Positions 1 through 64,000 of a stretch of DNA of 64,000 bases are shown piece by piece. Where the stretch lies: the NCBI GenBank assembly GCA_037349105.1, contig JAYJMM010000114.1:496001-560000 (forward strand), in the 5' to 3' direction. This DNA is from Limnomonas spitsbergensis (Eukaryota; Chlorophyta; Chlorophyceae; Chlamydomonadales). The notes under the pieces were generated by a model. The model worked only from the letters and a program-made list of their open reading frames with translations. It searched no databases and was not told where the DNA came from. Both the position numbers and the translations under genes were made by a program. How positions within the stretch are numbered: position 1 is the first letter of the stretch; every line of letters starts with the position of its first letter.

Positions 1-59
1 TTCTTTCTCTTTTTATGCTCTCCACAAGCAGCTTGCAAGGCAGCAGACAGGTCTCGTTG

Positions 60-1115
60 AAATCGATGGGACACTAGGGTCTGGGAGCCTACGCCCTCAT
101 TGAAAATCAGGGTTTGGGAGCCTACGCTCGCATTGGAAAGTAGGGTTTGGGAGCCTACGCCCTCATTGGAAAGTAGGTTTGGGGAGCCTAACCCCTCATT
201 GGAAAGTAGGGTTGGGGAGCCTACGCCTTCATTGAAAAGTAGGGTTTGGGAGCCTATCCCCTCATTGGAAAGTAGGGTTTGGGAGCCTACCCCCTCATTG
301 GAAAGTAGGGTTTGGGAGCCTACCCCCTCATTGGAAAGTAGGGTTTGAGAGCCTACGCCCTCATTGGAAAGTAGGGTTTGGGAGCCTACCCCCTCATTGG
401 AAAGTAGGGTTGGGGAGCCTACGCCCTCATTGGAAAGTAGGGTTTGAGAGCCTACGCCCTCATTGGAAACTAGGGTTTGGGAGCCTACGCCCTCATTGGA
501 AAGTAGGGTTTGGGAGCCTACCCCCTCATTGGAAAGTAGGGTTGGGGAGCCTACGCCCTCATTGGAAAGTAGGGTTTGAGAGCCTACGCCCTCATTGAAA
601 ACTAGGGTTTGGGAGCCTACCCCCTCATTGGAAAGTAGGGTTTGGGAGCCTAACCCCTCATTGGAAAGTAGGGTTTGGGAGCCTACGCCCTCATTGGAAA
701 GTAGGGTTTGGGAGCCTATCCCCTCCTTGAACAATAGGTTTGGGGAGCCTACGCCCTCATTGGAAAGTAGGGTTTGGGAGCCTACGCCCTCATTAAAAAG
801 TAGGGTTTGGGAGCCTAACCCCTCATTGGAAAGTAGGGTTTGGGAGCCTAACCCCTCATTGGAAAGTAGGGTTTGGGAGCCTACGCCCTAATTGGAAAGT
901 AGGGTTTGGGAGCCTATCCCCTCCTTGAACAGTAGGTTTAGGGATCCTAACCCCTCATTGGAAAGTAGGGTTTGGGAGCCTAACCCCTCATTGGAAAGTA
1001 GGGTTTGGGAGCCTACGCCCTCATTGGAAAGTAGGGTTTGGGAGCCTATCCCCTCCTTGAACAGTAGGTTTAGGGAGCCTACCCCTTCATTGGAAAGTAG
1101 GGTTTGGACCCCCCC
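60..1115. repeat. 33-bp minisatellite, about 31 copies
   Basis: Tandem array whose unit begins GTAGGGTTTGGGAGCC and ends CCTCATTGGAAA. Copies differ at a few positions (ACGCCC, ACCCCC or AACCCC in the middle; some units carry CTTGAACA). Because 33 is a multiple of three, each frame stays open for long stretches and gives repetitive SRVWEPTPSLE-like peptides. I read these as by-products, not genes. The array may lie in an intron or 3' flank of the minus-strand gene to its right. Confidence 0.93.
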
Positions 1116-1224
1116 TTATGAAAATGCGGATATGTCAGCTGATGGGAGGGGGGAATTCTGTCCCTGCGCAGGACAGAGCAGCCGGCCTCTGAGCAGACAT
1201 GCCCCAGGGCTGAGAAAGGCTGTG

Positions 1225-1560
1225 CTCCATTTTTTGTGGCTCACAGCTACAGCTCAGCTACAGTTCAGTTACGAAGCTCGTCCAAGGGAGGAGGTCCCAT
1301 GCGCGGTCAACCATGCTGCTTAAGCCTGTGTAAGTGGGCCGGCCGAAGTTTTGCTCCAATTGAGTGTTTGCGGTGTTTCGTTTATCGTGACTCAGCGATG
1401 GGTCAGCTACACTCTGGCCTCTGGCCAGAGGCCCCGTTGTGGCCGGCCAAAGTGCCCTGGGCATCAGTTGAGGCCGGGGTCCTTGTTTAATCTCAATCCT
1501 GCCTTTGACGGCCACGGGGCGGCCTGCCGAAGGTGGACAGGTAGCCGAAGGAAGATGCAA
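1225..1560 (+). repeat. dispersed repeat, copy 1
   Basis: Contains CAGCTACAGCTCAGCTACAG followed by GGCCGG-rich sequence and a 'ttnaatcctaat/ctcaatcctgcc...ggggcggcctg' block. Similar blocks occur at about 4010-4180 in the same orientation and about 6535-6730 inverted. The three copies are probably an old MITE-like family scattered through introns. No terminal repeats or target duplication were defined. Confidence 0.45.
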
Positions 1561-1661
1561 TCATACTTTGCCGCTGGCAGCCGCAGGGCGGCCCAGCCAA
1601 AGTGTACTGACACCCGGAACAACATACACTGGAGGCGGCCCGAGGGTGCAGTCCTGCTCAC

Positions 1662-2489
1662 CTTTGCACCTAGCGCCTCGTCCGTGATCTGAAGCACGTT
1701 TTCCTCATCAAAGCTGACCTTCTCCCCTAGAGCGCCTGAGATCTTGGCCTTGCCGGTCTGTGGTGACAGGGGGGGGGGGGGACGCAGCGGCATGGAGTCA
1801 GAGAGACGCATGCGGTTCACGCATGAGGGCGTACAGCCGGTTGACATGGTACGAGCACCTCGGTGTACCGGCTACCAGGCATGGAAACTAAAAGAGGTTT
1901 CAGTCAGGTGTGACCCAGCCTGACAGATGCATGAGGTGCAGTGCACGTTGCTCGGCTGTAAGCGCCCCCCCGGTGCCACTTACCAGTAGTGAGATGAAGT
2001 CGATTGGACTTCTGATGTCCACTGTATCCTGAAGCTCGCCATCAGCATCCAGCAGGGCCGTTCCAATCGCGACGCACAGCGATGACTGGGCATCGGCGTG
2101 CTGCAAGCAGGGAAGGCTGACGTCATCAACATGGCCAAGTACGCACGTTCATTCATAAATTGGGCGTCATGATGCCTGAATGTTTACCTGCAGCTCCTCC
2201 TCCGTCTCCTGCAGGATGACATGCCTGAACTCCCGCAGCCGGCACATCGCCGACAGGTGATTTCGAACAACTTCTATGTATGACTGCAGGACCTCCTCAA
2301 TCCCGGGAAACTCCTCGACCTCAATCTCCTGCATGGCGTCATCGCCCAGGGTGCGATACAAATCGGCGAATCAGAGACGTCCCATGCCCATCGCGATCCA
2401 TGTCTCCATTCAAAAGTCTTTCAGTGACTCACAGACAACAACGATCGACCGCCATCATTATGGAACACCACCACCAGCTTCTCAGCCAT
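1662..2489 (-). CDS. unrecognised multi-exon gene, 5' part (137 codons visible)
   Basis: Four exons read on the minus strand: 2489-2433 (ATG, MAEKLVVVFHNDGG), 2328-2188, 2100-1984 and 1757-1662. Every exon is a multiple of three and joins in phase 0. Donors are GTGAGT (2432), GTAAAC (2187), GTAAGT (1983) and GTGAGC (1661). Acceptors at 2101 (TGCTTGCAG) and 1758 (TCACCACAG) are good; the acceptor at 2329 (CATGCAG) has a weak pyrimidine tract, so the exon 1-2 join is the least certain. The peptide is acidic and probably helical, for example EIEVEEFPGIEEVLQ and EETEEELQ. No family is recognised. The gene has no stop yet at 1662 and must continue to lower coordinates, perhaps beyond the minisatellite and the window. 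It is divergent from the U-box gene. Confidence 0.6.
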
Positions 2490-2759
2490 CTTGGCACCTC
2501 CTGATGGCTGAGTTGATGAAGTCTAATATGTTGATTCTTATCCCTAGAGGATTGCAGTGCACTCGGTTCCTTGCTTGGGTGTTCACACAACAAACAAGTA
2601 CTCGATCCACACTTCCGAACGCTCATTTTCACCTGAGAGGATCTCGTCATTGTCATCCTGTCGGCAGATTTGACAGCTTCTGGTTCTCCAGTATACATAT
2701 CTAACGACGCATTTTCCTCATCATCAGTGATAAATATTCCACCGCCGATCTCACCCAGC
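2490..2759. promoter_or_regulatory. probable shared promoter region between divergent genes
   Basis: About 270 bp lie between the predicted ATG of the minus-strand gene (2489) and that of the ankyrin/U-box gene (2760). It should hold both promoters. I see no clear TATA box. The assignment follows from the head-to-head layout only. Confidence 0.4.
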
Positions 2760-5700
2760 ATGGGCAACAACTTTTCCCCCTTGCACAGAGCAGTGACTGA
2801 GAACAACCTGTCCTCCCTATGCGTGGAGATTCAGTACCACTCCAATCGCATTGATGAGCAGGAGGAGGAGGTGCGGACCGTCAAGCCCTAGAACTGCATG
2901 CTTAGAAGACAGAATATCGAGATACCCTAGATCCTCAAAGCCATGCCCAGAAAACGCCACCAACACAGTCCTAGGTGTGGATGAGGCATGAGCGCGCAGC
3001 CCAGCTCCAGATACAGAGAACTGAACACGTTTCCGTCCTCCCCTTGTCCCCTCCTTGCGCCCCCACACAGCACAAAATGACTGCCCTGATGATAGCATGT
3101 GCCAAGGGGTACGCCCCCATTGCCAGGGAGCTCCTTCGGCGTGGTGCCGCAACTGACCTGGTGGATAAGGTGCGAATGGACCGGTGCATCCTAGGCGGGG
3201 CGAGATGAGAACCGCGGTGTGCGTCTTGGGCTGGGCGAGGTGTGAACCGCGGTGTGCATCCTGGGGTGAACAAAGTGTGAACCCAGGTTTGCATCCTAGA
3301 TTGGACCAGGTTTGAACCCAGGTGTGCATCCTAGATTGGACAAGGTTTGAACCCAGGTGTGCATCCTAGATTGGACAAGGTGTGAACCCAGGTGTGCTTT
3401 CTGGACTGCACAAAGTGTGAACCGCTTTGTGCATTCTGGGTTACCTGCCACCAGATGGCCGCATAGAAATGACTCAAGGGTCTTGATCTCAGGAGCCTAA
3501 AGCAGATACAACTTCGTGGTATCCCACCTAGTGCTACAGCCAAACAGGTGGCTTCCTTCATACACGCCCCAGGATGTACTGATTGATTAATTTACAGAAG
3601 ATCGAGTGAAAAGTGATAGGAAAGAGTGCTACCCCTGTTATCACTGCAGCACTGCGGTGGATTCCCTTGGCCTTCCCTCAAATTTAACATTGTCAAGGGG
3701 CGAGGGAATCATTACACATACTAATTCTCAGTCATCCTGACCAGGTTCAGTTAGGAATCGAGTTTGTGTCTAACTTTTCGTCGCAGGGAAGCATTAAATA
3801 AACAGCTATTTTCAAACCTGCGGGCAATTCAGATGTACGGATAGACACAAAATAATGATAAGAATGATAAGAATGACAAGAATGATACATCCTTCAGCCT
3901 ATAAGCCCGCTGCCTGCTGATAATACCCGCGAAAGTATTCAGCCCTATATTGGCTCCGAAACCTTACCGCAGTCGCAGCATGCAGAGTTTTTACGGCTAC
4001 CATGCCAGCCTTTATTTTCTTGTGACTCAGCTACTTTCAGCTACATTCCGGCAGCTGGCCGGAGACCCCATTCGTGGCCAGCCTTGCTCCTTTGGTCACA
4101 AGTTGCAGGCCGGTCCAGGTTCGATCCTAATCGGGCCTTAGGAGGCTGAGGGGCGGCCTGTCGAATTTGAACTTACAGGTCAAAAAATAAGCGCTGTACC
4201 TCGGCCTTACAGCCGCATGCCTCCCCCCCACACTCAAAAGAAGCGCCGCATGCCTTCCTCCCCCCGGGGGTATAGGATGGACGCACCAACCTTACACCCG
4301 CCTGCCTTCCCCCTCCCGTGGGGTGGATGTAGGATGGACGCACCGCCCTGCCCACACTTTTCATCAGTGTCCGCCTGCCCACACTTGTTGGATGTAGGAT
4401 GGACGCACCGCCCTGCACCTTGCCTGCCTCGGGGACCATGTGGATTGCGTCAAGGCCCTCATGCATCCGGACCATGTGACATCCAGGCCCGCAAGGAGGG
4501 ACATCCAAGACACGGTGGGGGAAGGGGGGAAGGGTGAAGGGGGGGGATCCTGATGGCAGGCTTTATGGTGATGGGGGGGTACTGGTAGATGGTTAAGGTG
4601 TAAGTGTGCCAACCTGATGGCAGGGTTCAGGGTGAAGGGGGGGGGTCCTGATGGCAGGGTTTAGGGTGAAGGGGGGGGGAGGGGTCCTGATGGCAGGCTT
4701 TATGGTGATGGGGGGGTTCTGGTAGATGGTTAAGGTGTAAGTGTGCCAACCTGATGACAGGGTTCAGGGTGAAGGGGGGGGGGGGGCTGATGGCAGGGTT
4801 CAGGGTGAAGGGGGGGGGTCCTGATGGCAGGGTGAAAGGGTGAAAGGGGGGGGGGTCCTGATAGCAGGGTTTAGGGTGAAGGGGGGTGGATCCTGATGGT
4901 AGGGTTCAGGGTGAAGGGGGAGGGTCCTGATGGCAGGGTTCAGGGTGAAGGGGGGGGGGTCCTGATAACAGGGTTTAGGGTGAAGGGGGGTGGATCCTGA
5001 TGGGTGGGAGAAAAAGAGGGAAGACTTACTTTAAGGTGAAACCCAAACCCTAAACCCTGTTTGACCCCCTTCATGGAGCAAGACTTGCTTTGACCTTAAA
5101 AGCCCTCAACCCTTCTTGACCCCGTTCAGACGGGAAATGCTTGCTTTGACCGCAACCCTATACCCTTAACCTCAAACCCTTCTTGACCCCGTGCAGGCAG
5201 GCAAGACTTGCTTTGACCTTAATACTCAATCCTTAACCCTACGCCCTCAACCCTCAACCCTGCTTGACCCCGTGCAGGCGGGCAAGACTTGCTTTGACCT
5301 TATAAACAGGGGCAGCCGCAACAGGGCGAAAATCGCCGCTTAAGAGTTAAATCCTTAAACCTAAGCCCTAAACCCTAAGCCCTTCTTGACTCCGTGCAGG
5401 CGGGCAAGACTTGCTTTGACCTTATAAACAGGGGCAGCCGCAACGGGGGGGCGATCGCTGCCCTTCTCGGCGGCATGCCTGCCCCTGACCCCGCCAGCCA
5501 GCCAAGACCAATATCGGGAGAGACAGCCGCTCAACAGCAGGGTGATCATACGCTCACGCGGTACCCTCAGATACCCACCATGGACATGCTGGGTCGACCG
5601 CCGCAGCCGCCGCAGCAACAGCCGCAACAGCTGCAACAGCCGCAACAGGCTCTGTACGGAACGAACTCTGGCCCTCACTTTGGTTCCGAGTCGCCTGTCG

Positions 5701-7226
5701 TGGGTCAAGATCCGCGTGTGGGCAGTGCTCCCAACCTGACGCCTACCGCTTCCTACCCAGCCTCGGCGAGCCCCAGCTGGCAGGCCCCCAGCGCGGGCAT
5801 GCCTTCGCCGCATTATAGCAGCTGGTCGGGGGAGGGACAGCACCGGCCCAGCGTGGCTGCTGTCGCTGACAAGGACGGGGATGGCGGTTGGGGAGAAGCG
5901 CGAGACGAGGACGACGACTGGGGTGGCGGGGCAGGTGAGAGTGCGGCAGTGTATATATATATATGGGATAGTACTTGAGTGGGTGGTAGCAGGAAGAGCG
6001 GGGCAACGGCAGCGCCCTTCCCTTCTTTACGCTGTGCGTAAGAGTCTTTAATTAAATGGTTACTGGACTGCGTTTGAGGGGCTGCTGGGTGACGGCTGGG
6101 GTGGCGGGGCAGGTGTGAGAGAGAGAGAGAGAGAGAGAGAGGCAGTCTCTATTTTAGTGGGGTACTGGACCAGGTTTGAGGAGCTGCTGGGCAACCCTCA
6201 TCAACCGGCACGGCGACATGCTTTGCAACCAGGTGGGCCGCCACCGCCGTCGCCGCCTGGGCCGCGTCGACAGGAGTAGTAGTTACCGCAGAGACGGCAA
6301 AAACCTTGCCCACCAACCAGGTGCCTCCTTGGGGATAGCTGCGTTTTTCCAGTGGGTATCGGACCTGGTTTGAGGAGCTGCTGGGCACCCTCGTCAAGCG
6401 GTGCAGTGGTGGATGAATGGGCTGCCTTAATCCATGCTCTGACACAATATCTCCTTGTTCATATACCGGTAACCCAAAGGGGTGGTTTTTGTCGACTTGC
6501 ATGCCATTGTATATTTAAATATTTCAGTGTGACACAGACCCCCTTGGCAGGCCAATGGGTGGCGACCATTGGGCCGATGAGGAACACCCCTTGATCGGCC
6601 TTTGGCCCAAGGCCCAGGCAACCCGGCTTGTTGCACCAGGCCCCCCCCGCCGAGGGCGGGATGTAGCTGAGCTGTAGCTGAGCTGTAGCTGGGGTGTAGC
6701 TGAGGTGTAGCCGAAGCACCTGGGAATATGGACTTTTTTGGAGCCAGGCCAGTAGAGTCTGGCCTTCCTGCATCCTTGGAATATGACTTGGGCCCGCCCC
6801 CTCCTGATTTTTGTGATCATGACACGTGTCTCATTGCGTGTGTGGATCACACAGTGTGGATCAACGAGCCAGTCAGCCCTAGTTTGAGCACCAGCTCAAA
6901 TAAAATCAAAACCTGTCGAAGAAATCAGCCAACCCACTGGATGCGATCAAACATGCTGTTGCTTTCTTGTTTTCGTGTGCAGACCCGCCAGCGACCTCTG
7001 GTAGTGCCCCTGATCCCATCATACTCCACCAGCAAGGACCGGCTGGACAGATGCCATGGCAACAGCCGCCGCCGTATCCACCGCAGCAACAGCAGCAGCA
7101 ACAACTGCAACATCAGCAGCAAGCGTCCCAGCCGTGGGCGCCGCCGCATCCACCGCAGCAAAGCCCGGCCATTCCGCCTGCAACGCAGACGCACCCGGCA
7201 TCCCACCAGTGGCCGCAGCAGCAACA

Positions 7227-7258
<32 letters not shown>

Positions 7259-10200
7259 AACATCATCAGCTGCAACAACAACAACAACACCAGCAGCAAC
7301 ACCAGCAGCCGCAAGAGCCTGTGCCCTCCATCTTCTTGTGTCCTATCACCCAAGATATCATGGACGACCCTGTTTTTGCCGCAGACGGGTGAGAGGCAAG
7401 CCCCTAAACCCTGCAATGCAATGCAATGCAATGCAATGCAATGCAATGCAATGCAATGCAATGCAATGCAATGCAATGCAATGCAATGCAATGCAATGCA
7501 ATGCAATGCAATGCAATGCAATGCAATGCAATGCAATGCAATGCAATGCAATGCAATGCAATGCAATGCAATGCAATGCAATGCAATGCAATGCAATGCA
7601 ATGCAATGCAATGCAATGCAATGCAATGCAATGCAATGCAATGCAATGCAATGCAATGCAATGCAATGCAATGCAATGCAATGCAATGCAATGGCGAGAT
7701 GGATGAGACGACAGGGTTCGATATCCAACGCGTGAAAGGGTTTCAGAGTCCAAAAGCCGTCGTCAGCCGAGGAGGAGTGACGGACTTCTAAGGAATGAGC
7801 CCGCAGGTGTTGCTCAAAGCTATTATATATGAACCTTGTCAGCCAGGTTCTTGAGGGTTAAGGTTTTGAGGGTTAAGGGTTTGAGGGTTTATTTATATCC
7901 TTTGTGGGCATATTTCATATGAGGGGCCTTCCTTTGAAGGGGGATAGCCCGAAACCTTTAACCTAAAACCCAAAAGTCCTAAAGCGGTTCTCAATTTTGT
8001 TAGCACCTGGGCCTGCCGAGAGCTGACAATTCGAAAGCTGGGACCTGCCATGCAGCTTAGCACTAATCTTTCATGCTGCTCAGCACTAATCTGCCATGCA
8101 GCTCCGCACTAATCTGCCATGCAGCTCAGCGCTAATCTGCCATGCAGCTCCGCATTAATCTGCCATGCAGCTCCGCACTAATCTGCCATGCAGCTCCGCA
8201 CTAATCTGCCATGCAGCTCCGCACTAATCTGCCATGCAACTCAGCGCTGATCTGCCATGCAGCTCAGCGCTGATCTGCCATGCAGCTCAGCGCTGATCTG
8301 CCATACAGCTCCGCACTAATCTACCGTGTCATGCTCGTCGCTGCATTGCAACATGTGCGATGAAATCGAATTGAGGCCACATGGTGAAGAGACACCAGTG
8401 CCCTTGCTTTGATGGTGTCATGTTGCCGCAGTCATTTCAAACCAAAGCAGACAGCCCAACACTTGAACAGTACAAGTCTTCGGCTCGCGTTCGCTAGGTA
8501 GCATCGCAGAAATATGTCAAACAAGTAATAATAACTAGAACCCTTGTGCACCAGTCGCCCCACGTACCTTCTGGCATGCCCCACTCCCCTTTGAAATACC
8601 CCACACACCCTCTGGCATGCACCACTCCCCTTTGAAATACCCCACGCACCCTCTGGCATGCACCACTCCCCTTTGAAATACCCCACACACCCTCTGGCAT
8701 GCACCACTCCCCTTTGAAATACCCCACGTACCCTCTGGCATGCACCACTCCCCTTTGAAATACCCCACGTACCCTCTGGCATGCACCACTCCCCTTTGAA
8801 ATACCCCACACACCCTCTGGCATGCACCACTCCCCTATGAAATACCCCACGCACCCTCTGGCATGCACTACTCCCCTTTGAAATACCCCACGCACCCTCT
8901 GGCATGCACCACTCCCCTTTGAAATACCCCACACACCCTCTGGCATGCACCACTCCCCTTTGAAATACCCCACACACCCTCTGGCATGCACCACTCCCCT
9001 TTGAAATACCCCACGTACCTTCTGGCATGCACCACACCCCTTTGAAATACCCCACGCACCCTCTGGCATGCACCACTCCCCTTTGAAATACCCCACGCAC
9101 CCTCTGGCATGCACCACTCCCCTTTGAAATACCCCACGCACCTTCTGGCATGCACCACTCCCCTTTGAAATACCCCACGCACCTTCTGGCATGCACCACT
9201 CCCCTTTGAAATACCCCACGCACCTGCTGGCATGCACCACTCCCCTTTGAAATACCCCACGCACCTTCTGGCATGCACCACTCCCCTTTGAAATACCCCA
9301 CGCACCTGCTGGCATGCACCACACCCCTTTGAAATACCCCACGCACCCTCTGGCATGCACCATTCCCCTTTGAAATACCCCACGCACCTTCTGGCATGCA
9401 CCACTCCCCTTTGAAATACTCCACACACACCCTGGCATGCACCACTCCCCTTTGAAATACCCCACGCACCTTCTGGCATGCACCACTCCCCTTTGAAATA
9501 CTCCACACACACCCTGGCATGCACCACACCCCTTTGAAATACCCCACGCACCCTCTGGCATGCACCATTCCCCTTTGAAATACCCCACGCACCTTCTGGC
9601 ATGCACCACTCCCCTTTGAAATACTCCACACACACCCTGGCATGCACCACTCCCCTTTGAAATACCCCACGCACCTTCTGGCATGCACCACTCCCCTTTG
9701 AAATACTCCACACACACCCTGGCATGCACCACTCCCCTTTGAAATACCCCACGCACCCTCTGGCATGTACCACTCCCCTTTGAAATACCCCACGCACCTT
9801 CTGGCATGCACCACTCCCCTTTGAAATACCCCACGCACCCTCTGGCATGCACCACTCCCCTTTGAAATACCCCACACACCCTCTGGCATGCACCACTCCC
9901 CTTTGAAATACCCCACGCACCCTCTGGCATGCACCACACCCCTTTGAAATACCCCACACACCCTCTGGCATGCACCACTCCCCTTTGAAATACCCCACGC
10001 ACCCTCTGGCATGCACTACTCCCCTTTGAAATACCCCACGCACCCTCTGGCATGCACCACTCCCCTTTGAAATACCCCACACACCCTCTGGCATGCACCA
10101 CTCCCCTTTGAAATACCCCACACACCCTCTGGCATGCACCACTCCCCTTTGAAATACCCCACGTACCTTCTGGCATGCACCACACCCCTTTGAAATACCC

Positions 10201-11403
10201 CACGCACCCTCTGGCATGCACCACTCCCCTTTGAAATACCCCACGCACCTTCTGGCATGCACCACTCCCCTTTGAAATACCCCACGCACCTTCTGGCATG
10301 CACCACTCCCCTTTGAAATACCCCACGCACCTGCTGGCATGCACCACTCCCCTTTGAAATACCCCACGCACCTTCTGGCATGCACCACTCCCCTTTGAAA
10401 TACCCCACGCACCCTCTGTCATGCACCACTCCCCTTTGAAATACCCCACGCACCCTCTGGCATGCACCACTCCCCTTTGAAATACCCCACGCACCCTCTG
10501 GCATGCACCACTCCCCTTTGAAATACCCCACGCACCTTCTGGCATGCACCACTTCCCTTTGAAATACACCACGCACCTACTGGCATGCACCACTCCCCTT
10601 TGAAATACCCCACGCACCTTCTGGCATGCACCACTCCCCTTTGAAATACCCCACGCACCTTCTGGTATGCACCACTCCCCTTTGAAATACCCTACGCACC
10701 CTCTGGCATGCACCACTCCCCTTTGAAATACCCCACGCACCTTCTGGCATGCACCACTCCCCTTTGAAATACCCCACGCACCCTCTGGCATGCACCACTC
10801 CCCTTTGAAATACCCCACGCACCTTCTGGCATGCACCACTCCCCTTTGAAATACCCCACACACCCTCTGGCATGCACCACTCCCCTTTGAAATACCCCAC
10901 GCACCCTCTGGCATGCACCACTCCCCTTTGAAATACCCCACGCACCCTCTGGCATGCACCACACCCCTTTGAAATACCCCACGCACCCTCTGGCATGCAC
11001 CATTCCCCTTTGAAATACCCCACGCACCTTCTGGCATGCACCACTCCCCTTTGAAATACTCCACACACACCCTGGCATGCACCACTCCCCTTTGAAATAC
11101 CCCACGCACCTTCTGGCATGCACCACTCCCCTTTGAAATACTCCACACACACCCTGGCATGCACCACTCCCCTTTGAAATACCCCACGCACCTTCTGGCA
11201 TGCACCACTCACCTTTGAAATACCCTACACACCCTGCCATGCTCAGCTACACGTACGAGCGGGTGGCCATCGACTCCTGGATCCTCAAATCGGCGACCTC
11301 GCCTCTGACCAACATGGCGCTGCAGCACACAGTGCTGGTCCCCAACCACACACTGAGGTCTGCTATACGCGAATGGATGATGCGGCAGAAGAGGGAGATC
11401 TAG
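2760..11403 (+). CDS. ankyrin-repeat, Gln-rich, U-box E3 ubiquitin ligase
   Basis: Five exons: 2760-2870, 3071-3169, 5400-5934, 6983-7388 and 11247-11403, giving 435 aa. Phases agree at every junction (0, 0, 1, 2). Donors are GTGCGG, GTGCGA, GTGAGA and GTGAGA; acceptors are CACACAG, CGTGCAG, TGTGCAG and GCTCAG. Residues 1-100 are ankyrin-like: FSPLHRAVTENN, then a 33-residue exon (MTALMIACAKGYAPIARELL), then GKTCFDLINRG...IAALL completing a repeat across the junction. Residues about 280-360 are Gln/Pro-rich. Residues 363-435 are a full U-box: FLCPITQDIMDDPVFAADG, then YTYERVAIDSWI, then LVPNHTLRSAIREW, with the frame closing right after it. U-box proteins bind E2 enzymes; the ankyrin repeats would choose the substrate. 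The join at Gly384 (GG|C) regenerates the invariant ADGYTYER core. Earlier exons cannot be excluded; the start was chosen at ATG 2760. Confidence 0.85.
3170..3440 (+). repeat. 35-bp minisatellite starting at a 5' splice site
   Basis: About eight units related to GTGTGCATCCTAGATTGGAC plus AAGGTTTGAACCCAG, period 35 bp (for example 3322 to 3357). The first, diverged unit begins at the donor GTGCGA of the second intron of the U-box gene, so the array is anchored on the splice site. Confidence 0.85.
3441..4004. other. intronic sequence, no gene seen
   Basis: Part of the 3170-5399 intron. It is AT-richer than its surroundings and has a short AAGAATGAT-type run near 3855-3890. No coding signal was found on either strand. 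Confidence 0.6.
4005..4180 (+). repeat. dispersed repeat, copy 2
   Basis: TGACTCAGCTACTTTCAGCTACATT followed by GGCCGG/CCCCATTCGTGGCC and a CGATCCTAATCGGGCC block. It resembles 1225-1560 and the inverted copy at 6535-6730. It is intronic. Confidence 0.45.
4205..4425 (+). repeat. short repeat with three GGATGGACGCACC copies
   Basis: The motif GTAGGATGGACGCACCGCCC occurs three times (about 4270, 4330 and 4393) within C-rich sequence. It lies in the intron of the U-box gene and shows no coding signal. Confidence 0.6.
4540..5005 (+). repeat. G-rich minisatellite, about 33-bp unit
   Basis: About a dozen imperfect units of TCCTGATGGCAGGGTTCAGG followed by GTGAAGGGGGGGGG. Runs of 7-13 G on the plus strand recur every unit, so the intron RNA could form G-quadruplexes (inference). 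Confidence 0.88.
5055..5450 (+). repeat. five tandem copies of a 3' splice site plus exon start
   Basis: The block TTGACCCCGTGCAG-GCGGGCAAGACTTGCTTTGACC recurs near 5070, 5120, 5180, 5255 and 5385. Telomere-like CCCTAAACCC/CCCTCAACCC spacers separate the copies. The last copy is the genuine acceptor and start of the third U-box gene exon (5400). The copy at about 5263 is nearly as good but meets a stop (TAA at about 5341). Earlier copies are more diverged. Confidence 0.8.
6057..6400 (+). repeat. three copies of an about 100-190 bp intronic repeat with a (GA)n tract
   Basis: GGTTTGAGGAGCTGCTGGGC-type blocks start near 6057, 6161 and 6352. At 6086-6120 the exon end GGGGTGGCGGGGCAG|GTG of 5920-5937 is duplicated, creating a second candidate donor inside the intron. 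A (GA)n run fills 6115-6141. Confidence 0.65.
6535..6730 (-). repeat. dispersed repeat, copy 3 (inverted)
   Basis: GTAGCTGAGCTGTAGCTGAG near 6662-6715 is the reverse complement of the CAGCTACAGCTCAGCTACAG motif at about 1230. The neighbouring GGCCAATGGGTGGCGACC block also matches inverted. It lies in the third intron of the U-box gene. Confidence 0.45.
7412..7692 (+). repeat. (TGCAA)n microsatellite, about 56 copies
   Basis: Pure pentanucleotide tract just after the donor at 7389, within the last intron of the U-box gene. It is open in all six frames, hence the meaningless AMQCN/CIALH peptides. Confidence 0.98.
7693..8040. other. intronic sequence with telomere-like GGGTTAAGG runs
   Basis: GAGGGTTAAGGTTTTGAGGG-type repeats at about 7850-7890 and CCTTTAACCTAAAACCC at about 7957 resemble degenerate plant-type TTTAGGG repeats. 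No coding signal was found. Confidence 0.5.
8040..8325 (+). repeat. 23-bp minisatellite, about 12 copies
   Basis: Unit AATCTGCCATGCAGCTCCGC plus ACT, with variants (CTCAGCGCT, CTCAGCACT). Located in the last intron of the U-box gene. Confidence 0.92.
8556..11240 (+). repeat. 41-bp satellite array, about 65 copies, ending at a 3' splice site
   Basis: The unit reads CCCCTTTGAAATACCCCACG then CACCCTCTGGCATGCACCACT. Variants such as CACACACACC, CACCTTCTGG and CACCTGCTGG recur in higher-order patterns. The last, truncated unit runs into the acceptor GCTCAG at 11241-11246. No AG dinucleotide occurs on the plus strand between 8555 and 11244. Since 41 is not a multiple of three, all minus-strand frames cycle through a 41-residue repeat; I do not consider these proteins. 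Confidence 0.95.
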
Positions 11404-11955
11404 TAGAGATGGAAAGTTCGTTTGTTGAGAACGGTGAATACCCGCTGGGACCTGCTGAACGCTCGGCCGCGTGGGGTTGGAAGGGAATGACTGAGCTCAA
11501 CTCCAGCTACCATGCACAGCCAGGACCATAGTACAGCCATGCCACCCTCCTATGTGAGGGGGCAGGGTCATGGAATCCGGCGATCTAGACAGGGCGGAAG
11601 AGAAGGTCGGGTGGCAGCGGGTTAGATCCCTCAACCTTGGGAAGTTCGTTTGTATTAACAAGATTGTTTCCATCTCCAGTTTCCAAAGTCTGTCTCTGTC
11701 CTGACACTGTAGATGCGTTGAGGGGTTGGTTACTTGCGGGGGTAGGCAGATGCTGATGGGGTCAATGACATGACACCTCTGGGCCCTGCTCAAAAAGGCT
11801 CGGCCGCGTGGGCGCCCAACTGTCTCGTTGGAAGAAAAGAAAAGAAACTTAAGGGAGGAGGGATGCTGATGGGGTATGGCGTTGATGATGCAGTATGGTT
11901 TCATTGCTGATACTTTAATGTAAATTTGGCACATGCTGACTTGGATGTAAATGAG
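11404..11955. other. 3' flank of the U-box gene with repeat debris
   Basis: Holds CTCGGCCGCGTGGG copies (about 11463 and 11800) and ACACCTCTGGGCCCTGCT (about 11773), also seen near 13300, 63230 and the LINE-A pieces. Probably degenerate LINE flank material. No gene was recognised. Confidence 0.45.
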
Positions 11956-11959
11956 ATGT

Positions 11960-13170
11960 AACAAGGTAGGTTAACGACGCTACACCTCTGGGCCCTGCTA
12001 GCCAGCAGCCCGACAGGACTGCAGCGCATGCTAGATGCCCTGCATGAATATGCGGCGGTCAAACAGCTCCAGGTCAACGTCAGCAAGACAGAGATATTGG
12101 AGTTTAGCAGCCGCTTAGCAGCGCAGCTCTGGCAATCAGCACATACTTGCGTGTACGGCTCAAATAGGCTAGCGCTGAAGCGTGTCCAGGAATTCAAGTT
12201 CTTGGGCATCATCCATGACGAGTGCGGCAGCATGAGGAAGGCCATGCAAGGTAGAGAGGTGCCTACCTTGCATGGCCAGACATGCCGCGTTGCAGCGAGT
12301 CCGCTGCATGGCCGAGAAGGTGCCACCAATCACCTCAGGCCGCGGCATTGCCTCAAGAGCATGATGCAGTCCAGCTTCCTCCAGCATCTGCTCCAGGCTG
12401 CGTCCGCTGCCAGCTGGGGGTCATGCGTGAGCTGAAGATTACAGCAAGTTTGTGGCAGCATGTACTTCACTTCTACAACGCAGCGGTCGCACCAGCAGGA
12501 CTGCAAGACAGCCCACTCATGGCGGCAGCCATGGTGGCCGACATGCAGCTCGCTGTCAGGCAGGGCACCGGAGGGCGCAATTGGAGCAGTGAATTGCTAG
12601 GTGCCTTGCTGGAGCTGGATCTGGGATCAGCCGTCCCCAAACTGTGTCAGACAGCGACTAAACTACAGGCGATACCTGTTGCAGAGGTGTTAGCGCTAGT
12701 TGATGCAGCAAACGAGCAGGTGCAGCTGGATGCAGCTGGCTGAGAGGACCCCAGAGATCCTGCTACTGAACACGGGTATGCGGCCGCCCACCACACCCTG
12801 TTTCAGTCTACGGCGGGGGCTTGGGCGCAGGCCAGGGGCCGCACCAGCCGAAGGGAGTGTGCTTGCACACGAGCTGATGGCTGCAGCTCGGCGCCGTCAG
12901 CATGGCTGACACGAAAGGACGGTGCAGCAGTCAGCAGAGTGACAGACGTTGCTGCCAGCAATGTTGGGCTAGGGGAGACGGCGAGCATGTGGAAGACGTG
13001 TTGCAAACGTGCTTTCAATGCTCCATCGTGCAGGATCAACTTAAGGAGCGGGGATGAGCAGGTTCTCTGAAAGGTGCTAGAGACTTCTTCGAGTTGTACC
13101 GGGGCAGGCTTGTGTGGGATGCCATGGCTTTTGTGGAAGACGTGGTAGATATCGTTCAGGCGTAGACGTT
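11960..13170 (+). mobile_element. LINE-A fragment: C-terminal RT and 3' part, decayed
   Basis: Non-LTR retrotransposon remnant, truncated at its 5' side. Recognisable pieces: LQRMLDALHEY, LQVNVSKTEILEF and FKFLGIIHDECGS (end of the RT domain) at about 12015-12240; EVLALVDAANEQVQLDA at about 12690; DPRDPATEHGYAAAH at about 12750; a Cys-rich CCQQC...EHVEDVLQTCFQC segment at about 12945-13020; and the C-terminus VWDAMAFVEDVVDIVQA ending at about 13167. The frame is broken several times. The 62-kb copy shares LQRMLDALHEY, and pieces at 15 kb and 53-54 kb share the later segments, which defines one family. Confidence 0.75.
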
Positions 13171-13720
13171 TTCAGAGGCTGGAACTTCCATTGTCTTTAT
13201 TTCCCAGCCTTTTGTCTGTCCCTTCACTTAACTTCCCACTTTTCCTGCCCCTTGTCTTTGTTTCGTTCTTTACTCCCAATCCTTGAGTTAGGCGCCCACG
13301 CGGCCGTGCCTTTTTGAACATGGCCTAGAGGTGTAACACTATTGACCTCTGGCCTTGCTTAGATTAAGCTCGGCCATGTCGGCAAACATAAATAAGTCTA
13401 GGATAAGTCTAGGATAAGTCTAGGATAAGTCTAGGAAATAATACTAGGACATAATGCTAGGAAAGGTAGGTGTAACTGTACGTGTACCTGCAAACTGAAA
13501 AAGAAATGCTGTACATATCGTGATATCGGTGAACTCAACTTAGTAAGCCACATTGATGACCACGACCTAGCAGGAAGACTCAAAAGGGGCATCAAGATCG
13601 GCATATCCTTGTCAGCACGTGCAGTCGTGCACTAGATAGTGGGATACTGTCATACTGGGATTAGTAACGTTATTAATCCGTGGAGTTCTGGATAAGAGAT
13701 CCTTTTGCTGTGAGACTCCA
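13171..13720. other. LINE 3' tail and short 13-bp repeat, no gene
   Basis: T/C-rich tail after the LINE-A stop (13200-13290), then AGGCGCCCACGCGGCCGTGCC. The unit AAGTCTAGGAT repeats four times at 13394-13437. Nothing else was recognised. Confidence 0.5.
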
Positions 13721-13859
13721 TTCTTCTTGAGGGACCAAACACGTCAGCTTGGGCTAGGTCAAATACTATGCCAAGGATTCGCTGTATGCTCAGCTAGCCA
13801 AGCATGTGTTCATAAAAACCCCATGGGGTGCATGCGGATTCGACATAACTTCATCCCAT

Positions 13860-14925
13860 GCCAAAGGCTGGGTTGCACACCAGTTCATGGGCTAGGCCTT
13901 ATGTTATGCCTTGGGACGGGCTACGCGCTAGTGCATGAGCTGGGCTTCATGCAATGCATGACACGGGCTGGGCTCCATGGTAATCGATGGGCTAGATTGC
14001 ATGCTGGTCCATGGGCTGGGCTGCATGGTGTTCGATGGGCTGAGCTGCATGCTAGTCCATGGGCTGGGCTGCATGGTAGTCGATGGGCTGAGCTGCATGC
14101 TAGTCCATGGGCTGGGCTGCATGTTGTATCATGGGCTGGGCTGCATACTAGTCAATGGGATGGGCTGCATGTTGTGTCATGGGCTGGGTTGCATGCTGGT
14201 CCAAGGGCTGGGCTGCATGTTGTGTCATGGGCTGGGTTGCATGCTGGTCCATGGGCTGGGCTGCATGGTAGAAGATGAGCTGAATTGCATGCTCGTCCAT
14301 GGGCTGGGCTGCATGCTAGTCCATGGCTGGGCTGGGCTGAATTGTGTGTCATGGGCTGAGCGGCATGCTAGTCCATGGGCTGGGCTGCATGCTAGTCCAT
14401 GTCTGGGCTGGGCTGCATCTTGTGCCATGGGCTGGGTTGCATGCTAGTCCGTGGGCTGGGCTGCATGCTAGTCCATGGGGTGGGCTGCATGCTAGTCCAT
14501 GGGCTGGGCTGCATGCTTGTCCATGGGCTGAGCTGCAAGCTAGTCCATGGGCTGGGTTGCATGCTGGTCCATGGGCTGGGCTGCATGTTGTGTCATGGGC
14601 TGGGTTGCATGCTGGTCCATGGGCTAGGCTGCATGCTAGTCCATGGCTGGACTGGGCTGCATATTGTGTCATGGGCTGAGCTGCACGCTAGTCCATGGGC
14701 TGGGCTGCATGCTAGTCCATGGGCTGGGCTGCATGCTAGTCCATGGCTGGGCTGGGCTGCATTTTGTGTCATGGGCTGAGCTGCATGCTAATCCATGGGC
14801 TGGGCTGCATGTTGTGTCATGAGCTGGGCTGCATGCTAGTCCATGGGATGGGCTGCATGCTATTCCATGGGCTGGGCTGCATGGTAGTCGATGGGCTGGG
14901 TTACATGTTAGCCCGTTGGCTTGGG
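13860..14925 (+). repeat. 24-bp minisatellite, about 44 copies
   Basis: Unit ATGGGCTGGGCTGCATGCTA plus GTCC, with a regular variant having TTGTGTC in place of CTAGTCC and occasional GGCTGGGCTGGGCTGC insertions. As 24 is divisible by three, all frames give repeated GLGCMLVH or LHASPWA peptides; these are not treated as genes. Confidence 0.95.
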
Positions 14926-15028
14926 CTCGAAGGTATGATTGGGCGCTCGTCGTTTATCACTTTTGAGCAAATCACCGTGAAGCCATTGACTTTTCAAATT
15001 CTGGCCGCATAGCGCGTTGTCGAGCTGT

Positions 15029-15115
15029 TTCGGCCAGAGGGAGGGGGAGGTATCGGGAATTTTTGGCCCTGGACCCTGGGGGTATGGGCCCGAGACCCGA
15101 TTTCTCTGTCGGAAG
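15029..15115 (+). repeat. dispersed repeat shared with 54940-55030
   Basis: TTTCGGCC...GGGAGGTATCGGGAATTTT...GGGCCCGAGACC aligns with the reverse complement of 54940-55030 (same GGGAGGTATCGGGAATTTT core). The 54-kb copy has inverted ends GCCGAAA/TTTCGGC, hinting at a very small TIR element. Confidence 0.55.
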
Positions 15116-15189
15116 GTGTGAAATGCCCTCGTGTCAAGTTTCCCAGGTATGGAGTTCCCGAGTGTGGGACTCCGAGTATGAACTGAGTA

Positions 15190-15441
15190 GGTACTGCGGC
15201 ACGTTAGAGGAGCTGGAGCGGGGGGCAGCCACCCCCACCTGGGCTGCGCGAGGCAGCAGATGCCCTACAGCGCCTACCCGTCACGGAAGTGTTGGCACTC
15301 GTTGACGCAGCCTACGAGCAAGTGTCACGAGGTACCAGTGACCCTGAGGTATCACTGCGCTCAGCAGTCACTAAAGGAGTGCTAGGAGCCCTTTACAAGG
15401 GATTACCTGCTGTGCAGGAGCGAGAAGCTGCCTAGCAAACA
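15190..15441 (+). mobile_element. LINE-A fragment interrupted by E1
   Basis: One frame reads REAADALQRLPVTEVLALVD then AAYEQV, matching the 12.69-kb LINE-A segment. It runs on to a stop at 15433-15435 (AVQEREAA). The E1 retrotransposon starts at 15442, after the AACA target copy at 15438-15441. Confidence 0.6.
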
Positions 15442-15684
15442 TGTCGCACCATGAAGCAGTAACTGCAATACTATGGTAAATACCGTGAACTCCGGTCAGG
15501 ACGCCTTAGAGAGGCGTCCTCTACTCACAAATACGGTACAGCGCCGAACACTCAGGCTCCTTGTACTACATACAAGAGCTGTTAACAGGACAACTGTAAG
15601 GCACAGCCCTAGTAGGAGAGTCTTCCTGTCTAGGGCCTGTCTGGGTGTCCCTGTCTCGTGGGTACCGCCCCTACTACTTTACTT
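15442..15684 (-). repeat. E1 terminal repeat B2 (243 bp)
   Basis: Outer 3' end of E1 on the minus strand. It matches B1 (17157-17399) except for about three substitutions, for example CATGAAGCAG against CATAAAGCAG. It is contiguous with A2. Confidence 0.9.
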
Positions 15685-17154
15685 CGCGATGTGCGCTTCG
15701 GGTCCGTGGCGGACTTCTTTCCTCACAACAGTGAAGGACGCCTACGGGCAGGCTCAGTGACTACTCACTGGCTGCGAGTGCTCAGCGAGTTAAGCTGTGA
15801 AGCTGGATGATGTAAGACTAGCAAATAGCTTTGGGAGCGCAGGCCTTCTGGCCGTCTGGGCGCGATCCAGCGGGGCTATGTAAAGGGGCACTTACCGCGC
15901 GTCACGCGGTGAGGTGGCCGAGGCGTAGACTGCGTACTTCTTCTTCGGCAAGGGTCTCGGTCCTCAACCAGGGACACAGGGAACGGGTTACGGTATCACG
16001 TTATGTTACGATACGTTACGTTACGATACGGGCCTTTGGCCCGAAACGGGATTCAATACGACCTCCCCCCCCAAATCTCACATTTGAGGTGGAGGTGCCA
16101 TGGCCCAAACCGGCATGCATGGCTGCATGCCAGCCCCCATGCAATCTTGCATGGCCCCCAAGTAACCCTTGAGGGTCACCATGTATGCATGCAGATTGAC
16201 CATGCGGAATGCTAGTTTAAGCAGACAATCATTCGGGCAATCATGGATATTTAACTTCTAATTTCACCCAATCTGTATAATCACTAGCACATCCCCTCTC
16301 AGTTGAGTAAGTTCCTCTTACGTCTCACACTCCCACCTGATCTGTTACATCTGACTAGCTGAGCAGCTGAGCTGCAGGCTTGATATCCGTGAGCTCCTGA
16401 AGTGCTAGTTCATCGGAGGGTAAACATATGACACGAATGAAGGATCCCCAAGCGTTAAACGGGTGCATTATCCACGAAATTTCGAAAGGGCTGTCCGAAC
16501 ATGACTTGCGTCTGTTCCCTATCTGTGCTCACAAATTCACAATGCGATTGTAAAGTCTCGTCATGAAGCATAATTTTCGCGTGATGCATCGCTGCAAATC
16601 TGCAATGTACAAGTTGCTGGGCTTATCACTAGCGATGGTCGTGTCACTGTGTGGAATCTCAGCGCGGTCATTCCACACATACTCAAAAAGTGTGGATTTT
16701 CAGTCGGTGCACCGTAGTGGACCGTAACGATACGTTACGTTACGATACGTTACGTTACGGGATTTTTTGCCCATACGGGCCGTATCCTGTGTCCCTGTCC
16801 TCAACTGAGGGTTCTATCTCCTGCTATACCAGCGGAGGTTGTATAGGCTTGACTTGAGTTAAGGTACTGACTTATGGGAACGCAAGAGGTCTCATTCACA
16901 GATGACGGCCGGTGCTTGTTACAATAGAGGTCTGTCCTTTAGAAAGGGACTAAGTAACTAGTTTAGGCAATTGCCGGGATACAGGGACCCGGCAGGCCCA
17001 ATTCAGAGTACGGATTATGCCAAATCACCTTGCGTAAGCGGGTTTCTAGGTCTCAGTTCAAATCAGGAGACTCCGCAGAGAAGCTGCGGAGGCTCCGTGG
17101 CCGCTAATGGTGGCTCAAACGGTTCTGTCACGTATACGGTAATATACTGTGACA
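15685..17154 (-). repeat. E1 terminal repeat A2, split by a hAT element
   Basis: Same sequence as A1 (51776-52408). Removing the hAT insertion and one 8-bp target copy leaves about 632 bp, the length of A1. It joins B1 through a 2-bp GC spacer at 17155-17156. Confidence 0.9.
15969..16797. mobile_element. non-autonomous hAT-type element (829 bp) inside A2
   Basis: Terminal inverted repeats CAGGGACACAGG...CCTGTGTCCCTG are flanked by the 8-bp duplication TCCTCAAC (15961-15968 and 16798-16805). The undisturbed target is seen in A1 near 52055 (GGTCCTCAACTGAGG). Subterminal GATACGTTACGTTACG arrays lie at both ends. No transposase frame is present, so it would need a hAT transposase in trans. Confidence 0.9.
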
Positions 17155-17156
17155 GC

Positions 17157-17399
17157 TGTCGCACCATAAAGCAGTAACTGCAATACTATGGTAAATACCG
17201 CGAACTCCGGTCAGGACGCCTTAGAGAGGCGTCCTCTACTCACAAATACGGTACAGCGCCGTACACTCAGGCTCCTTGTACTACATACAAGAGCTGTTAA
17301 CAGGACAACTGTAAGGCACAGCCCTAGTAGGAGAGTCTTCCTGTCTAGGGCCTGTCTGGGTGTCCCTGTCTCGTGGGTACCGCCCCTACTACTTTACTC
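17157..17399 (-). repeat. E1 terminal repeat B1
   Basis: 243-bp copy of B2. On the minus strand it directly follows a purine run (GGGGAGCGGGGGG, about 17401-17413), a good candidate polypurine tract. It ends GCGACA|GC|TGTCAC at the junction with A2. Confidence 0.9.
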
Positions 17400-18074
17400 G
17401 CCCCCCGCTCCCCAGCGTTAAGCCCTCCAGGCATGCGCGAGGAGCCGGAAAAGGGGTGGTACTGAAAGAAACTTCTGAAGAAATATGTACGTAGAAGCTC
17501 AAATCGTCTTAGCAAATCTGCCTGGTTCAGGCCTTCTCCAAAAGAAAAAAACCACAGAGTCTCAGCTGATGCGCAATGCGCGGCATCCCACAAATCCTAG
17601 CTGTTCAGCCCACTACTGGCTAGCAAACAGAGTTCTCTCAGAAGTCATCATGCCAGGCTAAGAATACCCGCTGCTCTCGCCCCACTGCGCCATAGACACC
17701 TGGTCTTCAAGGCCACAGGAAATGTGCGCCGTAGCAGCGGGATCTGCCCCCCGCTGTGTTTATTGTCACACGAATTGACTACTTATCTTCATCCATCATC
17801 TCCCCAGCATATGTACTACCGCAGCCTTGCTGCTACGGTTCTTTGAGAAACAAATTTGCACTACGTTGCTGCCATAGCTTAGTCCCAATCTTGCATTTCC
17901 CGCCTTCTGCCCGCTCGCTGCCGGCCCACTGCCTGCCGGGTACTAGGGCAAGCCGCGCTGCGTCTGAAGGCATCTTCTGCTACACAGGCGCCAGCCCGCT
18001 CCTTGCCGGTTACGGCGCGGGTATCGTCACGTGCTCAGCGGCCTTGCCGCTCTGGGCTCGGCCTTCCCTGAGTA
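17400..18074 (-). other. E1 3' untranslated region
   Basis: Non-coding stretch between the end of the PHD-containing frame and B1. It includes the polypurine tract and one copy of ATCTGCCTGGTTCAGGC (about 17515), which is repeated four times in the same place in E2. Confidence 0.7.
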
Positions 18075-18695
18075 TCAGGTCTCGGTAAACCCCTCAAGGG
18101 CTGACTCCTCTTCCTCCCTTTCTGCTTCCTTGGCCACCTTAGCCCTTCTCGCAAGTGCTCTCGGGGTGACATTGGCCTCTCCCCTGCCAGTGGTGTACGA
18201 GATGTCGTACAACCCGTTCGCCATTGGCCTTGCGATGCCCCGCTCCATTTGCCTTGTTGCTGGGTTGGTGGCCATAACTTCAACATCAGGCTTGTCCAGG
18301 ACATTGGCCTCCGGAGCCGCTCTGGCAGCCGCTCTGGCTGCTGGGCTAGGCCGCCCCTGGACCACCACACTGTGGGTTTCTGTAGCGGGCCCTGCTATCG
18401 CAGCGGGCCCAGCTCCCTCGTCTTCAGGTGTGCATCTTGGGCACACCCACTCGCCCTCAGGCACCTCTTCGAGTGCCGGTACCAAGCAATCCATGTGCCA
18501 ACCTGTGTTGCAGACATCGCACAAAAGCATCACTTCCCCGCGATCAGGCAGATGGCACACCTCGCAAGACAGGCTGTTATTGGGCCTGGTTCCACTGAAA
18601 TCAACCACTCCCCTGAGGTTGGGCAAGTGGCACGGAGAACAGTTCACAGCATTATCTGTCACTGTGAGGCCATCTGCCCCCTCCAGAACCAAGGT
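18075..18695 (-). pseudogene. E1 PHD finger and C-terminal tail of Pol
   Basis: Follows the integrase C-terminus in the same frame after one TGA (18698-18696). A C4HC3 PHD finger reads CEVCHLPDRGEVMLLCDVC, GWHMDC and WVCPRC at about 18566-18432. A tail rich in Ala/Arg/Glu follows (ARAAARAAPEA, DISYTTGRGEANVTPRA). PHD fingers read histone H3 tails, so this module could steer integration to chromatin (inference). PHD and chromodomain modules are known in the Chlamydomonas gypsy element REM1. E2 keeps the second half of the finger only. Confidence 0.85.
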
Positions 18696-19710
18696 TCATG
18701 TTGCCCCCAGCTTCTTCACCCTTAGAATCTCAGGCCTAGCCTTGGGATCGAGGCTGCGGCGCTCTGATGAGTACCTCACATACACGTAATCTCCCTCTGC
18801 GAAACGCCTGACCTGTGGGACATATCCTCCCCCACGGATGCGTGCATACCGCAACTTGTCGCGGTGCTGCGCAATTTTCAGATGCTCAACCGCGACTGGC
18901 AGGCCTCCTTGATCCTGGCCACTCTGGCCAAGAGCATGTCTGCCGCCTCTTCTGCTGTTGCTACCTTGGCTGTGTTCCACAGTTCCGCCCCCACTCTGGA
19001 GGGAAAGGTGGGTCTCTGCCCGAACAGCACCTCGTACGGCGCCATGCGCGTGGCCTGCTGTGGCGAGCAGCGGAAGCCTAGGGCCACCCAAGGCACCATT
19101 TTGTCCCAGGACTCGTCGCTGCTGCCCTCCTCGCAGCACTTGCGCAGGCCTGCCTTGAGGGTCTGGACAGCCCTCTCGGACAGCCCGTCTGCCTGGGGGT
19201 GGTTGGCAGAAGTGGTGCGGTGATCAATGAAGCAGTCCAGCAACATGTCTTGGAATTCACCCTGGAACTCTGCTCCCTGGTCCGTCACCACCTCTGCGCA
19301 GCCCCCGAATCTTGCGACTACATTCTGAAAGAACGCCAAGGCCGTCACATCTGACGCCTTGCTTGGAATGGGGATCAACTCCACCCATTTGGAGTAATGC
19401 TCCACACACACCATCACAAACCGATTGCCCCTGGGAGTGGTCGTGAATGGTCCACACAGGTCTACTCCCCATCGGAAAAACAACCCTTCAATGGGCAGCG
19501 GGTACAGGTCGGGCTGTGTGTGATTGAATGTGGACGCCCTGGCCCTGTCACACACACCACATTCCTGCACCACCTTCTTGACTGCTGCTCTGAGCCCCCG
19601 CCACCAGTGTTGCTGCATGACCATGAAAGCCGTGCGGTGGCCGCCAAAATGGCCCGTACCAGCATGGGCTTCCTGCCTGGATCACTGCCAGCCTGGCCTC
19701 TGGCCTGCGC
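18696..19710 (-). pseudogene. E1 integrase (HHCC zinc finger, DDE core, C-terminal domain)
   Basis: The N-terminal zinc finger starts in one frame (HAGTGHFGGH region, about 19700-19630) and continues in another (WWRGLRAAVKKVV...CGVC). The rve core has WGVDLCGPF (Asp at about 19462), VTDQGAEF (Asp at about 19282) and HPQADGLSERAVQ (Glu at about 19177); 34 residues separate the last two. A further frameshift near 18880 leads into EGDYVYVRYSSERRSLDPKA, the C-terminal DNA-binding region. It catalyses end processing and strand transfer of cDNA, consistent with the 4-bp duplications seen. At least two frameshifts and one stop break it. Confidence 0.9.
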
Positions 19711-20199
19711 ACCACGCAACGTCTACCGTCGGGCATGAGTCTCATCAGCACTCCTCCCCTCTCTGATTCCCACTGGAATGGAGCGGCCCTGTGCTGTACC
19801 CTGGTCTGCTCTCCTAGCTCTGTTCCCGGAGCATGTGTTTTCTCGCGGAGAAACCGCAACACAGGCTCATCTGCCCAAACATCTACTCTGGCCGACGGTC
19901 CTGCAGGACATCCTGGAGGGTCTTTCTCACCCCCTTTGTCCCCGTTCACATCGCTGCCAGCATCTGCTTTTGCCACAGGCGCGTTTCCACCTGGTTCTTG
20001 TGTTGCGTCGGCCCAATCTGCCGCAGCAGATTCTCCCAGGCACTGCCTGTACGACGCGGCCACTTCCCCACTGCCAGAGCACGCGTCTCCTGCGGTAGCA
20101 AGGGCGTAGTGGCTGGACATTAAAGCTGCACCAAGCGCAGGGTACCTGTCCGGACCCGGCAGCTGTGCTCTGCGCCTCAACTCCTCTGGTATGATTTTA
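19711..20199 (-). pseudogene. E1 linker between methyltransferase and integrase
   Basis: Continuous frame with no recognised domain. The segment ACSGSGEVAASYRQCLGESA (about 20090) recurs in E2 (ACSGSGEVAATYRQCMGESA, about 24400), where it marks a deletion junction. Confidence 0.7.
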
Positions 20200-21190
20200 G
20201 CACACTCGAGCGCTACATTGAGCCATGCTCCCAGTGCCCACGAATCCATGCACCTGCCCAGGGCTGCCCTCCTGGCAGCCTTTGGGAAGTCTGGGCGTGG
20301 CATTGTGGACCCCACAGCGTACCCCATGGCACGTTCACGTTCATTTGCATTGGGCTCCTGTAGGTCCCCCATGGGTCTGTACACCATCCCGTTTTGCCCG
20401 TTCCTGAAAGAATATGATGCGGGAGTTGCCATCAAGCAGGGCAGCACCCTCCTGGGCTGTCCTGTCACATTGATGCGATACCCCCCATTGTCTGGGCATG
20501 CGACTACCTGGGCCTTGCTGCCCTTGTCCAGAATGTCGTCTACGACTCCCCTGTGGGGCCTTTCCGACGCACAAATCACATACTCAATATCTGCTGCTGG
20601 GGCGATATTTCCCCAAAATTTGCGCGTGCGATGGGCGTAAGACCCCACCTGCGCCGCATCGAACAGTGCAGGTGTCCCCAGGACCCTGCACACCTCATGA
20701 AAAGCATCCACACTGGCCTTCGCACTCCTCTGATTTAACTGCATCGCTACATTTTCAATCAGGTATGCGGCGGCCTAGGCCTCTGCAGGATCTGCAATGT
20801 GTCCAACAGCTTGACTAACGGGAAGAAAGACTTGCTTCTTTCCCCCGCGAGCCCACGCCCCTTGCCTGCTGACGAGAGATCCTGGCACTCCCAGCCTGTT
20901 ACCATGAACCACTGGCGCCCGTCCTGGGCGCCTGCCCCCTGGAGGTGCTCCGCCGTAATGGCATACACATCTTGGGGCAGCGCTCTGAATGCCTCATCAA
21001 ACGCTTTGACTGGGAGCAACTGGGGATACCGCTTGAGCAACTGCACCAGGCGACCCCCAGCGATCTCCCTCACTTCCTCACTGATATCAGCATACAGGTA
21101 CCGCACCACTGGGATAACTGCCCTGAGAACCATTTCCAGTCCCGAGCACATACCTCCAAAGGGCTCGAAAAGGACCACTCCCTCTGCCTC
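20200..21190 (-). pseudogene. E1 C5-cytosine DNA methyltransferase domain
   Basis: Lies between RNase H and integrase. Motifs in order: I, VVLFEPFGGMCSGLEMVL (about 21175-21125); II, YLYADISEEV; IV, VTGWECQDLSSAGKGRGL (about 20902-20850) with the catalytic Cys but ECQ in place of the usual PCQ; VI, YLIENVAMQ (about 20765-20740); VIII, VGSYAHRTRKFWGNI, very like the DNMT3/DRM AHR.R.FWGN signature; X-like, ANERERAMGY and ALGRCMDSWALG. A one-base shift near 20765-20775 separates motifs IV and VI. The enzyme would transfer a methyl group from AdoMet to cytosine in DNA. Cytosine methyltransferases captured by retrotransposons have been reported in charophyte gypsy and dinoflagellate elements; I know of none described in a chlorophyte element like this. 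Confidence 0.87.
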
Positions 21191-21767
21191 CATGGTCCGC
21201 ACAGCCTGGACCGGCAGGCACATTGTGTCCACTCCTGCATGTAAGTGAGGTGGCGTCACCCGAGGCAGGTCAGACAGTACATCACTGATCATATTCCTGG
21301 CTCGCTCCTGGTAGCTGAACGCCTGCTCTGCCGTACTGACAGGCTGCGCCTGCTCATCATCCTCAGTGGCGGCAGAGGATATCTCCTGCCCCACCGAGGC
21401 TGTCACGCAAGCTGCCTCTGCAGCCCGCAACATTTGTACTCTCCTTCTTCCTTCCTGCGCCATGCGCACCATCTGGTCTGCATGCCACTGGTTTACTCTG
21501 CCCAACCCTGTGAGCAAAGCTACATGCTTTCCACTCGCCTCCCCCTTGACTGCTGGCTCGGGGGCGGCTGTATCAAGCCTGGCCCCCGTGCGATCAGCTG
21601 AGGACGGGAGAGGTGACCTAGACGGGATGTCCGCATTCTGGTGGCATGCTCCTGAGCGGTGGACAATGGTAATGTCCAGCTCTTGGAGCATGAGAGCCCA
21701 CCGAGCGTGCTGGCCCACCAACGTTTGGTTGTGCATGAGGTAAGTGAGCGGCTCATGGTCAGTGATG
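21191..21767 (-). pseudogene. E1 RNase H end and linker, downstream of the E2 insertion
   Basis: Starts ITDHEPLTYL, the direct continuation of the RNase H frame broken at 38001, then GQHARWALMLQELDITIVHR and NADIPSR, standard gypsy RNase H/connection motifs. A linker of about 130 residues leads to the methyltransferase. Confidence 0.85.
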
Positions 21768-21771
21768 AGAT

Positions 21772-21992
21772 TGTCGCACCATAAAGCAGTAAACGCGCCA
21801 ATATGGTAAACTCCGTAATCTCCGGTAAAGGCGCCTTAGAGAGGTATCCTTCTACTCACAAACAGGCTCCTTGTACTTCAGACAAGAGCTGTTAACTGGC
21901 TACTGTAAGGTTCAGCCCTAGCAGGAAGTCTCTCTGCCTAGGGGTAAGTCTGGGTGTCCCTGTCTCGTGGGTACCGCCCCTACTACTTCACT
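21772..21992 (-). repeat. E2 terminal repeat B2 (221 bp)
   Basis: Outer 3' end of E2; identical by eye to B1 (22622-22842). Confidence 0.92.
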
Positions 21993-22619
21993 CGCGTTGT
22001 GCGCTTCAGGTCCGTGGCGGACTTCTCCCTCACGACAGTGATGGGCGCCTACGGGCAGACTTCGTGACTACTCACTGGCTGCGGGTGCTCAACGAGTTAA
22101 GCTGCTAGATTTGTATTTGTATGTCAGGCAATAGCTAGGGTTGGCGCAGGCCTTCAGGCTGTCTGGTCGCGAACCAGCTGGGCAATCAGGTGCACTTACC
22201 GCGTCGCACGCGGTGAGGGTACGGGATCGTAGACTGCGAACTGCTTGTTCGGCAGGGATCTCGTTCCTCAACTGAGGTCTTGTTCTCTTGCTATCTCAGC
22301 GGAAGCTGAGGTAGTCTTGACTTGTTGTAGGTACTGACTTAAGGTACAACTCGGGTCTCACGCACTGGGTGACGGCCGGGGCTTGTTACAGAAGAGGTCA
22401 GTCCTTTTGAAAGGGACGAAGTAACTAGTTTAGGCAATTGCCGGGATACAGGGACCCGGCAGGCCCAATTCAAAGTACGGGACAGCTAAACCCCTGGCGT
22501 AAGCGGGTTTCTAGGTTCCTATTCAAATAAGGAGGATCCGCAGGGAAGCTGCGAAGCCTCCGAGGTCGCAAACTGCGGCCTAAACGGTTTTGGCACGTAT
22601 ACCGTAATATACCGTGACA
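21993..22619 (-). repeat. E2 terminal repeat A2 (627 bp)
   Basis: Matches A1 (37370-37996) at all but one position by eye. It joins B1 through GC at 22620-22621, making the palindrome GACAGCTGTC. Confidence 0.92.
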
Positions 22620-22621
22620 GC

Positions 22622-22842
22622 TGTCGCACCATAAAGCAGTAAACGCGCCAATATGGTAAACTCCGTAATCTCCGGTAAAGGCGCCTTAGAGAGGTATCCT
22701 TCTACTCACAAACAGGCTCCTTGTACTTCAGACAAGAGCTGTTAACTGGCTACTGTAAGGTTCAGCCCTAGCAGGAAGTCTCTCTGCCTAGGGGTAAGTC
22801 TGGGTGTCCCTGTCTCGTGGGTACCGCCCCTACTACTTCACT
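22622..22842 (-). repeat. E2 terminal repeat B1 with adjacent polypurine tract
   Basis: On the minus strand it is preceded by GAGGAGCGGGGGGG (about 22843-22857), the likely primer for plus-strand DNA synthesis. In a conventional element this would place the start of U3 at B1. Confidence 0.88.
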
Positions 22843-22857
22843 CGCCCCCCCGCTCCT

Positions 22858-23600
22858 CAGCGTTAAGCCTATCGGGCATGCGCTAGGAGCCGGAAAAAGG
22901 GGTCGGTACTGTTAGGAAGAAATTTCTGGCAATATGTACACCTCAGAAAATCAAAGTATCAAAGCAAATCTGCCTGGTTCAGGCCTGCTACATGCATCTG
23001 CCTGGTTCAGGCTATATACATAAATCTGCCTGGTTCAGGCCGTCCAAACGCATCTGCCTGGTTCAGGCTTTCTTCAAAGCAAAATTCACATAATCTCTGC
23101 AAGCAATGCGCACATACTGCGCGTCATTCTAAGCATCTCAGTTGCTCATCACTAAACTTGGCTGTTAATCAGAATCATCAGACCAGGCTAAGTATATCCG
23201 CTGCTCTCGCCCCACTGCGCCATAGACGCCTGGTCTTTTAAGGCCACAGGAAATGTGCGCCGCAGCAGCGGCTTCTGCCCCCTTGGTTACTATAACTACT
23301 CCACAAAATCAAGTCTTGTTGTCCATGCTCCCGCATATGTACCACCGCAGCCTCGCTGCTGCGGCTCTGGAGAAACAAATTTTCATAACCCGTTGCTGCT
23401 CTAGGTCTTGTCGCCACCTAGCATAAACAGCCATTGACTCGCTGGCTTCTGGACCAGCATCTGCCGCGCACTAGGACCAGGTGCGCTGTGCCTGAAAGCG
23501 TCTTCTGCTGCACAGCCTCTGCCCTTTCCTGTCGGTTGCGGTGTGAGTACCGTCACATGCTCAGCAGCCTTGCCGCTCTGGGCTCGGCCTTCTATGAGGT
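22858..23600 (-). other. E2 3' untranslated region with hairpin repeats
   Basis: Four copies of ATCTGCCTGGTTCAGGC lie at about 22968, 22998, 23025 and 23051; each can form the stem GCCTG/CAGGC with loop GTT. A larger inverted pair ACCAGGC...GCCTGGT flanks about 23181-23235. No coding signal is seen. Confidence 0.75.
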
Positions 23601-24370
23601 TCAGGTATCGGTGCACCCTTCAAGTGCCGATTCCTCCTCCTCCTTCGCTGCTTCTTTGGCCACCTTGGCCCGTCTGGCAACTGCCCTCGGGGTGACATTG
23701 GCCTCTCCCCGGCCAGTGGTGTACGAGATGTCGTACAACCCGTTCGCCATTGGCCTTGCGATGCCCCGCTCCATTTGCCGCGTAGCTGGGTTGGTGGCCA
23801 TAACCTCCACCTCAGGCCTATCCATGATGTCGGCATCCGGGGCCGCCCTGGCTGCTGCCCTGGCAGCTGGGCTTGGCCGCCCCTGGACGGCTGTGCTGCG
23901 CTCTGGCTCTGCAGCGGGCCCTGCTATCTCAGCTGGCCCAGCGACCTTGTCGTCCGGCTGGCACCGTGGGCACAACCAATCGCCCTCAGGCACCTCATCA
24001 AGAGCTGGTACCAAGCAATCCATGTGCCAACCCGCAACTGGCAGCGCCTCTTTGATCCTAGCCACTCTGGCCAGGAGTAGGTCCGCTGCCTCCTCTGCTG
24101 TTGCCACCTTGGCGGTGCTCCATAGGTCCGCCCCCACTCTGGAGGGGAACGTGGGTCGTTGCCCAAACAGGACCTCGTATGGCGCCATGCGCGTGGCCTG
24201 CTGCGGCGAGCAGCGGAAGCCCAGCGCCACCCATGGTACCATCTTGTCCCAGGACTCGTCGCTGCTGCCCTCCTGGCAGCACTTGCGCAGTCCTGTCTTG
24301 AGAGTCTGGACTGCCCTCTCTGACAGCCCGTCTGCCTGGTTCCTGCGCTGCATCTGCCCAATCTGCCGCA
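23601..24370 (-). pseudogene. E2 remnant of integrase end and PHD half
   Basis: In a different frame from the long E2 frame: ADGLSERAVQTLKTGLRKCC (last catalytic region of integrase), WVALGFRCSPQQATRMAPYE, then KEALPVAGWHMDC, where a deletion joins the integrase C-terminus to the second half of the PHD finger, then the same Ala/Arg-rich tail as E1. The first two catalytic Asp residues and the first half of the PHD finger are missing. Confidence 0.85.
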
Positions 24371-27300
24371 GCTGATTCTCCCATGCACTGCCTGTACGTC
24401 GCTGCCACCTCCCCACTGCCAGAGCACGCGTTCCCTCCAAAGGGCTCAAAGAGGACCACCCCTTCCTTCTCCATGGTCCTCACAGCCTGTACCGGCAGGC
24501 ACGCTGTGTCCACCCCCTGCGTGCCGCAGTAGCCTGGCAGGTCTTCCATGGAGTAAGCGAATGCTCCCTGGCGGTCCCTGAGGCTCTGCTCGAGGGACGC
24601 CTGCTGCTCCTCCGTGAAGTCAGGGTGCTTGCCCAGCAGCCATCCTTCTTCAGTCTTTACATATTCCGAAGGTGGTTCAACCACACCTCCTGGCTGGAAC
24701 ATGTCGATCATCTCTGCTGCCTGCGGGTCGTCCTCCGCGGCTGGTGCTTCCCCCTCGGTGCTGCTGTTGCGCTGCCAATCCTCCTGCTGGCTGTAGGCGC
24801 CCCCTGCCCCGCTGGCATCCCCCAAAGAGATGACAGCCGGCGGGCGCAGCCAGCCTGACGTAAGCTTTGCTGCCGCCTCCTGGCTGGACACAAAAGCACC
24901 CTGGCTGGCTGTAAATCCCCCTCCACGGACGCCCTGCTCAGTGGCCCTTGCACCCGGGATGCACGCTGACAGCAGTAGCCACACCAGCAACAGCTGGAAT
25001 GCACCCGTAAGCATTCCCTTGAAAGCTGTACAGGTCAAGAGTCCCCTGCCTGCTGGCGGCTGCCGCCCAGCAGGCGGCTGTTGCCCTGCTGGCTGCGCCA
25101 ATAACGGTTCAGCATGTGGCCCTGGCCTCAACTGCTCTGTGGCCCATGTGATCTCCAGCTCCACCCGGCTGATCCTGCCTGGCTGGCAAGGGCAATCCCT
25201 GCCCGGCCTGCTGCCGCGATCCCTGTCTGCAGCCTTCCCCTGCGCCTTCCTTGCGCGGCGCATAGCCTTTTTTGACTTCTTCCCCTGAAGCTCGGCTGTT
25301 TCCGTCCAGGCTGCGTCGGCCCCTACTGGCCGCGCCTCTGACTGAAATCCCCTGCAGCGCTTGGCCTGCTGCCCCTGTTCGATTCTGTCTGCCCTGTCTG
25401 CTGGCAACTGCCGCCTTCTGATGGCTTCCAAGGGCGCGTCCCCGTCTGGGCAGTCCTTGGTCTGGTGGCCAATCTGGGCGCAGATGAGGCACCTGCCTGC
25501 CCTCTCCCCTGGGTCTGGGCAGGCGTGATAGTCGTGCCCATGCCTGCTGCTTCGCAGGCCTGGCTCCCTGGTAGCTGACCCACGGCCCCCTGCTGGATGC
25601 GCCAAGTCACTGCATTTATGGCATGCCCACACTCCTCTGCGGGTGCCGCCAATGCTCCTAGTGCCGGCACACGCCCCGCAGGCTGTACCGCCACACGTGC
25701 AGCACTTCCTGCCGGTCCCTTCCTCTAAGCTGATCATGCAGCCCAGGCACCGCTGGGGCATGCCTGCGACAATTCTGCCCGGTGGCTCCCTGCTGACTGT
25801 TATGCCGCTGGTTAGGCTGCAAGCTCCACGGGCTGCGCCTCTGCCCTGGCTCTCTGGCCTGGGTGGGTGCCGCACTGGTGCCTGGCTGCTGGCGGGTCCT
25901 ACCCGGCGGCCCATGCCGCCTGCTGCTGCCTGTGCATCCCTGTCGCCCTGCTCATCGCCTGAGCTAGCGCTGTCTGTTTCTGCACCCTGTATGCACATAA
26001 GCCCGGGGGTATTGCTTGGTCGCCACAACACCCCCTGCCCTTCTCGGGTGCTAACCCATTCTGCAAGCTGGCGCTTCACTACCCTCAGGTTGAGGTAAAT
26101 GTCATCGGCGTACACCAGAGCCGCCTGCTCTCGTCCCCTGCCGCTGACCCATTTGGCCGCGCCTCTGAGTTGGCGCAATCTGCGAGCCAACCCAGTTTGC
26201 AACTGTCTGATGGCTGCTTGAAGCCCCACTTCTAGCAAACCTGCTCCCTCCAGGAGCCCAGTCATCATGCTCAAGTGTATTGCTATGGTTCCGGTATCGT
26301 CCTCTTCAGGCTCTACCGCTATCCCTTCAGCTTTCCTCAGCCGGTATTGCAGGATATGCCTGGCCACCCGCAGTCCCTCCAGCTGGCTGTCTGACTGCGC
26401 CCTGGCATCGTCCAAGCCTTCCCCTGCTGAAGAGTCTCCGTCACTCCGCTCCTCAAGGCAAGCCTGCCAATGAGCGGTGACTGCCGGTGAAACCTCGTCT
26501 ATGAGTGCAATCATACTGACGCCCAGTTCCCTCTCCAGGTCTTCCAACGCCTGGTTGTACTGCCACATCCTGGGATCTGGACTCTGCCCTGGCAACGCTC
26601 TGATTTTGAACCTCATGCTGGACCAGGCCACGGCTGCGCTGCTGTTGACCAGCTCCTGGCCCGTCTCATACAGGCCCATCTCTTCCCTCCTCTGCTGATC
26701 AAGCCGCTCTAGACAATTCCCCAAGGCAGACTTCCAGCGCTGAGTGCTGTACGAGGCGGGATCCCCCCAAGGGTCCCTTGCCACTGGCTGCACCGGCTCA
26801 TTCATTTGTCTGTCCCTTGACCTGTTGCTGTCGGGCCTGGCCTCCGCTGTTACCAAGGAAGCCGCCATGGGCAGGACCGCAGCATGCCGCCGGTTCTTCC
26901 TCAATGCCGGCAGGTGCTCCCCTAGCTCAACCTCCCACTCGCGGTTGCGCCTTGTTTCCTCAATGGCGGCTCTCTCCCAACTTCCATTGCTCATCCACTG
27001 TTGCTGCAGCTGCTCCATTGACTCTTCGAAGCTCTGCTCTGGACACTCTGGTCCTGGGTATGCTGAGGCTGACTCCCCCGGCATGTCTGCACTCCTGGCC
27101 ACTGGCCAGCCGATGCTGATCACGCCCACAGGCAGCTGGGGGCTGCTTGCCCCATACTCCTCATCTGACTCTGAGTCAGCCACCAGCGGTGGCAACCCCT
27201 CCAAGGGGTCTTCTTTCTCCCCACCTGGTAGGCTCGTGCCCCACTGGCCTGGATCCTCTCCCTTGCTGAACCCCTGGTTCCTGTTGGCAGGGTGTCCTGC

Positions 27301-30300
27301 TATCAATCTGCGTTCGCTGTTGTCCTTCGGAACACTGGTTCCGCCGCAGCTACCCGAGGGCGTCCGGGACTCTGCCCGGTCCCTGGTTTCCGCTGACGGT
27401 GCTGCCAGTTCCTGGTCAATTGCTAGCCACACCCACTCTGATGCTGTTGCACCTAGTGTAGTGACGAAAGCTGCCTGAAACGGCACACACGGCCCTGGCT
27501 GCTCTGAAGACTCTTGGGACCCCTCACTACTGTCAGGGTTGGGGTCCCATCTGCGGGCACCCCACCTGCCGATCCTCCACTGACCCAGCGCTGGCTGGTC
27601 CCTCAGCTCCATCAGCTCTTCCTCATAGGTTCCTGATCCCACTCCCCTGAACAAAGGGTGCAGCGTGCGCACCCCTGCTGGGTGCGCCTGCTTCCACAAC
27701 TGCACCGTCACGGCGTTAGCCTGCCAGTGAGGCGTCACGCTGCTGGCCCTGTCCTCCTGCCAGGCCTTCCTCTCCTTGCGTACCCACTGCTGCACGCAGT
27801 CCTCCAACCGTTCTAGCGCGAACGGCGAGCGCGCCAGCTCAAACTCCCCCTCCCACATGGATCCGCTGTCGGACGCTGGTCTCGCCCCGTATGGCCATGT
27901 GGGGCATTCAAACTCCGCAGGCGCCCACTGCGCTCCCACGCTCCATACCTCCTGCATGGCTGCCGACATTTGGTCAGGCAGCATGGTCCTTTGCAGCACC
28001 ATCATCATGATGGTCCACACTGCTGGATCTGCACCCCTGGCGTACTCGTGCGCGTGGAACTCTGCTTCCTCTACATTGGCACATCTGACAATGGCTACGT
28101 TCCCCTCGCTCCTTGCGAAGAAGAACACCGGCATGTCATTCCTGGAGGCGTGCATGTGGATCCACGCCTCTGACACCGGGATCTCTTCCTCCTGCACCTC
28201 CTCATAGTAGTATGACGCGGCCCGCTGCACTGGGATGGCTGCCCTGGCGTCCCCCGGCGCCAATCCCCATGGCACAGCCTGGCCTGCTACCACCCTGGGT
28301 ATGAGGATGGCTGCCTCGATGATATCCTCAATCCTCCTGGGCTTGCCCCCATGGCAGAGCCCCGCGCCGTCGTAGGTTCCCTCGGCCGCCTCACTGCTCC
28401 TTCCATACGTCCCTGCAGCCACTGCCTGCACGGGCACGTAGAAGGCGCACTCCCTCAGGCTGGGGTGTCCCAGCAAGCTGTGGGCACAATGCTGCGCCCA
28501 AGGCGCGCTCATGAATCCCAGCTGCGCCCCTTGCCAAACGCCATCGGTGCGCACGCTGTCGGGCACCTCCCATCGTGCCATGTCCGCAGCGCTCACCGCT
28601 GTTATTCCCTCTTGGCACACCAGGCGCACGGCTCTGTCTACGCATTGTAACCAGACGGGATGCCGCCACTCTCGCTGCATCAACTCAGCCATCACTGTGC
28701 TGGGCTTGATGTACCCCTTGAGAGCTACGATCAGCAGTACTGCCGTAACTGCATCCCATGGGAACACCAGCCTGGCTACTGCCTGCATGGCTGCCTGCCT
28801 ATTGACGCACACTACCTCACGGCTAGGCAGCAGCCTGTGGTTTTGGATCCTGCAGATCCCATCCTGGGCATCCTCTGGCACTGTGAGCATCGCCTCAGTA
28901 TCCGCTGATCCTGGCAGCTCGTCTCCCAAGCGATACCACTGCACGAAGCTCCTGCCCCCTGGCTGGCCCGGCGGTATAGGCCTGGGCTGGGCATGCTCCC
29001 TGTCGCTGGCTTGTTCGCGGTGGTCCTCACCGTCCTGGTCATAAGCTGTATCCTCGTCCCTTCCGGCGGACCACCTGTCGCTGACACCCCTGCTGGGCGG
29101 GCCACTGGCCGCCTCCCCCCATCCTCCAGGGCTGTACCTGGAGGTGGTGCAGCAGTGGTTTCTAACGGGTTCTGCCGTATTGCCACCCGAGCTCCCCGTT
29201 GCGGCTCCCTGAGCCTCTCGGTGGCGACCAGTCCTGCTGACTGACACCTGAGCCCTGGCGGCTGCCCCGTTTGCCGCGCTTCCGATGTGCAGCGGTACCT
29301 CCGGGGTGCCTGGGCATGGTAATACAGACCCTTGGTCAGGCATGGGCGTGTCCTCCCGTGAATCTGACCCCCTATCGGAGTTGGCTGAGCCATCCTCACT
29401 GGGACTGGCCTCCCCCTCCTCATCATTGTGCTGGTGCATATCCGCCTGTGCTCCCCTGTTGGCGTCATTCATATTATCAAAGTGATCTGACTGCTCCTCT
29501 ATCAGAAACCTCTGCAACATGTTGGGCCAATCCTCACAAGGGGCTGGGCACCCCCTGCGCTGGAGGTCCCTCAGGACCCACCCTGCATGGTGGATGGACT
29601 TGGCTGATCCTGCGGGCATAGTGCCGTAATGGTTCATAGCCAATGACTCCATCACCACCTTCCAATGGTGCTTCTGAAGGGGCACCTGCCCTTCTAGCAC
29701 CCACTGGGTGTCCCCTGGTACCTCTGCCACCTGGTTGCTCTGAACCTGGGCTGTGCCGGCGGCCTGATCAACCCCCCCATGGATCGATACCAGGCACGTG
29801 TGCCTTGCGAGACCCTCCCACCTGGGCGCCTCTTGCATCACTGTGCCCTGTCGGCCTGGTGGTCCTGGCAGCTCACTCTGGCTTGCAGCAGCCTTCTGCG
29901 CTTTCCACTCCTCGAAGGAGGTACGCTGCTCGGCCTCGTAGGCCCTCCTTAACCTGTCCTCTGGACCCTCCAGGCTGTGGCCTGGTCCATCAGCCCTCAC
30001 ACCCCTCTCTGGGCCGGCTGGGACCCTAGGCTTGTCCAAGCGGCCGCTGCTGCCCGCCATCACCGACCTCCAGTCTGGGCATGCGCTGGCGAAGTGCCCT
30101 GGCTGATGGCACTTGAAACACACTCCTCCATCTCGGGGTCCCAGGTGGGCTGGCTTGGCTATCCGTCCCTGTCCAACCGTGGCCCTGCCCGGCGGACTTT
30201 GGTCAGCTGCCCTCCTCCTGTCTTGTTCTTGGTCGCCCTTTTTGAACGATCTGGCCAGGCTCCCTGAGCCTCGCTCTAGGGAACGGCCTCGGGGCATGCT

Positions 30301-33300
30301 GCCCCTCTGCTCTGGTCCTGGGCTCTCCTTCCTTGCATGGATACGCCTGTCGCTGTCCCCCTCACTCGGGGACCTGCGCCACCTGCCCTTGGCCTGTACA
30401 TCGGCCGGGCTGCTATCTCCTGTGTTGTGCTCCGTCAGCTGGCTCTTGACCCCTGGCGTGGGAGCCACCGCCTGGTGCTCCCTCACTTGCCCTCTTTGGG
30501 CGCTCCTGCTGCGCTCCCTGGGAGCCTTGTCCTCGGCCTCAGCTGCTGCCTCTGTCCCCCTCCGCTCCCTGCGGGCATCGGGACTAGCCATCTGAGCTCT
30601 GTTGGCGCCCCCTGAGTTGTTAAGCCCAGGGTTCCTCTGCTGTGCTTCCGCTGGTGCCGCCGTGCTGGGGGGCTCGACTTCCCCCTCCAGGTCGCTATCC
30701 CACGGGGATGCGGGCACAAACGCCTCCTGGATGCTGGCTGCCAGCTCCGGGTCCACTTGCACCCGGTTTTGCGGCCTTCCCGCCTGCAGGTCCCCAATGG
30801 CCTGATACAGGCCTGGCAGTTGGCCTGCCCGCAGAACATACTCCTTCTGTACTTCTGTCATGACGCTGTCCACTGACTTGATGTCATCCCACCTTGCTAT
30901 CTGCAAGCGTAGGTACTGCACAAAAGCCGCGCTCTGTTGGTACAGCTGTACCTCCATGTCTTTCAACGCCTTCTGCGCGAGCCGCTGCTGGGCGCGCAGC
31001 CTATCCAACTCTTTGGATGCCCTGCTGCGCAGCGCCCCCTGGGGTTCCGCCTCCCTTTCGCTGTCTTCCTCCTCCTCCTCATCCTGACTGCCGGACTGGC
31101 CCTGGCTGGGATCTGCTTTGTCACCCTGGGCTGCTGCGCCCTGCTCTGCAACTTCCACCTCCGGGGCGACAACCTTGTCAGCCTTCCGGGTACCTGGAGC
31201 TGGCCTGCCCCTGCAGACCTCTTGCTGCATGGATTTTGGCGCCTCTGCCCGCAGCCCTGACTTGCTGAGGTCCAGAACCCTGTTGTCACAGCATTCCGCT
31301 GTGTGCCACCCCTTTGCCCCGCACAAGGTGCACGGGTTCTCCTCGCTGGGTGGGTTGTTCCTCCTCAGGAACTCCTTCCTGACTACCGGCATGGTCGCTG
31401 CCGCGTGTGCTCTGCGGATGTTCTCCGCCATCTCTGCCGCGGCCTCCGCCTGCAGCTCTGCACGGCTTTGAGGTTCCTCCGCCTGTCTGCGCTCACGCCT
31501 TTCCTGAGGCGGCGCTGTTGCGGGTCCGCTCGGCACCTCCCTGTGCAGCCTCTGGGCGCCTCGCGCCTGCTGCGGCTTGCTGTTTTGCAGGGACGCCCCA
31601 TGGGGCTCTTCATAGTTTGCTGAAGCCCTCATGGCTGCACCTGCACGGTGGGCCATGGCATGTTGTAAGAGGGGCTCATGCTCGTCCTCAACACTGGCCG
31701 CAGGCCATCCTTCCCTTTCGGCGAAACCGCACTGGATCCCTGCCCACGCCACGGCTGCTGCCTGATATCCCCCCACCGGGGATGCCAACTCCAGTGGCAG
31801 CGTAAGGTCCCTGGACCCGCGCGCCCCCTGGGCACCCTCTCTGGGGCGTAAGGTCAGCCTTCCTGCTGCCTCGAGGACTCCATCATATTTGAGAAACTCA
31901 GGGTTCCCCACCAGGTGTTCATATGCGTCAGGCGGCGTCTTCACCACACGGACCACTGTGGGCTCCATGATGGCGTTAGGCCCACCGTAACCATACACCA
32001 CATAAATAAACAGGATACCATACAGGTCTGCCCCTGCATTGTCCGTGGTACGGATCTTCTCATCCGTACGCACCAGCTCAGCGCCCATGGCCACTAGCTG
32101 TTCAGCAATGTTCACTGTGATAACATGGCAGGAGCAAGCAGAGTCCATCAGTGCTTTCTGAGCCACTAGGACCTTGCCCTTCACCATGAGACCCACACAC
32201 TGCTCCAGGTTGCTCCTGTCGTTTCGGAAGTACTGCAGTTTTGGCGCTGCTGGCACCACCCTGTTCTCTTGCTTGCCCCTACTGGCCTCACCACGCTGGT
32301 CGGTTCCCATGGGTAAGGTAGCGCAAGAGAGTGACGACAACCTCTCGTTCAGCTTGAACACCTGCAGGCGGATATCAATCATATCGTCAGCTAATCTGCT
32401 CAACACCAGCCTCTTTTCTCCCTTCCTGGAGGCAGGTTCCCTGAGGCTCTGCTCAGGTTCCTCCTCCCTGAAAGGTTCTGGCAAGAATGACTTAGGGCGG
32501 GCATTGTGAACTGCCTGTTTAAATTCCACATGCTTGGGCATCAGCCCAACCTGCGTCATTAGAGCCACCGACTCGCTGAGCATCTCAGCCATCGTCTGGT
32601 GCCATCCCTCAGGCTCAGCCTGCCCTGTTGGGCTGGTCAGGTGCGACACATGTGCCGCCTGTTGCGCCTGACCACCCTGGCCTGGCCCTGGCCTTGGATA
32701 CGGCCTGTTGCCCTGGTTCCGATCATACGGCCTGCCAGCCGCCTGTCCCTGCGGCGGCCTGGGCGGTAGAGGATACTGCTGCGGCGGTGGTCTGGCCTGC
32801 CCAGTTGTTATGTCTGTAGCTAGTGGCGCTGGCCTGCGCTCATCCCTGCGCTCATCTCTGCGCTCATCCCTGGCCCTGGGTACTCTGCAGTCCCTGGCCA
32901 GGTGCGCTGTGCTACCACACTGGTAACACGCCTTGGGTACCCCCATAGCGCTCCCTGCGCTGTTGTGCTGCGCTGCGGGTTGGTCTGCCCAGGAAACTCC
33001 TCTGGGCTTACCCTCACTCCGCTGTGGCTGTGCTGCAGCTGGGCCTGCGGGGATCACTGCCCCGTCCAGGCGAGCCCGCATCTCCCACTGTCCAGTCCGC
33101 TCTCTCCTTCCTTTGTTGTACTGCGCCTCGCCCTGGCCAAGTCCACTGCTGGCCACCTGCCTCAGGCTTGCTCCTCCTAGGTCCCCCATTTCCAGGGTGA
33201 ACTTCTCCCACAGCACCACCTGCTGAGTCAGCACTGTGATCTGGTCTTCATCCGTCATACTCAGGTACCCTGGCACTGTGACGACGAACTCGCTGAGCTT

Positions 33301-36300
33301 TGCTTTTGTAGCTGCTGGCAGCCCGTCATGAAACATGTGCGAGACTGAGTGTCGCCTGCCAAAGTGGTCCACTGCATCCCTCGAGATCTGCAGCAACTGC
33401 GCTGTTGACAGTACTCTGTGAGCAAACGCCTCCACAGTCTCCTCTGACTTAACTTCCGGATCAAGAGTGGTCTTCACTCCCAACCTGAGGTTGGAGATAG
33501 CTGTCCTCTCCTCTGAGGTTGGCTTCCCCACCTCCGCCTGCACCACCCTGATCCACAGGGTGAGCAGCGACGTCTCTTGGCACTGCTCCCCCACTGGGGC
33601 AGTCCACAGATCCCTGATCTTGTCCACCTCTCTAGCAGCCCTTTCTCCTGCGTGGGGCGCTGCCCTGATGGCCAACATCAGCGGCCCTACACACGCAGGC
33701 TTGCTGTCCCACAGCTTGACCAGTGATTTCACCAGCATAGCCATAGCTGATGGCGATTGGCACGATCCTGTAATCTCCCCTGCTACCACCGCCAGCGCTG
33801 GCGGTTCATCTGACAGCGCCAATCTGTTGTGTGAACCCCAGTAGCCACAAGCTTGGCAATACGTCCTGGCTGCAACCGCGCCCGGGTGCGACATGTCCAG
33901 CACCGGCACATTGCCTTGGATAGTGGGAATCTTGGCAAATTTGGCAACGCCTACCAACTGCGAGATCATCTGCTGCTGCAGCTGCAGATTGTTCCTTGCC
34001 TGCTCCCACTCGAGCCTTCTCATTTCCTGGTCACCTGACTCCCGCCTGGCCCCTGGCCCGCGCCTGTCTGCTCTAGCTGACCCTGAATTCTCTGATCCAG
34101 AGTGTGATCCAGATCCATCTCCGCCGCCCCCTGATGGGTTGCGATCCTGCTGGTATCCGCTGTGTCTGTTATCTGGCTCCTCCTGAGCATGGTTCTCTCC
34201 AGACGGTCGTCTGCCTGCCCTGCCTGCTGAGTCTCTGCTTCCTGCAGGTGGCGGCCACCCCGCCTCACTTCTACTATGCTGCTCCACAGGTCTGGATCTC
34301 CGAGGCTGTGCTCCTCTGTCCGATTATGCCTGCCCCCTGGGCGGCCCCTGGTTTTGCCAACTTTGCTGCGCTGATCCGTTGTTTCCAGCCTGCCCCCTGG
34401 GCGGCTCCTGGCCTTGCCAGTTTTGCTGCGCTGATTCACTGATTCCAGCCTGCCCCCTGGGCAGCTCCTGGCCCTGCCAGTTTTGCTGCGCTGATTCGCT
34501 GTTCCCAGCCTGCCCCCTGGGCGGCTCCTGGCCCTGCCAGTTTTGCTGCGCTGATTCGCTGTTTCCAGCCTGCCCCTTGGGCGGCTCCTGGCCCTGCCAG
34601 TTTCGCTGATCCGTGCCGTCTGCCTGCCCCCTGGGCGGCTCTCGGTTCTGCCGGTCATGTTGCTCTCTGCTGCCTGCCTGCTCCCTGGGCAGCTCCTGGC
34701 TGTATCCACCTGGCTGTTCTGTACTGCCTGCCTGCCCCCTGGGCGGCGCCTGGTACTGCCTGCCTGGCTGTGTTCCACCAGTATAGTCTCTGGCGTAGGA
34801 GTCTGATCGCGTCTCCTCCCTGGCCTCCTGCCTTCTGGGTCCGCTGCTCCTGGTGCTGCCTGCAGGTTCAACTTCCTGCAGGGTCCTCCTTGCTGGTCCC
34901 ACTTGTCTGTTCCTCAAGAACTCCTCGATGTGGTCCACTTGCACCTCTTGGCAAATATTCTCCTTGCCCTCCACTATGCGCAGCAGCGCATATGACTCCT
35001 GTCTGCTGGCTCTGCGCGTGTCTACGCCTTGCTCTGCCATCCTGGCGAGCGATCGGCTAGTCAGCTCTGCCCTTTCACTGGCAGCTGGGCTGCTGGCCCT
35101 GGGTGCTTCCCCGCCTCTCGGCCGCCCCCTGAGGCTCGGCTCACTGCTGATCTCAAAAACTTCTGATCTGGGTATCGGCGTTGGCGCGGCCCTTGCCTGC
35201 TGCTGCCACCTTTGGACCTCTCTGAGTTCCTCAGGCCGCTGCGCCACTGTTTCAAATCCTTCCCAATCTTGATTCTCCTCGTCCTCAGGCTCAGATCCAG
35301 GTTCCTCCTGATCTCCTGTCACACCGTTACACCATTCGTCTGCGAAGGTCTTAACAGCCAGGGCCGCTTCGTGCTCCGCCCCTCCCTTGGACACCTGTCC
35401 AAGGGCGGCTAACAACGTCGCCCTGTCCTGGCCTGTATGGGGGATACCCATCATGGCCTTTGTCGCCCACTCCCTCAGGTGATGGGCCTTGAACTCCTCA
35501 ATTGCTGTGACCTGGTCACTGAAATGAGCAAACGTCCTGGAGCAAATCTGCTTCCACAGGTGCGTTGCCCACAGCAAGATTCTTGCCCAGCCAAACGGCT
35601 GCGGCTGTTCCTCTATTGCCTCTTCCACCTTCACCACAGTCCTGGCTCTGGATCTCTCTGGATCTCCTGAGCTTTCCTCCTGTGCCCAAGCTGGGTTGTG
35701 GAAGAATCCATACAGGCTGTCCTTCTTGCTGGTGCCTGTCCGGAACCTGCTGTCCGTTTCTGCCTTGGATCGCTGCGCCGGTTTACCCACACTGGGTGGA
35801 AACCTGGACAGTGGTGTCCCGTAGGCCGTGGAACCTGCTCCTCTTCTAAACAGCATTCTGCGCTGTCGCAGCTGCTGCACATGCCTCATCCCTGCCTTGG
35901 ATCGCTGCACTCTTTCCTCCTGGGCTGGATCTGACATCTCCTCCTCGGATATCAGGTCAGCCCAAGGCTTTCCCACCGGTACCGCTGAATTTTTAAGTGC
36001 TGCCAGCGGCTCTGCACTGTCCTGCCAAGTCTGCCTGGTCACCGCTGGCTGGGTACCTGCCCCCTCGCGCTTGACCACTGCAGGCACTTGCCTGCTTCCC
36101 ATTTCCTTTCCACCTGGCTGTAATTTGTCATGGCCTGCTAGCCCCTCTGGGCCTGCAGCGCTCTCTGAACTGAGTTCCGGCTGGCAGGGCTCTACCAATA
36201 CTCGCTGCGCAACCCTCGTCCCCTTGGACGGGATCTGCTGCGGAGCGGCATCTGGTTCGCTGTCACGTCGTATGCCGCTGCTCTGGGACACCTCAGTTAC

Positions 36301-36666
36301 CTGATCCAAGATCAGATCCGGGGTTCCCGCCTGCGTCGGACCCTGTTCAGATTCCAGGCTGCTCCTGAAATCAGCAGGCAGTGGGCCTCCTCGCCCAATG
36401 CCTGTCCTTATCACACACACAGCGCCACCTTCCAGCATTCCTGCCGCTCCGGGCAGGAAGTGGTCAGGTCCTGTCACCTTGCAGGCCCGTGCGGCCGGAT
36501 CCGCTGGCCTTGCCAGTTTCTCCGCCATCCGCAGGGCTTCCTCTGCAATCTGTGAATCAGCCACCTCTATCAGGTCTGCACCTGGCTCCAGCCCCCGTAC
36601 TCGCCCGCTGCGGCGCTGGACGTCGGGGTGCTGGTGCCTATCAGGATGCAGGTTAATTTCTGCCAT
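24058..36666 (-). CDS. E2 giant Gag-protease polyprotein frame with one internal stop
   Basis: From ATG 36666 (AEINLHPDRHQ) the frame runs 4202 codons with one TAA at 34326-34324, where E1 has a Glu codon. Contents: N-terminal Gag; a PPRGQA-repeat region (about 34330-34750, 60-bp units); capsid-like region (about 33940-33160, for example DMSHPGAVAARTYC); knuckle CYQCGSTAHLARDC (about 32930-32889); protease motif MDSACSCHVITVN (about 32150); knuckle CFKCHQPGHFASAC (about 30122-30080); long unique regions; a Cys-rich CCTCGGTACGAC segment (25755-25615); knuckle CLICAQIGHQTKDC (25493-25451); and a hydrophobic segment FQLLLVWLLLSACIPG (about 25000-24955). After PGYCGTQG the RT is gone; fragments of methyltransferase motif I and linker follow, then out-of-frame integrase. 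It should make particle proteins but no RT or integrase. Confidence 0.82.
34330..34760 (-). repeat. PPRGQA-coding 60-bp tandem repeat in E2
   Basis: Five to seven units of about 60 bp coding SAQQNWQGQEPPRGQAGNSE, within Gag. E1 has the same block in a more diverged form at about 48910-49170. Confidence 0.85.
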
Positions 36667-37345
36667 TCCTACAGGCAATTTATACGATCCACACGATCCT
36701 GCAATGTGCTGGCAACACCAAAACAGGATCTGCTAACGCTCAGGCTTCTGCCTCTTGCACCTACTGCAGCCTGGTGAGGACTTGCCAGTCAGGTCAAGTT
36801 GACAGGTACAGCAAAAAACAGGACAGGTCTCTGCCTTCCTGCTTTTTCTTGCTAATAATCAGAATCTGGCGGGATCCTCCGTCGCCTTCAGCACTTCCCA
36901 CCTCTTTCTGGCTGGGTGGCTTCTAGAAGTCGCACGCCCTGCGTGGATGGGGCTTCTTGCTTGGTACCCGCTCTGCTCTGCGGTCCTGCGGGGATGCTTT
37001 GGCCCACCAAGAAAATTTTAACCTTGGATCTTCTATCCACAAGTTAACTTCTGTCAATGATGACAGATTGGATCCACCTGATCACAATCTTCAATCACAC
37101 AGGTACAAATTGCTGGGTGTATAAATCCACAGCCAATTCTTCAAGCCTCTCCTGGACCCAGCACTGTGTTGCCACACACAGTGATTCACAGGGCTTAACT
37201 TGGCAATCTCGCTCTGGAGATTACCTCAGCCAAATTGCAGTTCAAGCGCCAAATTCCAGGCTGTTTGCTGACAAGCAAAATTCAAATTTTCGCAGCACAA
37301 ACACCTTCTGCAGGAACTGGCAAATCAGGCTGATCAGGCTCAATC
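36667..37345 (-). other. E2 5' leader
   Basis: Untranslated stretch between the PBS-like sequence and the ATG at 36666. It aligns with the E1 leader (51079-51751), for example TTGGATCTTCTATCCACAAG in both. Confidence 0.75.
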
Positions 37346-37368
37346 TACTTCGTCCCTTTCAAAAGGAC
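37346..37368 (-). promoter_or_regulatory. E2 self-complementary primer-binding-type site
   Basis: Just inside the end of A1 (37370), where an LTR element has its PBS. This 23-nt stretch is the exact reverse complement of 37778-37800 within A1. The E1 pair (51752-51774 with 52188-52210) is also exact although the sequence differs in the middle. A folded RNA could prime itself, as in the yeast element Tf1 (inference). Confidence 0.75.
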
Positions 37369-37369
37369 A

Positions 37370-37996
37370 CGCGTTGTGCGCTTCAGGTCCGTGGCGGACT
37401 TCTCCCTCACGACAGTGATGGGCGCCTACGGGCAGACTTCGTGACTACTCACTGGCTGCGGGTGCTCAACGAGTTAAGCTGCTAGATTTGTATTTGTATG
37501 TCAGGCAATAGCTAGGGTTGGCGCAGGCCTTCAGGCTGTCTGGTCGCGAACCAGCTGGGCAATCAGGTGCACTTACCGCGTCGCACGCGGTGAGGGTACG
37601 GGATCGTAGACTGCGAACTGCTTGTTCGGCAGGGATCTCGTTCCTCAACTGAGGTCTTGTTCTCTTGCTATCTCAGCGGAAGCTGAGGTAGTCTTGACTT
37701 GTTGTAGGTACTGACTTAAGGTACAACTCGGGTCTCACGCACTGGGTGACGGCCGGGGCTTGTTACAGAAGAGGTCAGTCCTTTTGAAAGGGACGAAGTA
37801 ACTAGTTTAGGCAATTGCCGGGATATAGGGACCCGGCAGGCCCAATTCAAAGTACGGGACAGCTAAACCCCTGGCGTAAGCGGGTTTCTAGGTTCCTATT
37901 CAAATAAGGAGGATCCGCAGGGAAGCTGCGAAGCCTCCGAGGTCGCAAACTGCGGCCTAAACGGTTTTGGCACGTATACCGTAATATACCGTGACA
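37370..37996 (-). repeat. E2 terminal repeat A1 (627 bp)
   Basis: 5' end of E2, starting TGTCACGG on the minus strand and followed directly by the PBS-like site rather than by B. It contains the hairpin GCCGGG...CCCGGC near 37817-37837. Confidence 0.92.
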
Positions 37997-38000
37997 AGAT

Positions 38001-39200
38001 GCACCTTGCACCCAAACAGCATGTGGCGATACGTGCGTGCTGCATACACTGCAGCCAGCATCTCCCCCTGGAACGAGGAAAAGTTCCTCTCGCTCTTGTT
38101 CAGGGATCTGGACGTGCACGCCACCATGTATTCCCGCCCGCTGTCGTCACACTGCCCTAGCACGGCGCCAATGCCCTGCTTAGAGAAATCTGTGTACAAC
38201 AAGAAGGGTCTTGGCGGCCCCTTGCCATCTGGCCCTGTCCCACTGTAATCTGGTCTGCGCAGGACTCTACCGCCCTCACACATTTCTGTTTTGATCAGCT
38301 GGAACGCCTGCGACTGCTCTGGCCCCCACACAAACGGGACCCCCTTGACCAGCAATGCGTTGATGCATGCCGCCTTTTTCGAGAAGTCCGGGATGTAGCA
38401 CCGGTAGAAATTCAAGAATCCCATGACCTCCTGGATGTTCTTTACCGACGCGGGCTCTGGCAACGCCATAACCGCTGCTATCTTAGCCGCATGCGGCGTG
38501 AGCCCCTGGGCAGACACATTGTGACCCAGGTAAAAAAACAGGGACTTGTCGGGGTGTGCCCTCAACCCGACATTGTGGAGCATGTCTAACATCAGCTCCA
38601 CATGCCTGATGTGTTCTGCCGGTGTATCACTGTACACCAGCAGGTCATCAATGAATGCCACACAGAAAGCACTCAGGCCTGCCCTGGCAATCTCCTCTTC
38701 CATCATACGCTGGAAGAAGGGAGGCCCATTGCGCAGCCCGAAGTTGAGCTTGGTGTACATCCAAAGCTCTGGACCCATCCAGGAAGCCGTCTTAGGCTGG
38801 TCCGCAGCCTTGATAGGGATCTGCATGAACCCCGACCTAAGGTCTACCTTGCTGAATATCTTGGCAGTTCCCAGGTTCTGAAAAATAGTCTCCATCCTGG
38901 GGATGGCAAACTCCTGTTTAGCCGTCCGCAAGTTCAATCTGCGCATATCGTGCGCTATACGGTGGTCAGTCCACTCTCCCGTTTCAGCACTCTTTTTGGC
39001 TGCAACCACTGAGTTGGCTGCAAACTTGATAGGCCCCCCCTGGGGCACCTTGACGATGATACCTGCCTGTATCATCGGCTGGCACTTTTCCTTAAAAATG
39101 GCCGCCTTAGGAGGTGGCATGTCCCTGGACTTCTGAAAGCACAAACTGACCTCGTCTTCCAAAGCCAGTGTAAACTCACCCTGCGTGCCGCAGTAGCCGG
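38001..39200 (-). pseudogene. E1 reverse transcriptase and start of RNase H
   Basis: Ty3/gypsy RT: IVKVPQGGPIKFAANSVV, KVDLRSGFMQIPI, KLNFGLRNGPPFFQRMM, FCVAFIDDLLVYSDT (catalytic Asp pair at about 38650) and YLGHNVSAQGL. The connection region follows (VMGFLNFYRCYIPDFS), then RNase H with LLYTDFSKQGIGAVLGQ and FQGEMLAAVYAARTYRHMLF. The frame is open for the whole RT and is cut by E2 after GCKVHL. It copies the element RNA into DNA. Confidence 0.95.
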
Positions 39201-42200
39201 GTAGATCCTCCATGGAGTAAGCGAATGCTCCTTGGCGATCCCTGAGGCTCTGCTCAAGGCTCTCCTGCTGTTCCGCAGTGAAGTCAGGTTGCTTGCCCAG
39301 CAGCCACCCCTCCTTCGTTTTGACGTACTCCGAGGGTGGTTCCACCACTCCCCCCGGCTGGAACATGTCGATCATCTCCGCCGCCTGCGGATCGTCCTCC
39401 GCGGCCGGCGCTTCCTCGCCAGTGCTGTTGCTGCGTTGCCAGTCCTCGTGCTGGCTGTAGGCGCCCCCAGCCCTGCTGGCACCCCCCATGGGGATGAACG
39501 CTGGCGGGCGCAACCAGCCGGATGTGAGCTTCGCTGCTGCTTCTCGACCAGACACAAAAGCCCCCTGGCTCGCCGTGAATCCTTCACCTCGCACTCCCTG
39601 CCCGGTGGCTCGCGCCCCCGGGACACATACCGACAGCAGGAGCCACACCAGTATCAGCTGGAGCGTCCCCGTAAGGATCCCCTTAAATGCTGTACAAGTC
39701 AGGAGTCCTCTGCATGCTAGCAGCTGCCGCGCGTTTCCCTGCGGTTGGTGCGCTGTGGGCTGTACGTGTGGCTCTGCACTCTGCTCTGGCCTCTGCTGCC
39801 CTCTGGCCCACGTGATCTCCAGGTCTACCTGGCTGATCCTGAGTGGTAGGACTGGGCAGTCCATCCCCGGCCTGCTGCCGCGGTCCCTGTCCGCAGCCTT
39901 CCTCTGCGCCTTCCTTGCGCGTCGCCTAGCCTTCTTTGACTTTTTCCCCCGTAACTCGGATGTGTCAGCCCAAGCTGTACCGGCCCTCTCTGGCCTCGCC
40001 CCTGGGGCTTGTTTCATGCTGCCCTGTGCCAGCTGCTCCTGCCTGCGAGTGGCGCGCTGCACAGCCTCGCTGCTGCCTGCGCGCACGGATTCCTCAGGCC
40101 CCCTGCACTGTCTCATGCCTCTCCGAGCGCTGGCAAACTCCCTTGTTGGATCGGCCACCCTGCTGCTGCAGGCGTGGCTGCCCCCCCATGTGGCTGCTTC
40201 ACCAGCCCAGCCGACTGGCCTGGACTGCTGCAATCCTGGGGGATGGCCGCAGCGGCTGTCTGACGGCTGTTGGGTGGCTACCCCCTTCGCTCCTGTTTTC
40301 CCGAGAGCTGATACTTTTCCAGCTAACTCCTCTTGCAGATCCCTGAGCGCTTGGTTGTACCCTCCCATCCTTGGATCCGCATCGGGCTCTGGCAGCGCTC
40401 TCAGCTGAAACAGCAGGCTGGACTCCTGGCCTGCTTCCTGCAGGCCCATGTCCTGCCTTCTTTGCTCGTCCAGTTGATCGACAAAGGTCTTTAGCACTTC
40501 TGTCCGGCATCCCGTACTGTACGATGCTGGGTCACCCCAGGGCTCCCTTGCCTTTGCCGGCACCGGCGTGCTGAGCTGGGCATCCCCTGGGCGGTCACTG
40601 CCTGCTCCACAGGCTGCTGCCTCCCCTGAGTCTGAGGTATGTGGGTCTGCCGCCTGCCGCGGGCTGACCCCCACTGCGGCCTGGCGCGCCCCAGCCTCCA
40701 TCTCCCTCTTGCTGCTGTGCTTCTCCTTGAGCACAGCCCTCTCCTGACTGACGCTGTTCATCCATTCTTGCCGCAGCTGTACCAACTCCTCCTCGAGGTC
40801 CCGCCCTGGACTCCCTGGACTCCCTGGACTCCCTGGACTCCCTGGTCCTGGGCCTGTGTCGGTTGGCTCCTCCATCCTATCTGCATCCCGAGCTTCTGCT
40901 CTGGTGATGCTGTCTTGCTCCCGGGACGGGGCTCCGCCCGCGTACCCCTCCTCTTCTGACTCTGAATCCTCCACCAGTGATGGCGGCCCCTCCGAAGGGT
41001 CTTCGTTCTCCCCTCCGAGCAGACTAGTGCCCCTCCGGCTGGAGTGAAGCTCCTCGCTGAACCCTGGGTTCCCGCTGTCCCGGTCCCCTGCAATTGGTCT
41101 GCTGGTAATGTCCGGGGTTGTCTGGGGCTCCCCCCGATCCCTGGGTTCAGTCTCCAACGCTGACACCTCCATCTCTTCCATGGGTTCCAGCCATTCCCAT
41201 GAAGATGCTGTTGTCCCGAGTGTGGTGACAAAGGCTGCATGGATCTGTTCTGGTGGCTCGAACGTTTCCTGGACCGGTCCGTCGCTGTCGGCAGTGGGGT
41301 CCCAATAGTGGGATCCATGTCTGCCCACTATCCAGGCAGCGCCCCAGCACGGGCTGGGTCCTCAGCTCTTCCAGCTCCTCCTCGTAGGTATCCGATCCCG
41401 TACCTCTAAACAAGGGATGCAGCGTGCGCACCCCTGCCGGGTGCGCCTGTCTCCACAGCTGCACTGTCATGACGTCTGCCTGCCAATAAGGCGCCACATT
41501 GCTGGCCCTGTTGTCACGCCACGCTCTCCTCTCCCAACGCACCCACTGGTGCACGCACGCTTCCAACCGTTCCACTGCGAACGGCGAGCGCGCTAGCTCC
41601 TCTTCTCCTTCCCACATGGAGCCATCTGCTGGCGACCTCTGGGTCCCATATGGCCATGTGGGGCAGTCTGTCATCTCCACCGGCGCCCACTGATCATCTA
41701 CTCCCCACACGTGCCGCATGGCTGCTGACAGCTGTCCTAGCAGCATGTCCCGCTGCAGCGCCATGAGCATGACCGCCCACGTTGCTGGGTCTGCTCCCCT
41801 GGCATGTGCGTGTGCGTGGAACTCTGCCTCGTCCACTGATGCGCACTTGGTGATCGCTACATTCCCTTCGCTCCTTGCGAACAGGAAGACTGGCATGTCA
41901 TCTTGCGATGCATGCGTGTGGATCCATGCCTCTGAAACGGGCATTTCCCCCTCTTGCAGCTCCTCGTAGTAGTAAGATACCAGCTGCTGTACTGGGATGG
42001 CTGCCCTGGCTTCCCCAGGAGCCACTCCCCCCGGTAAAGCTTGACCTGCTACCATCCTGGGGATGATGACTGACGCCTCAATGGTGGCCTCACACCGCCT
42101 TGGCCTGCCGGAATGGCACAGCCCTGCCCCGTCGTAGGTTCCATCCGCTGACCCATTACCCCTGCCGTGCCCTCCTATGGCCTGCACGGGCACGTAGAAA

Positions 42201-43636
42201 GCGCGGTCTCTGAGCGCGGGATGCTCCATCAACTGATGGACGCAGTCCTCTGCCCACGGCGTGCACATGAACCCAGGCTGCGCACCCTGCCACATCCTCT
42301 CGGTGCGCGTGCTGTCAGGCACGTCTGGGTGCGCCCTGTCGGCTGCTTCCACCGCTGTGATGCCATCTTTGATGGCCAGGCCCACCATCTCATGTACGCA
42401 GTATGCGTAGATGGGGTGCCGTGACCACCCCCTCTGCATATAATCCGCCATCCTCGTGCTGGGCTGTATGAACCCCTTGAGTGCTGCAATCAGCAGTACA
42501 GCGGTCACCGCGTCCCACGGGAAAATCATCCTGGCCACGGCCTGCATGGCTGCCATTATGTTTACGCACGTCTGCGCCCTTCCTTCCAGGAGCCTGTGGT
42601 TCTGCAACCTACACAGCCCGTCCTTGGACTCTGCTGGCAGAGTGATCATGGCCTCCGAAGACGACGCCTCTGGCATCTCTTCCCCCAGGCGGTACCACTG
42701 CACGAAGCACCTGCTCTCTGGCGGGCTCGGCGGGTCTGGCCCGGGGCGAATACGCCCTCTGCTGCCCGACCTGTCGCGGCGGTCCTCACCGGCCTGGTCG
42801 AACTGGGAATCCTCACCCCACGCAGCGGACCTCCCGTCCCTGTTGCGGCTGCGCTGCGGCTCTCTGTCCGCTTCTTCCCATCTTCCAGGATTGTACTGAG
42901 AGGTGGTACTGTGATGGGTCCTAACAGGCCCCGCCGTATCGTCCTCTTGACTCATAGCTGCTGCCCCCCTGGCCCTTGGGTGGCGAACCTGCACGCTGAG
43001 CGGCTCCCGGGTCCTGGCGGCTGCTCCCGCTACCTCGCCGCCTGTGTCGTTGTTGCCCTCCGGGGTACCTGGACAGAACAAGGCAGCCTCCTCCTCATAC
43101 AATGTTAAAGGGTCCTGAGGCTCGTAGCCTCCCTCTGAGAAGTTGGAGCCGTCCCCACTGGAACTGGTCTCCCATTCTTCTACTCTGTGCTGGGGCACTG
43201 CCTCCCGCTCTACCCTCTCAAACTCGTCCATCTGGGCATCGTAGTTGTCCCATTCTTTGGTTAGAAATTGTTGGAACATGCCAGGCCATCCCTCACACGG
43301 GGCCGGGCACCCCCTCTGCTGGAGGTCCCGTAGAAACTTCACCGCATGCGCCATGGATCTGGCTGACCCAGCTGGCCTAGTACCATAGTGGTTCATCGCC
43401 AGGGCTTCCACTGCCATCTTCCAGTGGTGCTTTTGCTGGGCCACCTGCCCTTCTGGCACCACCTGGAAGGCTACAGGCACTGCCGTTGCCTGGTTGCCCT
43501 CAACCTGGGTTGTACCCGCGTCCTGGCCCAATCCCTCGTGGATAGACATCAGACACGTGTGCCTCTCTTGGCCGACCCACCTGGAATTGTCTGACTGCCC
43601 TGCTGGCCCCGGCCATCCTGGCGGGCCTGGCAGCAC
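39201..43636 (-). pseudogene. E1 long linker region between protease and RT
   Basis: Two overlapping frames (43636-41147 and 41328-39201) break at a shift near 41150-41330. The region aligns along its length with E2 at about 30000-24550, for example FVQWYRLGEEMPEA, MFIFPWDAVTAVLL-like and HPLFRGTGSDTYEEELEEL. The end carries a basic patch (KKSKKARRRARKAQRKAADR), a hydrophobic stretch LQLILVWLLLSVCVPG (about 39680-39630) and LPGYCGTQG just before RT. No domain is recognised. Its size, over 1400 codons, is far beyond usual gypsy elements. Confidence 0.65.
40800..40850 (-). repeat. 9-bp tandem repeat (GSP)n
   Basis: CCCTGGACT repeated five times, coding Gly-Ser-Pro in E1's linker region. Confidence 0.9.
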
Positions 43637-43642
43637 ACTTGG

Positions 43643-45835
43643 TCATGCTGCCGTCTGCTGTTCTTTCCACTCCTTGTAGGAGATCCCCCGGGCAGCCTCA
43701 TAGGCCTGCCGCATGCTGTCTTCTGAGGCATCTTGGCTCCTGCCAGGCCCCCTGACTCCCCAGCCCCGCTCTGGGCCTGCTGTCACTCGCAGCCGGTCGA
43801 AGCGGCTGCTCTCGCCTGCCTGCAAGGCCTCCCCCTGCTCTGGGCACGCATTAGCGTAGTGCCCTGGCTTCAAGCAATTGAAGCAGACTCCCCCATCATG
43901 GGGTCCGAGGACGCTCTTCTGTCCCCCCATCCAACTGCGCCCTGCCTGGGCCCTGCCCGGCGGACTCTGGCCTGAGGCTCTCCTCTTATCCTGCTCTCTC
44001 TCCTCCCGCCTGTATGTCATGGCTTGACCCCCTGGGCCGTGCTCCTGTGACCTGCCCCTGGGCTGGCCCCCGCGTTCCCTGCTGGGTGACCGCTGCCTTC
44101 TGCCCCTGCCTTGTTCGTTAGGCTGGTTGTATCGTTCAGCGCGGTCCGGCCGCTGGGTCCTAGCCTCAGGCGTAGGCACCACCCCGTGGCGTTCTACGTT
44201 GTGGGCCCTTTGCGCGCTCCTGCTGCGCTCTCTGGGCCCCTGGTTCTTTGCAGCCTCTGGAGCTGTCCCCCCATGCTGCGCGCGTTCCTCCGCACTGGCC
44301 TCCCTGGCCCTGCCATTGCCCCCTGGTCCTTAGTTGCTGACCTGTGGCCTGTTGCTCCTCTTCCTGCGGCTCCCCCTGGCCGGGATTCTCGCTCTCCTCG
44401 TCTGTGAGCGGGGGCGGGGGCTGAAGCATTGCTCTGAAGCAATCTGCCAGCTCCGGGTCTACTGGGACTGGGAACTGCCCATGGTTCAGTGGCCCTCCTG
44501 CCTGCTGGTTTCCGAGGGCGATGTACAGCTCTCTAAGTGGTTCCAAATTAAGCGTGATGTGCAGGAGACTTTCTGGTACAATTTGAGTAAGCCTAATATT
44601 ATTTTTGCTGTAGCCCGGTATCGGATGGGGTCGCATTGGCTGAATGTTGAGACGGGGCGCTTTGAGAAACCCTGTGTGCCTCGTAGCGAGAGGATTTGTA
44701 GATGTTGCAATCTTAAATGTCGGGAGGATGAGCTTCACATGATTTACTGCCCGTTCTATACAGACCTTCGTTTTCAGTTTAACCTTACTTTCCATAATTT
44801 CCTAGAGGACGAGGATGAGGCCATGAAACGGTACGCAAATGGAGTGTGGGGCAAACTTAATGCAGCGGATTCTGCATATGTGTTCTGGAAGAAATTTGGT
44901 TGTTTTATCTTTCAGTGTATGATGAAAAGAGAGAATCATCTCAAAACTCTGCCAAAATTCCTGTCTCCCCCCTAACTCTCTAGGCGGTGCTCAATCGAAC
45001 TCTTTTGCACCCACGTCATGTTTTATGGCTGGGGCTTATCTTCTGCACTATGGGGTTCATTCCCACGCCACTGTCGTGGTTGTGTGCCAGTTGCTTGCCC
45101 AGGGGGGTCACTGGTTTTCGCTTTCTGTCCTAGTGTATCAAGTGCCTGTACCGGTTTACGGGCACATGTCCCATGCATCAATTGTGATGCTCTGTTGGAC
45201 TGTAAAAACTTCACAAAACTTCACAGCTCACGCAGCTGGTTTGCGCTCAAGATGTACTGTTGCTGTACTTCCGTGAGTCGCTCATTTGCATCCTGGAGGC
45301 ACGTCCACCTGACATGCTGCAACCGCAGGTATTCGATTGTCGCTGCCGCCTGGCGGAGTAGCTGTTCCTCTTTCCACCTGATGTCTTGCTGCAGCACCTT
45401 CACCTGGTTTTGCAGCCTTGTTACTTGCCTGAACTTCCTACTGGGCATCGCCTCCTGGGCCTCTTCCTCATTGGAATCCTCTGGCTCTTCCTCCTCCTCC
45501 TCGCTGCCAGGCTCCCCCTGGCCGCGGTTTGCTGGTACCCCCCGCGTTCTGCCTTCTGCATCTGGGGCGTCTCCCCCATCGCCACCATCGGTCTTCCCTG
45601 TTTGCGCGCTGGGCCCTGCCCCAGCTGGCGGCGTCTCCGCATGGATCTTGCGCGAGCTGGTATCTTGTGGCGGCCCTGGCAGCTGCTCCTCACAAGCCCT
45701 CTCGCCCTTGCTTGGTACTCGCACCTCCGAGCGCCTTGCTGATCCCGAGAGTGCAGCTCTTCCAGCTGCAGCTCCCCCGAATGCCACCCTCTGCGTTGCC
45801 ACTGGTGATGCCACCTGGGCCGCGGGGACTGCCAC
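43643..45835 (-). pseudogene. E1 middle region with zinc knuckle, interrupted by a LINE
   Basis: Fragments in different frames: 45835-45230 (ending LTEVQQQYILSANQLRE), 44531-44166 (resuming LYIALGNQQAGGPLN) and 44182-43643 with knuckle CFNCLKPGHYANAC (about 43888-43847). The matching E2 stretch is uninterrupted (LYQAIGDLQAGRP, about 30790), confirming the insertion between them. Role unknown; the knuckle suggests RNA binding. Confidence 0.75.
44532..45222 (+). mobile_element. LINE-B, 5'-truncated copy inserted in E1
   Basis: 691 bp flanked by the 7-bp duplication ACAGCTC (44525-44531 and 45223-45229). It encodes on the plus strand the end of a LINE RT protein: FAVARYRMGSHWLNVETGRF, then CRCCNLKCREDELHMIYC and YTDLRFQFN, the usual Cys/His tail, with a stop at 44975. 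A 3' untranslated tail follows, ending CTGTAAAAACTTCACAAAAC. The same tail is seen at 58331-58465 and partly at 63636-63682. Confidence 0.85.
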
Positions 45836-45983
45836 AGAACTCTGCGTCAGTTCCCGGATCCTCTGCTCACACTCCTCTGGTCAGTGCTGGCTTGGCGCTC
45901 CGCACAAGACGCACGGGTGGCTTGGGCTTGCCGCCAAGCACCTCCTGATGATTTCCTTCTCTGACGCTGGCATCAATGCTGCC

Positions 45984-46859
45984 TTACGCCTTCTTCGTCT
46001 CATCTGATACTGCAGCACCGGCCTCTGCCTGTGTTGCCGCCTGGCGCTGCTGTGATGCAGCAGCCCTTGCTTCCACCTTGCCCTCTCTGGGCACTGCAGC
46101 CGGCACCTGCCTGTGCTGGCGCGGCCTGGAAGGGACCTGTGGGCCCCCACGGCTAATCCTGCCTGCATCTGCGGCACTTCTGCCTGCATCTGCGGCTTTT
46201 CCGCGGCTCTGTCCCCCTTCTTGTTCAGCCCGCATGGCGGCACCTGCGTGTGTGGCCATGGCATGCTGTAAGAGTGGCTCGTGTTCTTCTTCAACACTGG
46301 CCGCAGGCCACCCTTCTCGTTCTGCAAATCCGCACTGGATTCCTGCCCATGCCACTGCTGCTGCCTGGTACCCCCCTGCCGGGGATGCCCGCACCAGCGG
46401 CAGCGTGAGGTCCCTGACCCCCCGTGCCCTCTGGGGACCTTCTCTGGAGCGTAAGGTCAGTCTTCCTGCTACCTCCAACACCCCGCTGTACTTGAGGAAC
46501 TCCGGGTTCCCTACCAAGTGTTCATATGCATCGGGTGGCGTCTTAACGACCCTGACCACCGTGGGTTCCATAATGGCGTTGGGCCCACCGTACCCGAACA
46601 CCACATAAATGAAGAGCACCCCATACAGATCTGCTCCTGCATTGTCTGTGGTACGGATTTTCTCATCCGTACGGATCAGCTCAGCCCCCATGGCGACTAA
46701 CTGTTCAGCGATGTTGACGGTGATCACATGGCAGGAGCATGCTGAGTCCATGAGGGCTTTCTGAGCCACCAGGACTTTCCCTTTGACCATAAGTCCCACA
46801 CATTGCTCCAGGTTGCTTCTGTCATTCTTAAAGTACTGCAGCTTGGGTGCGGCTGTCAC
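45984..46859 (-). pseudogene. E1 retropepsin-like aspartic protease
   Basis: Motif ALMDSACSCHVITVN (about 46760-46720) has D-S-A in place of the common D-T/S-G. The rest includes EQLVAMGAEL, IRTTDNAGADLYG (flap-like) and VLFIYVVFGYGG. E2 has the same residues, so D-S-A is the family form. It would cleave the polyprotein. The frame is offset from Gag by a shift near 46860-46890. Confidence 0.8.
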
Positions 46860-46890
46860 AGCCCTGCTCTCCTGCCTGCCTTTACTGGCC

Positions 46891-49800
46891 TCACTGACCC
46901 TTGTGGTCGTCTGAACCCATGGGCATAGTGGTGAAGGACAACGATGTCAGCCTCTCGTTCAGCCTGAACACCTGCAGGCGGATGTCAGACATATCATCAG
47001 CCAATTTACTCAAAACCAGCCTCTTTGCTCCCTTCCTGGAGGCAGGTTCCATGAGCATGCGCTCAGGTTCCTCCTCCCGGCAAGGTTCAGGCAGGAACGA
47101 CCTAGGGCGGGCGTTGTGAGCCGCCTGTTTGAATTCAACAGGCTTGGGCACCAGCCCAATCTGCGTCATGAGTGCCACAGACTCGCTGAGCATCTCAGCC
47201 ATAGTCTGGTGCCAGCCCTCTGGCTCAGCCTGCCCCGTTGGGCTGTTGAGGTGCGACACGTGTGCTGCTTGCTGAGCCTGACCCCCCTGGCCAGGCCCAG
47301 GCCTTTGGTACTGCCTGTTATTCTGATTTTGCTCGTACGGCCTGCCTGCAGCCTGTCCATGCTGCGGCCTTGGCGGCAGAGGATACTGCTGTTGCGGCGG
47401 CCTGGCCGGCCCAGATGTGATGTCAGTAGCCAGTGGCGCAGGCCTGCGCTCATCCCTGGCCCTGGGCACCATGCAGTCCTTGGCCAGGTGCGCCGTGCTG
47501 CCACACTGGTAGCACGCCTTGGCTGCCCCCGTAGCGCCTTCTGCGCTGTAATTTGGTGCCCCGGATTGGTCTGCCCAGGTAACTCCTCTGGGTTTACCAT
47601 CAATCCGCAGTTGCTGGAGAGCTGCTGAGCCTGCGGGGATCACTGCCCCTTCAAGGCGCGTCCGCATCTCCCACTGTCCTGTTCTTTCCCTTCTTGTTCT
47701 GTTGGGTTGCGCCTCTCCCTGGCTAGGTCCGCTGTTGGCCATCTGCTTGAGGCTTGCACCTCCCAGGTCCCCCATTTCCAGGGCAAACTTCTCCCACAGC
47801 ACCACCTGCTGTGTGAGCACTGCAATCTGATCTTCATCAGTCATGCCGAGGTACCCCGGTACTGTCATAACAAACTTGCTCAGCTTGGCTTTAGCAACCG
47901 CTGGAAGTCCGTCATGGAACAGGTGCGAGACAGAGTGCCTCCTGCCGAAGTGGTCCACGGCATCCCTTGAGATCTGCAGCAACTCTGCTGTCGACAGTAC
48001 TCTGTGAGCAAATGCTTCCACCGTCTCCTCTGGCTTGACGTCAGGGTCGAGAGTGGTCTTCACTCCTAGCCTGAGATTGGAGATGGCTGTCCTCTCATCT
48101 GAGGTTGGCTTCCCCACTTCTGCTTGAACCACCTTGATCCACAAGGTTAGCAGCGAGGCTTCGCAGCACTGCTCCTCTGCTGGGGCAATCCACAGCCCCC
48201 TAATCCTTTCCGCTTCTCTGGCAGCCCTGTCTCCTGCATGGGGCGCCGCCCTGATGGCTACCATTAGCGGCCCCACGCTAGCCGGCTTGCTGTCCCATAG
48301 CTTGACCAGCGATTTCACCAGCATCGTCATAGCCGATGGTGACTTGCACGACCCAGCTATTTCTCCGGCCACCACAGCCAGCGCTGGCGGGTCATCTGAC
48401 AGCGCCAGCCTGTTGTGCGATCCCCAATATCCACACGCCTGGCAATATTTCCTGGCTGCAACCGCGCCCGGGTGCGACATATCCAATACCGGCACGTTGC
48501 CTTGGATAGCTGGGATTTTGGTGAATTTGGCTACCCCTGCCAGCTGCAGGACCATCTGTTGCTGCAGCTGCAGGTTCACCCTTGCCTGCTCCCTATCGAG
48601 CCTTTTCATTTCCTGGTCGCTGGACTCCTGCCTGGCTCCCGGCCTGCACTTGTCCGCTCCTCCTGGTCCCGAAACTACTGATTCTGACCGTGACCCAGAT
48701 CCGCCTCCGCCGCCCCCCGATGGGCTGCGACCTGGATAGTATCTGTCATGTCTGTTATCATCTTCCTCCTGAGCATGATCTTCTCGTGACGGCTGTCTGC
48801 CTGCTCTTCCTGCGGAGCTTCTACTCCCATCAGGTGGCGGCCGCTCAGACTCACTTCTGCCTGGTCTGCTGTCAGGGTCGGGCCTCCAAGGCTGCGCTCT
48901 GCCAGGTTCTGCCTGCCCCCTGGGCGGCTCCTGGTTTTGCCAATCTTGCTGCGTCCCTCCGCTGTATTCAGCTGGCCCCCTGGGCGGCTCCTGGCTTTGC
49001 CGGCTTGGCTGTTCCCTGCCATCTGCCTGCCCCCTGGGCGGATACAGGCTGTACCAGCTTGGCTGTTCTCTGCTGTATGCCTGCCCCCTGGGAGGCTCCT
49101 GGCTTTGCCAATGCGGCTGTTCTTCGCCGTCTGCCTGCCCCCTGGGCGGAACCTGGCTCTGCCAGCCTGGCTGCGTCCCGCCTGTGTAATTCCTGGCGTA
49201 GGAATCAGACTGCGTTTCATCTCTGACTTCCTGCCTTCTTGGTCCACTGCTTCGCACACTGCATGCAGGCTCATCCTGCATGGTTCCTCTTGCTGTGCAC
49301 GCCTGCCTGTTCCTCAGGAATTCCTCGATGTAATCCACCTGGGTTTCCTGGCATGTGTTCTCTTTGTCCTCGAATATGCGCAGCAGTGCATAAGACTCTT
49401 GCCTGTTTGCTCTGCGTGTTGCTACGCCTTGCTCTGCCATCCTGGCAAGCGATCGGCTAGTCAACTCCGCCCTTTCGCTGGCGGCTGGGCTGCTGGCTCT
49501 GGGCGCTTCCCTGCCCCTTGGCCGCTCCCTAAGGCTTGGCTCGCTGCTGACCTCGAAAACTTCAGATCTGAGTGTTGGGGTTGGCGCGGCCCTTGCCTGC
49601 TGCTGCCACCTTTGGACCTCCCTGAGCTCCTCCGGCCGCTGCGCCGCTGTTTCAAATCCTTCCCATGCCTGGTCCTCCTCATCTTCTGGCTCGGATCCAG
49701 GTTCCACCTGATTTCCTGTTACCTCGTTGCACCATTCATCTGCGAAGGCCTTAACAGCCAGGGCTGCTTCGCGTCCCGCCCCTCCCTTGGACACCTGTCC

Positions 49801-51078
49801 AAGGGCGGCTAACAGCGTCGCCCTGTCCTGCCCTGTGTGGGGAATACCCATCATGGCCTTTGTTGCCCATCCCTGCAGATGATGGGCCTTGATGAACTCC
49901 TCAATGGCTTTGACTTGGTCCTGGAAATGCAAGAACGTCCTGGAGCAAACTTGCTTCCACAGGTCTGTTGCCCACTGCAAAATTCCTGCCCAACCGATTG
50001 GCTGCATCTGCCCCTCTGACTCCTCTTCGTCGTTCACTACTTCCACTGCCCCGGAGCGCTCTGGCTCTCTAGGGCTGGTATCCTGCGCTCGTGATGGATC
50101 GTGAACAAATCCGCGCTGAATTTCCTTGTGGCTGTCGCCTTTTCGCTTCTGGCTGCTAGATCCCTCCTTGGATTTCTGCACATGTCTGCCCACACTGGGC
50201 GGGAACCTGGACAGCGGCGTCCCGTAGACTGTGGATCCTGCCCCTCATCTAACCAGCACTCTGCGCGGTCGCAGCTGCTGCTTTGAACGCAACCCTGCCT
50301 TAGGCTGCCGCCCCTTTTCTTCCTGGACTGGGTCTGACAGCTCTTCCTCGGATATTAGGTAAGCCCAAGGCTTTCCCACCGGCACAGCTGATTTTTCCCT
50401 CTCCTTGCTGACCTGCATGTCCTGCCTGGTCACCGCTGGCTGGGCCTCAGCCCCCTCGCGTTTGACCCATGCAGGCACACTCATACCCTTCATTTCCTCT
50501 GTTCTTATCCGCGGTTTGTCTGGACAGGTTCCATCACGGCCTGCTAACCCCCATGGGGCTGCGGCGACCTCTGCCCTTTGATCAGGATGGCTGGGCTCTT
50601 CTTTGATCCGCTGCGCAACCCTTGCCACCCTGGGCGGATTCTGCTGCGGCGTGGCCTCGGGCTCACAGTCCCGCCGTGTGTCACTGCTCTGGGATACTTC
50701 CGCCGCCTGATCCAAGATCAGCTCTGGAGTTCCCGCTTGAGTCAGCCACTACTCAAATTCCAGGCTGGTCTAGCTGGTCCTGGAATCAGCGGGCACTGGA
50801 CCCCCTCGACCGATGCATTCACGTGTCACACGCACTGAGCCATCTGCCTTCATCCCTGCCTCTCTGGGCAGGGTGCGGTCCGGTTCTGGCACCTTGCAGT
50901 CCCATGCAGGTGGTTCCACTAGCCCTGCTAGCTTCTCTGCCACCAACAGGGCTTCTGCAATGAGCTCATCGCTAGCATCCATCAGGTCTACACTTGGCTC
51001 CAGCCCCCTCAGACGCCCACTCCTCCGTTGGGCGTCAGGGTGCTGGTGCCTATCAGGATTCAGATCTACGTCTGTCAT
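46891..51078 (-). pseudogene. E1 Gag
   Basis: Starts at ATG 51078 (TDVDLNPDRHQHPD), aligned with the E2 start, but is broken into 51078-50770, 50715-50245 and 50193-46891. Shared segments with E2: KAMMGIPHTGQDRATLLAAL, the PPRGQA repeats, VAKFTKIPAIQGNVPVLDMS, the capsid-like helical region (about 48540-47780) and the knuckle CYQCGSTAHLAKDC (about 47515-47474). Gag would form the particle that packages the RNA. Confidence 0.82.
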
Positions 51079-51751
51079 TCCTACAGGCAATTTACGAACC
51101 ACACGGTCCTGCAGTTGTGCTGGCAACACCAACTACAGAATCTGCTAACGTCAGGCTTCTGCCTCTTGTTCCTACTGCGGCCCGGTGAGGGTCTGCAAGT
51201 CAGGTTTGGATGGCAGGTACAACAATTTGCAGGTCAGGCCTCGCCTTCCTGCTTTTCTGCTAAATAATCGGTATCTGGCGGAATCCTTCGTCGCCTTCAG
51301 CACTTCCCACCTTTCTGGCTGGGCAGCTTCTAGATGTCACACGCCCTGCGTGGATGTAGTCTCTTGCGTGGTGTCCGTTCAGCTCTGCGGTCCTGCGGGG
51401 ATGCTTTGGCCCACCACAGAAATTTTAAACCTTGGATCTTCTATCCACAAGTTCACTTCTGTCAATGATGACAGCTTGGATCCACCTGATCACAATCTTC
51501 AATCACACAGGTAATTTATCTGCTGGGTGTATAAATCCACAGCCAAATCTTCAAGCCTCTCCTAGACTCAGCACTGAGCTGCCGCGCTCAATGATTCTCA
51601 GGGCTTAACTTGGCAATCTCTCTCTGGAGATTACCACAGCAAAATGCAGTTCAACCACTGTCCAAGGTCGTTTGCTGGCAAACAAAATTCCAATTCCACA
51701 ACACAAGCACCTTTTGCAGGGATTGGCAAATCAGGCTGATCAGGCTAGATC
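51079..51751 (-). other. E1 5' leader
   Basis: Untranslated stretch between the PBS-like site and the Gag ATG, similar throughout to the E2 leader. Confidence 0.75.
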
Positions 51752-51774
51752 TACTTCGTCCCTTTCTAAAGGAC
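51752..51774 (-). promoter_or_regulatory. E1 self-complementary primer-binding-type site
   Basis: Exact reverse complement of 52188-52210 inside A1. Compared with E2, TCTAAA replaces TCAAAA here and TTTAGA replaces TTTTGA in the partner, so pairing is kept by matched changes. Confidence 0.75.
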
Positions 51775-51775
51775 A

Positions 51776-52408
51776 CGCGATGTGCGCTTCGGGTCCGTGG
51801 CGGACTTCTTTCCTCACAACAGTGAAAGACGCCTACGGGCAGGCTCAGTGACTACTCACTGGCTGCGAGTGCTCAGCGAGTTAAGCTGTGAAGCTGGATG
51901 ATGTAGGACTAGCAAATAGCTTTGGGAGCGCAGGCCTTCTGGCCGTCTGGGCGCGATCCAGCGGGGCTATGTAAAGGGGCACTTACCGCGCGTCACGCGG
52001 TGAGGTGGCCGAGGCGTAGACTGCGTACTTCTTCTTCGGCAAGGGTCTCGGTCCTCAACTGAGGGTTCTATCTCCTGCTATACCAGCGGAGGTTGTATAG
52101 GCTTGACTTGAGTTAAGGTACTGACTTATGGGAACGCAAGAGGTCTCATTCACAGATGACGGCAGGTGCTTGTTACAATAGAGGTCTGTCCTTTAGAAAG
52201 GGACGAAGTAACTAGTTAAGGCAATTGCCGGGATACAGGGACCCGGCAGGCCCAATTCAGAGTACGGATTATGCCAAATCACCTTGCGTAAGCGGGTTTC
52301 TAGGTCTCAGTTCAATTCAGCAGACTCCGCAGAGAAGCTGCGGAGGCTCCGTGGCCGCTAATGGTGGCTCAAACGGTTCTGTCACGTATGCGGTAATATA
52401 CTGTGACA
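51776..52408 (-). repeat. E1 terminal repeat A1 (633 bp)
   Basis: 5' end of E1. It differs from A2 at about ten positions by eye and shows the uninterrupted target of the hAT element found in A2. Confidence 0.9.
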
Positions 52409-52412
52409 AACA

Positions 52413-53055
52413 GCTTAACCTCGATCTAATCCTCGGGCTACTGCACTAACCTTTGGATGATTCTTCTCTTATGATTGACAGAAGTACGAAGTAACACGAT
52501 CCTGTTGGGGTATTGTTCTCTGATGGCAACTTAGGCAACTGTTGGGCGACTGGTAGGCGGCCTTGACGAACTTGGGGACGAGGCAGACCGTAGTACTAGT
52601 GGGTGCTGAGTCGATAGTTCGGCTCTTGTTGATGAGAATCGACTGCTGGAGCTGTATATCGACTTGATGCCAGGAAAAGGCTGGATTGAGAGCTCACAGT
52701 CACGACTTATAAGCGAAGCTAAGCGGAATGAAGATAGTGCTTGAGGTGGGTAGATGTGCGATCAGTTGAAGAGTGTAAGATAAGTGGAGGTGTCCTGAAC
52801 TTAGTAAGTCCCAAAGGCTCCAGGCAGTCACATGGTCTCTGGCCTTGATAAGAGGCAATATATCACAAGTGGAGATTAGTCCCAGAACAGATTAACAAGA
52901 GAGGTTGATTCTACTTCGGTGTATACTTGAGTAAGGAGAGATGAATAATGCCTGGAGCGAGCCAGGCATTCTCGAAGTACCACAAAACAGACTGGATCCG
53001 AAACAAAGAAGAATGTATGTACAAGCCACCCATACGTGCGGTGCACCCATACGTC
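52413..53055. other. no gene recognised
   Basis: Unique-looking sequence to the right of E1. No coding signal, RNA gene or clear repeat was seen. Confidence 0.5.
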
Positions 53056-54600
53056 GTGACACAAGCACGGTTGGACTGGACGCAAGCGGCGGTGGGGACC
53101 CCAGGGCAGGGTTACCCAGTACGGGCCGTATTGGCCTAAAATCCCGTACCGTATCCATACCGCACCGTACCGTTTGCAACACGGCCAAGTACGGCCGCCA
53201 TTTCCTGCACTGCATGACTGCATGGGAGCATAAGTGCACAGACCAGTCAGACATATCAGATATTATCAGGATGGTCGTAGGGGCAGCGCTGAGAACAAGT
53301 CCTAGGAAGGCAGCGTACACGGCTGATGCGCATTGGATTTTGCAGCCGTGCGTCATCATCGAAGGCTGGCCAGGCCAAGAGTGGGCGATGTAAATTTAGC
53401 GATAAGATGATCGTCGGGACTATGCGATTTACAAATCACCTCGCGGGCATAGCAGGACAAGTTGCGGCGTGTAAAAGGGTAAGGCGTTATTAGGACGGGT
53501 GATACATGCATACAGCGGTGATGTCGTGTAATCGTCTCCCTCGTCTGGCAAGTCCACAAAGTTCACAGTCCACACCTCCAGGACATCAAAATCTACGTAA
53601 GCTCGCTCGCTTCCAGAGGTAAAGAGGCATTCGTTGCTCGTAAAAGTCCATGTCTACTCCAATACTCAGTGGCAATAAGACACAACTTGGCGCCAAGTCA
53701 CAATCCAAAGCTGCATACCGTACATGGAGGGAGGAGGCTAGGAGTAGTAGGAGCATCCGTGTCCAGGACTCCCATGAGGGAGGCAAGACACAGGAGCTCC
53801 GTGTCTCCTTACGAAGTGATTTCCATGCATGCCATGTAATGATGCAACTCAGCAACTATGCAAGGTGATTCTGAGGCCTCTTGTTTCTATTGCTATATTC
53901 ATGCATGCAAAATTTCATGTGCCATGCTGGTGGGTAGCGTTTATATGGACTGGCTGAATTACTCAAATGCTGAATGGCATGTTGGAACATTGTAATGGCG
54001 ATGTGTGAGGAGTTTGGGATTGAATCAATGATCATATTTTCCCCTAGCATGTCAGCATGGTAAATCTGCAAGCATGCATGGAGATCCTAGGTGTTTATTT
54101 GGGGGCCATGCAAAATTGCATGGGGGCTGTCATGCAGCCATGCAGTATGTCAGGATGTGCATGGGGGGCGAACAGTCATGGGGGTGTTGCATGCATGTGT
54201 TTCTCTGTGTGGATCCTGCTGTTCAGAGCGTTGAAAATGCGAAAAAATCTTGGACCGTATTGCCCTACCATATTGTCCCTTTTGCCCGTACCGTATCCGT
54301 ACCGTACCGCACCGTATTCCCGTACCGTGTTTCCGTACCGGGTTACCCTGCCCCAGGGACCCTACGACCGAGCACAGATCTGCGGCGACCTACCGCGCCT
54401 GGTTCCATCCAGTCCACGGCGGGTGCCGTGCTGGTGCAAGCCAAGAGCCGCACTTGTCAGAAGGAGTGTGCTTGCGTGTGCATCAATTTGCGACTGCGCC
54501 TTGGCGCGATCAGCACTGCTGATACCAGAGGACGGCGCAACGGTCAGCGGCGACAGGCACGTTGCTGCCAGCGGTGTGGGGAGGACGAGACCTAGCCATT
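53056..54600 (+). mobile_element. LINE-A fragment interrupted by a hAT element
   Basis: Reading across the insertion, the plus strand gives LDASGGGDPRDPTTEHRSAA (53080-53106 joined to 54359), matching LDAAG..DPRDPATEHGYAA in the 12-kb copy. RCCQRCGEDET at about 54560 matches the Cys-rich tail. Decayed and truncated at both sides. Confidence 0.65.
53107..54350. mobile_element. non-autonomous hAT-type element (1244 bp)
   Basis: Termini CAGGGTTACCCAGTACGG and CCGTACCGGGTTACCCTG are imperfect inverted repeats, flanked by the 8-bp duplication CCCCAGGG (53099-53106 and 54351-54358). Subterminal CCGTACCGTATCCGTACCG arrays resemble the GATACGTTACG arrays of the 15969-16797 element. No transposase frame was found. 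Confidence 0.85.
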
Positions 54601-55600
54601 ACTTACGGTCTATGAAATTCCGAAACGAATCCCCTGTTAAGAAAGAACTAACAAGGAAGTGCGTTCAAGAAAAACAGGCATTGCTTTGCTTTGCGTCGAC
54701 CGAGACACGTGCCATCTTCCAAGAAAAAACATACGAGTTTCGCAGAACCAAAGAAATACCCTTTAGACGTGGAGTATGCATTACCTTCTACGATCGCTGA
54801 AGACCCGCTTGTGTCCTCGAAACTTAGTTGCACTCGATACAAGATGACCCGAAAAAATGGGAGACAGCGCCTGGAGATTTCAAAGCGGTGCACGATTTGT
54901 TTACACCAGTTTGCGTAACTAAGAAAGCTGGAGGCTCTGCCGAAATTTTGGTCCCGGGCTCGTACCCCGAGGGTACAAGGCGCAAAATTCCCGATACCTC
55001 CCACTTCCCCTGGTTTCGGCGGCTAGAACGAAGTCTCGGTACCTCTTCCGCGCTGAGAAGTCGAGCGATTGGACACCCCCCCGCCCAGATCCCCCACCGT
55101 TGAATAGCTGGCAAACCCAGCCCTGAACTCTGGTCCCGAAGACCTTATATAGGACTCTGTATAGGACCGAGTACAAAAAATTCAGGGCGTGTCGGAAATG
55201 TTCCGAGAGTCGGTTGAACTCGTGTCGTGAAAAGTGCTGGGCTGATTTTGCTTGCACGGTAGACAGCGTAGACAGGTAGACAGACTTAGGGTGGGCTTGG
55301 AGTACGAACCGCCCCGCTTCCCCACAGGAGGATCTGATACGCACGTCCTGGCGTATTCCCAGCTTCGATCCCGACCCCAGGTTTTCATACACCAGTCGTC
55401 CTGCCTAAAACACCATTCCGTCTTTGGATTTACACTGGAGGTGTAACGCAGAGCCTACACTGAATTTCTGCTTGAGCCAACTTAACTATAAATAATATAT
55501 AGTATACTACACTATACCATTTGCTTGATGCGCCTGGACGGCGAATGTATCTCCTGTCTCGAGTCCCACTCTGTGGCCCCGCCCGATCGCAGCAGCGCCA
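54601..55600. other. no gene recognised; contains an 87-bp dispersed repeat
   Basis: The 54940-55030 segment is the inverted partner of 15029-15115. A TATATAGG run lies at about 55144. No conserved protein motif was found in the frames on either strand. Confidence 0.4.
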
Positions 55601-55654
55601 TGTCTCCTTCCTATATCTAAATGTCGCTGTTTTCGTGGCTGTCGGCGTGTCTGT

Positions 55655-55784
55655 TTGCACGAGCTGAGCCAGCTTCTGCGGATGCAACTCCCTCGGAGCA
55701 CACTGCCGCTCTGGGGCAGGCGCAGCTATTGGCTTTACCACAACCAAGATGCCCGGACTTTGCGCTGCATCAAGCCTCTGCAGC
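55655..55784 (+). other. possible isolated exon, function unknown
   Basis: CTGAGCCAG (acceptor-like, about 55668) precedes an open stretch reading LPLWGRRSYWLYHNQDARTL and ending at GCAGCCG|GTGAGT (about 55784). No partner exon or family was found, so this is a weak call. Confidence 0.2.
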
Positions 55785-57090
55785 CGGTGAGTTCCATGGT
55801 TCAGGAGGGATGGGTCAGCAGCCTCTTCCAATTACTGCACGACGATGTTCAGCTTCAAAATATGTTTGCCTGGCCAGCGCCTCGCATGTCGCCGTCCCTT
55901 TCAGGATTCAATCCATGTTTCACAATTGTACTGATCAGCGGAAGAATTTGGGTGCCGACAGAAATCTGGAAGCTAGCCGTAGAAATGCGACCCCGGATCT
56001 GCTGGCTGTCGCGACTCAGTTGAGGCTATTGGTTGGATGCCTGGACGCTGTAAGATCAAAATAAAATTTTTACAGCGTTCTGAACTGCGGAATAACTGCT
56101 ATCCGTTCCGCCTGACCTCGGCATCCCCGGTCCCACAACAGGCTAGAGCAGGCTAGCACAACCTCCGCCGGGATGCTCTGCGTGTTTGACCGTGCCTCAG
56201 CTGCATCTACAATGGGGGAAGGGCTGCTACACCAAGCCCAGATCCATAGGCCAAGCACTAGCGGAAGGTTTGCCGAAGTGTTGTCCTTCAGGCCTAGGGG
56301 TGGCTGCCTGGCTCCAGTTGGTCAGCAGAGCTTGCTGCGTCAGCCTTTTCCCGCATCTGGCCATGACAAGGCTGAAAAATATACGTATGTGAGCATAGGC
56401 AAGCGTGTCACTCAAGGAGGAGCCCTGGCTGCTACCATATACCATATGCATGCAATGGCGCCAGTCCATTTTGGCTGCAGCATGTCCACATTATTACTAA
56501 TTAGTCCCCTCGCCCATCGCCCTTTCCTGGCATTTACTCATGCTCGCTGTACCTGCTTGCTCTCCCTAGGACGTCATGAGGTTTACTAAGTCCTTTGCTT
56601 TGATCATTTTTGGCCTGGCTACTGGAGGAGCATGCAAATTAGAAAGGGGGCTCGATTCCCCACTCAATTGTAAGAAAACGTCCTGGAGACCACTAGCAGA
56701 GTAATATTTGAATCCGAGGGCATTTGTCAGTCTTTTAAGGCGGAATAATGCTTATTTGATCGCTTGTTGCTTAAAAGCTTTCAGGTGTGACTCTTGGATG
56801 TTTCAAAAACGGAACTTACAAGAAACGGAACTTACATGCAGCCACATCCTTGCTTTGGCTACCCGCGTCCAACCCGTTTCGAATGGCAATTAACAACATA
56901 CCACGATCCTCAGCCTGAGGATCCATCCCCTCATAACATCCGCACACCCTGCCCCCCCCTCCCACTTCCTGCCCCCCCTCCTCCCTCAGGGTACACCTTT
57001 GAATCCCCTGATACCTGCCCCCTGCTCACCCACCTGCCGGACCCATATCTGCCCGCTCATTTTAATTCTCGACCCTGGTGACCCTATCCT
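55785..57090. other. no gene recognised
   Basis: Several short open frames without recognisable motifs. The 56940-57000 part is C-rich and pyrimidine-rich. Upstream exons of the following coiled-coil gene could lie here but were not defined. Confidence 0.4.
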
Positions 57091-57094
57091 GCAG

Positions 57095-57921
57095 GTACCG
57101 CAGGGTGCAGCAGCAGCCAGCGGCAGCCCGCCGCGGCGGCTCCGCCCCTGTTCCAGCCAATGCTGGGCGACGAGGATAACGATGGTATCCTAGTTCTGAT
57201 GCCAGGCGGCGATACCCCCTCGCCCCTCCACCCCGCCTCCACCGTCGGCACGCGCATGGCGGGCATGCTGGCTGCAGACCATGCGCCGCCCGTGCGCATC
57301 CTGCCTCCCCGGCCCAGAAGGCCAGGGCAGCCTCCCCCTCGCCTGAGCGGGCTGGTCGGTGCTGGCAGCCGCCCCGCCAGCCCGGGGCCCCCCGAGGATC
57401 AGTACGAGCGGGGGACCTCGCTGGAATGGCTCTCCTCCGCCCCATCGGTTAAACCTGGGGCGCAGGTCGATAGGGAAGTGATGAGGGAGCTGCAGTGCAA
57501 GGCGGATGCGATGCGGGCGCGGGCTGGCCCGCGCGAGGTGGAAGCCATGCTGGCGCGGGAGAGGCAGGGAGAGGCCGAAGCGATCCTGGCGAGGTTGCGA
57601 CCGCTGGACGCCAAGACCTGTCGGGCGGTGGAGCGGCGGCGTGAAGCGCAGGCGATGCAGGCGCTGGAGCGGCAGCGCGTGTCTGAGGCGATGCAGGCTC
57701 GGGATCAACAGCGCGAGGCTGAGGCTAGGAAGGCGCGCGAGCGGCAGCGCGAGGCCACGGTGACGCAGGCGAGGGAGCGGCAGCGTCAGGTGGAGATGAT
57801 GCAGGTGCATGCGCGGCAGCGAGAGGAGGATGGGACGTTGGCGCGGGAGCGGCAGCGCGAGGCCGAGGCCTTGCAGGTGCGTGGGCCACCTGCTGATGCC
57901 AGGGCAATGTCTCTGTATTAG
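57095..57921 (+). CDS. coiled-coil protein exon(s), unrecognised family
   Basis: An acceptor TATCCTGCAG ends at 57094. The frame then reads QPAAAAPPLFQPMLGDEDND, GILVLMPGGDTP, a Pro-rich stretch (PPRPRRPGQPPPR), and from about 57480 a long charged helix: repeated ARERQREAEAMQA / QRVSEAMQARDQQREAEA with a period near 10-14 residues, typical of coiled coil. The frame stops at 57919-57921. However, 57877 (TTGCAG|GTGCGT) is a good phase-0 donor and the coding quality drops there, so the exon may really end at 57876. GC-rich third positions fit a host gene. No function is assigned; upstream and downstream exons are not defined. Confidence 0.55.
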
Positions 57922-58095
57922 CCCATGCAGGTGCATGGGCCACCAGCTCATGCCAGGGCAATGCCTATGTATTAGACCATGCAGGTGCATGGGCCATGCA
58001 GGTGCATGGGCCACCGGCTCATGCCAGGGCAATGCCTATGTATTAGACCATGCAGGTGCATGGGCCATGCAGGTGCATGGGCCACCAGCTGATGT
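57871..58095 (+). repeat. tandem repeat anchored on a donor-like site
   Basis: About four copies of CAGGTGCATGGGCCACCAGC plus TCATGCCAGGGCAATGCCTATGTATTAG (50-70 bp each, some with an extra CATGCAGGTGCATGGGC). The first copy overlaps the end of the coiled-coil frame; each copy repeats GCAG|GTGC(A/G)TGGG. Confidence 0.8.
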
Positions 58096-58330
58096 CACGG
58101 CAATGTTTACCTTTGTTTCTGTACTAGGCAAGGGGTAGCCATTGGTGACCAGTAGAGCGATCCAAAAGCAAGTCTGGTCGACGATTTCAGCCTAGCCACT
58201 CGCCAAAATAAATTGGCTTGCCGAAGGCTGTGTGCCCATGTTGTCAAAATATTTCACACCGTTGGCTCCTCTTTTGGAAAGTAACCACGGTATACATTTT
58301 GAAATCAGAGACTGTTGTCAGCCCCTTCTG

Positions 58331-58465
58331 TTGCTTGCCCAGGGGGGGTCACTGGTTTTCGCTCGCTGTCCTAGCGTATTTAGTGCCTGTACCCGTTAAC
58401 AGGCACAAGTCCCATGCATCACATGAGATGCCCGCTGGACTGTAAAAACTTCAAAACACTTCACT
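58331..58465 (+). mobile_element. LINE-B 3' tail fragment
   Basis: TTGCTTGCCCAGGGGGG, CACTGGTTTTCGCT, CCCATGCATCACATGAGATG and GGACTGTAAAAACTTCAAAA match the 3' untranslated tail of the LINE-B copy in E1 (45085-45222). Strongly 5'-truncated. Confidence 0.75.
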
Positions 58466-58469
58466 GTCT

Positions 58470-58593
58470 TGCTCCTGCTGCTCCTGCTGCAGCTGTTGTC
58501 AACCCCTTTTGTCCTGCTTCTCCTGCTGCTGCTGCTGCTGTCTTCCCCTTCTGGCATGCTGCTGCTTCTGCCTTGCGCTTTCTGCCTGCTGCC

Positions 58594-58624
<31 letters not shown>

Positions 58625-58760
58625 TTTTGTCTGCTCTGATAAGGGCCTTTTGTCAGGCCAGGGCTGTTGCAAGTGGCCTGGTTGCAACTGGTGGACTGAG
58701 CCTGCTGCTGCTCCTGCTGCTGTGGCTGTCTATAAATGAGCCTGCTGTTGCATCTGGTGG
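58470..58760 (+). repeat. CTG-rich stretch with duplicated GGTGGACTGAGCC block
   Basis: (CTG)n-like runs at about 58478-58620. GGGCTGTTGCAAGTGGCC...TGGTGGACTGAGCC (58665-58700) is partly repeated at 58740-58768, and again at 60195-60240 inside the following frame (TGGTGGACGGAG). Confidence 0.65.
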
Positions 58761-58892
58761 ACTGAGCCTCCTCTTGCTGCCTCGCAGCCCTGTCTTTCGG
58801 ACGCCGCCTCGCCACGTCACCCAGACTCCAGGAGACGCACTGGGGATCACACCTGCTACCACAGTGGCATTGGCAGCAGCGGGATCTCAGGG

Positions 58893-60635
58893 GTGTTACT
58901 TCAGCATCCAGGTGCCAACTGTAGCTCTGACACTCGGACTCACTATCGGCAGCTTCGACCCGCCAGCATGCGCACCACTTCCTTCTCTTCGTCTTGCTTA
59001 ATGTCTGCAGGCGGCTCCTCCTCCATGGCCATGGGCTCAGCAGGGGTGTCAGAGCCTGCGCTACTGCCAGCACACGCCGCCGCCGCCGCCGCCGCCGCTG
59101 CTGCTTTTGCGGCTTCGTCGACAGTGGTAACGCCGTTTTCTCTCATGACAGCCCTTTCAAAGGCTCGCGTGTGCCCCGCTGCTGCAGCTGCGACGGCCTC
59201 GGCGGCCATGGTGGGCGCATCCTCATCAAGCGATGCTGTGAGCTCTTTGTCACACCTGAAACCCATCACCTCGGCATCCGAGGCCGCTCCAGCAGCCGCC
59301 ACGCTTGCCCCCGCCCCCGCCCTGGATCGACCGCCCAGGCCGGGCATGCAACGACACTCGCTGGAGAACGCCAGCTGGACGGCGCGGCTGTACCGCTTGG
59401 CTCTGGCTGGCACCGCGACCGAGGAGGACCTGATGGAGGACCTGGCTGTTAGCAGGGTCTTTGAGCCGCCACCTTTGAACAAGCTGGCCACGTTTGCCTC
59501 AGACCTGGACGACGCCTCCACGGCGGCGTCGGGCCTCACGACGCCGTCCGGCCTCACAACGCCGCGCAAGCACAGCTACTGCTCCTCCGCGATGCCCTAC
59601 TCGTGGATGGATCAGGACCAAGAGCGCGCTGACCGGGGGCTGGAGCAGGAGCTGGACCAGCTTGTCTGTGGAACGACAACGGGCACGGCACCGGACGCGG
59701 GCGGCGACGGGGGGGACTCAGCGTCAGAGGGGCTGGCTCAAGCAGATGAGGCGGAGCGTTGCGAGGAGGGGTTTTGCTCGGGTAGGGGGAGCCTCTCGTT
59801 GCACAGGGACCTTTTGGAGGACTGGGCGCTTGGAGCGGACGCACTGCTGCTGGAGGGCTTGAGGAGGAACGCGGAGAGGTTTATCGCGACTGGGATGCCG
59901 GAGGAGCAGGAGCAGGAGGAGGACTGCTGGTGGGCCGGGTCTGAGCGGCTGCCGACAAAGCCTGGGCCGCCGCGGCAGTCTGAGATACCTAGCCACGAAG
60001 CGCTGACGGCGGCTGCGTTAGCCAGGGTGCGGCAAGCCGCAATGTCCTCGCTGTTGCCGCAGCTGCCAAAGGTCGAGATGCAGGGTGTAGTCGGCACGGA
60101 GGTTGGCGATGCGGACATTGATGGCGACGATGCAACATTGATGGCGTCATTTGCTTTTGGATGCACGTGTCCCGCTCTGACAGGCCCCCTCTCAGGGCAG
60201 GGCTGCTGCAAGCGGCTGGGATGCAAATGGTGGACGGAGAGCCGCCCTGCTGAGATGTACCTCCGGCCGGTGCGAGAAGAGGACGTGCTGAACGAGAACG
60301 TGGCGGCAGGGGGCAAGCGGACAGCCGAGCAGCTGCTCGCCACAGCCAGGGCAACGATGGAAGCCATAGCCGCCGGCCGCGCCGCCGCGGCGCGCCTGCG
60401 CTCGGCATTGCGGGCGCAGCAGCGGCTGCCGGCGCCCGGCGGCACCGCAGTCCGTACGCGGCGGTCCTCCGAAGATGGGTCTCAGTCTTACAGCCGCCGC
60501 GCGCGGGGCTTCGGGGAAATCACTGGGTGGGGCATGCAGGCTTGCCATACGAGGCGGAGGTCTCTGCCCGGCCTGAGGTCCAATGCCAAGGGTTTGGGAG
60601 CCAAGCCTATGGGGTGTGGGAATCAGGGCAAATAG
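58893..60635 (+). CDS. 580-codon frame, unrecognised acidic protein
   Basis: Open to TAG at 60633-60635. The 5' end is uncertain: there is no clear ATG context, and acceptor-like sites lie at 58890 and 59010. The region 59280-60130 looks most coding: RHSLENASWTARLYRLALAG, TATEEDLMEDLAVSRVF, DQDQERADRGLEQELDQLV, LLEDWALGADALLLEGLRR and an EEQEQEEDCWWAGSE acidic patch. An Ala run sits near residue 65, coded by GCC/GCT repeats. The C-terminal part is basic. No domain is recognised. It is probably a host gene and could be the 3' part of the gene begun at 57095, but the phases of the most obvious splice sites do not agree. The opposite strand at 58943-59569 is also open. Confidence 0.5.
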   Translation: MLLQHPGANCSSDTRTHYRQLRPASMRTTSFSSSCLMSAGGSSSMAMGSAGVSEPALLPAHAAAAAAAAAAFAASSTVVTPFSLMTALSKARVCPAAAAATASAAMVGASSSSDAVSSLSHLKPITSASEAAPAAATLAPAPALDRPPRPGMQRHSLENASWTARLYRLALAGTATEEDLMEDLAVSRVFEPPPLNKLATFASDLDDASTAASGLTTPSGLTTPRKHSYCSSAMPYSWMDQDQERADRGLEQELDQLVCGTTTGTAPDAGGDGGDSASEGLAQADEAERCEEGFCSGRGSLSLHRDLLEDWALGADALLLEGLRRNAERFIATGMPEEQEQEEDCWWAGSERLPTKPGPPRQSEIPSHEALTAAALARVRQAAMSSLLPQLPKVEMQGVVGTEVGDADIDGDDATLMASFAFGCTCPALTGPLSGQGCCKRLGCKWWTESRPAEMYLRPVREEDVLNENVAAGGKRTAEQLLATARATMEAIAAGRAAAARLRSALRAQQRLPAPGGTAVRTRRSSEDGSQSYSRRARGFGEITGWGMQACHTRRRSLPGLRSNAKGLGAKPMGCGNQGK

Positions 60636-61540
60636 CCTCCAAGTGTGCGCCTTAGTTATATCAAGAAGAGTTGTGTGTGTGGGGGGGGGTGGAGATAGCG
60701 CGCCTCTGACAGAAGGGTGTGAGCCTCTTTCAGTGTGTCATTGTTAGGTGCCCAAAGGAACATGGTGGCCCATGCAACATGGTGCACCGCAGGAGCAGAG
60801 ATAGATGATGGGGTGAGGGGGGGTCAAGTAGATGCTGAGGGTGGCTCTTGTTGCTGTGGAGGCCAAGGTTATTTGCCGCAAGGCCTCTTTGAGACAAATG
60901 CGGGTATTGGGTCGCCAGACCAAGCCATCGTGTGCTGGGCATGGACAGGCGTTCATAAAAGTGTGGTTGGTCGCGCTCGCTTGTGTGGCTTCCAAGATTT
61001 GGGGATATATCGATCATGCCCATGGCATGCTGTGTCGAAGAGACATATGCTTCTGTCGCTTTTCCTCCTTTTTCTGCGAGGGCATGTCCCTCTTCCTTGT
61101 TTTCTTTTAAATTGGGCATCATATGGCTCTGTCCGGTAAATTTGGCAATCGGTCAACGGTTGGCCCCCTCTGCTTTTCGCTCCCCAACAGCCTTTTCTTC
61201 GGGCACATTTGGGGGAGGACCACAGATTCTTGCAATGGGGGAGAGGGGGTCCTTCTCCTCATTGTGCTGCCCCGTGTCACTAGAAAAGCTATCGACTTGG
61301 CGTCAGGCTTCCAAGGCTCCTTTTTCTATATTTCCCTCAAACAACATTCGTCTCCTAATGGGGCCGTCCAACAAAAAAACGTCCTACCCCCTTTTATATA
61401 TGCAACCCTCGAAACGTTTTCATTTTCAGCGCCTTAGCTTCCCTCGCTCAGGCCCATTTGTCAAGCTTGTGTGAGGTGATGTTATTGCTTGCGCCCCTAG
61501 CCCATGTGCCGGCCAAGCAGGAGAGGATGAACTTCAGTGG
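60636..61540. other. no gene recognised
   Basis: 3' flank of the preceding frame, with a (G)n run at about 60683. Short overlapping frames on both strands have no recognisable motif. Confidence 0.45.
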
Positions 61541-61554
61541 GTTAGTGTGCCCTG

Positions 61555-61710
61555 ACACCCCGTTTCTAATTGATGGAGGAACTGTCCCTCCATCGAATCC
61601 CGCGGAGCAGGTGTGGAGGAACAGATGGAGGAAGTGTGGAAAAGAGTGAAGTAACTCAATAGTTTCCGGGCCGCGGAGTGGGAAGGGCCCGCGGAAACTA
61701 TTGGTTTATC
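61555..61710. other. two inverted repeats (hairpins)
   Basis: ATGGAGGAACTGTCCCTCCAT at 61574-61594 folds with a 7-bp stem. CAATAGTTTCCGG near 61656 pairs with CCGCGGAAACTATTGG near 61689-61704 (stem about 11 bp). They may be part of a small element or a terminator-like structure; unassigned. Confidence 0.4.
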
Positions 61711-61854
61711 AACTCATTGCCAGCTGGCAGAGATAATTTTCCTGCCCCTTTGCTAGTTCTTTCTATATTTGTATTTTTTTGATTTGGAGTCGACGGGGCG
61801 GCAAAGCCATCTGCGGGAAAGGGTGTTGCGATGATCTCCCGTAAATATTTTCAA

Positions 61855-62040
61855 ATGTATGGCAGGCAGGAGTGGGAGGCCCTGGCTTTTGTGGAACTTG
61901 TAGTGGAGTTCTGTGAAGGCTAGTCTCGGGGATACGGTTTGCCTGGCCTTTTTGTCATTGTCCTTGTTGTTTGGAAGTTGAACTTTCTATCCTTTTCTTT
62001 CCTCTTGTGCCTTCTCCCTTGACTTTCCTAATTGACTTAA
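61855..62040 (+). mobile_element. LINE-A 3' end fragment, plus strand
   Basis: GRQEWEALAFVELVVEFCEG then a stop (61860-61922) matches the LINE-A C-terminus GRLVWDAMAFVEDVVDIV at 13 kb. A T/C-rich tail follows and abuts the oppositely oriented fragment at 62045. Confidence 0.6.
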
Positions 62041-62044
62041 TGTT

Positions 62045-62880
62045 TTGTTAACGTTGACCTGGAGCTGCTTGACCGGCAGTGTATTCATGCAGGGCATCTA
62101 GCATGCGCTGCAGCCCTACCGGGCTGCTGGCTAGCAGGGTGAGATCATCCGCATATGAGAGGCACTTGAGTCTTCGCCCCGCCCCCAGCACAATGCCCTC
62201 TGCTGGGCACTGGGCTGCGATCATGCCCGGCAGATCGCTGATATAGAGACTGAAGAGGAGGGGGCTGAGTGGGCAGCCCTGCTTGATACCTCGGGTGCAA
62301 GGCACAGGGCCAGTGCTTTTATGGCCGTCTGTGAGCGTGTAGACTGCACCTTTGTAGAGCGCTTGCACAGCGCATAACAAGCAAGGAGGCATGTGAAGCC
62401 GTTCAGACAGGTGCTGCCAAAGCTGCTCCTGTGGCACACAGTCATAGGCCTTAGTGAAGTCAACAAAAGGCCACATGCAGTTTGCCACGGCCTGCAGCTG
62501 CCCTTTGAGAATGAATTGCGTGCCTCAAGACAAATGCAGCCTAGAGCGTGCTACGGCGCTGCTGAAAGCCGAACTGTTCAGGAGGGATGTGCTCATGTAA
62601 GCGTGCCCACTGATCAGCAGCGGCGTTTAGCATGCTAGGCTGCTAGCATACAGCAGGTACAGCATGCTCGTGATGGCAATGGGCCGGTAGTTACCGGGGT
62701 CCAGGGGGTCGCCCTTCTTGTTGATGGGCTGAATTCTGACAGGCTGCCATGCACTTGGCATTCCCCCCCGCACCAGTAGGGGTGCATCATCCGCAGCCAT
62801 TCAGTTAGCCCAGCCCTTTGCCCGCGACACAATCGGCCGAGTCTTGTTTTCAGCAGGGCTATAAGGTGTAATGTCATTAA
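62045..62880 (-). mobile_element. LINE-A fragment: RT core, minus strand
   Basis: DFTKAYDCVPQEQLWQHL (RT block 1, about 62466-62415), GIKQGCPLSPLLFSLYI (about 62295-62245), CLSYADDLTLLASSP (catalytic YADD at about 62155-62145) and LQRMLDALHEY. Upstream, in other frames, are INKKGDPLDPGNYRPIAIT (about 62725-62670). Frameshifts near 62070 and 62640 inactivate it. The 3' half is missing. Confidence 0.85.
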
Positions 62881-63055
62881 ATCAGGGAAACAATCGGCTG
62901 AGCTTTTTTTACAGCAAGGCCCAGAGTCGTCACGTCATTAAATCAGGGAAACAAACGACTGATCTCTTTTTCACAGCAGGGCTTACAGTTTTCACGTCAT
63001 GAAATCAGGGAAAGAAACCGCTGGGCCTTTTTACAGCCAAGGAAATGTGGCGAAA
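62825..63055. repeat. about 62-bp tandem repeat, three to four copies
   Basis: GTCATTAAATCAGGGAAAC occurs at 62873, 62934 and 62996 (last copy GTCATGAAATC), each followed by a T-run and ACAGCA(A/G)GGC. Related pieces (GGGCCCAGAGGTGTAACG) lie at 63225 and, inverted, near 11775 and 11970, next to other LINE-A fragments. Confidence 0.8.
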
Positions 63056-64000
63056 ACAGGTATTGCACGCTAAAAAGGACAGACTGGAGACACTATTGGG
63101 ATGTAGATGCAAACGTCCCTTTCACTATCCCTTCCCGCAAAAAAAAGCTAGGACAGACGGAAGCAGCGTGCTAAGAAGGAGAAAGTCACACACATCACCA
63201 TGTTGGGCAGCCACGTGGCCAAGCCTTTTCGGCAGGGCCCAGAGGTGTAACGTCATTTGATTGACACCCGGCAATCCCGACATCACCATGGCACCTGGCA
63301 GCGACATGCGCTACAGCTGCATGGGGGGTAGCTATAATGTTAATCCTGGGCAGGCTGGTTCCTCTAGACATGGCATGATACTGCGCGATACGCCACAGGA
63401 TTAGCCGGATTGCACTAACAAGGTAGCACGATACGGCATGATGCGGCGTGATACGGTGTAGGTTAAACCGGATTGTGCCACCATGCCTCTAGAGGCACCC
63501 AAAGTGCACACTCTGATATCCACCTCAAACACAATGCTCATGTTATTTAAATCCTCAAATCCATCATTATATTAACCCAGGCTGGCCTCCCAACAAGAGA
63601 AGCCCTTACCTTCAGCTACCATCAGCCCTCTCAACCCATGCATCACATGTGATGCTCTCATGGACTGTATAAAAACTCCAGTCCCCCTCGGTAGCACCGT
63701 TGAACAAGTTGCACTATTGTCGGCGACACTGGCTCACACATTGCGACTATAGCGCAACAAGGTAGCGCGATCTGGCACAATACTGCAAGATACGGCACAA
63801 GTCCAGCCGACTTGTACTGCCGGTACCAAGGTGGCACAAACCGCAAGTTACGGCACAGGTTCAGCGGGATCCTGATACCATGGCAACATGCACACGCGCA
63901 CAGATCGGGCACAATTGCTGCTACTGCAATGAGAACCGTAAGGTACCCAAAGAAATGCGCCAAAATGCTCACAGCAGAATAAATATTTAGGTTTGCTTCT
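63056..64000. other. no gene; diverged repeats and a LINE-B tail scrap
   Basis: CGATACGGCA/TGATACGG-type blocks at 63385-63480 and 63740-63870 are a diverged repeat pair. CCCATGCATCACATGTGATG at about 63636 followed by TGGACTGTATAAAAACT matches the LINE-B 3' tail. No coding signal was found. Confidence 0.5.

Follow-up and report, generated by a model that had tools for sequence, protein, structure and literature searches.

A Ty3/gypsy-type retrotransposon family with split direct repeats in Limnomonas spitsbergensis

Results and Discussion

Two nested elements

The window (the whole 64,000-nucleotide stretch of Limnomonas spitsbergensis DNA that we analyzed) contains two retrotransposons on the minus strand, with the younger copy, E2, nested within the older element, E1. 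The first-pass annotation had read both as A1-internal-B1-A2-B2, and this order holds for both, with all eight repeat segments confirmed at the following positions:

15442..52408, minus strand: E1 whole, interrupted by E2; target duplication TGTT
51776..52408, minus strand: E1 A1, 633 bp, the sole repeat at the 5' end, starting with TG
17157..17399, minus strand: E1 B1
17151..17160, minus strand: E1 junction J (GACAGCTGTC), a CA-GC-TG palindrome linking B1 to A2, where integrase is proposed to cut
15685..17154, minus strand: E1 A2, with an 829-bp insert (inverted ends, 8-bp duplication)
15442..15684, minus strand: E1 B2, with the CA end
21772..37996, minus strand: E2 whole, inside E1, without RT, RNase H and integrase core; target duplication ATCT
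37370..37996, minus strand: E2 A1
22622..22842, minus strand: E2 B1
22616..22625, minus strand: E2 junction J (GACAGCTGTC)
21993..22619, minus strand: E2 A2
21772..21992, minus strand: E2 B2

The repeats of E2 are almost perfect, with A1 and A2 identical at 626/627 positions and B1 and B2 at 221/221. In E1, B1 and B2 agree at 239/242 positions, their first base falling in the variable joint described below, and A1 and A2 agree at 625/633 once the insertion in A2 is set aside. E1 A2 had been taken for a single A segment of 1470 bp; its coordinates are correct, but it is made up of a 633-bp A, the 829-bp insert and the 8-bp duplication. A GC dinucleotide lies between B1 and A2 in both elements (17156-17155 in E1, 22621-22620 in E2). 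Neither element has identical LTRs at both ends: the 5' end is A only, and the 3' end is B-GC-A-B. The TG...CA ends and 4-bp target duplications (TGTT on both sides of E1, ATCT on both sides of E2) were also borne out for both copies.

Coding content and classification

37957..41361, minus strand: E1 ORF encoding RVT_1 (residues 800-948) and RNase H, with the E2 insertion at its end (37996)
18878..19681, minus strand: E1 integrase ORF, HHCC finger H6 H11 C41 C44, catalytic D74 D134 E169
34324..36732, minus strand: E2 802-aa ORF, without a Pfam match
24058..34323, minus strand: E2 3421-aa ORF with zinc knuckles, in frame with the 802-aa ORF and one stop codon downstream of it

A DDE integrase with an HHCC finger had been ascribed to both elements. 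This is correct for E1 and not for E2, which is a deletion derivative: profile matches to RVT_1, RNase H, Integrase_H2C2 and rve occur in E1 only, and E2 is missing those stretches of E1 in which RT, RNase H and the integrase core are encoded. E2 is therefore evidence for the layout and not for the enzyme. The 3421-aa ORF of E2, scanned as two pieces, gave no RT or integrase match. In an integrase alignment of 19 rows, all four finger residues and the three catalytic residues are invariant. When we searched PDB sequences, Ty3 Gag-Pol matched the E1 RT/RNase H (E 1e-41) and integrase (E 7e-17), ranking second for RT and best for integrase among the matches. The structure model of the integrase fits foamy-virus (PFV) integrase best, and Ty3 next.

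The domain order of E1, RT-RNase H-integrase, is that of Ty3/gypsy elements (Metaviridae), as are the short fixed target duplication with TG...CA ends, the primer-binding site (PBS) adjoining the 5' repeat, and the G-rich polypurine tract (PPT), assigned by sequence only, adjoining the 3' repeat. The assignment of the element to a Ty3/gypsy type with a PAT/Kangaroo-like split-repeat layout as a family trait is thus supported. From the DIRS/PAT side, the split direct repeats are present, while no tyrosine recombinase turned up in the ORFs scanned and the insertions that were read carry a target duplication. There was no tyrosine recombinase match in 72 of the 107 ORFs of at least 110 aa, nor in the 802-aa and 3421-aa ORFs, with 33 plus-strand ORFs outside the scan. 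Such an enzyme, had it been found, would have undone the first reading; we reject it as the mobilizing enzyme on the ORFs scanned. A PHD finger was detected in 2 of the 72 scanned ORFs (best E 3e-11), and no chromodomain family is among the matches listed for these 72. The named protein relatives are from Pleodorina starrii, Volvox reticuliferus, Gonium pectorale and Haematococcus lacustris. Two scans for relatives in viral contigs yielded none that was confirmed.

Priming and transcript signals

52187..52210, minus strand: E1 self-primer stretch in A1 (A positions 199-222), complementary to the PBS
51752..51775, minus strand: E1 PBS, 24 nt, adjoining A1
52173..52177, minus strand: E1 TGTAA in A, candidate poly(A) signal
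17400..17413, minus strand: E1 putative G-rich PPT before B1
37778..37800, minus strand: E2 self-primer stretch in A1, 23 nt, with an RNA fold
37346..37369, minus strand: E2 PBS
37763..37767, minus strand: E2 TGTAA, candidate poly(A) signal
22843..22858, minus strand: E2 putative G-rich PPT before B1

The PBS is complementary to a stretch within A over 24 nt in E1 and 23 nt in E2, where the longest match in 2000 shuffles was 10 nt. The two sites covary, occurring in three states in 24 copies, and the RNA fold of the E2 self-primer with its PBS has a z of -4.76. This complementarity and covariation make self-priming of the Tf1 kind probable, with the stretch in A presumably being the RNA 5' end. 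A tRNA primer is disfavored, since the bases after A1 (TGTCC...) do not start with TGG and the long partner is inside A. Given self-priming at the PBS and a PPT before B1, reverse transcription should build LTRs of the form B-GC-A, not A-B. We take TGTAA in A to be a candidate green-algal poly(A) signal. The TATA-like motif reads TATATCC in E2 and TGTATCC in E1 and most copies, and it is weak outside E2.

The layout across the genome

Two diverged copies had been offered as a sign that the layout is not a local rearrangement, and a search for further copies in the host genome agrees: the layout is common to a large family, which leads us to reject local rearrangement. Exact patterns found 222 A/B joints, 499 B-GC-A joints and 338 A-PBS joints genome-wide, and the reversed control patterns found 0 of each. 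Of 81 listed A-PBS places (contigs C3-C35), 33 have a same-strand 3' end of the split layout 5-25 kb downstream; these lead to 32 distinct 3' ends, and 19 of the 33 are spaced 17.3-18.5 kb. At the other 48 places no 3' end was matched by exact patterns. Among the first 100 listed B starts, there are 40 B1/B2 pairs 850-989 bp apart. Every insertion for which both ends were read (20/20) has a 4-bp target duplication, and B is absent upstream at all 14 A-internal 5' ends among L001-L028, in which L001 and L002 are one insertion or a duplicate of it. No copy with identical LTRs at both ends, which would have spoken against the layout as a family trait, appeared among the copies examined.

A mirror layout, with an A/B joint 800-950 bp upstream of A-PBS, was found at 0/81 places in a search by coordinates. 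Two apparent mirror copies were rejected: L029 (C9) is a tandem of internal-B-GC-A-PBS-short internal-PPT-B-GC-A-B, and L061/L072 (C20) is a tandem solo A/B-GC-A/B with target duplication TAAC. Intact A ends join only the PBS or B in 100/100 listed places. Because the exact patterns pick up E1-like copies whose flanks are intact, an A end trimmed before joining would escape them, and sampling accounts for part of the asymmetry between A ends and B starts. For each pattern, joints were counted at the first 100 places listed in contig order, from totals of 222, 499, 338, 702 and 689. Some rows are not independent: C40 contributes a tandem array of 8 rows, C28 has two +A joints 6 kb apart, and element lengths recur on C24 and C29.

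The A2/B2 joint is variable

Length variants occur at 17 of the 100 listed A2/B2 joints, and at 0/100 listed J (B-GC-A) and 0/100 listed A-PBS joints (Fisher p 7e-6). Nine of the 17 are T, TG or TGT, the first bases of the PBS, although the G of TG could derive from the PPT side. J is exactly GC in 98 of the 100 listed sites and has a substitution in the other 2. On a 26-copy tree, 9 joint variants (8 of length, 1 substitution) are scattered, so that at least 7 changes are needed. Since the A2/B2 joint varies and the B-GC-A and A-PBS joints do not, the A2/B2 joint looks re-made each cycle by joining of cDNA ends, and this length variability disfavors a templated joint. Later indels could account for some of the A/B variants, although J and A-PBS act as controls.

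A proposed replication cycle

From genomic sequence alone, we consider it reasonably probable that this is a Ty3/gypsy retrotransposon in which the ends defined by integrase do not coincide with the ends of reverse transcription. A more specific version, on which we are evenly divided, is that integrase cuts a palindrome of the 2-LTR-circle type inside the LTR and inserts the A end together with a detached B end, while the true cDNA ends are sealed by end-joining, leaving a scar at each insertion. Both build on the layout, the target duplications, the complementarity and covariation, the joint variability and the absence of a mirror layout in the sample, to which we add transcript ends, an order of steps and integrase cutting that we infer.

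As the motifs suggest, the RNA would start inside A1, about 27 bp past the TATA-like motif, and end inside A2 just past TGTAA, so B2 would not be in the RNA. Its first ~23 nt would fold onto the PBS after A1 and prime minus-strand DNA as in Tf1, and the plus strand would start at the PPT before B1, which together would give a cDNA of the form (B-GC-A)-internal-(B-GC-A). Each LTR would then carry an internal GACA-GC-TGTC palindrome resembling a retroviral 2-LTR-circle junction. Integrase may cut CA-GC-TG in the 5' LTR, which would release A1 at its TG end and a short piece of B ending in CA, and both would be joined to target DNA across a 4-bp stagger. The opposite end of the cDNA, normally that of A2, would be end-joined to the other end of B, either in a circle beforehand or at the insertion site, and the product would be A1-internal-B1-GC-A2/B2. 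The least certain step is the preference for the 5' LTR, for which the argument is kinetic: it may be preferred because ~0.9 kb of synthesis would suffice to make it double-stranded, against ~14-18 kb for the 3' LTR.

In vitro, foamy-virus integrase cuts the palindrome of its 2-LTR circle after CA with a 2-base overhang (PMC1180852), and the cut that we propose shares this CA-NN-TG form with its 2-base centre. The foamy-virus palindrome is formed by joining LTR ends, whereas that of the E1 family would be encoded inside each LTR and, unlike in foamy virus, is where the inserted element begins and ends. HIV-1 integrase also cuts its own 2-LTR-circle palindrome in vitro, in a role that the authors of PMC1905944 call unclear in cells. 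The HIV-1 overhangs are mainly 4-base, which counts against the proposed cycle (PMC1905944).

Alternative explanations

One alternative is that host end-joining closes the linear cDNA into a 2-LTR circle and integrase then opens either of the two B-GC-A sites, which we take to be the classical Panganiban-Temin-type route. It accounts for the variable A/B joint with PBS-derived bases, for the CA-GC-TG palindrome and for the insertions joining internal DNA to B. However, because both cut sites of a full circle are equivalent, the mirror layout would be expected in half of the insertions; none of the 81 A-PBS places has it, and the listed intact A ends likewise join nothing but the PBS or B. An extra rule sparing one cut site would be required, and we regard this route as unlikely.

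A PAT/Kangaroo-like route is improbable; in it the RNA would extend into B2, the A2/B2 joint would be templated and B1-A2 would act as a splint. In PAT/Kangaroo elements the B1-A2 splint serves in circle closure, and these elements are not known to leave a target duplication. The order A1-internal-B1-A2-B2 is indeed common to PAT/Kangaroo/TOC elements (DIRS order), as described in PMC4157794, and to E1 and E2. Those elements use a tyrosine recombinase, whereas the E1 family has a DDE integrase, a 4-bp duplication, a PPT and a self-primer PBS, with PBS and PPT positioned as in an LTR element, and the ORFs scanned contain no tyrosine recombinase. Copying from a template would also be expected to keep A2/B2 as constant as J and A-PBS, contrary to the 17 variants in 100. 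The likeness first proposed to PAT/Kangaroo/TOC elements is therefore in layout only and does not extend to mechanism, because the A2/B2 joint appears re-made each cycle and not copied.

A single rearrangement of an ordinary LTR element (LTR = A-B) in a founder copy, followed by its spread as a passive oddity, we regard as about equally improbable. All subfamilies seen have the layout, consistent with one origin, but a passive layout would need re-making in every round. Ordinary reverse transcription would give B-GC-A ... B-GC-A, and J lies upstream at only 1/81 A-PBS places (L029, the tandem); with such insertions not seen, this route still needs a non-standard step. An assembly or annotation artefact, from collapsed or shuffled repeats, has a negligible chance of being the explanation even in this highly repetitive genome with its several apparent duplicates (L001/L002, pairs on C24 and C29), given that the layout is at many unrelated sites, each with its own matching 4-bp duplication (all 20 read).

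Related elements and significance

The REM1/Chlamyvir chromoviruses share with E1 a Ty3/gypsy pol in green algae, and REM1 carries a PHD finger. The abstract of the REM1 paper reportedly speaks of unusual structural features, and a prior description of the layout there is possible. We found no description of a gypsy family with a split-repeat layout in the literature searched, REM1's original paper being outside that search. The REM1 integrase is truncated and in reverse frame, according to PMC2774666, whereas the HHCC-DDE integrase of E1 is on the same strand as RT. Like Tf1/Sushi and plant Tcn1, the E1 family has a PBS complementary to a stretch at the RNA 5' end, as we would place it. Tf1 has ordinary identical LTRs. 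According to PMC6317226, Tcn1 is the one plant chromovirus clade for which self-priming is reported.

A DDE integrase can go together with split direct repeats, a feature used to recognize tyrosine-recombinase retrotransposons. Elements of this kind would thus be misclassified if they were annotated from layout alone, and programs that detect LTR elements by their identical terminal repeats are expected to pass over them. It is an old question whether an internal LTR-LTR (circle) junction can serve as an integrase substrate, and the E1 family keeps a record of the answer in the joints of hundreds of natural insertions.

Atypical copies

Internal DNA is joined to the first bases of B in L024 (target duplication GGTA) and L037/L050 (target duplication AGCG), as well as in L030, L040 and L044, where the joint alone was examined. 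L040 has about 32 nt of unassigned sequence before B. These joins could be later deletions, in which case the repeated landing at the start of B would be a coincidence. Five 3' ends stop at B1 without A2/B2 (L031, L032, L034, L036, L038); we read them as B1/B2 recombination, with direct integration after two cuts equally open. L033 is internal-B tail-GC-B and fits no simple step of the proposed cycle. Nor is J strictly invariant, since L026, which belongs to a tandem array, reads GCCAGC there.

Layout of E1 and E2

The two Ty3/gypsy-type elements on the minus strand, E1 (15442..52408) and E2 (21772..37996), share the order TG-A1-internal-B1-GC-A2-B2-CA, in which A1/A2 and B1/B2 are split direct repeats. 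By sequence comparison within the window, the eight repeat segments of the first-pass annotation are correct to within a base, and the A1-internal-B1-A2-B2 layout and TG...CA ends that it described are present in both elements, as is a separate 4-bp target duplication for each (TGTT for E1, ATCT for E2). E2 (16.2 kb, 37996-21772) is nested within E1 and its repeats are more alike (A1/A2 626/627 and B1/B2 221/221, versus 625/633 and 239/242 in E1), so it is the younger of the two.

The extra length of A2 in E1 is due solely to an 829-bp insert that has inverted ends and an accompanying 8-bp duplication and that looks like a small hAT-type element. Read by eye, the insert (15969-16797) has the ends CAGGGACACAGG...CCTGTGTCCCTG and the duplication GTTGAGGA. 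Self-comparison of the window also gave three tandem-repeat arrays (66-1107, 8558-11242 and 13866-14927), with offsets of ~66 bp, 41/82 bp and one longer unit.

Encoded enzymes

Main open reading frames of E1 and E2
41361-37957, minus strand: E1, reverse transcriptase and RNase H (Pfam matches above curated cut-offs)
19681-18878, minus strand: E1, integrase (Pfam matches above curated cut-offs)
34324-36732, minus strand: E2, 802-aa ORF
24058-34323, minus strand: E2, 3421-aa ORF with zinc knuckles

A DDE integrase with an HHCC finger had been ascribed to these elements; this holds for E1 but not for E2, which has no integrase core. The E1 integrase residues H6, H11, C41 and C44, and D74, D134 and E169, are invariant across a 19-row alignment. 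By sequence it lies nearest, among solved structures, to Ty3 Gag-Pol (E 7e-17), followed by foamy-virus integrase (E 6e-12), and the top Foldseek match of its AlphaFold2 model (mean pLDDT 77) is foamy-virus integrase (E 1.7e-11; Ty3, 1.8e-9). The E1 reverse transcriptase/RNase H matches 4ol8 (Ty3 reverse transcriptase; E 9e-43) and Ty3 Gag-Pol 7q5b (E 1e-41); its named relatives are volvocine and Haematococcus proteins, which makes a green-algal source likely. A PHD finger was found in 2 of 72 scanned ORFs (best E 3e-11). A tyrosine recombinase as the true mobilising enzyme was named in the first-pass annotation as a result that would speak against it; no match to such a family came from the ORFs scanned, 72 of 107 plus the 802-aa and 3421-aa ORFs of E2.

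Because E2 is without the E1 segments holding reverse transcriptase, RNase H and integrase core, we infer that it must be mobilised by enzymes made elsewhere. Its large frame is still open despite these losses. The 3421-aa ORF is in the same frame as the 802-aa ORF with one stop codon between them, which could be a readthrough site. In relatives, the segment from RNase H to integrase includes a degenerate stretch resembling C5 DNA methyltransferases (residues 715-771 of protein P0003; in E2, close to the 3' end of the 3421-aa ORF). PF00145 is assigned in several database relatives and scores E 0.003 in P0003, under the family cut-off.

Copies across the genome

The layout is a family trait, as had been proposed, since 5' and 3' ends like those of E1 and E2 recur at many loci of the genome that holds the window (G000; 260 Mb, 124 contigs). 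Among the fetched loci L001-L028, none of 14 A-internal 5' ends has B ahead of A, and eight 3' ends read internal-B-GC-A-B (L008, L009, L011, L013, L019, L022, L023, L025; B2 of L019 is shortened by an inverted copy). The L012 3' end is missing part of B1, and L007, L016, L018 and L028 are solo A-B copies.

Coordinate pairing was limited to contigs C3-C35, where all three pattern lists are complete. Exact patterns gave 66 A/B joints (A2/B2), 99 J joints (B-GC-A) and 81 joints of A1 to the primer-binding site (A-PBS). J lies ~630 bp upstream of 47 of the 66 A/B joints. A same-strand 3' end lies 5-25 kb downstream of 33 of the 81 A-PBS joints (32 distinct 3' ends), at 17.3-18.5 kb in 19 of these; the other 48 had no 3' end matched by exact patterns.

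The target duplication is 4 bp in all 20 insertions with both ends readable: E1 and E2; solos L007, L016, L017, L018, L028, L057 and L060 and tandem solo L061/L072; full copies L004/L008, L017/L009, L021/L026, L045/L059 and L046/L051; and atypical copies L024, L037/L050, L031/L047, L032/L048 and L038/L049.

Some loci are of separate interest. L002 (G000:C60:26078-29710) is identical to E1 A1 and the start of its internal region and has the same 5' flank, so contig C60 seems to carry this region a second time, as a duplication or as another allele. L006 (G000:C28:727298-730932) has A and PBS followed by sequence unrelated to the internal region of E1 or E2, and is possibly another non-autonomous relative with the same ends. 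Tandem arrays of the B-GC-A unit, with steps of 884 bp and 862 bp, occur in L026 (G000:C39:2983500-2993499) and, by pattern, at C40:595634-608833; in L026 with L021, TATT duplications match on both sides.

Probable self-priming and the predicted cDNA

The 23-24 nt directly 3' of A1 can pair with a stretch ~200 bp inside A, whose reverse complement they form. Exact complementarity extends over 23 nt in E2, versus a maximum of 10 in 2000 shuffles of A. Across 24 copies the PBS and this stretch covary through three states, with unmatched changes in few (L010, L062, L065); such covariation is the expected result of copying the primer into the PBS every cycle. Some 27 bp upstream of the stretch is a TATA-like motif that reads TATATCC in E2 and TGTATCC in E1, and shortly downstream is TGTAA, which usually serves as the poly(A) signal in green algae. 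The RNA would start at this stretch in A1 and end after TGTAA in A2; its two ends would then share a short repeat, as they do in LTR elements, and B2 would lie outside the RNA. The predicted RNA (461 nt) folds into a primer-PBS helix (z -4.76). A G-rich polypurine tract (PPT) lies immediately before B1. Standard reverse transcription from PBS and PPT would yield LTRs of B-GC-A, whereas a different arrangement is actually inserted.

The A2/B2 joint

What meets at the A2/B2 joint are the two ends predicted for the cDNA, that of A facing the PBS and that of B facing the PPT. Among the first 100 listed places for each exact pattern (of 222 A/B, 499 J and 338 A-PBS), length variants number 17 at A/B (+A 7, +T 4, +TG 4, +TGT 1, a 13-nt insert 1), 0 at J (98 GC, 2 substitutions) and 0 at A-PBS (2 substitutions); Fisher p is 7e-6. 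The A/B rows are partly non-independent, since eight of them come from one tandem array on C40 and two +A joints lie within 6 kb of each other on C28. Nor is J wholly constant: it is longer in the L026 array. T, TG and TGT are the opening bases of the PBS, although the G of +TG could instead come from the PPT side. Fetched loci have +G (L007), +AG (L028), +TG (L019) and CATCGGCG (L008), the last of which can be read as a truncated A end to which GCG was added from the PPT side. Placed on a 26-copy tree, nine joint variants (8 in length, 1 by substitution) require 7 changes or more and fall in separate subfamilies, so inheritance alone does not explain the joint. From this scatter, and from its variability against the constancy of J and A-PBS, we conclude that A2/B2 is created afresh by joining cDNA ends.

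Integration and comparison with known systems

A closed circle cut at either J would be expected to leave half of the insertions as A/B-GC-A-internal-B, and an A/B joint 800-950 bp upstream was found for 0 of the 81 A-PBS joints on C3-C35. The simplest reading is that integrase would cut the palindrome GACA/GC/TGTC (slashes mark cuts) in the 5' LTR, hold the A1 end and the short B fragment and insert both, while the other two cDNA ends would be sealed by end-joining. The weakest step is the choice of LTR: synthesis order could favour the 5' LTR, which would be double-stranded after ~0.9 kb, versus 14-18 kb for the 3' LTR.

In foamy virus, integrase cleaves the palindrome of that virus's 2-LTR circle behind the CA of each strand and thereby generates a 2-base 5' overhang (PMC1180852); the present family would employ the same type of cut. 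Tetrameric HIV-1 integrase also cuts its own junction, with a mainly 4-base overhang, a reaction whose role in cells its authors left open (PMC1905944).

Up to the cDNA stage the family would work like self-primed gypsy elements, and in layout it is like PAT/Kangaroo elements. Its enzymes are those of Ty3/gypsy, but it does not have identical terminal LTRs; unlike DIRS elements, it has no tyrosine recombinase in the scanned ORFs and does duplicate its target. Among the plant chromovirus clades treated in PMC6317226, self-priming is given for Tcn1 only. We recognised no prior description of a split-repeat layout with a DDE integrase in the open-access literature searched, which did not include the paper on REM1.

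A ends, B starts and atypical copies

All 100 listed A ends are accounted for, by coordinates (36 A/B, 48 A-PBS) or after fetching (11 A/B and 5 A-PBS, with point changes), so intact A ends join PBS or B only; the pattern represents intact ends, and A ends trimmed before joining escape it. Of the 100 listed B starts, 79 belong to 40 B1/B2 pairs; the 21 single ones comprise 5 in the A/B list, 1 in L029 and 15 fetched as L030-L044. Five of the 15 (L031, L032, L034, L036, L038) run internal-PPT-B into target DNA without A2/B2, with a matching 4-bp duplication in 3/3 whose 5' flank was read; these would have arisen through recombination between B1 and B2 or through direct integration that followed two cuts by integrase. 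L039 is a normal B1, L035 is PPT-B whose far end was not found, and L041-L043 are one diverged repeat.

Internal sequence is fused to the first bases of B in L030, L037, L040 and L044, and also in L024. Those with their own target duplication (GGTA in L024, AGCG in L037/L050) suggest that the B start behaves as a free DNA end accepting any cDNA end on offer. L033 (G000:C7:476900-477800), in which internal sequence runs into the final ~54 bp of B, followed by GC and by a whole B without A, matches no simple step of the proposed mechanism. L029 (G000:C9:3185500-3190000) is a tandem, internal-B-GC-A-PBS-short internal-PPT-B-GC-A-B, in which a very small derivative has one A in common with its neighbour.
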